Origin: Owenia fusiformis
Taxonomy: Eukaryota; Annelida; Polychaeta; Sabellida; Oweniidae
Assembly (NCBI GenBank): GCA_903813345.2
Contig: CAIIXF020000011.1
Span: 32,914,166-32,978,165 of the forward strand
Reading direction: 5' to 3'
Length of the DNA: 64,000 nt
The position numbers were made by a program, and so were the translations under genes. Positions 1-64,000 of the stretch are shown piece by piece. The notes beneath the pieces were generated by a model, which was given only the letters and a program-made list of their open reading frames with translations, had not been told where the DNA came from and searched no databases. Each line of letters opens with the position of its first letter. Within the stretch, counting starts at the first letter, position 1.

Positions 1-2729
1 AATTTGTGAGAAATGTATCATACAAACTCTAGTAATACCAGTAATATGAAGCTGTATACTGGAAAGCCAGGATTGCATTCCATACCTAGCGAAGGATTTG
101 TATGGAAGTGAATGGGAAAGTTAGTTAGCCGGCTATATCTACCAATATTGCCCGATTACCCTGATATAGCCCCCTTACCTCATTTTGATATTAGATTCTT
201 TGATAACCATGACAATAACACAACGTCCACGGTTCATTTCAATCAAATTCTACTCGCACACAGATGTATGATGTCATTTATACAACGTAGCCTCCCAGAC
301 AATTTGGACAAATGGGATTTTGCCCATTGGGATTTGGACAATAGGGATTCAGACAATTGGGATTCAGACTAATGGAATTTGAACCAATGTCCAATGACCC
401 CAATCTTTCTAGACATCACAAGATTATAGAATTTCAAGTAATGAGTATTTACAAAAAATTAGCCTTTATTTTACTTTTACCCAGCACCAGAAGATTTGGC
501 AGCCAGAATGCAACATCGATATTCCAACATAGCTAACGTCAGTCCTGGTGTCACTTCAAAATTTGAATTTCACGTTTTGGTCTTATCAAATATTTTGAAT
601 GCTGAATTTATAGCCTGATAAATGTCAGACAATAATGACGCCAGCTTTGTTGAGAAATATCGTTCATTTTGCCTGCAGCCATCGTAATGTACGGCGCCTA
701 ATGTACAGGCAGGATCGACAATATCGCATCACTTGGAGATAAAGAATATTACGTTTGAACTCTGGCTTCCAATCCTCCTTGACCAAGCAAGATGGATTTT
801 ACTTACTTCGGTCCAAAGCCTTCTCTATATTCCGGCTTTGAGGAGGAAGATTGAGCTGCCTTAGTATTATAAATATTGTAAATCATTGTGTCACACGCAC
901 AGTAAATATGGCATAATAATATGAAATATACCTTTATGTATGGATTTGAAGAACATCAGCTCACATCCCCGTCTGAATCTATTGTTATATTTGATTTCTT
1001 TAGCGAGAATAATTTCAAATATTGAATTCACGTCCAGAACCGGAAGCCATTTTTAGCTACAGCGAGAAAATTCCACCATGTGTCAAACTCCGAAATGAAA
1101 TTTTGAAATATCTAAATCCAGACAAGCAACGCTTCATCCTAAATATGATCAATATTCTTAGAAATATTTATAAAATTTATTAAAAATGAATTCTAGGTGC
1201 GTGTAGGTGCGTGTAGCACAGTACATACGATATCAATTAAGTTACGTCTAGCTGTAAGCTAGAGACTCGAGTAAGATTTTACTTACGTTCTATACAACTT
1301 GTTGTTGACATGAAGCGTTTCCCAAACTTGCATAACCGCCTAACATAATGATTAGAAGCAAAGTAAAGTCTCTTTGCCATGTTGAACAGCTGTACGTGTA
1401 AATGTATGTGTACGATATAGTATATCAATCAAGGCCCATTCGCCTGAAATCCAATATTCTAACACTGCTTGCTTGCCGTGGGTGATAATTGTAACCACGA
1501 TAGAATATGATCGAAGTTTGTCCTCAAAATATGCGCTTTGCCTTAAAAATAAACTATTCCATCATAATATTTAATGATTAATTACAATTCCAGGTATAAC
1601 CTGTTAAAATATAGAAAATGCACAAGAAAATTTGAACAATTTTTGTAACTACTAGCCTCGATTTGGCTTTACTTCCGGCTCCGTTTCCGGTGAGAAAAGT
1701 TTTTGAGGAAGAACTCCCGGAAGAACTAGAACAAGGGGATTTAGCTCTACACATCAGTGAAACGGGTTTGGTGAGATGATATTATTTGTAAATACACCAA
1801 CTTATTCTCCATTTCTACTTTAGGCCAATTGGAGACTGTTTTGAAGTTTGATGTTTTGATCATTTTGCAACAATGGCCAATGGTGGAAATACAAAAACTA
1901 ATGGGTTGATACATTGGCTTGATTTTATTTAAATTATTCAAAAATCCGTGTCAAAAATACATAGTTTGTCTTAAAAACATGGTCCTTTGGATTTAATTAG
2001 AAGTATTTATTGTAATCTTATGTACTGTACATCATGATATATATAACCCACAAAGGGTTCAAAAATCTTGTACCTGACTGTCAATAGCAATCAGTTTTCC
2101 TTTTTAGCTTGGAAAAAGAGTTGACTTTGGGCAATGATACTGAATACCAATACATGTATGTCAAATTGGGCAATCACATTTTTAATCCTAGTCATGGACC
2201 CCGACCACCCATTCTAGTAAAGGTAGCTACACAAGTGGTGTCAGCGGTGGGATATTGATAAAATTGTGCTCTGATCAAGGCCCAGTATGTGTGAATTGGA
2301 AGTAACTCTCAGAAAAACAAGGGCTAAATAAATGGTTGTGGTCTTTTTAGGGGAGTGGGGGGGGGGGTGAAGAGCTCCCAGACAAGAGTCATTGTATTTG
2401 GCACAAATATGTCTCTGTGTTTATCTACCTTTTTCTACTGCTTTCATCACTCGTCATTTTGTCAATGAGGAAAGTTTGTAGGGATAAGATAAATCCTTCT
2501 GTTTATCTTTCTGGAAAATAAGTCAAATACTAGTTTGTAAATTACATTCATAATTGGTGGAAAAATGTAAATTAGTTGATAATTTTTATTTATGTCTTTC
2601 ATTTTCAACCAAAGTATGGCAACATGACACTATGACTTATAGCCCAGATATTTGACTAACAATCATGAGGTGTATTAGACGAGAGGTTAACCTGCAATGT
2701 TTCTGATGATTTATTCTATTTATTTTCAG
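1..2729. other. non-coding region upstream of the zinc-finger coding exon
   Basis: I see no supported coding exon here. The stretch ends in a good splice acceptor (polypyrimidine run, then cag at 2727-2729) just before the zinc-finger coding exon, so at least its 3' part is intron. It holds a small minisatellite at about 296-376, built on a 'gacaat..gggatt(c/t)' unit, and a G-homopolymer near 2350-2366. An upstream 5' exon of the zinc-finger gene may lie here, but I cannot place it. Confidence 0.5.
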
Positions 2730-2784
2730 GTCACCAGTTGAGAAACAAATTCAACAATTATGTAGCAGAAGTTCCAAAAATTAC

Positions 2785-2796
2785 ATGCCAAGATGA
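2785..2796 (+). promoter_or_regulatory. four-codon upstream ORF overlapping the zinc-finger start
   Basis: An ATG at 2785 opens a minimal ORF (ATG CCA AGA TGA). Its stop codon overlaps the first base pairs of the main ATG at 2793 in another frame. Such overlapping minimal uORFs can lower initiation or force reinitiation at the main start. The sequence is seen directly; any effect on translation is inferred. Confidence 0.4.
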
Positions 2797-5700
2797 GCCA
2801 AAATGAGATTGTTACCATAAATAATCTCTATAACAATGATTACCATGATGGTGATATCAGTAATGCTGATGAAGGCCCGGGTGATAGAAATGATAGAGAG
2901 AAAGATGGAATACATAATGCCATTGAGGAATTTAACGTTACTCCAAATATTATATCAACTTGCCTCAGTGACAATAGCATGAATAACTGTAATGACAATG
3001 GTGAATGTGAAAGTGAAGCTGGTGACTCTCCAACAGATGATATGAAGAATGTTGAAGCACAAGACGTTGAAAAAATTATTGGAAGTCTTAATGCTGAAAA
3101 CAGGGATGATATGATTGACAGTTATCAAAAGAATCATGACACCATTGATGGCAAAACATTACCTTATCTCAAACAAAATGATTGTGATAATGAACTTCAA
3201 ATATTAACAATATCTGCTATTGGTAATCCTTCGATAGCAGCATTAAATAATAATGACAAATCCAATGAAATTTCTGAAAAATGTACATATAGTTGTCCGA
3301 CAGAAATCTCTACCAACCAATCCTTTGAATCTGCGGAATGTGGTAATGATGAGACCACCATTCCTGAAAATGTTGAGACTACTGATGAAATCCATAAAAC
3401 CATGAATAGTGAACAGCCAATTGAATTGGACAATTCACATGATGGGATTTTAAGCAATGACAATAGTGAACACTCAACATGCTCAGAAACTACAGAAGAC
3501 CAAGAAAAATGCACTGAAACTGAAGGAACAAATGTGAAAAGACCTAATGATGATGCAATGGAATCTATAAGCAATAATGAAGATATCATTAAACCCACAG
3601 CTGGCATAAACAATCAGGCCAAAGAAAGGGGGAGACAAGGAGTGGATAATGAATTGATTATTAAACAAAATGGTGTCTTTAGATGTAAGATTTGTGAAAA
3701 AAAATACACTTTACAAGCAAACCTAATTCGTCACATACGTGAAATTCATGAGAAGAAAACACGGATTCGAAAAACCTCTCAATATGTATGCAAGATTTGT
3801 CAAGCAACATACAAGTATCGCCATCACTTGTCTCGTCATACTGAAATGCATAAAATGCATGACAACAATATGGCATTCAAATGTGACATTTGTGACAAAA
3901 CTTTTCTTTCAAAGGACTATCTCAGAAGACACATGAAATGTAGACATCTTGGTTTCAAAAAACAAGTCAGGGTCAAGAAAGAGTGTCCTTGTCCAAACTG
4001 TGGGAGAATCTTCATGAGGAAAGATGTCATGTTGAAGCATATGAGACGCAATGCTTGTGCAAAGCGCTATGGAAAGGGCCAATATAATTTGCCTAAAAGC
4101 CAACAAATTCAAGGTTTTCTTTGCAAAGTTTGCAAGGTTGAGTTTCATGAAGGCACAGATCTGTACATTCATGTCAATATGACCCACTTGGAAAATAAAT
4201 ACAAAATGGAACTAGAAAAGGATCTGTTACAGTGCCCATATTGTGATAAAAAGTTCAGCCTCAATGTAACTATGGGTGAGCACTATATAGCAGCTCACAT
4301 TGGAATTATGTACCAGTGCCTTCTCTGTAAAAAAAGTTGGCCATACAGGTCAAGTTCACGCCGACATTTTCTTAAGGAACACAATCAAGCATTTGAAAAA
4401 CTATTGGTAAGACAAATCTACAACCCAAAGCTTAAAAAGGATCTAGAAAAAATAATACCAGATAAACGAATCAGAGTACGAAAACACCCTAAATATAAAT
4501 GTAAGTTTTGTCCAAAGATTTTACACAGAAAAGATTCATACGAAATGCATCTTAAAATGCATGAAGTTAAGATGAAAAATAAACCAGAGACCAGTTTTGA
4601 AGACTCTCATAAAACATTCCTCATTGATCCTGAGGATTGTATATTTGGGGAACATCAAGAAAACCAATACCCAAAGAGGACTAAATTAGAGTCAAGTAGC
4701 GAGGAATCAGAAAATGATTCTCAATTTGAATATGATAGTGAGATGAGTAATAATGATAATGAAAATACAAGTGATGAAGATGATAATGAGTTATATCAAA
4801 ACAAAACAACATTACGACACAGAAAGAACAAGAATGAAAAGGAGATGTCAATATCACAGAAGCACAAACATTACAATCAAGATACTACCAAGACTAAAAG
4901 ATCACTAAGGCTCCACAAACCTGGGACTAAAAAAGGTAAAAGAACAACAAAGCATGACAAAAATGAGACTCAAAAGGGTAAAAGAACAACAGAGCATGAC
5001 AAAAATGAAAGTTTAAAGGATAAACGAACAACAAAGCATGACAAAAGTGAAACTAAAAAAGGTAAAAGAACCACAGAGCATGACAAAAATGAAACTGTAA
5101 AGGATAAAAGAACAACAGAGCATGACAAAAATGAAACTAAAAAGGGTAAAAGAACAACAGAGCATGACAAAAATGAAACTGAAAAGGATAAAAGAATGAC
5201 AAAACATCACGAAAATGAAACTGTAAAGGATAAAAGAATGACAAAACATCATGAAAATGAAACTAAAAAGGGTAAAAGAACAACACAGCATGACAAAAGT
5301 GAAACTGAAAAGGATAAAAGATCAACAAAACATGACAAAGCTAGAACTGAGAAGAACAAAACAAGAAAGCAAGACAAAACTAGAACTGAGAAAGACAAAA
5401 GAACATCAATTTCAAAGCATCACCAACATGAAACTGGAATGGATAAGGCAGCATCAACACATCACAATCATCGTAACAATAAAGATGAGACATCATCACT
5501 GTGTACATGTAGCATACACCAGAATGTACTACAAGGAAAACACAAAGAGACATATAATACTGTGTGGGGATCGTCCTCTGACGAGGATATCTCTGATGAT
5601 GGTCTTCACAATGAAGAAGCTTATGAGGATAATGACCAATACAATAACAGAGAACTCAATCATGCAAGTCAGAGACTAATCCCTAAACAGGAACCTGAAT

Positions 5701-6401
5701 TTGTTGAATCAATTAATTCAAATACAAAAGGAACTTCTCAAATATTTCAAAAGCAATTGAAAGTACAAGTTAAACGCTTCAATGTCAGTGAAATTGGAGA
5801 TTCAATGAATTACAAAAGTATACCTAAGCCCCTTTCCAAAGCATTTCCGAAACAATTGAAAGTACATGTTCAACGCCTGGATCTCAATCAAATAAAAGAT
5901 GCAATGGCCAAAGGGAAAAAGAAAAAAATTAGAAATATAACACAGAAAGATTCTCACAAAAGTCAACCCAATAAGTTCAGTGATGATCACACTAATGGGC
6001 ACAATGATGATGACGCTGATGAACACAATCATGATAACACCAGTGAACGTAATCAAGATAACACCAGTGAACATAATCATGATAACACCAATGGACACAA
6101 TGACGATCACACAAATAGACACAATAACACTTGGCATGACAAACATCAAGATGATAATGTTGCTGTAGAAAGACAACACAAAGAGACATATAATACTGTC
6201 TGGGGATCATCCAGTGATGAAGATTCATCCTTTGATAACAATGAACAACTCAGTGACCAGCAAAATTTGAACTCTCATGTAAGCTATAATCAAACAAGAA
6301 ATGACTCCCAACCTAATCATTCAGGTTACATTCATAGAAACTTTTTTGATCAACTTGAGTATGATCTGAGTAGGGTTAAAAGTGAACCAGTTGATATGTA
6401 G
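2793..6401 (+). CDS. C2H2 zinc-finger protein with eight fingers and repetitive charged tails (large coding exon)
   Basis: This 1202-residue open exon follows a splice acceptor at 2729. Residues 1-290 are acidic, Asn/Ser-rich and low complexity. Eight C2H2-type fingers follow, starting near residues 296, 331, 362, 400, 442, 479, 507 and 568. The fourth (from Cys400) ends in Cys instead of the last His. Linkers are long and not the TGEKP type, so this is not a KRAB-like tandem array. Residues 712 to about 870 hold tandem 14-residue units (consensus KxKRTTxHDKNETx, 42 bp). Near residues 1066-1110 there is a His/Asp/Asn-rich 8-residue repeat. The block YNTVWGSSSDED occurs twice, and KQLKV(Q/H)VxR also occurs twice. 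The C-terminus ends in VKSEPVDM, a psi-K-x-E sumoylation-like site. The probable role is a nuclear DNA- or RNA-binding regulator; the target is unknown and I do not recognise an orthologue. Confidence 0.9.
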   Translation: MSQNEIVTINNLYNNDYHDGDISNADEGPGDRNDREKDGIHNAIEEFNVTPNIISTCLSDNSMNNCNDNGECESEAGDSPTDDMKNVEAQDVEKIIGSLNAENRDDMIDSYQKNHDTIDGKTLPYLKQNDCDNELQILTISAIGNPSIAALNNNDKSNEISEKCTYSCPTEISTNQSFESAECGNDETTIPENVETTDEIHKTMNSEQPIELDNSHDGILSNDNSEHSTCSETTEDQEKCTETEGTNVKRPNDDAMESISNNEDIIKPTAGINNQAKERGRQGVDNELIIKQNGVFRCKICEKKYTLQANLIRHIREIHEKKTRIRKTSQYVCKICQATYKYRHHLSRHTEMHKMHDNNMAFKCDICDKTFLSKDYLRRHMKCRHLGFKKQVRVKKECPCPNCGRIFMRKDVMLKHMRRNACAKRYGKGQYNLPKSQQIQGFLCKVCKVEFHEGTDLYIHVNMTHLENKYKMELEKDLLQCPYCDKKFSLNVTMGEHYIAAHIGIMYQCLLCKKSWPYRSSSRRHFLKEHNQAFEKLLVRQIYNPKLKKDLEKIIPDKRIRVRKHPKYKCKFCPKILHRKDSYEMHLKMHEVKMKNKPETSFEDSHKTFLIDPEDCIFGEHQENQYPKRTKLESSSEESENDSQFEYDSEMSNNDNENTSDEDDNELYQNKTTLRHRKNKNEKEMSISQKHKHYNQDTTKTKRSLRLHKPGTKKGKRTTKHDKNETQKGKRTTEHDKNESLKDKRTTKHDKSETKKGKRTTEHDKNETVKDKRTTEHDKNETKKGKRTTEHDKNETEKDKRMTKHHENETVKDKRMTKHHENETKKGKRTTQHDKSETEKDKRSTKHDKARTEKNKTRKQDKTRTEKDKRTSISKHHQHETGMDKAASTHHNHRNNKDETSSLCTCSIHQNVLQGKHKETYNTVWGSSSDEDISDDGLHNEEAYEDNDQYNNRELNHASQRLIPKQEPEFVESINSNTKGTSQIFQKQLKVQVKRFNVSEIGDSMNYKSIPKPLSKAFPKQLKVHVQRLDLNQIKDAMAKGKKKKIRNITQKDSHKSQPNKFSDDHTNGHNDDDADEHNHDNTSERNQDNTSEHNHDNTNGHNDDHTNRHNNTWHDKHQDDNVAVERQHKETYNTVWGSSSDEDSSFDNNEQLSDQQNLNSHVSYNQTRNDSQPNHSGYIHRNFFDQLEYDLSRVKSEPVDM
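4926..5400 (+). repeat. 42-bp in-frame tandem repeat inside the zinc-finger gene
   Basis: About eleven imperfect copies of a 42-bp unit encode the 14-residue Lys/Arg/Glu-rich module. They stay in frame, so length change is tolerated by the protein. The longer minus-strand ORFs here are shadows of this repeat. Confidence 0.85.
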
Positions 6402-7374
6402 CAAACAAGTTTAGGCAAAAGCAAGATATCTGAATTGTGAAAGATGAATTAAAACTTGCAGATAAGTTTTATTGTTCTGCTTTTCGAGGATGGAATTCTT
6501 GAAATGTTTGACAATTTATTCAGATGATAGACATGCAATGACTTAAAAGGATGTACCATTTAAAGGAGTCGCTAGTTTGAAGAAGTCGATTTTCTTGAAA
6601 ATTGAAAATATTTGAGTGCTTTTCCACTCTTGGAAAAGTAAAATTAAAACAAGTGCTTGAATGAGCTATAATTACAATTTGTAATATCTGAAGAAGAAAT
6701 TGTTATAAGTTACTTATACTGTACATATATGATAGGGATAATATTTTAAAACTTTTACAATTTTAATCGGAATGTGCATGCTTCCATATCAAATAGTCTT
6801 CTAACTGCTGATACGAATTATGTATTTAAAAAAAAATGGATTATGCAATTTACATGTACGTAAATAATAATTACTGGTATTAAAACTCTGCTTCTTCAGT
6901 TCTTTAACAATGGCCATGGCTGTTTTTACTCTTCCAACTTAACTCTGTTATAGTGGCAGCAAATGTTAGAGAAAGCAAATATGTTGATAGCAAAAAAAAA
7001 AATTTTACAAAAAGATTACTGGTTTTCAATAATTTTTCAACTGAAATTAAACTAAAATCAAATAAAAGTGTTTTCATGGACGAGGGAAATACCTTTCGAA
7101 ACCATGTATAGCAAGACCACAGCTCTGAATATTTTAATGAATAAGATATTTGTTTTATTTGTGCATTACGGACAAGGAAAGTTCATAGATATAACAATGA
7201 ACAAAAGATAAGTCAGTGTCATTTTCCTTGGAATTTTATGTTTATGTCACAGACGGGGAATAATACACAGGTCTTTCATGGTAACTCCGACTTATTCGTA
7301 ACTCGAAATAACTCGAAAAACCAAGTCCGCCCTAGGAGTGTACTTAAATACTAGGCTAAAAGGGAGGTTAAGCT
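6402..7374. other. 3' flank of the zinc-finger gene
   Basis: AT-rich non-coding sequence that probably contains the 3' UTR. A variant poly(A) signal (aattaaa) occurs near 6447 and an AATAAA near 7058; I cannot decide which is used. No other gene is visible. Confidence 0.4.
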
Positions 7375-7382
7375 ACGCGTAT

Positions 7383-8366
7383 TTAACACGTTTAAGAGAA
7401 CCTGTACGTGAACGTATAATATTATGACCCCGGGGGTATACTCAATCGGTCAATGGTCAACCAAATACTACCAAACGGAGAACTTATTGCTCTGTCGCCA
7501 TAGGACCATATATGACTTTACACGTTCACGTAAAAGTTCTCTTAAGCCCCCGTATAAAGTTTAAACCACTTTGGCTAATATTGTAGTCTTACCCAATGTT
7601 ATCAAAGTGTGATATGGGAAACTTTTTTTTCATTTCAAAAAGTGGTTTTTGAAAACCTTTTTGCTCGAAAAATCGCGAATTTATTCAAAACGAACTTTTA
7701 GAGGTCACATGTATCGTTGAATAAAGGATAATTCATACCAATGCATAGCATTCATCCTTAGCCTACATGCTTTTTTGCCGAAAAAATAAATAAGCGAGAT
7801 ATTAACTCATGAATGCATGAAAATGGTTCAGAGAAAAATGCATTTCAAAGTTTTAGTTCCAATGGTACAATAATATTTAAAATATATTCTTTTTTTTCCT
7901 GGTCAGACAATCAACATTAGTTTATTTTTAAGTTTTGCATATTAAGAAAAGATTGACATGGAAAACTTTTTTCAGTTTTTCAAAATGTTTTGCCACCTGA
8001 GTGGTGCCACTTAGGTCGCAAAATATTTTTATACGCTAAAACATTGAAGTGACACATTTAATATGGCATTCTGTTATTGAAATAGTGTGCCCTTTGTTCA
8101 GTCTTTACATTGCTGTTAAAACGATCATCTTTTCTGAATGTATGAAGGAATATTTGATGATTAAAAAATTTCAACTGTTTTTGAAAAATGGCGAGAAATT
8201 TGAATATTTGAGAAATGAAAAGCTGACAACCTTTTTTCAAAACCTCTAAAATGACTTTTAAAGTCATGACAAATAGCATGGGCTTTCAAAGCCCATGCAA
8301 ATAGTAATTGAATGATAAAAACATATTTTCAAACTTTACACGGGGACTTAAAAACGTGTATATTCG
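7383..8366. repeat. short palindrome split by a TTAA element
   Basis: Sequence at 7383-7417 (tttaacacgtttaagagaacctg...acgtgaacgtataa) is the reverse complement of 7512-7545 joined to 8351-8366. The right arm has been opened at a TTAA by the 0.8 kb element at 7546-8347; the left arm keeps the uninterrupted site. Confidence 0.7.
7542..8351. mobile_element. TTAA-flanked non-autonomous transposon, copy A (802 bp plus target duplication)
   Basis: The element at 7546-8347 is bounded by TTAA on both sides (7542-7545 and 8348-8351). Its ends form an imperfect terminal inverted repeat, GCCCCCGTATAAAGTTT at the left and GTCCCCGTGTAAAGTTT at the right. Related copies lie at 46328-47160 (same strand) and 19290-20018 (opposite strand). 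No transposase ORF is present. TTAA duplication is the hallmark of piggyBac-type elements; assignment to that superfamily is an inference from the target alone. Confidence 0.8.
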
Positions 8367-8587
8367 GTATAGGACTTAAAGCTTTACTAGACATATGACT
8401 GGGTTTGTTTCTCTGTGATTATACCCTGAATACACGGAAATGTCCATGTCGTTACTACCGGTCAATTGATAACATTTCCGTCGCAGGCTCAAATAGATTT
8501 AATATTTAACATATTTGTATTATTTTAAGTTTGCAATAGAACATGTTTGTGATGATAACATTTGACCAAGTCAACAGTATAAGCATA

Positions 8588-9659
8588 CAGGGTGTTCCAA
8601 AAGTAACAGGACTGGTGCTGGCATTTTGTCAATTTTGCACTGAGTATCTTCAAATTTCATCAAATTGTACATTGAAGTATTGCAACTTAAGTTCTAAAGT
8701 TTCAGAAAAAATGATGAAATGCGGTTAGAGTTATGGTTACTATAGCAACATGACATTCCAATACCCGGGGCAACTCATTTCCCGAAAATGTGATATCTAA
8801 CATTTTTGTATTACTGAAGAAAGTATCTAATTCACCTATTATAATACAACATTTCTTGTTTATTTTATTAATTCCTTTGTTGTAAAGGTGTTGCAATACA
8901 ACTCAGATTCAAGTATAATTTCATAATGATAATAACATTTATTCAATTTCCTGGAATATCACAGTGTATAACAGTCTGAACAATTCACGGTTGAGTTTTT
9001 GAAAAGACCCAATTTGAAGCCAGCCATCTACCGTGATAGCGCGCCTGCTCGCAGGTCGGCATTGAAGACAATGCAGCTGTAGAGGAACTAGGTCTTGAGG
9101 TCTAAAACCATGCACAATACTCCTCTGATCATGCAATATATAATTTTTACTTATATTGAGAACGGAATGCTAATCAGTGCTGTAAGACCTTTAAAGATGA
9201 GAATGACCTTCTCCAAATTGTCCAATCGACCCTGCGTGACATGCCCTCAAATGGGTTCACTCATGTGTTTGGGTCATGGATACAGAGTACTACTCTTGTA
9301 CTGACCAAAGAGGAGCCTATTTTTCAACGTAAAGGATACTCTAGTACATAGGAATATCAAATGATGTAAAACAAATGTAATTCCCACCAGTTGTTGCATT
9401 TCAACTTTGATGGTACAGAATGATATGGCATGTACAAAATGCTTAATGTCTCTGTAACTTTTTGTGTGGAATGTTGCCCCGGGTATTGTGATGTCATGTT
9501 ACTATAGCAACCATAACTCTACCCTAATTTCATATATTTTGTAGAAACTTTGCAGTCTTAGTAACGATACCTGAAAGTACATCATGTAAAATTTTGAAGA
9601 CGATTGGTGCATATTTAACAAAATGCCAGCACCAGTCCTGTTACTTTTGGAACACCCTG
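8588..9659. mobile_element. mariner-type MITE with long inverted arms (1072 bp)
   Basis: The element runs from CAGGGTGTTCCAAAAGTAAC to the exact complement ending in ACCCTG and is flanked by TA on both sides (8586-8587 and 9660-9661). Further inverted blocks continue inside, for example the 'ttatggttactatagcaacatgac' block near 8730 and its complement near 9500. No intact transposase is seen. The TA target and CAGGGTG ends fit the Tc1/mariner group. Confidence 0.85.
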
Positions 9660-9863
9660 TATGATAAGGCAATATCGATTGATTTACATGTAAATATTGA
9701 TACCTATACTAATAGAGATCGGGGATTCCGATTTTCGGAGACTTAACCATCAAAGACGTCACAGATACAGTTTCTCGTTACTCTACTTTCCACGATGATT
9801 CGGCCAAAAGGACACTATCAAAAATACCATAATAGTAGTATCATATAGTTTCAAGAAAACGTC

Positions 9864-10580
9864 ATGAATATGACTCGACATACGCGACTCCTTGGTGATC
9901 TTCAACCTTCAAGAATTGACAGAAAAATTGTAATTCAGTCTGACAGAGCATCTATGGGAACAATAATCAAAGCAAGGGAAGTTTTATGGAACCGTGTTCC
10001 AAGAAAACTGGCCAGAACAATAAAAGATCCAGAAATGGAATACAGACGCTATGTTGCCATGCAAACTAAAAGGCAATCAGTACATGATAAAGAACCAATC
10101 CAGAATCTTCATCGTCGTCATGGTATAAAAAGAGCAATTCCCATGGAGACCCTTTTTGAACATGCACCAAAAGATCGTGATGTGAACTCAAACACCTTGT
10201 CATTCAACGATATGAAAACAAAAAGCCATCCATATTCAATGGGAAAAACTCTTTCAAGGCCTCTGCAGGGTGGTCCGAATAGTCAGAATGCAACTACAAA
10301 TCTTCCATGGAAGAGTTTACCTGCCCATGAACGTAACCATAAAGAACGTGACAACATGCTCGATGTTTCTTTAAATGACATCATTTCTGTGAAATATTCT
10401 CGCTACTATGATTGGGACGATAGGAGTAAGACCAAACCGAAACAAAACGAACCATTTTTTGGTTCTGAAATAAACAAATTATCTGCACAATGGAAAGACA
10501 GGATGCCAAGAAACAAGCAACGAAAGTGTGCAAAAAGGTCAACCGGAAAATTGTGCAGAATAACTGAAAACATTCCATAA
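9864..10580 (+). CDS. uncharacterised basic protein, single exon (238 aa)
   Basis: A 717-bp open frame stands alone in AT-rich DNA where stops are frequent, and this length is the main evidence that it is coding. The product is Lys/Arg-rich with many Met, Asn and His. It has no signal peptide, transmembrane segment, cysteine pattern or enzyme motif that I recognise. A helical basic stretch lies at about residues 33-75. The C-terminal 40 residues are strongly basic (KDRMPRNKQRKCAKRSTGK). A second ATG lies two codons after the first (MNM), so the exact start is uncertain. It sits just downstream of the mariner MITE. It could be a whole small gene or a terminal exon; I assign no function. Confidence 0.6.
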   Translation: MNMTRHTRLLGDLQPSRIDRKIVIQSDRASMGTIIKAREVLWNRVPRKLARTIKDPEMEYRRYVAMQTKRQSVHDKEPIQNLHRRHGIKRAIPMETLFEHAPKDRDVNSNTLSFNDMKTKSHPYSMGKTLSRPLQGGPNSQNATTNLPWKSLPAHERNHKERDNMLDVSLNDIISVKYSRYYDWDDRSKTKPKQNEPFFGSEINKLSAQWKDRMPRNKQRKCAKRSTGKLCRITENIP

Positions 10581-11904
10581 AAGAAATAACATGAAGGAAC
10601 GGGACAGATTTTGGCAAAAATGATAGACTTTAAAAAGTAGCATGTGTTTGATGATAGAGCTCTTTATCAAACCAGAAACATTATTGAAGCAACATTTTTA
10701 AAAAATTGTTTTGTAAATATCGCAAACTTAAACATTGTTTTTTAATCCTTCGCAACCAAAAATAAGATTTACTTAACGTTAATAACTGACATTAATCTAC
10801 TGTTTACAGATATGAAATATACATGGGTGTATCCAGCTTCAGTAAGGGGGTGCGATCGCCAACAAAATATCCTTTAAGATTTCAATTTGACAAAAATTGA
10901 TGTAACTTCCTTTAAAATTGAGCTAGAAACTGAAAAATCTGAAAAATAACAAGGAGGATGGTGCAAATTTGAGAACCCCCATCCCTCCCACGCTAGTTAC
11001 TAATGGTAACGGGCCTGTTATTATGGGTTGGATTTGTTGATCTAAGAAACCATTTTTTGAAATCTATCCTCTCAACTTACCAAGAAAATCAAACCACTGG
11101 TGATACTCTTGGTGATGCTGGTGTAATTACAATAACTGGACAATATTCTTGCTAGTTTAAAATGCGAACTATTCGTCCCACTCAAGCGGAACGATCAATT
11201 GGTTGTGTTGCCCCTTCATGCCATTTTAACTCTTCTCATCCGATGACGTTATGTCAAAGGTTATTTAATACAATATCTGAGCTTGTTTTTGGTGGAACAA
11301 AAGTGTAATGAGTCTCAAAATGATGAAGGGCGGTGTTTGAACGAGCCAAAGTAGCCTAGTCATACAGGCGAATCGTGATACACCTGACCAGCCATCCGGT
11401 ACGACATTTCGTCTTAAGTACCCACACTGTGTATTTAATAGCTTAAGTGATGTCCCGGTTCGCATAATTTTAAATAAAGCACGAACGGTATATCTTACCA
11501 GTTGGAAAGATGAGACAATTTGAAAAATAAATAAATTTGATTTTTAAGAATTATATTTTGAAGATGCTACCTACAACAAAGTTATTGACTTAAGGTAAGT
11601 TTACTAGTAATTTATTATTACCTTAAAAGAAGGAATGAACCTTTTTATGTGTGTAGTAATCTAAAGATTCGAAGGTAGTTTGTTTATGTCAAGTCCAGTC
11701 TTTCGAAACACTGGTAGTTCTAGGATGAAAATTATTTTCTTCATTTATATTTTATGGACATTTCATAGCAAGGGGAAATTATACGTTAAGAGATGGAATC
11801 AAGAATGACACTTTTATGGTCACAACATATATACATGTATATTATTTCATTAATATATTCTGTGGCATTTACTTCCCATTTGCTATACGACGACAAAGGT
11901 CTAT
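10581..11904. other. gene-free interval
   Basis: No coding exon is supported. A dispersed repeat lies at about 10822-10985 (next entry). The remaining sequence is AT-rich without recognisable structure. Confidence 0.45.
10822..10985. repeat. dispersed repeat, copy 1 (second copy at 56555-56760)
   Basis: The block shares 'gggggtgcgatcg', 'tttgacaaaaattgat' and 'aacttccttyaaaattgarct' with 56560-56650 in the same order and strand. The family type is undetermined. Confidence 0.55.
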
Positions 11905-11908
11905 GTGT

Positions 11909-12608
11909 ATTGTGGCAAGTGATTTTAGACGGTCATATCTTTCACCATGAGTACTATCTGGGCATAAATACAGTGTTTTTTATTAAAACAATTTGTTTCC
12001 TTTAAAGTGAAGTCCCCATGATGATGAAAATATCAATCGAACAATTCGAAAAAATATAAATATGGACCCCACGTCAACAATTTTTTCAAAACTTTGAACT
12101 TATTTGCTCAAAAGAGAACCTTCTTTTTCTTTATATTGCATGAAAAGATTATTCAACAAGGGGTCTAAAACTTCTTCAAAAGTAGGATGGTATTGAAAGT
12201 CTAGTTTTGAAGATATCAATTTTCGATGACCAAAATTGTGCTGAAAACAATGGATAGCATGAGTTTTCCCTATGGAAAAATAACATGGGAAATGTGTTTT
12301 TTTAACTTTATCGCACTCCAATACCCATCCCCTTTTCAGATGTTATTAATATAGTGTAGTAGAAACTTTTGAGACATTTAAATTGAGAAAAAGAAGATCC
12401 TCTTTTTAGAAAATAAGCCTTGCATCTTTTAAAAAAGTGACAAGGTGGGGTCCTAATTCATAATTTTTCAGAGATTGGGATTGATATTTTACCATCATGG
12501 GGACGTCACTTTAAAGAAAACATAATTGTTTTAATAAAAACCACTGTATTTATACCCCGAAAATACTCATGGTAAAAGATATAACTGTCTAAAATCACTT
12601 GCCATACT
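11909..12608. mobile_element. foldback repeat, 0.7 kb
   Basis: Left arm 11909-12025 (ggcaagtgattttagacggtc... aaagtgaagtccccatg) is the reverse complement of 12485-12607. The same arm sequence occurs once more at 45163-45405 inside the GC-rich element. The right end abuts the 3.5 kb element that begins at 12609. Confidence 0.75.
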
Positions 12609-15600
12609 CATACCTGCCAACCTACCGTATTTTTACGGGAATCTACCGTAAATTTTTCGTTTTTCCGTAAAAAAATGACAAACTACCGTAAAGAAATACC
12701 ATTTTTTTTCCGTAAAAACGCCCGTAAAAAAATCTACCGTATTTTTTTCGTAATCTACCGTAAATTTTATTTTTAAAAAACTCGTTTATTCCATGAGAAC
12801 GGCCGTAAAATCTACCGTAAATTTTTGAAAATCTACCGTAAATTTTCGAAAATCTACCGTATTTCTGCTAAAATCAACAGTATTTTTGTTCAAACTACCG
12901 TAAAATTTCCCGTTATTCGTTGGGAAATGCTGAAAAATTGAAGTCTCCCTGTACTGTCCCTGTAATATTCCTTCAACAACCCGAATATATATAGGTATCG
13001 GCAGGTCTGTGGTTATCAGGTTATTGCGCATTTATATAAGTAAGCTTGCGTGTAATCAGTCCAAACACCAACTACCACTAGCTAGAAAGAATTCTTTCTG
13101 CCATGATTTTTGTAGTTAACCAAACCCTTTTGTACACAGATCTTTATTCCGAATGCAACAAAAATATGATTTTAGTTGCGCTTCATCTAAATAAATGAGT
13201 GGAAATCATTAATGCGTATGCATATTTAGCGTATGAAATATGCGTAGTTTGATTTGTTATGATCAGTAATGAACGCCACATATACATTATACATAGTTTA
13301 ATCAATTTGTTTACAGTACGATAAAATGTTGTATTTTTCATCAGAACATTTTATCAGTAACAAATACATAATTAAAAAATAAAGCATTGAGTTCTGGTTT
13401 ATTATAAAAGTATTGTGATATCCGAATCTGAACGATGTCTCAGTGGAAAGGTTTCAGCAAATGCTCATAACAGATTATTTTTGAAAGACAATTGATCTGT
13501 ACTTATTTTCTATTTGTGCCAGACAAACACGTTGATATCATTAGAGACTTGCGAGTGAACAAAGCAATATTTAATACCATATGATTCCAATGTTATATGA
13601 ACATTATGTCTGTCATTTCAATTCGTTAGAGTGATAGATCATCTAAGATGGTGAGTAAAAACGTGTAAAATCCATATTTTGTATTTCAGTAAATGTTTCA
13701 TTCATGGTATTTCCAAACATCCTGATATCTAAAAAAACTGGTTAGAAGGTGAATAAAAGTGGAGATATGAATATTGTGTTCGTATTCTGAATCAATCTAG
13801 ATTTATTGTAAAAGAGTTGTAAAAGAGTTGTATATGTACATTTTGCTGAAACATTAAAATCCAAAGTTGCTGTCAGTCCATTGTAGGCATGGTAAATGAA
13901 AAATAAAAACGTGTTTAGTCTCTATTAATTTTTGAAAATAGTATATCTATTTTTTCTTGAAAATAATAGTTTCGTATAATTCTCAGGTAGTAGTTCTGAT
14001 TTAACAACAATATGACCACGTAAACATTGTATTAATATAGAAAACCGCACTGTATGGAGAATGATAATTAATGCTGATAAATCAAAAATTGTGCACTACA
14101 GGCCAAAATCCACCCCTAGGTGTAATTTTAATTTTACATGTGGTAACATATAGAGCTTACATATGCTAACACTTACAAATATCTTGGATTGTGGATTAAT
14201 GAACATGTAGAATCCCAACACACAGCACAAGAAATAGCAAAATCAGCAAACAGAGCCTTGGGTGTTATTATAGCAAAAGCAAAACACTTTGGAGATATGG
14301 ACTTTGATGTTTTTGATAAGCTCTATGATACACTAGTGCAACCAATCATTAACTATGGGACATCTATCATAGGGCTTACTGAGCATAAGTGTCTCAACAA
14401 GATCCAGGCTAGAGCAGGGAAGTTTTATTTAGGAGTAGGCTCAAGGACAAACAATGAAGCAGTCCGAGGAGACCTGGGCTGGGAGCTACCTATAAATAAA
14501 CAAAAACTCCAATGTGTTAGGCTATTCCTCAGATTAAAAAATACAGACCATAATAGAATTAACTTTAAGGTACATAGCTGGTCAAAAAGGAGAAAATCAA
14601 GCTGGGACAATAAAGTGCTCAATATTATTCAAAAAGCAAACCAGGGCCCTGTTTTAGAAATGGAACAACCAATCAATATCAAACAAACAGTCCAAAATGT
14701 TCAACTACACTTCCAAAGTCAAGACCCATTCTTAAATAACATATGGAATGACAAGGGAAACCTTATAAATGGAAATAAATTAAGAACATATAGGGAATTT
14801 AAATTCGGTGTCTGCACTGAACAGTTTATAAAGGAAAACTTGCCAAGACACCATAGAAAAATACTGGCAGAATTTAGATCTGGTACTTTGAAGTTAGCCA
14901 TAGAGACAGGTCGCTTTAATAACATTCCATTACACAACAGAAAATGTCTTTTATGTGATAGTGACCAAGTAGAAGATGAAAAACATTTTCTGTTAGACTG
15001 TACACATTATATAGATATCAGAAATGACCTATTTTCATAGTTAAGAGATTCATTCGATAATTTTAGTGTTGATAATATTACACTCCACTCTATAATGACA
15101 TGTAAATCTAGTCAAAGGAAAATTGCTTCCTCTATATATAAAATGTTTCAAAAGAGGGCATTTAATCTGGAACGTTTGCAATAACATTGTAATATTGATG
15201 CTATTTATGTATAATATAAGTGTCTCATAAGCCGGCATCGGCTAGAGTTTTTTTTATTAATGTATTTTAGTATTGTATTTTATTGTATATGTATGAACCT
15301 GTGACCTATAATAAACTATATAAACTATAAAGGTTTAACTACCGCATTTTTCAAAATCTACCGAAAAATACCGCATTTTGGCAAATCTTCCGCAAAAGTA
15401 CCAGTTTTTCAAATAATTACCGTAAAAACTACTGCAATTTTCAAAATCTACCGTAAAACTACCGCATTTTTTCAAAATCTTCCGCAAAAGTACCGTTTTT
15501 CAAAAAATTACCGTAAAAACTACCGCAATTTTCAAAATCTACCATAAAACTGCCGCATTTTTTCAAAATTTTCAGCAAAACTACCGGTTTTTCAAAAAAC

Positions 15601-16084
15601 TACCGTAAAAACTACCGCATTTTTTCAAAATCTACCGTAAAACTACCGCATTTTTTCAGAATCTTTCGCAAAACTACCGGTTTTTTAAAAAACTACCGTA
15701 AAAACTACCGCATTTTAAAATCTACCGTAAAACTACCGCATTTTTTCTAAATCTTCCGCAAAACTACCGCTTTTTTCAAATTTTACCGCAAAATTACACT
15801 TTTTTCAAAAATCTACCCCAAACCTCTGAAACTACAGTATTTTTTTAAAATCTACCGCAAAAACTACCGTATTTTTTTTAATCTACCGCAAAAACTACCG
15901 TTTTTTTTTAAATCTACCGCAAAAACTACCGTTTTTTTCTAAAATCTACCGCAAAAACTACTGCAATTTTGTTGAAAAATACCGCAAAAACTACCGTATT
16001 TTGAAAAAATCTACCGCAAAACTACAGCAATTTAAAAAAAATCTACCGCAAAATTTTGGTCTTAGGTTGGCAGGTATGCATACT
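12603..16084. mobile_element. 3.5 kb element of ACCGTAAAA-type repeats with 15-bp TIR and CATACT duplication
   Basis: The element spans 12609-16078. It starts CATACCTGCCAACCT and ends with the exact complement AGGTTGGCAGGTATG. The 6-bp sequence CATACT flanks both ends (12603-12608 and 16079-16084). Both subterminal zones, about 12620-12912 and 15340-16065, are packed with degenerate units of the form 'ctaccgtaaaa / ctaccgcattttt'. The units point the same way in both arms, so only the terminal 15 bp are inverted. The middle holds about 1.1 kb of unrecognised sequence and an old LINE fragment. No transposase is visible. The superfamily is unassigned. Confidence 0.8.
14065..15335 (+). pseudogene. 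non-LTR retrotransposon fragment (C-terminal part of reverse transcriptase ORF)
   Basis: The open frame 14189-15040 (283 aa) matches the region after the polymerase core of LINE ORF2 proteins: a thumb-like section (LYDTLVQPIINYG) and a C-terminal Cys/His motif, CLLCDSDQVEDEKHFLLDC. Reading continues upstream to about 14065 in another frame (NADKSKIVHYRP), so a frameshift separates the pieces. The 5' part, including the YADD core and the endonuclease, is missing. It ends in a short AT-rich tail near 15310-15330 and then returns to ACCGCATTTT repeats, so it was inserted into that element. Confidence 0.75.
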
Positions 16085-16595
16085 GCACATGTACCTTTAA
16101 AAACGCCTTAAATTGACAAGTACTTGCCAAAATAAACTTGGCCTATTTTAAATAAAGTAGCCTACTATGAAGTTATTTAAGTACAAATTGAGACTTACAT
16201 AATGCGTTGCATGTCTCGTAGTATTAAATCAATTACCATCCAGCCTATTGTAAGACTAGATCTACATATCTTGTCAGGTCATTTTTAAATGTATGTATAT
16301 TTTATGTCAACAACAAAACGTTCTGCCATTTTGTCAGAGTAACATGTTTTCATTATTTATTTATTGATATACTTATTTCAGGTTTTCAAAAAGTTTTCAT
16401 CTGGAATTAGCATTTTGACTCAAGATTCCTGATTCAACCAGTAGTCTATTCAGAGCATTACATTTGTTTTACTAACAATGGCGTCTGGACGCAACCCAAC
16501 TGGGCATAACAACTGATAAAATCACAATACCACTTGCTGCTTCAAGAAGTTGATATTCAAAGTAGGTGAATCAAATGTACTAGTATAGTACAATT
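16085..16595. other. gene-free interval
   Basis: Non-coding AT-rich sequence between two elements; I see nothing further in it. Confidence 0.4.
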
Positions 16596-17003
16596 AAGGC
16601 CAGGGTGCAGGATGGGAAATTTTCTGCATTCCTCAATTGAGTCACATGTTATTTTTCAAACAAGAATCACTCCTTCCCCACATGGCCTACATCTTCCAGA
16701 TTTGCACAAAGAGTGTACCTATATGCCTCGAAAAGAATTGTGAGAAGACTGTTTTGATAAAGTGTATAAAAAACAAGAAAATTCAGTGAAAAAATTCAGA
16801 AAATTTTCAGAATTTTTTTTCGCTGAATTTTCTCGTTTTTTAAACAATTTAGCAAACAAATCTTCTCACTAGTCTTTTCTAGGTACACATGTGCACTCTT
16901 TGTGCAAAACTGGAATGTGGGGAAGGAGTGATTCTTGTTTGAAAAAATAACACGTGACTCAATTGAGGAATGCAGAAAATTTCCCAACATGCACCCTGGC
17001 CTT
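16596..17003. mobile_element. palindromic MITE, about 0.4 kb
   Basis: The ends AAGGCCAGGGTGCA and TGCACCCTGGCCTT are exact complements. The arms remain similar over nearly 200 bp each (gaaaattttctgcattcctcaattgagtca in the left arm pairs with tgactcaattgaggaatgcagaaaatttc in the right). The centre is near 16800. The target duplication is ambiguous (TTA/TAA-like). The only ORF is a hairpin shadow. Confidence 0.8.
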
Positions 17004-17529
17004 ACAGTAATATCTTGCCAAAATCAAAATTAATGATCTAATAAATATTTAACTCAGTTGACCCTGACCTGTCCTATTTATTATGCAAGGAGTTGGTCAC
17101 TCGCATCCACAACTGTTGCTAGTTTATATTATTGGTTTTCTATTCTTTCAATTGCTCCTCAAGATATATCTAAATTACTTCAGTCTAAAAAACGGTCTAT
17201 TGTTGTTGTTGTTCTTGGATTGTGATAATGATTTCTAGGCTAAATGAGTGGTTGAGGTGGGTAAAGGACACTATTTCTTTGTAATTGAATCAAATTTGGG
17301 ATGCTGGGGATTTGTGTGTGTTGGCTTGCATGTTTACATGCTGTATTAGATAATTTTAGGCCTTTTGGAGGTTCCCGAAATTCAGATCTCCTTACATCGC
17401 TCTTCTACGAAATAACTGTTTTTGAAACCTTGCCCAAGCGGTAATGTACATGTTAGTGTGATTGTCTAATTTACTGTTATGTTTTCCAGATGAACATTCA
17501 TACTGAATGAGGCAAGATTCTCAACTAGA

Positions 17530-19155
17530 ATGACACAGTTACCGACAATTATTTCAACGTTCGTTTCAATACTCGTCAGTACCAGTTGGATACCAATAGT
17601 GTGTCCCTCCTCCATAGTCGTTTATCCATTCTGCACGTACACACTCAATTCTCATTTTATGGTATTTGGGAATCTCGCCAGAACGTTACTTGAAAACGGA
17701 CATGATGTAACTTTTATACTTCCTGATGATATCCAGCTGCTATCAGATACCGAATATATCCCACGTGATGTTGTTATTATGTCTTTTCCAACTCCTAAAA
17801 GATACCATGTTAATTTATCTCCGGATCATGGAGATATGTCACCTTGGAAATTCATGGATATAGGTGCAAAGGTGCAATATCGTTTCTGTGCAAGCCTTCT
17901 AAGGACCAAAGTGTTAAATCAAATCAAATCGAGGAATTTTGACCTATTTCTGACCGATGAATCCGCATGGTGTAGCAGACTTGTATGGGATTATTTGGAC
18001 ATACCGACTGTGGTAGTGTCAACATGGGGTCCCGTGAGAGACACAGATCTCGCGAGACCTTATATGCCATCCTTCGTACCCAACATCCAAACCAGCTTCA
18101 CAGACAAAATGACATTCATTGAAAGAGTGTGGCATTATATAATAAACATGAGAATGGACGTTGCCATTAACGGCATTCTCGATGACTTTGATAATCTGAA
18201 ACGAAAATTCAAATTGAATGCAACTCTTTCGATGAGAGATTCGTTTAAAAGGGTGTCCCTTGTAATTTGCCAAGGGGATATTTCTGCTGAGTTTCCGAGG
18301 CCGACAATGCCGAATGTCGTAATGTTGTCGCCACTTGGAATCTTTCAAAACGAGGTACTTAGCGCAGAAATAAACGATTTTGTGGAAGGGGCCACATTTG
18401 GCATAGTTGTAGTTAGTTTTGGCACACGCTTTAACAATGTTGGTATAGATAAAGCCGAAGCGATGGCCCGAATATTTTCATCTTTAAAATTACGAGTTAT
18501 TTGGAAATACGAGGGAGCAAATCTCACCAACGCAAGTGATAACGTAATGAGAGTGCCCTGGATACCTCAAAATGCGCTATTGAAACATAGTAAGACAAAA
18601 CTGTTCATAACACACTGTGGAGTCAATAGTTTCAACCAAGCTATATATTACGGGGTACCTGTAATTGCAGTGCCATTAGATTTAGATCAGTTTTCACATG
18701 CTTCGAAATTAGTTAATCGCAAACGCATGGGGCTTCAAGTCAATGTGAACGAGCTCAAATCGGAAAAGTTCGGGAATGTTGTGCGACGAGTTCTCCATAA
18801 CTATAGGATGTATAAAACAAACGCTGTAACAGCTATGAACTTAATGAAGGACCAACCACTGCCGATAAACCAAAGTTTTTTATATTGGATCGAATACGTC
18901 ATACGTTGGCATGGTGCCCCACATCTTCGATCCGAAGTCGCTAACGATATGACGTTCTTCCAGCTTTATTCACTTGACGTCATTTTATTTCTTGTAGTCA
19001 TAGTGATAATGGGTACAGCCTCAGTATTGATGGTTTGTAAACACCTGTGGTTAAGACGTAAGAGAATTCCATGGGCGTTGGTGATGACATGTACAACGAG
19101 ATCAAGATGCCGGAGAAGGATTCTCTTTCAACTTTCTCGCAAATGTAAATTATAA
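17530..19155 (+). CDS. UDP-glycosyltransferase (UGT family 1), membrane-bound, single coding exon
   Basis: The 541-residue protein has the full layout and normal length of animal UGTs, which transfer a sugar from a UDP-sugar to small lipophilic acceptors in the ER lumen. Seen: an N-terminal hydrophobic signal (residues 5-24), the catalytic His region (SHF, His42), the partner Asp region (LTDES, Asp143), and the donor-binding block VPWIPQNALLKHSKTKLFITH. That block is followed by CGVNS (residues 363-367) and PLDLDQ (Asp386-Gln387). A single transmembrane helix lies at about 484-505, with the cytosolic basic end LRRKR. The usual HGGxNS is HCGVNS here, a Gly-to-Cys change in the signature. A splice acceptor (tgttttccag, ending 17490) precedes the start, so a non-coding first exon is likely. 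The start was chosen because it gives the signal peptide; two out-of-frame ATGs lie between acceptor and start. Confidence 0.93.
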   Translation: MTQLPTIISTFVSILVSTSWIPIVCPSSIVVYPFCTYTLNSHFMVFGNLARTLLENGHDVTFILPDDIQLLSDTEYIPRDVVIMSFPTPKRYHVNLSPDHGDMSPWKFMDIGAKVQYRFCASLLRTKVLNQIKSRNFDLFLTDESAWCSRLVWDYLDIPTVVVSTWGPVRDTDLARPYMPSFVPNIQTSFTDKMTFIERVWHYIINMRMDVAINGILDDFDNLKRKFKLNATLSMRDSFKRVSLVICQGDISAEFPRPTMPNVVMLSPLGIFQNEVLSAEINDFVEGATFGIVVVSFGTRFNNVGIDKAEAMARIFSSLKLRVIWKYEGANLTNASDNVMRVPWIPQNALLKHSKTKLFITHCGVNSFNQAIYYGVPVIAVPLDLDQFSHASKLVNRKRMGLQVNVNELKSEKFGNVVRRVLHNYRMYKTNAVTAMNLMKDQPLPINQSFLYWIEYVIRWHGAPHLRSEVANDMTFFQLYSLDVILFLVVIVIMGTASVLMVCKHLWLRRKRIPWALVMTCTTRSRCRRRILFQLSRKCKL

Positions 19156-19245
19156 ATGGAGACCAACACGATTATTTTGTCACACCCTGTAACCTTTTAC
19201 TTGACAGATGAAAGTTTTCATTCCTAGATCTCTTCCAGAATTGAA

Positions 19246-20172
19246 AAAATTGGTATCGATATGACGAACGGAATTGAACACATGTTTCTCCCCGTGTAAT
19301 GTTCGAAAAGAGATATTTCAAAAAAAAATTGAAAAATAAGTTGTTAGCTTTTCATTTCTCAAATATTCAAATTTCCCGCCATTTTCAAATATTCCACCAT
19401 ACATTACAAAAAAGATTATCTTTTTAACACCTATGCAAAGATTGCACAAAGGACACACTATTTTAATAATAAAATGCCATGTCGAATGTGCCACTTCAAT
19501 GTTTTAGCATATCAAAGATATTTTGCAACCTGAGTGATGTCATCGATGACTCAGTCAGGTGGCAAATTTTTTTTTGAAAAAAAATTCTATGTCAATATTT
19601 TCTAAATATGCTAAACTTCAAAAATAAATCAAAGTTGGTTGTCTAACCAGGTTAAAAGGAAGAAAATATTAAGTTTTAGGTATTATTGTGCCATTGGTTT
19701 CTATGAGAACTAAAATTTTGAAATGCATTTTCATGGATTGATGAGTTCAATTCTCGCTTATTTATGAACCGATTTTCTTAATTTTTTCGGCAAATAACAT
19801 GTGAAGATGAATGCTGTTCATTGGTATTAATTATTCTTTATTAAAAGATACGTGTAACCTCTAAAAGTTAGTTTTAAAGAAATTCACAATTTTTCGAACA
19901 AAAAGTTCTTCAAAAACCACTTTTTGAAATTAAAATAAAAAGTTTCACATATGACACTTGATAACATTGGGTAAGACTACAATATATGCCAAAGTGGTTT
20001 AAACTTTATATGGGGGCTTTAAACCAGTCATCAAAAAATTCTTAAAAAATTATGCAAACTTTGTCAATCATTGACCATTACATAAAGGCCAGTGCTTTTT
20101 ACAGAATGTTTTCAATAATTAGTTTGAGAGAAAAACAATGTTGAATTCAGTCCGCCATATCGATACCAATCC
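19246..20172. mobile_element. element with GGTATCGATATG ends, opened by TTAA element copy B
   Basis: The left end, attggtatcgatatgacg (19249-19266), and the right end, cgccatatcgataccaat (20153-20170), are inverted. The same ends bound an intact relative at 26964-27673. That relative's arm reads 'ttctcttaaaccagtcatcaaaac' without interruption. Here the corresponding arm is broken at the TTAA by 19290-20018. Confidence 0.7.
19290..20018 (-). mobile_element. TTAA-type transposon, copy B (minus orientation)
   Basis: This is the reverse complement of copies at 7546-8347 and 46328-47160 along most of its length. The TTAA at 20019-20022 survives on the right. On the left the expected TTAAGT is deleted (tttctc directly followed by cccgtgtaatg). 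Confidence 0.75.
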
Positions 20173-20643
20173 TTTCTTGTTCTAATAGATCTACTTAAAG
20201 AGAGAATCAAATCTAGCGGCCAAGCTGAAAAAAACTTTAAAAGAAAATTGTTTCAATTTTTAGATATTTTTGGCTCATGTCATTGCTTGCCAGGTCTATC
20301 TCCTCCCCCCATTTTTGCACTTAAACTTCACCAATTTACAATAGGCCTATATCGCGGATCTTTTTGGTAGATTTGTATTTGAGATCATAAGGAATAGATC
20401 GGCAGGCCAATTGTACATGTTGCTTGCAATTTTGTGACCCCTATAGATCTGAATCTGCCTTTAAGCAAGTTTATCATTACTTATAATGTAAGGCTTCACA
20501 GAAGCTGATTATTAAGGAAAAAATATTTTGGAAGAATTAAAAATAAAAAAAATTGTCGAGAATGATTGTCGAAATTTTTTATGCATTTTCTTCTCAAAGT
20601 TCCAGAAAATACATTAATACGTCAAATCCATTAATAAAGTATA

Positions 20644-21634
20644 CAGGGTGTCTCAAAAAAATGTACCCAAAAGTATATCAAAAGCACAGATAAACCAATC
20701 AATATTTTCAGACATTTTTTGCATGGTCATGTAGCCAAAACATGAAAGTTTTCTCCCCAATACACCATTTTTATTTCAGTCTTGTCTTTTTGGTGCTTTT
20801 ACCCTTTACCTTTTACACCACATAATCGATGTAACCTCATATTTCAATGACAGCCTGTATCCTTACTGCTACATTGTTCATCACATTTGATAATAATTCC
20901 GGTTGAATGTTTTGAATTTCTCTTTGGATGTTGCCCTTAAGTTGTTCTAGGTCTTTTTGCTTGGAATGAGCATTAAAACACTCCTTCAAATAGCCACAGA
21001 GAAAGATGTTTGAGGATGACGATGGCAGAACAAACACAGATAATCAGGTCAATTATCGGCAAGTGATTCAGGAGTTACCTTCCAGAGTTAGGCAGGCTAG
21101 CCTGGAGACCAAACGATATCTAAATGAAAACACAGTGGTCTCAAATTGATACACATAACAGAAGCTACACTAAAATCCCAACAAAAGCAGTTTCTTGAAT
21201 GTCTGACCTCTTTGTATAAGGGGGCTATAAGACATTGTGAGGGCCTCCCTATTCACCATATTTGACGGCCCATAGTTTTTTCCCTGAGGCTATTTAAAGG
21301 ACCATTTTTATGCTAAACCCAAGTTAAGAGACCTAGAACAACTTAAGATCAGTATCCGAACAAAAATCAAAACATTCCAGCAGAAATATCAAATGTGATG
21401 AACAATGTAGTAGTAAGGATGCAGACTATCATCGAAATATGAGGTTACATTGAATATGTGGTGTAAAAGGTAACTGTTCAAAGTATCAAAAAGGCAAAAC
21501 TGAATTAAAAACTGAGCATAGGGGAAAAACTTTCAGCTTTTATCTACAAGATCATGCAAAAAATGTCTGAAAATATTGATTGGTTTGTCTATGGTGTTGA
21601 TATACTTTTGGGTACATTTTTTTGAGACACCCTA
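20644..21634. mobile_element. mariner foldback with two inverted copies of a transposase 3' end
   Basis: The ends CAGGGTGTCTCAAAAAAATG and CATTTTTTTGAGACACCCT(A) are inverted, and TA flanks are present. The minus-strand frame 21037-20837 resembles the C-terminus of mariner transposase (NIFLCGYLKECF, then LEQLKGNIQREI). The right arm holds the same sequence inverted (gacctagaacaacttaag, then catcgaaatatgaggttac). Near 21250 a degenerate 'PPYSPYLTAHSFFPEA' is the third-Asp region with the Asp lost. It is not autonomous. Confidence 0.75.
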
Positions 21635-21639
21635 TATAT

Positions 21640-22046
21640 CCAAAACATCTCATTATACCAATCGAATGATCCAGGTGATCGTATTTGCGTACATTTTATT
21701 GAGTACTGGGACGATCAATCATATTCAATTAAAGAAGGCTCGCATTCAAAAGACTAAATAGCGTTCAAGAAGTTGTATACAGGTGAGCGATTGTAAATCA
21801 ATGAACTTCTGTGACCTCTTTCAAACACTTGAACAAAATAACGATAAATACTTGACAAACACAAATATTTCAACGGTAAACATGGGTAAATAGAATCAAT
21901 TCAAACGGTACCAGACTCATTCACTTAAAGGGTTTATTAGTACGTATCCCTAGTTTCCAAACACACACATGGATGTATAATGATTTTATGATAAGAAAAC
22001 CAAGAATAGATCAACTGGGATTTATTAACACAAAGGAACGACCAAA
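21640..22046. other. interval upstream of the 304-aa ORF
   Basis: Non-coding. It presumably contains 5' UTR and promoter of the following gene, but I cannot identify a TATA box or acceptor with confidence. Confidence 0.35.
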
Positions 22047-22961
22047 ATGGATTGGTTAAAACCAAACGCTCGGTCACAGAATGGTAGACACACACACCAC
22101 ACCCCAAGGTGCATGAAATGTGCTATGAAGGAACACGCCGAAAAAGAACGACGTGCGAAACTTGCGAAAAGTTGGGAAGTTCCAAAAGTTCCTATGTTGA
22201 ATAATTCTCGAGCGGCTGAGGATAATTGTATTAATAAAGGAACGTTATATGAAGAGAATGTGACTGAAAATCTGAGTAAACTTACGGATGACTCTCCCAT
22301 ATTACCACCTTTGAAGACATCCCCGAGAATGGAGATTATAATAAACGATACCCAACTTGAAAACGAGAAACGGGTGATCCGGAAATATAACAGAAGGCAG
22401 CGACCAGAATCAAAATATGAAAGTGACGATTTAATTTTCCCCAGTGCTTACAAATCATTTTTAGATGAGCCCGGACAGAAAAATAAGTACATGTATAAAA
22501 TGTATTTAGAAGAAGTCAAAGCCCGCCATAGAGATGCCCCAGTGCCCTCTGTGGCAGTTTCCGGAAGTAGAATAACTATTCCAAGTGGGTGCTCCGAAGA
22601 CGTCCCTTTCCAAGATGAACTATATCCCGAAGGTCACAACTGTGATTTGACAGGGAAAAGAACTTGTAAACAATGTATTGAACACCGAGATAAGGCTTTT
22701 GCGAAGGAGCACGAACAACAACTCATAGACGCTGCAATGAATGGTGATAAGCCTTCGAGACATTCTTATAACCCTTCGCCTTTTCAGAGGGTTAGAAACA
22801 GACGTATAAATAATGCTAAAACTATAGAGCCAACATATGTTGGCAAAAAGAATAACTACATTGCGTTTCCTGGAATGACGTCTAATATCAAACGTCGTTT
22901 AAGTTTATCCGTGAAGCGTGAAGTTGGAGAGGATGACAAGAACGGATGTATACAACAGTAG
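22047..22961 (+). CDS. uncharacterised hydrophilic protein, single exon (304 aa)
   Basis: A 915-bp open frame, long for this AT-rich DNA. The protein is hydrophilic and basic, without a signal peptide or membrane segment. It has two Cys/His groupings: HHTPRCMKCAMKEH (about residues 17-30) and CDLTGKRTCKQCIEH (about 200-214). These have CxxC spacing that could bind metal but match no zinc-finger family I can name. The segment PSAYKSFLDEPGQKNKYMYK is the most conserved-looking part. A shadow ORF of 91 aa on the opposite strand is ignored. Function unknown; it may be a complete intronless gene or a large last exon. Confidence 0.65.
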   Translation: MDWLKPNARSQNGRHTHHTPRCMKCAMKEHAEKERRAKLAKSWEVPKVPMLNNSRAAEDNCINKGTLYEENVTENLSKLTDDSPILPPLKTSPRMEIIINDTQLENEKRVIRKYNRRQRPESKYESDDLIFPSAYKSFLDEPGQKNKYMYKMYLEEVKARHRDAPVPSVAVSGSRITIPSGCSEDVPFQDELYPEGHNCDLTGKRTCKQCIEHRDKAFAKEHEQQLIDAAMNGDKPSRHSYNPSPFQRVRNRRINNAKTIEPTYVGKKNNYIAFPGMTSNIKRRLSLSVKREVGEDDKNGCIQQ

Positions 22962-23387
22962 TATTAGATATTCTGAGGATTATCATATAGACATATACAT
23001 GTACAATCCCCGCAAAAAGTATGCAACGGGAAATCCCCCTTTTGACGATCTGTTAGACTCTTTAAATTTAGCAAATGTTTTATTTTGAGACCTATTATAA
23101 ATTAGTGATAAAATTATTTGCTTTAATACGTTATCCAACATGGTCTTGCGGTTGCTAAACTTTGGCATATTTTGGAATATTATCATATAACATGTGTTAC
23201 TCAGTTTTTTTATTGAATAATCTATTCATCAATTTCTTAGAAAGTATTTGTTATTAGAATCAAATTGATTGATTATATGCTTTTTATGTCACCGCAAGAA
23301 GTGGTCGTGGTGACAAATTGTTATGGTCTCCAACTTTCTTGTGGACGGTATTCAGCGTCTGTAAAAATGGCAGGTTAGTACTTTGTA
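22962..23387. other. 3' flank of the 304-aa ORF
   Basis: Non-coding AT-rich sequence with no clear element before the mariner-like MITE at 23388. Confidence 0.35.
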
Positions 23388-23682
23388 CAGGGTTGGCCAA
23401 AAATGTTATTGATTCACTAAATGTAGTAACTCATTCATTATTGGCATTATTTGGGATTGGCTAAGAGCTGATGCGCAAGTTTTTGTCCACATAAGTGGTT
23501 TTCATGTACGTTTCTGTGTTCTTGGTGGCTAAAACCATTAATACGGAATAAATCTTGCATCAATTCTCAGTCATCTCAGACACTTTGAGACCAATCATGC
23601 CAATAATGATTTTTTTCCAAAATCAAAAATAATGAATGAGTTATTACACTTTAAAATCAGTAACATTTTTTGGCCCAACCTA
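23388..23682. mobile_element. mariner-like MITE, about 0.3 kb
   Basis: The left end, CAGGGTTGGCCAAAAATGTT (after TA at 23386), is inverted to AACATTTTTTGGCCCAACCT at the right end. Inner arms 'aactcattcattatt' are also inverted. No ORF. Confidence 0.75.
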
Positions 23683-24635
23683 TATATATTCTAAGAGCAT
23701 TTCATCATTATTAGTGGAAAATCAACATTGACATTAATTATCATAAAACGAAATATTAACATCGTTCTACTTTTGTTTTTCCATTTGTTTTGTTAAGTAG
23801 AAGTCAAATATCAACCAACCAATGTGCAAGATTAAAGTGTGAAGTAGAATAGAGTAGGCTATAATGCCTGGTAAATAATAAACACAATTCAGTGAATTCA
23901 CAGGTAGTCTGCACCTATTACGTTCTTGCCAATCAGAATGCATTTTTACCGATACAATATACGTATAATAAAAAATATTTATCTGAAATGTCATTTCCTT
24001 GTTTTTATTTTGTCCAAGTGTCAGTATTAATCAAATTCAGCAACTGGTACTTACAAATGTTTCCCAGAGTTGAAATATATGTCACGTGAGAAAGGAATTA
24101 GTGCAAAAAATTTAGTGCAATTTTTTTTTCAAAATCCTGCCGCAGCGGCTGGAAAGGACCACGGAAAATATATAGATTCCAGACAATCATATGTTGGATT
24201 ATGGCTTTTTTCTGAAAATTTAAACGGGTACATTATGGCAGGCCAATGAATTACCTCCAAGAAATGAAATAATTTGGAGTTTCAGACAGGGAAGGTGCAC
24301 CAACATGTTTTACCTGAAATGCAGCGATACTTTTTGTGGTCCTTTGAGAAAACCACTACTTGTCTTAGGAAACGTTGCTTCAGCTGGCTTTAGCCAAGTG
24401 TGCTCAGTAACAGTCAAGACACCGACGTTTTATTTTCATTTCTTTAATTGTTGCACGGTAAAGCCACACAAAACAAGTCGTTTATTATTGCAGTGAAATT
24501 AGAGAGATACATTCCTCTCTGATACTTTATAACCGAAAGATCATTTTCACATTTTGAGGATTAACTAGATTTAGATTTAAAGACAAACGGGTATATATTC
24601 GAGGTACGTGTACAAGGCCATGGATATACCAGCTC
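23683..24635. other. 3' flank of protease gene 1
   Basis: Downstream of the minus-strand protease stop codon at 24636. It probably contains its 3' UTR. No other gene is visible; the short ORFs look spurious. Confidence 0.4.
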
Positions 24636-27600
24636 CTAGTTGTTGAGCATAACAGCGTTTATCCATGGGACGAATGATGTCACCCTCTGTCCTATGCCCG
24701 GTAAGGCAGGGTCGCCAGCAGGGTCGTATCTTGAAATATAAATTACATTTCCCTTTGTAAAGGTAACAAGACTACAACAAGATAAATAAATAATTTTAGC
24801 ACTCAATACAAAAATGGTTCAAAAGCTGAATTGTTAAAGGTGTAACAGTTAATTTTCAGTTTAAATCACATATGATACGCCCGGTGATCGTACAAAATGG
24901 ATGGAGGGGGATTAGGCGATTTCTGCAAGAAAACTCAACAAATTTGGAACATTTATTTTTTCAAGAGAAAATTTACAACTGAATTGCCAAATGAATAGGC
25001 GTAGTGCATGGCAAAATATGTTAGGCCATCTAGTATTTCCTTTGAACTGATACCCTTCTAAGATATGAGATCTATTAAAAAAGGTGCATCATCACCAACG
25101 TGCAAAAGTCAATGTTTTTGCCATAAATCGGGCAACAATGGTCTACACGACCTGTAATAAATAGGTATAAGGGACGTTATTGTCACAATACTAATGACAT
25201 CGCTCACTTTTTAAAGTTGGTTTCCATGCGTTACACAAAAAATAATCAAATTAAATTAATATTGGATGGAGGGGGGATAGGATGGAGGGTATATATATAT
25301 ATATGATCTTTGACCCCTTTAATTTGAATATATAGATGGTTTCTTATATCCAAAATCTATTTTGATCAAGTACTACATTTATATCTAGAAGTACTTTTGA
25401 AGGGAGTCTCTTTCATAAAAACATTCGGTGATATGAGTGAGCCTATGTGCTGGAGAATGGTTTCATAAAAATTGAAGTTAATGCTTGAATGCATATGATC
25501 GCTTTGTTAACTTTAACCTGTTTGATTTTCATTAAAAGCATTGTATTTTTTATTGTAACATGATTCGCTTACCCCCAGGATACGACACCTATAGCGCGGA
25601 AAATACCATTAGCGCCCTTGTGTAGGAACGCTCCACCGGAATCACCCTACAAAGAATATATTGGCTTGTATTAGTAGTTCCGTATGGAATTATTAACTTC
25701 AGGCATACTTGAGCTTCAGCTGTGTCTACACGTATGGTAGGAATATCTGATTCAGGTGTTATGGATAATTTACTATGGCCCCCATATTTTCTCGACTAGA
25801 GCCGAATCCAGAATTCTTGAAGTAGTCCTGCAGCGCAGATGAACTGGTCATTTTTACCTCGATTGATCCCGATTTGAATAAATATAACGAAATCTCAAAA
25901 TAATCATAGGTTTTAGACCGATCTAAAGATGGCAACAGCCGTAGGAATTTACTATAATTTATCTAGTCAGTGACTGCTTACATGGAAGAACCAAGCTAAA
26001 ATATATTGACTGTCATGCATCTGTATTAAAAATCTTTCTATCGCCCTTTTGGCTAAGAAAATAACGGAATATTGCGTTGTTACTTGAAATTGAGTGGTGA
26101 CAGTATGTTTTCATCATGTTATTAATTAAACTTACATAACCAGTATCCTTCATTGGTGTCTCATGGCATATGTTACTGTCGAAGATTATATCGGACCTTC
26201 CATTTTCAAGCAACATAAACACACAATCGTTATTTGAGATAATAGGTAAGTTAACATGGTGGATGTTATCTGGGTAGCTGCAATCTGTAATCACAATAAT
26301 AAGAAACAATTTCTGCCCACTCATTTTAGTATGTATCTTGCTTCTTTTACTTTAACTGGAGTTTATTATTCCTCGTATTACTAATATCAAGAGCAACGTT
26401 TGGTTTAGTTCTAGAAATTAGCTAGAAATCCTCACATTTTAACTGTCCAACCCGAGTCAATGTAACCCCATATTAAAACCTTTTTTCAATTATGGTTGAA
26501 TCTTATACTTTCTTTCTTTTTTTTCAAGCTGCATACAAGAAACTCATGCATTTCTCTAACAAAGAGAATGCAGAAATTTATTGCGTCATATGGCTAAATC
26601 CTTAAAGAAGTAGACCTAGGGGTCATGGTTGATAGAACGTTAATGTCCAAATAAGGGCTACACGTACATTTAATTGCCCCCTTGTAACAATGAACTGTTA
26701 ATGTTGTACTCACCGGAACAGAACGTCCCCCAACCAGCCACAATAGACTGTTGCCCGACGTATAGATTTCCCACTTCGGGCATGCACACTGGACGAATGT
26801 CATCGGTATAGTTTAGGGCATATGGCAATTTAAACATCATAATATCGGCTTCATATGTCTACGAAATGAAATCAGACAATCGTTACACGGCCAACCCATC
26901 CACGTATGTGACTTCAAATACTAGGATGTAAAATCAATTTTAAACTTTACGTATGCTCACAAAGGATAGGTATCGATATGGTGAACTGAATTCAACAATG
27001 TTTTTTTCTTAAACCAATTATTGAAAACAGTTTGTAGAAAACACGGTCCTTTATGTAATGTTGACTGATTGGCAACAATTTAATGCAAAAATTAGTTATA
27101 CCATAACTGTTTTTGTTAACATTTTTTGTTTTTTAGTGCAATTGTTTTTTGTTCCTTTCTACCAATTATTGAGAATGAAATGAAATGTCTTTCCGAACCT
27201 TGTTGGAACAAATAGCATATACAACATTTTCTTAGACCTCTCAATATTATACTTATACAAAGGAAATTTTGGTTGATATAAAAGATATGCAAAAACCTAA
27301 AACAAAACCCCTCAAAATAGATACAAATTAAGATAAACCTTTTATTTCATTAACAAGATACTTTTTTTTAAATCAACCAAACTTTCCTTTGCACAATTAC
27401 AATATCGAAAGACCTAAACACGTTGTGTTTATGTCGTTTTGTTCCAATGAGGTTCGGATAGATGTTTCATTTCATTCCAAACATATGATACCAAGAACAA
27501 AAGATGTGTTTTCTAAAACAATATAGAGAAATATATATAATATTTCAAATTATAATGTTACCATTCAAAAGATGCCCATTAAATATGACGTTGTGTAAAA

Positions 27601-30600
27601 TTTTCAGAATGTTTTGATGACTGGTTTAAGAGAAACGCGTGTTCAAAAATTTCACCATATCGATACCACTCCTTTGCATGTAATAATAATCATTACACTT
27701 TTTGAAGCATTTTTCAACCAAAATGAAGGTTAGTATAAGGTTAGTATAATTTTTATGTCACCACCAAAACTTGTGACGTATTGTTAAGGTCTTTATTTCA
27801 AAACCATCTACAATTTCCCAGAAGTTCAAATCTGACTTGAGATTTGAAATTTGACCTTCAATGGGAGGGTTAAAGAGGTTTTTTTTTTTTTTTTTTTTTT
27901 TATTTATTTATATATTTATACAAAGAATACAGTAAACAAATGCACATGTGCTTGTGGCTGGGCATCAGCATTATCAGCCACGTTATATAATGAAAATCAA
28001 TTAACAGTATTCAATCAATTATTAAAAAAGGGGTTGTATTTGTGGAGGGTTACAGTGGTGGGGGTGACCTAGACATTTTTACATCGTTCAAAAAAGATGG
28101 CACTACATTTGAGGATACTTAAGTTTACAGCTTTAGGTAGCCTTTTATCGCCATTGAGGATAAGGGAGAGTTTGTCTCGTTGTGATCTATATTTAGTAGA
28201 ATATTCTATGTTCATATTTTTTAATTCATTTTCAAATTCTGTCCAAAATGTTGATCTTAGATTACAGTGAAAAATTACGTGATTGGTTGTTTCACCATCC
28301 ATTCCACACTGGCAAATGGGGGAGTTTATATTAGTGAAATTGTGAGCGTAAAGGTGAGCCTTAAAAATGAGATCACAGCGCACTCTATTGAAAATTATTT
28401 CTTGTTTTCTTGAAACGGAGAGATCTGATGAATTTGTAACATCGTCATTGAATAGATCTATTTTAAGTCTGGATTTGAATATACTAAGGGTAGGTAAATT
28501 TCTTATTTCAGGTGAAAGCTTATTCCATTCAGTCAGTGTTTTTGATATGCAAGATCTATTAGAAAATGAGGATTTATTAGGAATTGTGTAGCTCAGTTGA
28601 TTTCTTAGACCATAAGCATGGTTTCTTTTGAGAGGCTCAAATATGTTAAGAACATAAGAGGGCTGCATATTGTTATGTGCCCTATACATGAAAATGCTTC
28701 TGTGATATTGACGCCTCTTTGTTAATGTTGGCCAATTTAAATTATTCAACACTTTAATTGTCGAAGTCCCATGTAGAGTACCTGAACAAATGCAAGCGGC
28801 TTTATAGTAAAGTCGATCTAATAACTGTAATTTTGTTGTGTTTGCACACCCATATAAAATATCACCATAGTCAAAAAGTGGCAGGATAAAAGATTTAAAG
28901 ATTGTTTCGAGATGTTTTCCATTTATTTTCTGACAGAGCGCTTTCAGTGGATTTAAAAGTTTGTCTATTCTTGCACCAAGTTCAGTTATGTGAAGGTCAA
29001 AAGTGAGATTTCTGTCTAGGATTAAGCCTAAGTGCTTGTGGCTGTTTACTCTTGGTATAATGTCGTTTCCGAGAGAAAGATCTATGGTCAAAATTTCACG
29101 TTTCTTTGGATTGGAAAAGGTCAAATCTTTGCTTTTAGAAGCTTTAAAATTTAATTTCCATACTTCAGACCATTGAAAAATATGGTTGAGATCCTCCTGT
29201 AGGGCATTGTTCATATCAGTTGCTGTTTCAGCTGTGAATGACTGGTAAATTGAGGTATCATCTGCGTAGATGAAACATTTTGAATTCAAATTGTCAGGTA
29301 AATCATTGATATAGATCAAAAATAAGAGGGGCCCCAGGATCGAGCCTTGAGGAACTCCGGAATTGATATAACCCTTTTCAGATAAGTTTGACTCATGACC
29401 GTCTAATACCACCTTCACTTGTCTGTGTAGTAAATATGATTTCATCAATTCCAGGATATTCGGACCAAAACCAAACATTTTCAATTTTCCTAATAGTAGC
29501 CCATGGGGCATTGAATCAAATGCAGCCGAAATATCAAGATATATCCCTCTTACATTAGCCCCATTTTCAATTTCATTTGTTATGTGGTCAATAATACTTA
29601 GAAGTTGTGCCTGTGTGCTATGTCCTGGCAGGAAACCACTTTGAAGATTGTAAAATAAATTGTTAGAAATGAGATGATCAAAGAGTCTTTTAAAAATAAT
29701 GCGCTCGGCGACTTTAGAAATACAAGACAGGAGTGTTATTGGGCGATAATTTTTCACATCTGTTTTATCTTTGTTTTTATGAATAGCTACAATATGACCG
29801 ACCTTCCATTAGGGCCGTGCCATTCGACCGGAATCGGTCCGAACCGCGGACTTTTGTTAAAATACCGGAATTCGGAATTTTAATATCATGTTCCGAAGGG
29901 TTTCGGAACAATATCGGACCCTTACCTTAGTACTTGCTTTGAATCGTTAATATCCGTGACCATTGTTCCTCCAGTGATGTTTTCCTTCAAACTACATCCA
30001 ATTTGCATGTGTATTACTCGCATAAACAAAATAAATAGCGGAGAAATCAACAGAAATCAAGTTTTGTTTTACGAACTTTGACAATTACGCATGCGCATTA
30101 TGGTCAGAGCAGCCGGAAGTGAAAACAAGTAGAAAAAAGATCGAATTTTCTCTCTTTTTACAGATTTTAGAGTCTATTTCTTTCGTAAAAACATTCAAAC
30201 TTGCTTGACAGGAAAGGTAAGTGTTAACCTGACAAACTTGGACGACGATATCGTCATGATCGCCGTCGAACTCACTCATACATAATTATTTTCATTTGTG
30301 AACCAAAAGGGGTTCCGAAAGTTCCGATTCCGTGAGACCAAGTTCCGGTTCCGATTCCGAACCGTCCGAACCGGTTCCGGCACAGCCCTACCTTCCATAG
30401 TTGAGGATATTGATTCAAAGTAAACATTTTGTTAAGCAGTTTTGATAAAATAGGTGAAAGTGATGGTGCTGCCATTTTTAGCATTCTATTACTCAACATG
30501 TCAGGGCCAGTGGCTTTATTAATATTTAAGCCGAGTAGAATGTTATAGACTTCTCTGTCATTGGTAGAGAGCAGGTCAAATGTTATATCGGTTCTTGGAA

Positions 30601-33600
30601 TAAATGGTTCATTTCCATGATTATAATTATTATGGTATTTGTCAATAAAATGTGATAACAATAAATTTGCTTTGTCGCAACTATCAGTGTAATTATTACC
30701 ATTGGCATCGTTGAGGAGGGGTATTTTACTATTTTTTGATTTGCCTAGGAGCCTACTAATAATTGACCAGTACCCCTTACTTCCATATCTATGAGTTGTT
30801 AATTTTTGGTACAATCTTGATTCCATTGCCTCTTTTGCCTCACTTATAGCCTCATTTACCAGTTTACATTGATCTGTATATTTTTGAAGGTACATGTCAT
30901 TATGAGTTTTTCTATACTTATAATGCAATTTATTTCTTTTATTAATTAATGTTTTAATGTCACTTGTGAACCATGACTTGTTAGTAGATTTTACAACAAT
31001 TTCTGAGTTTGGAATGAGGTCTGTGAAAATTGCAAGTAGACTTCCAGAAAATATTTTGATAAGGTCATCAAAGTTGTTGTTAGTGTCTATTAAATGATCA
31101 AAATTTGCCGCACGGATTGCATTGTTAACTAAGTTAATGTCTGCCTCATCATATTTCCATATTTTCCTTGAATACGGGCGATTTTTTTGATTACCAAGAA
31201 AGCACTCGGTGTTTATTGAACAATGGTCTGTGTTGCCAATTGGAGGAGAGACATAAGTATTTGTAATGATGTCAGGGTTATTTGAGATGAGTAAATCTAT
31301 ACATGATCTGCTGATGTTTGTTATACGAGTCGGTTCATCAATGAGTTGCACAAGTCCAAGTTTCTCGATACATTCAAATAAAAATTTTCCTGTAGTGTTT
31401 TCATTATCCAAGGCCCACCATTCTTTACATCTCGCATTGAAATCTCCATTGATAAAAATTGATTCAGGGTTATTATCAAGTGCCAGATTACATGAAGCTG
31501 TAAACCGATTACAAAAATCATTTGCATCATTTTGAGACTGAGAAGGTGATCTATAATATATTGCATAAAGGTAAGATTTATAGTTAATGGTTAACTCAAT
31601 CCATAAGGAATCACCCTGATCATTCATGAGGTCATATCTTACTTTAAAAGGTATGTCATCTTTAACATATATCAGAAGTCCTCGATTCTTGTTTAAGTAT
31701 ACATGAGAATGACCATCAATAGAATACTCAGAATTAATTACCTCTTGGGTTAAGTTTCCAACTTCACAAAGTCCAATAATGTCAATTCCATTCATGTGAA
31801 TTCTATCTTTTAGTGCTTTAAATCTGGCATTTACATTGGCACCTATACTGTTAATATTTGAGAAAATAATTTTTGTGAGTTGAAAGTTATTTGTAGGTCC
31901 TGGATTTGGGTGAACATCATTGCTCAGTAAGAGAATAGCTTGGACTGTGTTAGGTATATAACATAATAGAGCACAGAATGGAATAAACATTAAAAATATA
32001 CTTGCGAACATCTTAATCATATAAAATGTTCCAAAATGTTTGTGATTGCCATGAATATATATCATTGTACTCATGAAAGTAAATGCAGGGAGAGCCACCA
32101 AGAATATACTAATGCATCCAAGTAAAAGAATCTTATAAGATATACAGGCAGTTTGTCTCATTGAGTCTGTCATGTTGAGGTACAATGTACATGTTATAAC
32201 GAATGTAAGACCAAAGTACCATAAAATTCTGAGAAATAAATTCAAATAATTTGGACTGCATTTATTGGGGACCCTGGTTTCTCCGTTATATAGTGCACAA
32301 GATTTTTGGCAATTGTATATTCCAATACATATCCTCCATGCAGAAACACTAATACCCATGAAAGTTTAAAAAAAAAAAAAGTTCTATTTACCAAAAAGAC
32401 TGATGTATCATGTCTGGTCAGCCTAGAAGGTTATAAATATGCTCTGCCTCTTATTCTTATTGTGAAATAAATGTAATATGCAATATGTTAAAAAGAGCAA
32501 GGCTTAGAGTAAACTCTAAAATAAAACGGTTTTCCACCAATAAAACTGTATTCCTCCACAAAAACACCAGATTATTTAGTTGATTGTGTAACTGGTTATT
32601 AGATAAAAGCAATGGAAAGTAAATATAAATTTTTGTTTGACTTTAACTATTAGTTGTTAGCTCTGAATGGCAATTTATCCAACATAACATTTGTTCAGAG
32701 GCATAAAAAACAGTAAACAGTAGAGCCCATGAACACAGAATGAGCTCAGTTTACTCGAGTCTCTAGCCAATACAGTACGATACAGTGGCCTTAGAAGAAG
32801 GTAAAGCTCAGTATGAAAGCATAACTCAAAAGTATCTACAGCATCACCCATTTGAAGTGAGCAGTTTTGGATAACATACAAGTCACCAAATAGCGCTGTT
32901 GATTGGCGCAATGTGAGGTCATGACCTTTGGGCTTATGCCAAATTAGTGATTGCAGTATAAAAGTCAATTTACACACATACGTTTCACTGTAGCCTATGT
33001 TACATGTATGTCTAAAGTCAATAACCCTGCAGACGACCAAAAATCTGAGCTATAAAAAGTTATGCTTGTCCTTTACCGATACCAATAAAACATAGGAAAT
33101 AACTTTACTGCATGAGCAAACAAAATCTTACACTGCATTGGACTGTCATTACAGCTAAAGTGTCTAATAAAAAAGTCACAGCATCGAGAATAACAACACT
33201 ACAGCTACAGTAGCTCTAAATGCAATATACATGTAATTTAGAGAGCAATTTTTAGAATATAGACAAGTTACATATGTGTCATGTCAAGCTTCTGAATCTG
33301 TCAAGCTTTTATTCACGTTGTTATACATACTATACGAAAGGGTTATTCCCACCCTAAGTATATGATCCAAAAATCTGCTCACTCACTGCAGATTGCTAAA
33401 ATTAAATTGAATTTGTGTATGACACTGCACTGAGCTAATCCAGTAAGCTTTCCATGAAACAATTATGCAATGTAACCTATAACTTATATATGTAAATACC
33501 TTAATGATGTGGTGACTGGAATATGCGATCGTGCATTACTAGTTTCGAGACAATCGAGTAGCTGTACTAATACTTAGCAGGCTTGATCGTTCTGTAGGTC

Positions 33601-36600
33601 ACTTTGACTTGCGCATGCGCAGTCGCCGTGGTAAACAAAACAAATGTACTGAAGTACAGATCAAGTGTACGGATATTTGCATGGGATATACATTCTAAAA
33701 CTAGTGTTTTCTCGGTGATTAAGAATATTCCAGTGGCCACATTGTATTGAGTTCAAAGATAACAGACTGATTTTACCGTTGGTCCATTTATGTTGAAAAA
33801 GTATTTGATTTTATCTCATAATTTGTCACTCGTAACTCGTTCGTAAGCAGGAAATGGCTTGTGATAGAATACGTAGAGGTACAGAAATATAACTATGGCA
33901 AATGTTCAAGTATTGTTTACACCTCGAAGTCATCCCTCGAATGTTTATTCATTTCAGAATATAATCGCTTGATGATCTTAGTAGAAAAGGCAATATATTT
34001 GGGAACCTATTTACACTATATAGTCACCTTTGGGGCCTTTAGACCGCGACCCTAAAATCTTGATGGCCGTATCAGTGGTGGTTGGAGAGTTGTCCCTGTC
34101 GTAGGTCTGTTTGCTGAACGTCCACCCCTATTTGCCCAAGTATTCGCTCTTCCACCTCTGGGTGGTCCGGTAGGTCGTGGGCCAGAATTACTCGGGTCAG
34201 GAGGTATCATATTGATGATTCTATCCAGGTCGTCACGATCAGTCACCTCGAATGTGTGCCTCTTTTTTCCAGTGGGGATAGCATAGATCTTACCATAAGA
34301 GCTCCATGCCCTCTCGATCTCTTCGTGCTGCTTCAGTTTATAGAGTAGGTCTCTGTTCAGAGGGCTCAGATCTTCATATATGACAAGCTGGGATCCTTTG
34401 AGGAGGCGTTTGTTTTGCATCACCCAGTCTTTGACAGGTCTAAATTTAAATTTGACAATAATCGCACGAGGTTTCGCATCCCTTGTAGCAGGGGAATATG
34501 GACCTAGCCTGTGTGAGACCTCAATATCGTTTTCTTCAATGGGAATTATCTCCTTTAAGCTATCCACAACACTAGCTGGGCAATTTTCCTTACTTGCTTC
34601 ATCTGGGTTTTGCATTTCAGGGACACCTAGGATTCGTATTGTGTTTTTCCTCGAATATTGAGCGTTGTGGTTTGTACTTCTAGTCAGATCATCTACACGC
34701 TCATTAAGTCTCTTGATATCAGATTTTAAGTCCTGATTTTCTTTTTTTAGATCAGTGATGAGATTGTTTGTATCTTTCATAGCTGTGGTCATGGCTTTAG
34801 AGACAGCTCTATCAATAGAATTTTCTAATTTTGATTCTAGTCTATTCATGAGTATATCCATGCAGTTTAGGAGCTTAGGATCTACATCTGTGGTATCCTT
34901 GGCATAAATCGTGTCATGACAAGTAATAAACTCCTCACCAGTTTCACTGAAGGCACCCGTACTATCATCTCGTAGCTTGCGTTTGCTATTCTGTCGTTCA
35001 TCGCCGTCTGGTCCATCGTTTTTGGCTCGTCCGCCATCTTGTCCGCCATTTGCAAAACTTTTTTTGCTTTCAGATCCACACTGAATAAAATCCGTAATGG
35101 TTGCTTGTGACATCTTGCTTCAAGGTTTTATCGTGTTTTAAATGTCTATAAGAGTCTTATGCGTGTCTGCAATCATCAATAAGTATCACTTGCCTCTCGT
35201 ATTTCAAACAATTACCATTTTAATCGAGAGCCTTTCAACAGCTAGCAAGTCATTACTAACCGGAAGCGCAAAAACGTACTATTTTTCAACTTGCTTCAAA
35301 TTGATCAATTTTTATCAAAATCATCTACAGGTTCCCAAAAGTTCAAAGGTGACTTCAGGACTTAAGATTTGAGATTTGAGCTTCAATAATCCTCTCAAGG
35401 TCAAACAAAAAGGTCAAAAAGATTTTTTTCAACTTGCTTCTTTATCAATTATTTGTCAAGATCATCTATAAATTCTCAGAAGTTCAAATCTGACTTTATA
35501 TTTTAGATTTGACCTTCAATGACCCTCTCAAGGTCAGAAAAGGCCAAAATGGTCTTTTATCAACTTGCTTCAAATTGAGCAATTTTTATGAAGACTTGAC
35601 CTTCACTGACCTTCTCAAGGTTGAAAGGTCAAAAATGTTTTTTACAGCTTGCTTTAAATTGACCAGTTTCCCGGAAGTTCAAATCTGACTAAGATTGAAC
35701 TCATAATATTATGAGCAACTTGGTGGTGACATTTTGTCATGTTAATACCTTGTTGAATCATGTTTCCGCTAAGATGTAACTATGAAAACCCATATCGAAT
35801 TAGGTACTGAACCAAATAATCATTTGTAAGGTTGGTCATTTATTGAGAGTATTTTCAAAATGACGTCCATGGGCTTTTTTGGGCGAAAATCAAATAATTT
35901 CATCATCTAAAGAATATTTGACGATTTATGTTGGCTATTTGTACATTTAACGAATGACAGTATGATTTATCTGACATTATTTTGATTATACAAAATACTT
36001 TACAATCTTCGAGAGTCAACCTACCTGTGAGTCATAATCTGGGTGTTTCACTATAATAGTAGGCTTTAGCATTACTCCATCATTTTGATCGTTCCAGGTA
36101 TGTTTTCCAACCCATAGCTCGTAGTCCTCATGCGTATCTGCAGGACTAAAATATAAGAATGGAGTTTTGACTCCGATAACACGCTACACCACTATATATT
36201 ATACTGTAAAAGTGACTTTGTTTTATATATTTTTTATACATATATTATAATTAGTCCACAGTTATTTTGCAATTATCTGTTTTACTACTAGTATATTGTT
36301 TATCGTGACTCACTTAGAGAGGCAATGCATGGCCGACACAACCCATTGGTTGGTTATGAGAAATCCTCCACAAAGAAATCTACCCGATTTCGCCATCATC
36401 ACCTACAAGGAAAGGATATCTTATATTTTTGCTATCTCTTCTTAACGTTTAGTGCTTGACGTTTGATTTAGTACATCCTTCTCCTTTCAACAAGGACAGC
36501 GATTTAATGGGAGGGATAGAATATAAGAGTTTTATTTCCAAAGGGAAACATGATATTGGCCAAGAAAATATCATATTGACGCTGTCACAAAAGGTTGGAG

Positions 36601-37265
36601 ACCATATCACCACTTGTGGTGGTGAAAACTACATTTTTCTCTGGGCGATTACTACCTGCCATGGGAATTCTCCCCGTCTTGATGGGACTCCGCCCATTAC
36701 ATATCCGCCCACATCCGGGACATTCCCTGCATCCGGGTACTTACTAATTCCACATCCCTCTGAAAATGACAAAAGTTAAACAGCTTTTGCAACTAAGCTG
36801 AAGTTATTCGTTGAACAGTTACCCATAAACAACCCGTCAATCTCTATACATGAGCTAAACTTATTATGATGAACCTCTAACACCGATTCTCTGTTACGCA
36901 ATTTGACACTTGGCCTTTGGGGAATAAAAACTCCAGTCGGTATTTCATACATGTAGTTCAGAGAAGTGACCCCTACATGTATATAGTCATGCACTTTCTC
37001 AATAAATTCCTCAAAACAAGAATTTTGCGTTGATAAAAGTTGAGTGTCAATTATGATTTCACTTAAGTTTACACTGAGAGAAAGAAAAAAGAAACATGTT
37101 AAAAGAGTGTATTACCTAAAAATCTATAAAGTGACCAAAACAGCCCCCAGTGCCCGTTGAATACGTACCTTCCCACTGTTCTGATGGTTTTACGACTGCT
37201 CCTCGTACCTTTAAGCAGTACACAGTGAGAACAGCAAGAAGACAACCGATGGATGGACCCAGCAT
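24636..37265 (-). CDS. secreted S1A (trypsin-like) serine protease, paralogue 1, eight exons
   Basis: I assembled eight exons from splice sites and protein continuity: 37265-37169, 36759-36656, 36402-36314, 36145-36025, 26858-26714, 26284-26136, 25646-25573 and 24729-24636. They total 873 nt, giving 290 aa with no internal stop. Exon 1 encodes a signal peptide (MLGPSIGCLLAVLTVYCLKV). Exon 2 carries a short propeptide with Cys (EGCGISKYPDAG) and the new N-terminus VMGG after Tyr. Exon 3 holds the catalytic His (WVVSAMHC), exon 5 the catalytic Asp (EADIMMFKL), exon 7 the catalytic Ser (GDSGGAF). Exon 8 ends PWINAVMLNN. The specificity residue Asp189 (KDTGYGDSGG), Gly216 and Gly226 are kept, predicting cleavage after Lys/Arg. 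Cys191, Cys201 and Cys220 are absent, and a CSGDC (CxxxC) pair is added. Intron 4 is over 9 kb because of a LINE and MITEs. The tandem paralogue lies at 39814-52479. Confidence 0.88.
26964..27673. mobile_element. foldback element with GGTATCGATATGG ends
   Basis: The left end (aggtatcgatatggtgaac at 26968) and right end (tttcaccatatcgatacc near 27652) are inverted. Inner segments, such as 'tgaaatgtctttccgaacct' and its complement near 27450, are also inverted. It lies in intron 4 of protease 1 and is the uninterrupted relative of 19246-20172. Confidence 0.75.
28069..32359 (-). CDS. LINE ORF2: hydrophobic leader, 2A-like motif, APE endonuclease and reverse transcriptase (interrupted by MITE)
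   Basis: Two open frames, 32359-30272 and 29757-28069, are one ORF separated by the insertion at 29810-30390. Removing 581 bp plus one 8-bp duplication leaves the same frame, about 1233 codons. N-terminal residues 1-140 contain three hydrophobic segments (about 41-61, 75-99, 112-134). DVHPNPGP follows at residues 148-155 (nucleotides 31918-31895). The APE-type endonuclease comes next: GLCEVG, YYRSPSQ, INGDFNA, SCIDLLIS and NTDHCS. The reverse transcriptase has INKATGPD, LQSGFLPGHST, LDISAAFDS, GVPQGSILGP and YADD (near 29259-29269). A C-terminal CQCGMDGETTNHVIFHC motif closes it. All catalytic motifs look intact. Confidence 0.85.
29802..30398. mobile_element. hAT-type MITE (581 bp) with 8-bp target duplication, inside LINE ORF2
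   Basis: The element spans 29810-30390. Its ends are TAGGGCCGTGCC and, inverted, TAGGGCTGTGCC. CCTTCCAT is duplicated exactly at 29802-29809 and 30391-30398. An 8-bp duplication with TAGGG-type ends is diagnostic of the hAT superfamily. Subterminal GGTTCGGAACC-like repeats (ccgaaccg, ggttccg) flank an AT-rich core without a transposase. Confidence 0.92.
34052..35113 (-). CDS. LINE ORF1: coiled-coil and RRM-like RNA-binding protein
   Basis: A 353-residue protein with the layout of LINE ORF1 proteins. It has a charged N-terminus rich in Gly and Asp, a coiled coil at about residues 85-150 (LITDLKKENQDLKSDIKRL and following), then the RRM-like core beginning YSRKNTIRILGVPE and continuing with VSHRLGP, AIIVKFKFR and KDWVMQNKRLLKG. 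The C-terminus is Arg/Gly-rich (PPRGGRANTW), usual for RNA binding. Its role would be to coat the element's RNA for target-primed reverse transcription. It lies 1.7 kb upstream of ORF2 on the same strand, inside the same repeat-bounded insertion, so I assign it to the same element. No stop or frameshift is seen. Confidence 0.85.
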   Translation of the reverse strand: MSQATITDFIQCGSESKKSFANGGQDGGRAKNDGPDGDERQNSKRKLRDDSTGAFSETGEEFITCHDTIYAKDTTDVDPKLLNCMDILMNRLESKLENSIDRAVSKAMTTAMKDTNNLITDLKKENQDLKSDIKRLNERVDDLTRSTNHNAQYSRKNTIRILGVPEMQNPDEASKENCPASVVDSLKEIIPIEENDIEVSHRLGPYSPATRDAKPRAIIVKFKFRPVKDWVMQNKRLLKGSQLVIYEDLSPLNRDLLYKLKQHEEIERAWSSYGKIYAIPTGKKRHTFEVTDRDDLDRIINMIPPDPSNSGPRPTGPPRGGRANTWANRGGRSANRPTTGTTLQPPLIRPSRF

Positions 37266-38874
37266 ATTGCTAAATTTATGTTGGTCAAAGCGGATGGTAC
37301 AATCAGCGAAACATTGTGTTGTTGTATGATTGCCTCCTGTACAATGTACATGTGTATTGTTCATGTTCACATCACCTTCAAAAGTCTGGCAACCCCAAAT
37401 TAAATATTTTTGATCATATTTTGTAGTCAGTTTATGTTCGGCAGTATTTAAACTCATCGAATTTGTCATTAATTTCCGATCTGTTGGAAGTGAGAAGAAA
37501 GGGAGAAGAAATTAAATGCTTCGGTAATATATGTAGGCTTTAACACGCTACGTATATACACAAACGGGAATCAGAGTCTCAAAACTTTTGGAGGTGGTGT
37601 AGTCTATCAATAACTTATCGAGAATCTGATAAGAAAAGTGGTACTATAGTTATAATAATTAGTTTTTATCTCGAGTCTCAATTTGCCAATACACATCATT
37701 TTGCAGTTTCATTAGTATCTCTAGTGATTTTTAATCTTCGGAAAATTATGATATTATATATTAACTTGTGTAATGTTTTTCTCTACTTTTCTGGCACATC
37801 ATATAACTCTGTATCTAATACAGTATGTTTTTCTTTTTGCACCTGATGTAAATATGTAGTTTTTATGTTAACCAATATCACTTTTAGGAGTCTCCACGTT
37901 TTACGCTCTAGTAAGCCTTATTGTTATTTGCTCTTGTTATATGCTGATATATGGCTTGTGGTGTCTCTGTGTGTAACATGTAGCTTTTATATAAATACTT
38001 TTATAGTAATAAATACTGAAGTAAATAAATAAATAAAATTATATTATTTTTATCGCGTCCTATGGTGCTATAGGGTAGTTTGTTTCCCGGTTGGATGACA
38101 GGCGAGGGACGAGAGACCCGATTAATCGTGTCTTCACGTTTCCATGGAAATCGTTTGAGATTAATTTCTATTAAGCCTTGTCTATGCGTCAAAGTTTGCG
38201 TATCCAACAAAACTTTTTGATGGAATGGTTTCAAATTTTCTGGGATGTGTACAGCTGATTTGATTTTGGGCAAAATTGATCAAAATATTGGTAGGGGCAA
38301 ATTTCTGACTTGTCGTTCCACAAACTGGTCTGGCCATTATGGACTTTCTGATTCGCAAAGTCTTGTCCGCAGCCGAACCGTTTGATAGATCAATAATTAA
38401 TTTGAACTTTTCAGTGATGCTTCTTCGTATGAAAGTCTAAAACCTATATGTTTAGGTAGTTTGCGTAAATTCTTAAGTGGCTATTTTAGATTTCCGTCCT
38501 AACTTCTCGTCTGTCAATTGGTAAAGCCTTATCTTTGCATTCGATTCCAAACAAACCATTTTTTAGAAATCCATCATGGTATCCGATGATTTAATGCACA
38601 ACTTTCATGTTCGCTAGCCTTTGAATTACACAAGACATTAGATCGAAGAATGTCCTGAAAATGGTCAGTCAAGAGTGAAATCTAAAGGTTAATTTATTAT
38701 GTCATTCTGATACTAAAATTGAAGTTCCTTTGTCTCAAGGACAAACTCTGATTTAGGGAGCCATTTTGGCCGACGAAGAGGAAGAGTTTTGTTTTATATT
38801 GTTCAGTAGTTTGCCCATTGTTAATGCATTAAACCCATTTTACACTTACAGCCTTCAACTGAACTCTCTAATGA
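37266..38874. other. intergenic interval between the two protease genes
   Basis: It probably contains the promoter of protease 1 (which reads to the left), but I cannot name an element. Upstream in-frame sequence at 37266-37469 is open but has no coding character beyond a possible 5' UTR. The remaining sequence is AT-rich with no gene. Confidence 0.4.
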
Positions 38875-38876
38875 TT

Positions 38877-39290
38877 TTGTTCTATAAGTTATTGAATGAT
38901 TTGAAGTGCAATACAGGATATATTCTGCTCGAGAGATTCCATATTGGAACGAGACAAAGTCAAGTGCCAATACAGAATATCGAGAGCAGAATATATCCTA
39001 CCCTGCGTGCAGAGTCTAGTTAAACTACGAAGCTCTCTTTTAAGAAGTGAAGTCAAACGAATGCAAAGGGTAAATATATCCTGTATTGCACTTCAAATCA
39101 TTCTATAACGTTTTTATCGTCTGATCCTCTTTTGCTACTGAGAATGCCCCCTTCTGTATTGCGACGGAGATGATCAATGGGGACAATCTCAATAGCAATA
39201 CAGATTGGTACAGCACAAGAACTGACCATTCAGAAGGCTTCATTTTACAGATCATACGATAAAACAATGTATTGCTCAATGTTTTCACAT
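38877..39290. repeat. dispersed inverted repeat with 'caatacaggatatattctg' core, copy 1
   Basis: It starts ataagttattgaatgatttg and contains gaagtgcaatacaggatata, with an inverted counterpart near 39065-39100. The rest, to 39270, is shared with 61585-61910 in the opposite orientation (gatcatctccgtcgcaatacag and related blocks). It is a MITE-like family without an ORF. Confidence 0.7.
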
Positions 39291-39813
39291 GTGTACATGA
39301 TGTACTTATTGGATATATGATTTATCTTAGGAAAAACGTTTTGATTGTCCTTTCCAGAAATTGATAAGACCGCAAGAAGAAATTACAGATAATTTGATGA
39401 AAATATTTTTGAGGTGGTACCAGTTATTTAGCTTATTATTATTCTATACATGGGCCCCCATTATAAGTACATTGCACAGTGTACTTATTACTATATACAA
39501 ATAAAAACCTTAAAAATTTCATAATCGGAATTGCAAATAGTGTACCAGAACCTAGTTCTAAATTCCTTTCGTTAAATCTTGTTATCCCACTCAATTAATA
39601 CCGCTTTTCGGATCCGTCGTGCAACTGTTATTGGGAACCAATTTCAACAGCTGATTAGATTTTAACGGCCATCGTGTTTTTCTGGCATCCATTTTCAGAA
39701 GACATTCAATAATGTTATTGCGGTTTATATTTTAATGCTTACTCAGTATGGCACAAAAACATTACAACTTAATTTTTTTTTCTATTTCGTCAATTTAAAA
39801 GTTACAGTCCAAT

Positions 39814-42800
39814 CTAATTGTTTTGCATGACTGAATTGATCCATGGGACATAGGTCGACACTCTTGCACCAACCCCTGGTAAAGCAGGGTCGCCAGATGG
39901 CGTGTAACTGGAAAACAGAAACGTTATACATGGGAAATAAGTTGAGAAATTTAACGATTGGATTTACATTTATAAAATTAATGACAAGACGAGGTCAAAC
40001 AAGGGTTACCTCATTGCCCATGAAGCTGATGCGTAATTTGACATTGATAGTTCTCTTCAATTTTTACTTATCTTTATCTGCTTAATTTTTACTCTTCCTA
40101 CTTACCCCCATGATACAATTCCAATCGCACGGAAAATGCCATCGGCACCTTTGTGAACAAATGCTCCACCGGAATCACCCTGCAATATCCAACTTACTAC
40201 TTTTACTTTTACTACAGTTTCCGAGGGTTTGGAAAATAGATACATAGATACATTGTTTATGCACTCGTATGTCTTTTAATTTTATCAAATTTCAAACAAT
40301 TAAAATTCCAAATATAAGAGACAATATGAGAGGATAACTTAAAAATCGAGACTCACACCGCCAGTATCCCTAAATGGCGTCTCGTGGCATATATTGCCGT
40401 CAAAAATCTCGCTATTTCTACCATTCGCGATCAGCATAAGTTGACAATCAGCGTTGGAGATGATGGGCAGGTCCACATGCTCGTATGTGTCTGGATAACC
40501 ACAGCCTGAAATATAGAAAAGTAGCGTGATGTAGAATGAAACCTACAATGGCATCTGTGAACTTTGGGATATTTGTTTCTGTCTAGTTGCAAGGAGAATT
40601 GGCTCCAAGGGTTCCATCTCGATATTCTGCCATATAAGGAGTCATGTCCTGATTACGAAATTTGATATCAAACTGCCGCCATTTCTTCACCTTCCTTTTG
40701 GTCTTTTAACTATTTCCAAACAAAAAATTCAAAACTAACAAGAAGTGGTCAAAATATTAGATAAGATCTTTTGGACCGCTGATTATGAATTTAAAGTCAG
40801 TTATAATATCAGAAAATAATGACATTTTCAATGTTGTCGCCGATCAAGGTCAAGGTCGAATATCGATTTGAAGGTCTGGGAGCCAATCCTCCTTGGTCTG
40901 GTTGGTAAAGTCGACAAAGGGAGCATGCGCAGAGACTACATACAGAACGTATACACCAAGTACCTACCATCGCATAATGATCCCCAGCCAGCCACTATTG
41001 CATCTACTCCTACATACTGGTTGTTAACATCTGGCATACACACTGGACGGATGTCTTCCGTCAAGGTCAGTGGTTCTGGCAACTTGAACATGGCGATATC
41101 AGCCTCCATTGACTGTAATTCAGAATCAAAGGCTAGTGAACTAAGGTCAGGTGATCACATCAAGAGATTGAAAGCCCATGATCGCATGGATTAAATATGC
41201 CGATACTTCAGTTTTCCTCTCACTCAAAGAGGTAACCGGTTTGGAACTTAGGATACTTTTTTTGAAATTTAGCCTCCATTCGTAACTGTACTTTTAAATT
41301 GTTGACATGAAACGTAAGTGTCTTTAAGATGAACATAATGCTTACAATGAACAAAAGTAAAATAAGAAGACACGTCGGCTTTACGAATATAATCGTATTC
41401 TAAGACAAAGGCTATTTTGTAGTAAATGCAAAACATTGTCATTACGACGTACGTTGATAAGTAAACCGGTGATAAGTCGATTATAAAAAGTTGACCCGAA
41501 TTGAATTGAAACAATGGTAATACATCAAGTCCATATGCTAGAGTCATTTGCTTTGCTTCATTTCCTGTCATTCAGAGATTAGTACTTTGTCATGAAATAT
41601 AGCATTTTCCTCAATGAATGTAAAGATGACATTGTCTTACGAATCAATGATAGTCACATTACAACGGACATGAAAAATGAAGTTATTTTTTATACGATAT
41701 GATGCTTTGTGAATGTAAATACTATTTTCTTAATTGGATGAAAGAATGATCATGAGTGGCAATAACAAGTATTTGGAATCATAGGAGCTGTTTTTTGGCT
41801 CAGACAGTACGCCTGATGTATGGCATCCATGAGCTGTCGTTTCAAGATGCAAGATTTTATTGTGTTTCAAGCCAAAACAATTGATTTATGATCCAGATTT
41901 GTCTCTCTGGTTATTCATTTAATATCTACTTTAGAACACCATACTGACACTTTAAAAAGCCCAATCGCCCAGAATCGTTTGATAAGCTATTCAATCTGCG
42001 ACGGAGACCTAAGCAGGGTTTGAAATCCATAAGGCGCACTACCGCAAGTTTGTGTCATGCTGGTCGCGGCTTTTCGTACACTTAATCACCAAAAGGTGAA
42101 GGTATCCACGACCACAAGACAGTGTTATTAGCATTTTTCGAAAATGACAAGGTAAAATTAAAATCCTATCAATAACTTCAGAAAAATGATAGAATGATAT
42201 AATTAAAGATTGAAATGATTTAAAGATAAGAGATTAGAACATCCTGTACTATTTGCATTGCCTATTAAGTCGATTTGTATGTGAAAAATATGTGTATTTG
42301 AAAATATACCAATGCAATGAAAAAAAGTGAGCTAGCTTAAAGCCTCACTATGCTTATTTTCAACATTCTTTGGCAAAATAAAGACTTACTTTAGGACTTC
42401 ATAGTATTTCCAATGGATTGAAAAGTACTTTATCTTTCATTAGACATCAAAAATAGCTCAAACGGGCCACATCAAAGCTTACAATAAATTATTAAAAATA
42501 TTTTTGATCTGTCAAGTGTTTATATATCAGGTTTTTACCAATGTCAATGAAAGATGGCGAAGTTATTTGTTGAACATAATTCATTCATTTTTATATAATT
42601 TTATAATGACCTTTTTGGTCATTACCTGGACTTTTAGGCCAAATTTTCAAAAATAGGCCTGAATTTTTCAAAATTTGGGGATTTAGGGGCCCAAATGATT
42701 TTTTAATTCCAAATTCGGGCGCCCCTTGCTAACTTCTGGATCCGTCAGTGGGACTCCCCCCCAAACCCCTCTCAAAGCATGTTCATTTTGCCCACTCTTA

Positions 42801-45800
42801 GCGAACACTCACAAAATACGCCACTGTAGCTTATCTGACAGCTCATCTGGATATTCTTAAAGATAATGTGATCATATACATGTATGGAATAATAAATAAA
42901 AAAGCCAAATTGATTTTTTTTTTGACCAATGAATGAGTATTTCAAACAATTTATACAAAAAAATATATTCCAATGTTAAAAACTAATGTTTCGTTTTAAA
43001 ATACAGACGTTAAATTCACAATATGTGTGCAAACATAATTGTAATAAACTGAAAAAAATAAGATGATAAAAATCATACTTGCGAATTGTACTCAGGGTGA
43101 GGGATAAGAAATGTTGGGTACAGTTGAATACCATCATTGGGGTTGCTCCAGGAGTGTTTGTTCACCCATAGCTCATAATTGTCGGGATCATTATCTGTTG
43201 GACTAAGTGAGCATAAAAGCATAATATTAGCATAGATCTAGAAGCATAACATTGCGAATACACATTCACAAGGAAACCCTCCATTTGGGGGGAAATAAAG
43301 ATTAAACAAACGCATTTTTTGCATAGTTCCCGTGCAGGGCGTGCATGAGTATCTGAACTTGACATTCATAACGAAGTAATAAAAAATGAGAAGTAGCATT
43401 CCAGGGGCTTCCAAAAGAGGAGGAAAACCATGCCTGGACAAACTAATTCGTTGTACAGATTTTAAAGATATAAGAGGGGGAAATACCAGAAGTCATAGAT
43501 GAACTTATCTCCTTTCTCATTGTTTCTTCTCAATGAATTATGGTTTGGGATAGTTGGGGTTTGTTTTCATTATGAATTTTTACGCTTAGATGGGTTCTTT
43601 TTCGTGATGGGTTCGTTAACAATCTTTTGTTCTTTTCCTTTGGCACTCGTGCGTACATATTCAGATAAAGATCGAGAGTGCTTCATCTTTACATGGAAAG
43701 AGGGTCATCAATGAATTCCGAGATATACCCCCTCTTACACCCCCTCTTCTGAGTACAGTAACTCACTTGTTTAGACAATGCGCAGCTGTGACAACCCATT
43801 GCTCTGTTATTAGAAAAGCTCCACAAGAATGTGATTGTCCCCTTCTGGCAAACATTACCTAAAATTGTTTTTGGAATTAATTGATTACGTGCTAAGAAGG
43901 TTTACAAGTTCAATTTATAAAACTGGAATTTTTTCAACAAAATTGATATAGAAATATACTACATTGTATCATCATTATCAAAGTAACAGAATTGCATAGA
44001 AATCCGTGGACCTTGTATATGTTGTTTAGTTTAACCTTCTTTTGACCTCATTTGACCTACATTCTTGTTGAGGTCAAAATACGCACCCTCTGTTTCAAAA
44101 GTCTTTTCCTATTGAGAAAACCCTTAAATAACTTTTGTATAATGCCTTGGTCACATAGGCTCCGATTTTTACTACGGCGCCCGGCCGATGAGTATTTAGT
44201 TAAAAATCGGCCGGCGAGCCCGGGCATCGTACGGGCGCCGGGCGATGATCGCCACTCATCGGCCGATTTTTAGACATCGTACGGGCGCCGGCAGAGTTTT
44301 ATCGCGGAGATAAAAGTTGCCGATGTCTTGGCGATTTTTTCTCAACCAAACTCATCGGTACCTACCCGGCCGTGTCCCGTCCGGTCATCGTACGATTATC
44401 TTACGGCGCCCGGTGGCATCGCACGGTTATCTTGGGATTTTGCGTGCTGATTTGTTTGATAAATCTTAATAATGATTACTTATAAAATAATGAGGCAATG
44501 ACTAATTATTACTACACACTGTCAGAGATTTTTTATAAAACATAAATGGAACGATTAGGCTTACTGTAAAACAATGACACACATTTGAATGGCTGGGTGG
44601 GTGGGTTGATCTAGTCGTTCTTATGTTGGCATTAATCGTGTATGCCTGTCATACACATTGAATAGAGTGATACATTTTTATGCGTATATTCACTCATGCA
44701 TACACCATTACAAATCATTTATTTAAAAATCTTCTGAATGTTTTTGTGAGTACAGTATTTTCAAGGGTCACAATTTTAATACGAAAGTTCACTGTCTCAA
44801 TTACAGTTAATATGCCAAAGGCTAAGGATATAGGGGATAAGGCCAATGGGCCATATACGAGGAAGGCCTTGGGAAGACAGGTGGAAAAAGACAATAACAA
44901 TGCTAGTGAGCTGGTGGATGATGAAGATTTAGATGTGTCTAGGGAAGAGGGTATTCCACTTTAAATAGAAGAAAAAATTACCAAGTTCTTTGAAGATAGG
45001 CCATATTTTTATGACCAAACAAATTCTCTTTACGAGAACAGACAAAAGATACAGAAATATGGATTTTGCTAATAGCATCGGATGGACAGTTAGACATCGT
45101 ATTTGTTTATATGAAAGATCTAAAAATGAATTAAGGCCTTTGATGAAAAGACCACGTGCAGTATGGCAAGTGATTTTAGACGGTCATATCTTTCATCATG
45201 AGTACTTTCTGGGCATAAATACAGTGTTTTTATGAAAACAATATGTTTTCTTTCAATTGAAGTACCCATGATAGTAAAAATATCAATCAAACAATTTGAA
45301 AAATTATGGGACCCCATGTCAGCATTTTTTCTGAATATTGAACCTATTTACTCAAAAGAGGATCTTCTTTTTCTGATTTTTATTGCATGAAAACATTATT
45401 ATCCTGGAAGTCCTGTCTATCGAAATATTTCGTTTTCAAATCTTGCATTCACGCCATGTGGAACATTCATACTGGGACATACAAAAATTAAGTATAAATC
45501 TAGAGGCCTGTAGATCGACCGATGTCCTGGCGGGTGCCGTACGGCCATCGGCAGATAGCCTTGCGATACCCGTGCGATGTCTTTCAGATTCAATTGTTTG
45601 CGGGCGCCGTACGATGCCTGTACTTATGTGACCATACTCACGATTAGATCAAGACATCGGTGAAAAGTCACCGGCGCCCGGTCGATTTAGAAATCGGCCG
45701 ATGACTACTCATCGGCCGGCGCCCGGCGGCTATGTGACCTAGGCATTAGGCAAGTAAACTTAATTAAACTTTCCATGCATAATTTGAGGCATATAATACA

Positions 45801-48800
45801 GCCTCTGTGAAAATTTGGAGACAATTGATTGATTTTTACTCAAAATATCACATATAGAACATAGCATATACCAAAAACACCAATGTGACTTTTTCCAAGT
45901 TTGTGACGTCAAACTTACCTAAGATTGCCAAACTGACCAAAATCAGGTTGCTCTGTAAAAGTATGCAGACAAAAGTCTCTATATATAAAATGCTAATTAT
46001 GAGCAGAATGTGTTATTAAATATACAAAAAATGTACTCTGAATGTCCTCATACATTTTACTAACAGCCCTGGACCATGCTGTACTCAACTTAAAATTCAG
46101 AAATATGTTGTCACAATAAGCACTGCTATCCTTAATATATCAATGTTCGGTGCATTATGATTCAGAATTATTGAAATAAAATGGAAATATGATAGATTCT
46201 TTTGAATTAAATACCAAAAGTACATCAAGAATATTTAGAAGATAAACCCCTGAGAAAATCATATTGACACATTAGTCACAAAATTATACTTATTGATTTC
46301 ATTGGGCAGGAAAGGGGTAAATATTAAAGGCCCCATATAAAGTTTAAACCACTTTGGCTTATATTGTAGTCTTACCCAATGTTATCAAAGTGTGATATGT
46401 GAAACTTTTTTTTTAAATTTCAAAAAGTGGTTTTTGATAGATTTTTTGTTCCAAAATTTGTGAATTTATTTAAAACCCACTTTTAGAGGTCACTCATATC
46501 TTCTAATTAGCCACAATTCATACCAATGTATAGCATTCATTCTCCCATGCTTTTTGCCGAAAAAATTAAGAAAATCGGTTCATAAATAAGCGAGAAATGA
46601 ACTTATCAGTGCATGAAAATGGTTCTGAGAAAAATGCATTTCAAAATTTTAGTTCTCATAGAAACCAATGGAACAATGATATCTAAAACATAATTTATTC
46701 TTCCTTTTAACCTGGTTAGACAATCAACATTGGTTTTTTATGAAAGTCTAACATATTTAGGAAAGATTGACATCGAAAAAAAAATTTCAGTTTTAAAAAA
46801 AAAGTTTTTGGTACCTTAGTGACTTCACTAATGTTTCAAAATATTTTTGATATGCTAAAACATTGAAGTGGCCCATTAAATATGGCATTTTATTATTGAA
46901 ATAGTGTGTCCTTTGTTCAATCTTTGCATTGGTGTTAAAAATATAATCTTTTTTGAAATGCATTAAGAAATATTTGATGATTAAGAAATTTCAACTTCTT
47001 TTGAAAAATGGCGGGAAATTTGAATATTTGAGAAATGAAATGCCCACAACTTTTTTTTCAAAAATTTTTTTTTGTTCAAAAATCTCTAAAATCACTTTTG
47101 AAGTCCTGACAAATAGTAAATGAATGATAAAAAAATATTTTCAAACTTTAGACGGGGACTTTAAGGAAATATGGCATAACAATGAACAGTTAGGCAATAC
47201 TGTTCTAAGACCCAAGTGTAAGGACTTTTGCATTGTTATTATACAGGTTTCAGTGACACCACTATTTTATAAAATATACAACTCTCATGAACAGGATCAT
47301 TTGTAAAGTCTATAACATATTCTGATTGCTCATTATTAGCATATTATATATAATTACCTTTGTCCATTTAGTTTTGCAGAGCAGCCTGACTTTGGTCAGT
47401 TAGGCAAATTTAGGTAAGTTTGACGTCACAAACTTGGAAAAAGTCACATCGGTGTTTTTGGTATATGCTATGTTCTATATGTAATATTTTGAGTAAAAAT
47501 CAATCAATTGTCTCCAATTTTTTACAGAGTGTGTATTATATGCCTCAAATTATGCGTGGAAAGTTTCATTAAGTTTACTTGCCTTATACAAAAGTTATTT
47601 AAGGGTTTTCTCAATAGGAAAAGACTTTTGATACAGAGGGTATGAAGAATATTTTAAATGAATCCCCATCCCTATGTTCATGATGTTGTTAAAGTTATAA
47701 AATATAACTTATTGCTTTTCTAGAGTAAGAATGTTCACGTAGTCCAAGTATTTCTTATCAAGTTATTCCGATAAGTTCATGACAGATTTGTGTATTGGAA
47801 TGTATATGGGAATTTGTATCAGACTTCCCTAATAATGAAATTCGTACTCAAATTTTGCTATGGTGATTTATTTTGTAATTATTAGTTTCAATACCAGCCA
47901 TGGGAATTCCCCTTGTCTAGAAGCGACTCCTCCCATCACGAAGTCCGATGCATTTGGGATGGCCCCTGCATCCGGGTACTTGCTGACGCCACATCCCTCT
48001 GCAATAGTATTTTGACTACATTTGACTCGAAATTTTCCTTCATTACACAAATAAAGACATTTGTAGAGGAATTGGCATGTTATCTTTGTAAAAAGATGAC
48101 AACTGTACATGTACCTACCATGCTTACGAACTCGTCATGCTCACACTCGTATTATTTAACTTATTGCATTCTAATAGGAAATGGCATTCTGAACCGGTTT
48201 TCTTGTTACACATTAAACATTTTCTTTCTTCAATAGGGGTAATTGGTTTTGTGTAACGACCTGTTTCGATTTCTAATTCATGTGCGCTAATTCTTAGCTT
48301 TGTCACGTTATTTCTGTCTATTTCATTTTTGATTAAATCCAAGTAGGGTTCCTTGTTCCATTTTGCTTTTATTATCTTATAAAACCTCAATTTACCATTA
48401 TTTGATTTTATTTTAGTTTCCCAAAATGGTATGTATCTATTTTCCAGTAATTTCTTAATTTCTCTTGGTTTTAAGTTTAAATAGTTTGGTGAAGTACCAT
48501 TGTAAATATATTTAAGTACATCATTGATGTGCGTGAGCAATATAACTTTATTTTCCAGGTACAGTCTCTACTATCTATGGATGACAATATGAGAGTCACA
48601 GACAATTGTTTTGAGTCACCCAGTATAATCTCTCGTCATCTTAAAGCAACAAGCTGGTTTAATATTATTAGCAAATTTCGAGAAAGCTTTTGATAGTATT
48701 GAGTGGTCTTACCTTGATAAATGTTTGAAAAGATTCAATTTTGGCGAAAGTTTTATACGATGGTATCATGTTCTTTATAATCGATCCGAAAGTTGCGTCA

Positions 48801-51800
48801 TAAACAACGGCCATTTTTCTACTTTTTTTCAATTAAAACGAGGCTGCCGGCAGGGGGACTCCTTGTCGTGCTACTTATTTATACTAGCTCTAGAGCCTCC
48901 CTGCATGAAAATTAAGAATGATAATAGTGTAAAAGGTGTCCAAATCTTTGACAAAACAATAAAAACGGGTATGTACGCAGATGACACCTTTTTGATCCTT
49001 GACGGAACACCTCCATCCTTGAGAACATGTATTGACATTTTTCAAAAATTCCATTGTGCGTCTGGCTTAAAATTGAACGTTGATAAAACCTCAGCTATTT
49101 GGATTGGAAGCAAAGCAAATTCAGATGAGAGATTATGTAAAGATATTTCTTTGAAATGGGAAACGCAATTTAAACTATTAGGTTTGCAACTGCCTTCCGA
49201 CCTACGAAATGTAGAAACGCTGAACCTCGAATCGAAATTAACAGAAATGCAAAGTGTAATTAGCAAATATAAACGACGGAATCTATCTCTACTTGGGAAA
49301 ATAACGGTTTTAAAGTCTTTTGTTTTACCAAAAATAGTTCATTTGATGCTGGTTTTACCCAGTATATCGGGTGAGTTCCATAAACGAATTAAAAACCTTT
49401 TTACTACATTTATTTGGAATTCCCCAGTCTCTAAGGTAAGTTTTTCTCAATTGGTCAAAGACTACAAAGACGGGGGTTTAAGAATGATCGATCCACAACT
49501 ATTTGAAAACTCATTAAAACTAACATGGTTGCAAAAATTACTTAGAAATGGCACCTGGCAACATATTGCCATAAAAACTTTAGGGCTGGAATCAGGTAAG
49601 GAGCTATTTACATACGACACGAAATCATTACAAAGAATTGAATGTAGCGTTTCAAATACGTTTTGGAGAAGTTTTACTCGTGCCTTCCAACATTACACCC
49701 AAATTCAAGAGCGTATTGTAGAAAATAATCAATTTCTTCACGCGGAGAATATTTTGTGCAATTCCTGGTTAAAATATACGAGAAACGAAAATGTTAAGGT
49801 TATCATTAAAGAAATTAAAGGCGCGAAAGAAACACTTGTACTTCGAGATATGTTTCAGCCGAATAAACAAGTTCTTAACCTTAACGAATTTAACCAAAAA
49901 TTTAAGGCAAAGTTAAACTTCCTGGACTTTTTATCTTTAAAAAACTCAATACCAAATGACTGGATTAAGACAATTTTAACTTGTGAACATAATATGAATG
50001 AAACCCGTACGGTTAAAAAATACTTGAATAAGTTTCTATCTCATTCAAAAATATGTAAACAAATCTACTGGGAATTTATCAAAAGTATACCAATAAACGG
50101 CACCTATTCGGAAAAGTGGAATATCGATTTGAATACAACAATTGAAACAGGAGACTGGGAAATAATAAATAAAATGAACAAAATAAGCAATTTCGAACCT
50201 AAACTTGCATCATTCAACTATAAAGTAATACATAGATTTGTTACGACCAACAAATACTTAAAGATGTGTGGTCTAACAGACTCTGATATGTGCACTTTTT
50301 GTCGGATACATGTAGAAACAATATGCCACCTTTTTCATGATTGTGCAATAGTCCAGAACCTTGTACAAGATATAAAACAATGGCTCCCAAAAGAATATGA
50401 GCATTTCTGTAACAAGCAAACTATCATATTAGGACCAAATTTAATGACCAAAGAGGCGGTTGTCTTAAATAACGTTTTTAGTATTTTTAAAAGATATGTA
50501 TTCCTATGTAAACATTCTAGAGTGAAACCAACATTTAGAGGTTTTAAGTTAAATGTATTAACCTACTACAAACTAGACGTAAGTGTTGGAAGAGGAGATC
50601 AATGGGATCCTCTAAACGATATACTTTCGACTGATTTTCCTTGATAATTAAGCATAATTGACTTTACAACGTGTATGCATCTATTTCGATATATTCGATT
50701 CTGTAAACATTATGTGACAAATATGTAGCTGTTCTTGACTTAAATAAATATATATTAAAAAAAAAAAAAAAATCTCTCGTGGTGTACGTTCATACAGGAA
50801 CCAAAATGATTTCAGGGATTGCAGTCACGTGAATGTAAATAATTGCTTGATGCCATAGGTACTTTTAAAGTGACAATAAGCATTTTATAGGCATACTAAA
50901 TTTCACCCAATCAGTCTAATTTTTTCACAGTGAATAGATCAATCAATTCTCTACTTTGTGTCGAATTCTCATTTGAAATTTTTTCAGCTATGCGTAACCA
51001 TGGTAACAAGGGTAAGCATGGGTGGCATTGGTTTTTTAATGATAATTGAATGTTTTTGTCATTTTTGCTTGATTTCGTTTTAATGACTCAATTACCACAC
51101 ATGATATGTCTAACAAGCATGGTAATGCAATTGCCAAGCAAGACTCACATGCCCATGTGTTTGCTGTTGAGTTCTAAATTCAGCAACCAATTGTGCTATG
51201 ACATCACAATGATATTTCTAAGAAAATGCAATCTTGGACAGGCACTTCAAAAGAAAAGGAAAGACACAAGAGACAATCGTTTGTTACACATGGACAATGC
51301 CCCAACACACAGGTCCAAGCTAGTTCAGGATACTCTTGCAGCATTCATGGACATGCCTCAACTTCCACATGCTCCATATAGCCCTGATACTGCTCCTTGT
51401 GATTTCTATCTTTTTCCCACCCTTAAGATGGCATTAAAGGGACAATCCTTTCAGACATTAGCTGAGCTGCAAATGGCTGTACAAAAACAGCTGAACACCA
51501 TGGCTGCTGATGGATTTGGGCATGTGTTCTCTGCATGGGTGCGCCGACAGAAGAAAGTAATTGAACTTGGAGGAGAATACATTGAGGATTGAATATAATT
51601 CAAATGGATGATCATCAGGAATAATAAGGAATGATATGGATTATTATTGAACTTACTGCGATATGCTTTTCATATACATCTTGCATTGCAAAATATATTG
51701 CACCAGCAAACTTTTCATTGAAAATCCATTTGTTATTATGATGAAAATAGCCTTAAAAATGAATTCCGGGTGTATGCACCATGATCCAAGAGAAGTGCTC

Positions 51801-52479
51801 TATCTCAAAATGCATTTGCATTTAGTTAATAAAATTTTAACATCTAATAGATAATTGATTAATCTTTATTTGTACAAAGTTTCATTCAAATCTGGTAAAG
51901 GTAAGCGTGCCTATAAAATGTTGTCCATTACTTTTGAATCACCCCTCGTACACTGTTTCTTGTCACGTTGAATTATATTATGATTTGGAATAGTTGGGAT
52001 TTGTTTTCCTTATGACTGGTGTATTAATAGATGTTTTCTTTTTCTTGCTGTCTTCTTCACAATTTTTGATCCTTTCCCTTTGGCACTTGCGCAATGCGCA
52101 TACTGTATATTGATCCACGAGGTGACCCGTTAAGCGCGCCATATTGATTTTCACAATCATTCAATTTCATATGATATATCATTTTACATGTCGTCATTGA
52201 CCCTCCCCTCGAACGAGTTTAATTTGTTTTTCCACAACGGTCGATGATTAGACACAATTTTTCTATTATAATACATTATCTTTTAGTGCTTTATAATTTG
52301 TACTGTTGCCTCGCAAGCTCTCAATGATTCCTGAAGTCAAATTTCATAGAAAGAGAACTGTTAAAACCTGGTTACGTACCCACCCATTGTCCAGACGGCT
52401 GTTCGACAGCAGCCCCTTGTACCTCTAAACAGTATATGGTCAGAACAGCCAAAATATAGCTGACGTATGGAACCATCAT
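39814..52479 (-). CDS. secreted S1A (trypsin-like) serine protease, paralogue 2, eight exons
   Basis: Exons: 52479-52380, 47998-47895, 43858-43767, 43202-43079, 41112-40968, 40505-40357, 40179-40106 and 39907-39814. They total 882 nt, giving 293 aa. Exon phases equal those of paralogue 1, and five of the eight exons have identical lengths. Exon 1 gives a signal peptide (MMVPYVSYILAVLTIYCLEV). Exon 2 has the Cys propeptide and DF/VMGG at the activation site. The catalytic triad lies in WVVTAAHC, EADIAMFKL and GDSGGAF. Asp189 is present (RDTGGGDSGG). Cys191 and Cys220 are both missing, and the CDGGC pair is kept. The exon 2 donor is gtattg (after PWL), weaker than in paralogue 1 (PWQ, gtagta). 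Introns 1 and 2 are swollen by a LINE, a mariner and a nested foldback. It arose by tandem duplication with paralogue 1 and is probably a digestive or extracellular protease. Confidence 0.88.
41113..43078. other. intron 4 of protease 2
   Basis: About 2 kb of AT-rich intron. A short weak relative of the 'gtcaccaccaa' repeat lies near 42060-42120. No ORF or element with clear ends is seen. Confidence 0.4.
44812..45150 (+). pseudogene. degraded MADF/Myb-like transposon ORF
   Basis: An ATG follows an acceptor-like tctcaattacag. The frame reads MPKAKDIGDKANGPYTRKAL, with an acidic stretch, to a stop at 44962. In the same frame it then reads KITKFFEDRPYFYDQTNSLY, which resembles the start of MADF domains (short helix, then P-x-L/F-Y-D). 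Two stops near 45067 follow. In another frame, SIGWTVRHRICLYERSKNEL resembles the second half of that domain. So one stop and one frameshift disable it. Confidence 0.55.
45163..45405 (+). repeat. second copy of the 11909-12608 foldback arm
   Basis: The block tggcaagtgattttagacgg, gtcatatctttcatcatgagtac, gggcataaatacagtg, then gaagtacccatgat, matches 11915-12140 at high identity. Its left boundary (acgtgcagtatggcaag) shows the sequence that is interrupted at 12609. Confidence 0.75.
46324..47164. mobile_element. TTAA-flanked transposon, copy C (833 bp)
   Basis: The element at 46328-47160 lies between TTAA at 46324-46327 and 47161-47164. It begins AGGCCCCATATAAAGTTT and ends AAACTTTAGACGGGGACT. 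It is collinear with copy A, including the 'accactttggctta.attgtagtcttacccaatg' start and the 'atgaaaagc/atgaaatgc' section near 47040. No transposase. Confidence 0.8.
48124..48540 (-). pseudogene. 3' fragment of a non-LTR retrotransposon ORF2
   Basis: A minus-strand frame of 138 aa gives only the extreme C-terminus of a LINE protein: HELEIETGRYTKPITPIEER followed by the motif CLMCNKKTGSECHFLLEC. It resembles the C-terminus of the fragment at 14189-15040 (AIETGRF, then CLLC..., HFLLDC). The polymerase domain is absent. Confidence 0.65.
48627..50780 (+). mobile_element. 5'-truncated L1/Tx1-like LINE with poly(A) tail and target duplication
   Basis: The insertion starts about 48637, inside the reverse transcriptase domain, and ends in an A-run at 50757-50772 after AATAAA near 50742. 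The sequence AATCTCTCGT occurs just before the 5' end (48627-48636) and again right after the A-run (50771-50780). Truncation, tail and duplication together are the signature of target-primed reverse transcription. It lies in intron 1 of protease 2. Confidence 0.88.
48638..50644 (+). CDS. LINE reverse transcriptase, C-terminal 668 residues (5'-truncated, otherwise open)
   Basis: The open frame has no ATG of its own; it runs from the truncation point (ILKQQAGLILLANFEKAFDS, reverse transcriptase motif A) to TGA at 50642. Further motifs: KRGCRQGDSLSCYLFILALE (motif B region), MYADDTFL (catalytic YADD), LGLQLPSD and LGKITVLKSFVLPK. The C-terminal Cys/His motif is CTFCRIHVETICHLFHDC. RGCRQGDPLSPYLF-like motif B places it in the L1/Tx1-like group, different from the CR1-like element at 28-35 kb. 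Lack of any stop over 2 kb suggests a recent insertion. Confidence 0.85.
   Translation: MLKQQAGLILLANFEKAFDSIEWSYLDKCLKRFNFGESFIRWYHVLYNRSESCVINNGHFSTFFQLKRGCRQGDSLSCYLFILALEPPCMKIKNDNSVKGVQIFDKTIKTGMYADDTFLILDGTPPSLRTCIDIFQKFHCASGLKLNVDKTSAIWIGSKANSDERLCKDISLKWETQFKLLGLQLPSDLRNVETLNLESKLTEMQSVISKYKRRNLSLLGKITVLKSFVLPKIVHLMLVLPSISGEFHKRIKNLFTTFIWNSPVSKVSFSQLVKDYKDGGLRMIDPQLFENSLKLTWLQKLLRNGTWQHIAIKTLGLESGKELFTYDTKSLQRIECSVSNTFWRSFTRAFQHYTQIQERIVENNQFLHAENILCNSWLKYTRNENVKVIIKEIKGAKETLVLRDMFQPNKQVLNLNEFNQKFKAKLNFLDFLSLKNSIPNDWIKTILTCEHNMNETRTVKKYLNKFLSHSKICKQIYWEFIKSIPINGTYSEKWNIDLNTTIETGDWEIINKMNKISNFEPKLASFNYKVIHRFVTTNKYLKMCGLTDSDMCTFCRIHVETICHLFHDCAIVQNLVQDIKQWLPKEYEHFCNKQTIILGPNLMTKEAVVLNNVFSIFKRYVFLCKHSRVKPTFRGFKLNVLTYYKLDVSVGRGDQWDPLNDILSTDFP
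50855..51950 (+). mobile_element. mariner-family element, internally deleted
   Basis: Ends share 'cattttataggca(t/c)(a/g)ct' in inverted orientation (left near 50881, right near 51905-51922). The outer right end reads cgaggggtgattcaaaagta on the minus strand and is TA-flanked; the left end is decayed. It contains the C-terminal half of a transposase. Confidence 0.65.
51050..51592 (+). pseudogene. mariner transposase, C-terminal part
   Basis: Residues from about 80 onward match mariner transposases: LLHMDNAPTHRSKLVQDTL (second catalytic Asp) and HAPYSPDTAPCDFYLFPTL (third catalytic Asp). I count 35 residues between these two Asp, one more than the classic D34D spacing. The protein end (WVRRQKKVIELGGEYIED) is complete. 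The N-terminal DNA-binding region and first Asp are missing or scrambled, so the copy is dead. Confidence 0.8.
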
Positions 52480-53408
52480 ATTTGGTGATCCTTTTTTATC
52501 AGACCGAATGGTGACTCGAAACAATTAAATTATCTTGGCCTATTTATACTTACCAATATCTTATCAAGGTAAATGAAACAAAAATAATTGTTGTAGCTTG
52601 TTTTCAATAGCTTTTTATTGTACAATTTTGAACAAGGCACATGTATAATGATAAATGTTTAAAGTACACCAGAGTGCTTACACGATGCTTTTCCCATGGT
52701 CCCGAAATATGTACTGTTAAATCAAATGTGTATGTCGCCTAATCATTAGTAGTTGCTACAGTTGCCAAGTTCCATTCACTGTCATAGCACATATACAAAT
52801 ACTACAATCATGCAAGTTTCAAGCCAAACATTAAAACCGATTTCTTCACAACTGCACGAAACCCATCAAAAGGGTGGATGCAAAAGTTGTAAAATCAGTA
52901 TCTGAATTTAATTAATTATCTTAGAACTATTATCTTGTCATCGAGTTTTGTTCAGTAAAGATGGATTCAGTTGTAAGTTCAGTAATCCCGGGTCAACCCC
53001 CACTGACCTTTTTGGGATAAAACTGAATATACCTAGCTTCAGTTAATTAGTTACAATTAGAGGTGATCACAATTTGTTTCCTTAGAAATGTCGATGTATT
53101 GGTTTGAAACCATATCCAGTCACTAAACAATTTAGTTTCTTCAAATCAAATGCATAATTCAACATATATACAATATATATACGACATGATATGCGCACCA
53201 TTTAGTGTTATCTAGGATGAAAAAAGGGTTCTTCATCCTGCGAGTAATTGGTGCAATTTCCGAAGTAAAACTACAAGTAGGTCTATCTGACCTTTTTAGT
53301 AAGCAAGATATTTAAATTTGTAATGTACTTGTATTTTTTATATTTCAAATTGGAACAGATTGGAATTGTTTCGATTGTGAATGTTCTGAGAGATTCTAGC
53401 TAAAGTTG
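52480..53408. other. interval between protease 2 and the secreted-protein gene
   Basis: Gene-free. The left part should contain the protease 2 promoter, the right part the 3' UTR of the next minus-strand gene. No clear motif seen. Confidence 0.4.
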
Positions 53409-56178
53409 TTATTTTGCATCTCTGATATTATACAAACGTTCGCCCCATGTTCCAAGGTTTCTATTATCGCTATTTCCGGCGACACTTCTGGTAGTCCTTT
53501 TTAAAGAGCATCCCAGTTTACCGCGTAAAACCATACACTGGAAATATCGGCAATATCTCCTCTCGCGCATACTACAACTCTCGCCCACTCCTTGGCAACA
53601 GCGAGAGTCGTCTTTCTTCTCGGGCGTCGGAAAATCGGATTGTGGTATCTTTCCAATTGCATTGTTGTGGTCTCTAGCATCTTCATAATCTGCACGCCTG
53701 TATAAAAATAATTTATATTGTTTGAATATAAGCCTTCTAATAGTATAAGTATGGCCAATTGTAAGTTAGTACAATTGTTTATAATCTCTGAAACTACTTG
53801 AGATTTATGTTCTTCCAGTTTAACTACAATGTGAGTATTACTGTATTTTTGTATGCTCGCGTTGCTAGTGAATTGCGTAATTTTTAATGAGGTTTCTCCC
53901 CAGGTACCACCAAAAAGAACAATAAGCCCTAGTGGTCATTACATGGTCATGTGTTTTCAACAAAAAAGCTCATTCAAGTGCACTAACACTCATAGTTCTT
54001 TTGAAAAACATCACGCTTTATTGCAATCGAACTCCTGTGGCGCACTAGCAATAAGCCGGCGTGGTTGACAAACGCAAGCAGCCGACAAGGTTACCACAGC
54101 GTAATTAGCGGTTTAAGTGCGCTTGGATGAACTGCTTTTGTTGAAAACATGTAAGCATGCTATTTGCAACCCATGGGCTCATTGTTCTTTTTCGTGATAT
54201 CTCAGGGGAATACTTATTACATATTGTGCAATGCAATCACCCGCGGGGAGTTCAAAAACGCAGCCTATAATATACACAAATTGTCAATTCAATTGTGTAT
54301 TTTCGTATTTTTTCATGAATGTTAAAAGTAGGACAGGTAGATATATTAGACTGCTTAGGGGTCATAAAACTTCAGAAAAGCTTATGATTATTCCAATCTT
54401 AACATGTTACATCCATCAAATACAATTTAGTGTGTTGATCTTGTGCCATAGCCATGTTGGTCAATTTTGAAATAATCTTTAAAAAATATATATAAAGCAA
54501 TGTTTCTGAAAGACTGGTATACACCAATGGGGCAAAATCCCACTTGCCCCATCGAGTCCCATCTTGCCCCATCTAATCCCACCTTAAAAGTCCCGTGTTG
54601 CCCCATGGAAAGAATAAACATGTTCTTTTTCAAAGGGGCAAGATGGAACTCCGTAGGATTTTGCCCCATCGAATCCCACGGAGTCCCATGTGGGATCTCA
54701 TGGGACTCGATGAGGCAAGATGGGTCGAAATCCGACGGAGTATCATCAGATCATAGAGCAAAATCCCAAGAGGTCCCACGCAGTGTACTGTTAAGTGTAT
54801 GGAGGTCCCAACTTGCCCCATTAGTGTATACTGGGCTTGAGATGGACAGTGTCTCATAAACCGTTGTTGGCTGGGAGCTTTTGAATAATTGTATAATTAT
54901 GTTAAGATAATAGGAAATTAATCTTTTGAATAAGATGTATTGGTGTAGGTGTATTATTTTAACATGACCCCAAATACTATTGCAATAGTTAAGGTGCTAT
55001 GGAAGTTAACAGGAAATGACAAAACAGGAAGTGACAATTTTTTTGCATTTTTAGACATTTTTTGAACAAAGATAACAGAGTTCTGGTTTGACCTCCAGTC
55101 AATTTAACTATTTCCACATATCATTTACATGACCAGCATCACAATGTTCATGGTCAGAATGACCCTAAACATGATGAAATAACATTTTTAGCCCTTTGAA
55201 AATGTGACTGAAAAATAGCTAAAAGTAGGAGCGTAGGGAAGGTAGCTGAACAGAATTTTTCAGAAAATGTGCTCAATATATTGCTCTAAATGATACAATC
55301 TTTGAAAATTTGATATCATTCATAGAAAAAGAAAAAAAATGAAAAAAACTGATTTGAAAAGCGATCTATTTTCCTTTTTATGACCACCATTTTTGTTTAA
55401 GACAATTTTCTAAAATTTCAAAGATTGTATCAGTTAGAGCATTATATTGGGCACATTTTCTGAAAAATTCAAAAGATTCTGTTCAGTGACCTTTCCTACG
55501 CTCCTACTTTTAGCTATTTTTCAGTCACATTTTCAAAGGGCTAAAAAGGTTATTTCATCATGTTTAGGGTCATTCTGACCATGCACATTGTGATCCTGGT
55601 CATGTAAATGATATGTGGAAATAGTTAAATTGACTGGAGGTCAAACCAGAACTCTGTTATCTTTGTTCATAAAATGTCTAAAAATGCAAAATTTTTTGTC
55701 ACTTCCTGTTTCGTCATTTCCTGTTATCTTCCATGGCACCTTAATTTGAGAACATTAATGAATGATATACTATATTAGTTTACAGTCATGATTTATGATG
55801 TCTTTTACTTTATAGAGAATGCCGTTATTCTTGATATCTGTTGAATGTTCTTTTTCTAATTTGACTTTCCATCAATAAATACTCGAGTTAAATTCTCCTT
55901 GTCAAAAGTTAATCCACTCCACTTTGGTGTTGAAATGAAAGAAACAAAGTTAGATACTACCTAAAATCTAGAATGAAAAATACACGATCGATGATCTATC
56001 TACCTGTTTATTTCATCCTGACTATACCGCTTGACAAAGCTTGACAAAATCTGTCTTGCATATAGATCATCAAGATCCGCATCATTGACGACACTTGGAG
56101 TATCTAGTGTTTCGGGGTAATTCTGCCATTTTGTTAAGGCCCCCTTAAAGCCAGAATAATCAACGTGAAAGGTCGCAC
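53409..56178 (-). CDS. probable secreted cysteine-rich / prohormone-like protein, last two coding exons
   Basis: Exon 56178-56004 and terminal exon 53697-53409 join in phase (AG|G, Arg). Acceptors are attttcag and ttttatacag; the donor is cag|gtagat. Together they give 153 residues without a stop, although neither exon alone is a long ORF. The protein reads ATFHVDYSGFKGALTKWQNY at the start, then an acidic amphipathic stretch (DADLDDLYARQILSSFVKR), dibasic RR, and a six-Cys block with spacing CC-x6-C-x7-C-x4-C-x8-C. A possible KR cleavage site (SLKR) and a 30-residue tail ending NIRDAK follow. The Cys pattern plus KR/RR sites suggest a secreted peptide precursor. I do not recognise the family, and the signal-peptide exon is not certain. 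Confidence 0.5.
54514..54833. mobile_element. MITE with GGTATACACCAATGGGGCAA ends
   Basis: The ends are inverted (right end on the minus strand: cagtatacactaatggggcaag). The interior is filled with variants of 'ttgccccatcgaatcccac' and its complement. It lies in the intron of the 53-56 kb gene. The ORFs here on both strands are shadows of the repeat. Confidence 0.7.
54989..55744. mobile_element. near-perfect 0.75 kb palindrome flanked by TTAA
   Basis: The arms pair over about 330 bp each: 'aggtgctatggaag' with 'cttccatggcacct', 'tgacctccagtcaatttaac' with its complement at 55630, and 'aaaagtaggagcgtagg' with 'cctacgctcctactttt'. The centre is near 55365. TTAA lies exactly at both ends (54989-54992 and 55741-55744), suggesting a TTAA-target transposase different from the 0.8 kb family. 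Confidence 0.85.
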
Positions 56179-58341
56179 CTGAAAATAGAAGAAAACATTT
56201 ATGAAGTGACCAATTTTAGCAGTTTTGAGATTCGAATCGAATTCGCACAGCCTAAGTTACATAGGAACACCCTGACAACGTTTAAGCCAGATACCGTTGT
56301 CACAAATGGTTGACGTAATCGTCTCTTCAACTCTTTAATCACTTGGTTCTCGTTACATAGGACCTTATCGCTGCTAATCCTGTCCTGTGGTATTAAGCTT
56401 TTGTGATGGGGTATTATATGAAATCCCAATTTCGATCCATTAATCGCTACAATACACCGTCTTCCATATCGTCAATGAGAACGGAATCTGGATTTGATGT
56501 AATTAATAAAGACAACGTCGTTACATGGTAATATGTGACAACGGGCTATGGTGCAGGAGCATAGCCAGCTCAGGGGGGTGCGATCGTCAAAAAATTGAAT
56601 TTCACAAAAATTGATAAATTGATGCAACTTCCTTCAAAATTGAACTGGAAGCTTCCAATGAAAAGCGTTTTAAAGCTCCTTTCTCTTTGTTTTTCATGGT
56701 ATTTTTTTAATTATTTTTAATTAGTTATCGGGAGGGGGTGCGATCGCAACCATCTGACTTTACCTTTGTCGGTGTGTTCCGGTGTAAAAGGGTAGGAGGT
56801 CCTATCAAATTATGGTCCTACTCTCCATTGATTTATATGGTGACCTAAATACAACTCTTTCCCTCATTATCTTATACGCAATCAGGGCCAGTAAGGGCCG
56901 TTAAGAAAGGGGACCATAATCCCTGGGGGACCATCATTTCTTTCACACCGGTCTTAATTTGTGAATTGCGTAAATCATCTATGGCTATTTCAAAGCAAAA
57001 AATGATCTCTAGCTTAATTCAAACTTTAAGTATAAATGGATCGTTCTTAGAGTAAATAAATATAAGTATTAAAGAATAAAATCATTTTAAATTGTATTTT
57101 CCTTTGATGCTAATTGATACTGTTTTTTAGAAATCCAATCGGTAATTTATTACAACTGGATATCTAGCTACTACATAAATCTCTGAATAAAAACTTAGCT
57201 TTTCAGAGCTATAGAATCTGGCACTACGTATTCGTTATTGTCATCCATTTGATATGCTAATATTGGTTTAATAACCAGACACGATGTTATTTATAGCAGC
57301 ATGGTCTATTATATTTGCTTTTAAACATTTGAGTTAATAATATTTAGAATTAATGTTAGATATGATATAATGGATGGATTAGATAGCCCTAGTCACAGCC
57401 ACTGGTTCTGATTAAAATATTTTAGAAGCCATCTAAATTCGTCAAGGTACGTAACTTGGTTTAGAATTGTAAATATGAAATCATTGATTTGTATCAGTCT
57501 TAACAAACGAAGGGTGTTTCATTCATCTTTTACATAAGATAGATATTTTAATTCAGACTCCAAATATCAAAATAGAATTTCAATTTGTAGCACTGAAATA
57601 TCCAAAGTTGTAGTAACAATTTTGAAGAAATTACAAGACTTAAACAAACATGCCTGAAAATTGGATTGTGCAGAATTTTACCAATGGAAATTGTTGAAAC
57701 ACTTAAGTTATTCTTAAAACAGCTTTCAGTTAGAGATACAAGTTTAAAAACCTACCATATGACAAAAGGGATACTTTTTGAGCAGAAAACACATTTCACA
57801 CGTTCATTCATCATTTTGATGCAGTTTTAAATGTTCAACAGTTAAGGGCCATGTTACCCACACAAATGGTTAGAGGGGGGCAAATTTGCCCCCTGTGACC
57901 AGGAATCTGAGAAGCCCTTCATCAAATATCTTTAGAAAATCAAAGGAAAATCTAATATTCAATGTTTTGAGCCATAATTCATTAGAATTGGTCCTTGATT
58001 AATGAAGATATTGACATTTCAAGATCATATCGGGGTATGTTGCGATTTCACTGGGAAAAATTTTCATCTATGGAAACTTAGAACATTTCTTTGGATCACA
58101 ATATCTTTGCAACTATCAGAGGTAGGATGCTAGTTTTTACGCCATAATGTGCGTGATTCAAAACATAACAAAGTCAAAATATATTAGTTCTTTAAGACTG
58201 CAGCTCAAAAATTGTAAGTGGAAGGGTGTTGAAGGGTTGAAGAATTGTGGATGTTGAAAATAACATTTTATCCATTTTCAGTAACATTTGGTTAGGGCTT
58301 AAAAGTTCTGCAAATTGCAAGACTAAGAAAAATGTATGGTG
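56179..58341. other. gene-free interval
   Basis: It probably includes the next intron of the 53-56 kb gene. The second copy of the 10822-10985 repeat lies at 56555-56760. No other supported feature. Confidence 0.35.
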
Positions 58342-58453
58342 CCAACAAAAATTTAAGACCTTCCTCTACAACATGTGAAAATATGGAAGGATTCCTGAAG
58401 GTAATAAGGGAAATATGGCCCGTTGCAGGGGTTCACTTTTTTGGACCACCCTG
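58342..58453. repeat. transposon end, copy 1 (ends ggaccaccctgta)
   Basis: The block 'ctctacaacatgtgaaaatatgg ... gttgcaggggttcacttttttgg accaccctgta' recurs at 60045-60143 in the same orientation. The accaccctgta end with TA looks like a mariner-type terminus. No matching left end (tacagggtggtcc) was found. Confidence 0.6.
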
Positions 58454-60044
58454 TAGATTCAGGTTTCAGAATTGTGATTTTCAGTTGTATGCAAGCAATA
58501 CGAAGGCTGACGCACAAATCCGAAACAATTTCCGAAGATGGCAGAGACAATGCGCTTTTTATTTGGAGCTCTAGATCGCTCTATAAAATGTATATACTAG
58601 GAACAGTTTTTGAACAAGCATTCGATTGGTACCATTGATTTTATTCCAAAGACGACCTTGCCATTCGTTAAGTGACAAAGTACTTTAATAATCAAGAAAA
58701 GTGTGACGCCACTGGCCAGAGGCCACTGGCCACCGCCCGCCCTCCCACCCAGCCACCCACCAACAACAATGTACCTTTTAGGTACGATAAAAATGAGTCT
58801 CTCTCTGTCATTATGAAAAATATATAATTTATAGTTATGTATGTGTACAATTTATCAACTTTTCTGGAATTTAATGACAAGATGACTGTCACAATTAAGC
58901 ATTGCCATCCTCGTATACGATTTAAATCAAAAATGGCCACCAGAATCCAAAATGGCCTAACAAAGGTTATTAAGCTTGATTCCAGAATAACATCAGTAAA
59001 AAATTAAAGAGAATCAGAGGACCAAAAACTGTAGAACTTGATATCGGCTAGCACTTGTATCTAATAAATCCGATAGGCTGTTTTCCTGGAATCGGAGAAT
59101 CGGGATGACAAAAACGTTAAGTCATCACGACCATGCTCAAAATGACTACTGTACTGCATCCCACTGTATGTGGGTGTGATAAAACCCAATTATTATAGTA
59201 AGATTGTAAAGGGTCTTCTGATAGCCTTATATGGGAGTATCTGACATGTCATATACAGTACCGTAATCATTGTAGGGCGCCACCCCCTAGATCCGCTAGT
59301 GATGAGTGACACAAAAGGAATGTTTATAATTTGGCTAAGTAATGTTCCACCTCAAGTTACAGGCAATATTATCTTTAAATTAAAACATTTCCTTTGAGTT
59401 GTGAATAATTGACTTACACATTTTCAAATAAAAAAAAACATTATAATTATCTGCAAGTAATTCAATGAATTAAATGATGAAATAAATACTTTTTGATACA
59501 AATAAGACTAAATAGATACGACGTCAGATACTGTACATCGCGGCATTTTACTGCATTTTTTTATGCGTACTTACTTTTAAAACCGCAATATCTCGACAGC
59601 AAAATCATATTTTTCTACAATTTTTCGTCATCAGTTGAAAACATATGTCCATGAAATATTTTACCTATCAGAATTCCAAATAACTGACTCGGGACTTTTT
59701 AAATGAGAATCACGCAAGCCGTATTATGCTAAAACGGGGTGTGGACTGTAACATTTTGAAGAAAAATGATTTTAATTTTAAACGAAAAATGAAGATAACT
59801 TTTTCATTTCTTAACGGATCTTTCTCAAATTTTCACAATATTTAAATTCACCATTTTGGAAAAGACAAACAGATTCTGTGTGATGACGTCATAATATAAC
59901 AATGCTTATATTTATGCAAAAAAAGTGTGGACAGGCAGAATTTCGTACCAACAAGATATATATTTTGATCAATTAAACATTAAATCGTTTGAAAGGTGAA
60001 TTATTCTTTTTTGATTCCTGAAAGGCATATCATAAAATTTTTTA

Positions 60045-60143
60045 GACTTTCTGTACAACATGTGATAATATGAAGCAATTCATGCGAGTATTAAGGAAAA
60101 TATAGCCTGTTGCAGGGGTTCACTTTTTTGGACCACCCTGTAG
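60045..60143. repeat. transposon end, copy 2
   Basis: Direct repeat of 58342-58453, ending in the same gttcacttttttggaccacc followed by ctgta. The sequence in between is not shared. Confidence 0.6.
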
Positions 60144-60769
60144 TATAGATAATGGCAAAAAATGATATAGATTATAAGAAATATCTGTGCAAATGAACTA
60201 TAACGTTGACATATGTGTCACAGGAGTAATTAGCAGCAATAATATACACAGGGGTTTATCAGTATCTTACATGCTACGAGATCAAACATTAAAACGTACA
60301 CTAGCTTTCTTTGTAGCGTGGCTTGATCATAATTTCTGCTCATCAATCATTGAACTATACTATGAGGCAAAAGTACTATGTTTCATATAGCGTACTCGAA
60401 TATTGAATTAATTTCATAGAGAGTACATGAAAACAGATCTGGATTGAATTACAATTACAATTACAATTTTTTTTATTTCAGGTTGCTTCGGTAATATTCT
60501 AACCAAAAATAAGGGAGCATTCCAAAAGATTGATATCGGAAAATTAACTGCATTTGTACAGTTAGGGAGGGAGGGGGTTATTGGCCTTAAAAGTTAGCGT
60601 TCCGACATCGTTCCCGGAATTTTTTTTAGTGCATGCTCTTTTTGTCCAGTGCACGAAAAAAACATGTACACAACAAAAGTAAAATTATACAAAAATTGAG
60701 CTGATATTAATTTGTTTTCAACAGTGATACTGAATTCACAAGTCACGATAAACTTGTCGAGTATTAAAC

Positions 60770-60803
60770 CTACTGCTAATAATGTACAGAAATACACATT
60801 CAT
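60770..60803 (-). CDS. candidate signal-peptide exon for the 53-56 kb gene (tentative)
   Basis: ATG at 60803 (A at -3) begins MNVYFCTLLAV, with a GT donor after one base of the next codon (phase 1). Exon 56178-56004 starts with the two bases needed, so a join is possible and would give a hydrophobic leader. The donor (gtttaa) is weak and other donors are possible. This is a guess that needs transcript data. Confidence 0.18.
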
Positions 60804-61344
60804 TTTAATAGTGGAAATGGTAATATTACATGTTATGTTAGATACAGTGTGATTTTCGAAACAACGCATATCAGCATTTCTCAAACACAGTTATGAGGGG
60901 GAGGAGGGGTCACAGATTAACTGTGCAAATGCAGTTAATAATCCTACATTGTACTTTTGAGATGCTCCCTAAGTATATTCATAAGCCAAAACAATATGTT
61001 ATCTTTATTGATGTTACATTTCAGGTATTATCTATTGATGTAAATATTTCATTTCCACGAGCATCAAAAACGAAATATGGGGTTAAATGAAAATGTCGTC
61101 ATTTTGTCTTCTCCGAACCCTGGGGTTTTCCCCCTCTTAGCCAGTTGGTGATAAGCATCAATATTATATGGAAAAGTACCCAGTGTAAAATGTAGTTTTA
61201 ATTTAGTCCATTTTTAATTCAACTTTTCCTCATACGTCTATACTCAATCAGCGCCCGAAAGGGTCTTGAGAAGGGGACCAGGAGCCATAGTCAATTCGGA
61301 ACTATTCGGAACATACGGTGTACTTTTTACAATAGTACAAAAAT

Positions 61345-61382
61345 ATTATATTGTATTGCATTTATATTGTATTGTATTGCAT
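61345..61382. repeat. ATTGT-type microsatellite
   Basis: Imperfect attgtattg(c) repeats; no other content. Confidence 0.6.
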
Positions 61383-61584
61383 TGTTTTGAATTTAAGCAA
61401 TATAAATACAATTGACCTAACTACCAAAGTATTATTTATCATCCCAGATATATGACCTCCCAATATATGATTCATGCCTTACCAAATTGTCAAGTTATCT
61501 AAGGATTCAAATTGTAAATTATACAAAAATGAATTTTATATCATAGTTTGGTTACCATAGTTACTCAGCAATAATAATATTTAT

Positions 61585-61910
61585 CGTATGATCTGTAAAA
61601 TGAAGCCTTTTGATTGGTCAGTTCTTGTGCTGTACCAATCTGTATTGCTACTGAGATTGTCCCCGTTGATCATCTCCGTCGCAATACAGAAAATATTGGT
61701 ACGGAGAGGACAATCTCAGTAGCAATACAGAGGATCACACGATAAAAACGTTATTGAATAATTTGAAGTTCAATACAGGATATATTCTGTCTCGATATTC
61801 TGTATTGGCACTCGACTACGTCTCGTTCCAATACGGAATTTCTCGAGCAGAATATATCCTGTATTGCACTTCAAATCATTCAATAACTTATAGTATAATT
61901 GTACCAATTT
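61585..61910. repeat. dispersed repeat, copy 2 of 38877-39290
   Basis: Shares 'cgtatgatctgtaaaatgaag', 'ttgatcatctccgtcgcaatac' and 'gagcagaatatatcctgtattgc' with copy 1, inverted. It ends 'aatcattcaataacttata', the complement of copy 1's start. Confidence 0.7.
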
Positions 61911-62326
61911 GAAAACCTTGTCAAGCAATTCACTTGCAATTTTACATAATAGAACATAAATTACAATATGTTGTTACATGTACATTTTGGATGACTCTTC
62001 ATATGGTAATGCTTGTTAGATATAAAAAGGTGTGGTGAAGTGTGTTGCCAAGGTGATCAATCACTTTGAAAATATAGGGAAACATGATCAATCAATTGGA
62101 TATGATCCCAATATGTTATAAGTTAGAACTTACTTTCATAGTAAAAGAGATATCTAATCGAATCATTAGGAAGGGTGATGTTTCATAATTGAGATTTTAC
62201 CTTTGATGTAACTATTAATTTTCATCAATGTGTTTTTAATAATTTTGCACTCGATTTAATGGATGTTTTCATCTTAATATCAAATGATTATTTCTGTCTT
62301 GGTATGACTGGAGGTAAGAATGGATG

Positions 62327-62367
62327 TTTGTTTGTTTGTTTGTTTGTTTGTGTGTTTGTTTGTTTGA
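62327..62367. repeat. TTTG microsatellite
   Basis: About ten gtttg/tttg units with one gtgt interruption. Confidence 0.9.
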
Positions 62368-63172
62368 ACATTCCCCTTCATAAGTATGGGCACCGTCGGT
62401 CAATAAAGGCTAAGTTCATTGAACTAAGCGGCTGGTCTATTTGTCAATATATTCAACTTGTATATTGTATATTGCCTTGTTAGAGAACAGAGTACAAAGA
62501 GAAACTCTCGAGATATTCACGTAATCGCATCCAGAGCCAGACTGATCCAGAAATTCTGAATTAGTTTGGCGCATCCAATAAACGGGAACTAAAAGCGGAT
62601 TTGCGTACGATTCAGATTTATCAAATGAATTTAAATTTTTAATCAAGAAATATTTTATTTTCAGGGACACGCTTCTTCGCTAAATCCGTTTCTAATCACC
62701 CAACGCATCTCCCTCCGACACCATATTAAGCATAAAAGAAAAATTGGCGTCCCTGGCTTATAGTAGGGGATGCATAGGAATATTAGGATAACAATTCTAC
62801 AAGTATGGCACTGTACTATTGATAATGGGTCAGATGAAATGCATGAATCTATTAGAACTAACCATGCAAATGATGGTCGCTATGGTATCGTTATATCAAA
62901 ACTGTGATATTCTATTTGATAAATAAGATATGAAGCTTTTATCATTGGTTCAGAGTCTGAGAAGTTTTAATTAATTTTACAATCGTACAACGATGACCTG
63001 TATTAGATTCATTGCCAATCCTATTCCTTGATAAGGAAAACGTAATTACGTGATTAAGTATTCAATGCGTAATGTCCGATAGGATATTGGGGTTAATAGT
63101 GCAGACAAAGATATATAAAGATTTATATATACGCACGCTAGTACAGTATATAGGGGTTATGAACTGGGGGGT

Positions 63173-63281
63173 TTTGGATACAGGGAATATCCCGAGGGAT
63201 ATACAATATATCTTCCCGAGGGACCGAAGGGACCGAGGGAAGATGTATTGTATATCCCAAGGGATATTCCATGTATCCAAA
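63173..63281. repeat. palindrome with gggatat arms
   Basis: 'ttttggatacagggaatatccc' and 'ttgtatatcccaagggatattcc atgtatccaaa' are inverted around a 'gaccgaagggaccgaggg' centre near 63225. The overlapping opposed ORFs are hairpin shadows. Confidence 0.75.
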
Positions 63282-63303
63282 CCGACCGTGCATAACTGGT
63301 GTA

Positions 63304-63635
63304 TCTCATACTTGAGTGGGTTTAGGGTAGATATAACCTTTTCCACCTTTTTCAAATGACAAGATATTTATATTTAACATTTTCGTAATATTCTTTTTGT
63401 TCAATACAATGAAATTGTAACATTTAAACTTAAAAGAATTAAATTTTTAAATTAAAAAATTAAAACTTTTGATATTTAAACTTTTTTAAACTTTTGAAAA
63501 ATTCCCGGGAGCGGGATGGATATATTATAGCATTTGGCCTGGAGCGGGACATATACAATATATCCTGCCCGCTCCTCAGATACGATATATATTCCCGGGT
63601 GATATCTACCCCAAACCCACTCAAGTATGAGATAC
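63304..63635. repeat. inverted repeat pair with ctcatacttgagtggg ends
   Basis: 'tatctcatacttgagtgggtttaggg' at 63302 and its complement near 63610-63638 bound a 0.33 kb AT-rich core. The core contains its own smaller palindrome near 63506-63600 (cccgggagcgggat / gagcgggacatatac / cccgctcctc). MITE-like. Confidence 0.7.
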
Positions 63636-64000
63636 ATGAATATATATAGGCTAAATATCGTGCATAGATTTCTTTTTATATATCGATAGACATTGTGGGA
63701 TCCACAGCCTTTACTATCCTTTTGGATCTCAAAAGCGTTAGGGCTCTGATAAATCAGAATGATCGATAGATGGTTTTTAGATAACAAGGCTTTAAATATT
63801 GTGCATCCTTCAACAAGCAACAAAAAATTCATCAAAACAATACATAAGCTGATAAATAAAGCTGATGAGCGAGGCACATATTTTGAGATTTTGGTGTAGG
63901 CTAATCATGCGAGAGTCAAAGCTTGAGAAACTGTAAAATACGCCATCTTCAGTCTTGCTCTTCTAACCACTTTGATTATTTAACCCTAGAAGCCCCAAGG

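Follow-up and report, generated by a model that had tools for sequence, protein, structure and literature searches.

Two tandem S1A serine protease genes of Owenia fusiformis with an aromatic residue at the predicted activation site and an altered S1 pocket

In a 64,000-nucleotide stretch of Owenia fusiformis DNA (hereafter the window) we found that two minus-strand serine protease genes, arranged head to tail, encode an aromatic residue directly before the VMGG at which their zymogens would be opened: Tyr in paralogue 1 (...PDVGGY) and Phe in paralogue 2 (...PNASDF). Reading the genomic DNA thereby confirmed the GGY and SDF that the initial annotation had given for this position. We regard the aromatic activation site as real and mildly unusual, as comparable switches have already been described in insects and horseshoe crabs. 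Judging from the sequences, we give about an even chance to the reading that the pair are working zymogens opened after Tyr or Phe by a chymotrypsin-like secreted protease.

The span previously assigned to the pair, from the end of the paralogue 1 stop codon (24636) to the ATG of paralogue 2 (52479), matched ours exactly. Each gene has eight coding exons (Table 1), joined here from genomic DNA, with GT..AG borders at 14/14 introns, and the two genes share both their exon lengths modulo 3 (1,2,2,1,1,2,2,1) and their intron phases (1,0,2,0,1,0,2). Intron lengths are 409, 253, 168, 9166, 429, 489 and 843 in paralogue 1 and 4381, 4036, 564, 1966, 462, 177 and 198 in paralogue 2. The predicted products are 65% identical over their full length and matched Pfam PF00089 Trypsin with E-values of 5.5e-49 (paralogue 1) and 2e-49 (paralogue 2). 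At an E-value of 0.001 Trypsin was the only Pfam family found apart from DUF1986, which overlaps Trypsin in paralogue 1; at this threshold neither paralogue had a clip domain ahead of its protease domain or a recognition domain (such as Sushi or LDL) in the propeptide.

Over the whole CDS, pN between the paralogues was 0.213 against a pS of 0.753, with dN about 0.25 and synonymous sites saturated. Because pN is far below pS, both copies look constrained, and the saturation bears out the view that the duplication is old; from this comparison we take the paralogues to be old tandem duplicates. The simplest reading of the shared aromatic residue is that the change is older than the duplication, its direction being unpolarised without an outgroup. 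Searches of the window for a third protease copy returned only exons already assigned (phmmer at E up to 1) and nothing else below E 0.04 (tblastn). Scans for relatives in contig collections unsuited to animal DNA found none, either in viral contigs (no pattern match in one scan; 41 and 24 matched stretches, 0 relatives, in the others) or in prokaryotic genome contigs (37 and 61 matched stretches, 0 relatives).

Table 1. Coordinates of the two protease genes and their coding exons, as positions within the window
Feature	Positions	Strand	Content
Paralogue 1 gene	24636..37265	-	8 coding exons, 290 aa
Paralogue 2 gene	39814..52479	-	8 coding exons, 293 aa
Paralogue 1 exon 1	37265-37169	-	hydrophobic N-terminal segment, probable signal peptide (by hydrophobicity alone, not a trained predictor)
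Paralogue 2 exon 1	52479-52380	-	hydrophobic N-terminal segment, probable signal peptide (by hydrophobicity alone, not a trained predictor)
Paralogue 1 exon 2, 104 nt	36759-36656	-	propeptide Cys1 and junction GGY/VMGG; V16 codon 36700-36698
Paralogue 2 exon 2, 104 nt	47998-47895	-	propeptide Cys1 and junction SDF/VMGG; V16 codon 47939-47937; NAS sequon at P5-P3
Paralogue 1 exon 3	36402-36314	-	His57 (SAMHC)
Paralogue 2 exon 3	43858-43767	-	His57 (TAAHC)
Paralogue 1 exon 4	36145-36025	-	
Paralogue 2 exon 4	43202-43079	-	
Paralogue 1 exon 5	26858-26714	-	Asp102, Cys122, first Cys of CSDC loop
Paralogue 2 exon 5	41112-40968	-	Asp102, Cys122, first Cys of CDGC loop
Paralogue 1 exon 6	26284-26136	-	second Cys of CSDC loop, Cys168, Cys182, Asp189, Gly191
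Paralogue 2 exon 6	40505-40357	-	second Cys of CDGC loop, Cys168, Cys182, Asp189, Gly191
Paralogue 1 exon 7	25646-25573	-	Ser195 (GDSGG), His replacing Cys201, SWG
Paralogue 2 exon 7	40179-40106	-	Ser195 (GDSGG), His replacing Cys201, SWG
Paralogue 1 exon 8	24729-24636	-	loop 217-224 without Cys220, Gly226, Gly replacing Tyr228, stop
Paralogue 2 exon 8	39907-39814	-	loop 217-224 without Cys220, Gly226, Gly replacing Tyr228, stop

Two of the introns hold apparent mobile-element sequence. Intron 4 of paralogue 1 is mostly occupied by one apparent LINE on the same strand as the gene (28069-35119, minus), with an endonuclease ORF at 30272-32365 and a reverse transcriptase ORF in a different frame at 28069-29808; upstream of these a 355-aa ORF (34052-35119), whose Pfam matches are weak and sub-cut-off, several of them to coiled-coil-type families, could be its ORF1. 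Intron 1 of paralogue 2 carries, on the opposite strand (48629-51592, plus), a zf-RVT-bearing reverse transcriptase (48629-50644) and, at 51050-51592, a match to DDE_3 transposase that falls short of the curated cut-off. Elsewhere on the plus strand of the window, a 553-aa open frame at 17494-19152 matched UDP-glucuronosyltransferase (8.8e-79) and is apparently without introns there, since it is open across nearly the whole domain, and a 1211-aa open frame with C2H2 zinc fingers (2766-6398) contains 11.5 tandem copies of a 42-bp unit (4931-5409). There is also a tandem array at 15337-16053 with a 91-bp period and 7.7 copies (alternatively a 31-bp period and 23.1 copies), and the 64 kb contain the palindrome TACATGTA 15 times against 1.52 expected, a count reached in 0/100 shuffles. 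Searches of the window with Rfam and ARAGORN gave no RNA family at its threshold and no tRNA, respectively.

In both genes the P1 and P1' residues are contiguous in the genomic DNA and lie within exon 2, so the exon 2/3 join is immaterial to the aromatic P1 residue, and skipping of exon 2 would break the frame because the exon is 104 nt long. In a minus-strand scan of the two genes for [IVL][IVLMTFA][GN]G, a search blind to a motif split by an exon join, none of the 13 matches followed Arg or Lys and no alternative Arg/Lys activation site emerged; a Pro-aromatic motif lay downstream of only two of the 13, and these were the two known VMGG junctions. The propeptide, about 30 residues long by eye, has a single Cys. 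In the interval from the conserved SKYPDAG block to VMGG the paralogues agree at only one of the seven positions P8-P2 (a Pro), yet the P1 residue is aromatic in both, encoded by TAT in paralogue 1 and TTC in paralogue 2. An aromatic P1 in both amid diverged P8-P2 residues is a hint of selection for an aromatic residue, of little statistical weight in a comparison of two sequences only. In paralogue 2 the NAS N-glycosylation sequon close to the scissile bond could affect access to it.

We assigned chymotrypsin numbering by hand on alignments to solved S1 chains including 1ym0, the earthworm fibrinolytic enzyme component B. On this numbering both paralogues join a Trypsin domain to the S1A triad of His57, Asp102 (in EADIMM in paralogue 1 and EADIAM in paralogue 2) and Ser195, both have the V-x-G-G neo-N-terminus of S1A zymogens (I/V-x-G-G, here VMGG) together with Asp194 in GDSGG, and both keep Asp189 (KDTGYGDSGG and RDTGGGDSGG, respectively) with Gly216 and Gly226, which complete the trypsin-specificity set. 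Six cysteines are common to the two: Cys1, Cys42, Cys58, Cys122, Cys168 and Cys182. At the residue level the Cys1 (EGCG) and Cys122 (RPVCMP) pair corresponds to C35/C162 in paralogue 1 and C36/C165 in paralogue 2. The triad, Asp189 and tether cysteines listed in the initial annotation were all found. It had gone unnoticed that both paralogues are without the Cys191-Cys220 and Cys136-Cys201 pairs, that residue 191 is Gly and residue 192 Tyr or Gly, and that Gly replaces Tyr228. To our knowledge, the Cys191-Cys220 bridge and the Tyr228 that brace the S1 pocket are near-universal. Of the 554 sequences matched by paralogue 2, the five PDB chains with listed alignments, two of them factor D, all have Cys191, Cys220 and Tyr228. 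The autolysis loop of the pair contains a CxxC motif, CSDC in paralogue 1 and CDGC in paralogue 2, which is formed across the exon 5/6 join (26714 and 26284; 40968 and 40505). Asp189 by itself would point to trypsin-like specificity, but with Cys191-Cys220, Cys136-Cys201 and Tyr228 absent and a CxxC in the autolysis loop, such specificity cannot be assumed.

An S1 pocket altered in this way leaves room for self-activation, in which the remodelled pocket would take aromatic residues despite Asp189 and the zymogens would cut themselves or each other. This we consider possible but unlikely. Apart from the residues missing from the pocket, it draws on the link between absence of the 191-220 bridge and more open binding sites made for mammalian chymase-locus enzymes (PMC4646688), and on factor C of the horseshoe crab, described as autocatalytically activated in the literature consulted (PMC7878551, PMC10090249 and PMC10672452) and, according to the title of a cited paper, activated by alpha-chymotrypsin and not trypsin. 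Against it, the pair lacks a regulatory domain, and Asp189, Gly216 and Gly226 form a set labelled as that of trypsin in PMC11172050. A further proposal, that an animal S1A lineage with Asp189 remodelled its activation site in concert with its S1 pocket (191-220 bridge absent, Gly228) and came to activate itself after aromatic residues, as a case of specificity-propeptide co-evolution, we hold to be very doubtful.

It is unlikely that the site is no longer cut, leaving proteins that are zymogen-like, inactive or acting without classical activation. The P1 residue is non-basic and, by the same hand numbering and 1ym0 alignment, the zymogen triad is incomplete, with Met at position 32 in both paralogues and Phe (paralogue 1) or His (paralogue 2) at position 40, so zymogen control may be altered; however, both keep Asp194, their catalytic residues and the V-x-G-G start, and pN is far below pS. 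Aspartic proteases such as cathepsin D and pepsin prefer to cut between an aromatic and a hydrophobic residue, for example at Tyr-Val and Phe-Val, and these are the P1-P1' pairs of paralogue 1 and paralogue 2, respectively. Opening of the zymogens by such an enzyme, cathepsin D- or pepsin-like, in an acidic compartment seems quite unlikely to us nonetheless, as any such partner is hypothetical and S1A zymogens as a rule have Val or Ile at P1' in any case (PMC11172050). That an error in the gene models or assembly conceals a canonical Arg/Lys junction is highly improbable even with models known from genomic DNA alone, given the contiguous P1 and P1' residues, the agreeing exon phases and the outcome of the motif scan.

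Opening after Tyr or Phe by a separate chymotrypsin-like enzyme is the reading we prefer. The enzyme would be secreted via its hydrophobic signal-like N-terminus and held inactive by the short propeptide until the chymotrypsin-like secreted protease cut after Tyr or Phe; the new Val16 would then pair with Asp194 in the Ile16-type salt bridge known from other S1A enzymes. Cys1-Cys122 may keep the propeptide attached. Features that would favour this course are the single-exon junctions, the frame-breaking effect of an exon 2 skip, the scan result for Arg/Lys sites, the apparent constraint, the full Trypsin domain and the aromatic P1 in both paralogues, along with the chymotrypsin-type sites described in other animals. 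Weighing against it are the heavily altered S1 pocket, a comparison made up of two sequences, the failure of the viral and prokaryotic contig scans to turn up an orthologue, the blindness of the motif scan to split motifs, and the record of single-domain enzymes in Tenebrio molitor given below. Since a recognition domain is absent, the pair are probably secreted effectors, digestive or of another sort, and not cascade initiators. The initial annotation was correct and well placed in its observation, and the chymotrypsin-like activator and non-tryptic cascade that it proposed are plausible; this interpretation was overstated, since activation at sites other than Arg/Lys is already documented and no regulatory domain places the pair in a cascade.

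Published surveys put the site in proportion. For moth S1 genes the predicted activators were trypsin-like in 114/177, chymotrypsin-like (Phe, Tyr or Leu at P1) in 16/177 and elastase-like in 21/177 (PMC10036332), and in Drosophila, Psh and Hayan have His at the activation site (PMC10732536). As a yardstick we counted the PMC11172050 table of 74 Asp189 trypsins and trypsin-like enzymes from one insect species, Tenebrio, in which 18 have a residue other than Arg or Lys preceding the cut, so that P1 does vary at the level of the family. Regulatory domains are carried by 16 of those 18, and the 29 Asp189 enzymes in the table without a regulatory domain comprise 27 with Arg/Lys, one with Gly, one with Leu and none with an aromatic residue. 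On the evidence of this one insect (0/29), single-domain Asp189 enzymes have an aromatic P1 less often than the figures for the whole family would lead one to expect. Among the papers searched, none contained "VMGG" together with "serine protease", each as whole words. The general notion of non-tryptic activation has been published before, and each oddity of the pair has a precedent; their combination may be new. If cleavage after Tyr or Phe holds true, the S1A zymogens expected to resist opening by trypsin would come to include single-domain Asp189 enzymes, and the pair, with both the 191-220 bridge and Tyr228 absent, would offer a test of how much change in the S1 pocket is compatible with keeping Asp189.

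Among solved structures, the earthworm enzyme 1ym0 was the best match of paralogue 1 (4.5e-32) and the third of paralogue 2 (5.2e-32), for which factor D came first (3e-34). Like the pair it has no Cys201 and has Cys residues in its autolysis loop, but it retains Cys136, Cys191, Cys220 and Tyr228, and its mature chain begins IVGG. Horseshoe crab factor C is a multidomain LPS sensor with a Phe-Ile activation bond, in contrast to the pair, which has no recognition domain. A CCP and a Pro-rich region are described for factor C in the literature cited above. The insect modular serine proteases (HP14, ModSP, MSP) share a non-basic activation site, e.g., L/I in the putative HP14 orthologue SerP449 of Tenebrio, but the residue there is Leu rather than an aromatic one and SerP449 has LDL and Sushi domains (PMC11172050); ModSP is chymoelastase-like (PMC10732536). 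Group 1b clip-domain proteases of the honey bee have Phe or Leu instead of Arg before the scissile bond (PMC1761132) and differ from the pair in their clip domains. Mammalian chymase-locus proteases, which likewise lack Cys191-Cys220 (PMC4646688), are vertebrate granule enzymes, likened to the pair here by the missing bridge. The direct precedent is Tenebrio molitor SerP173, a clip-C trypsin that combines F/VFGG with Asp189, Gly216 and Gly226 (PMC11172050), and that carries a regulatory clip-C domain where the pair has none.
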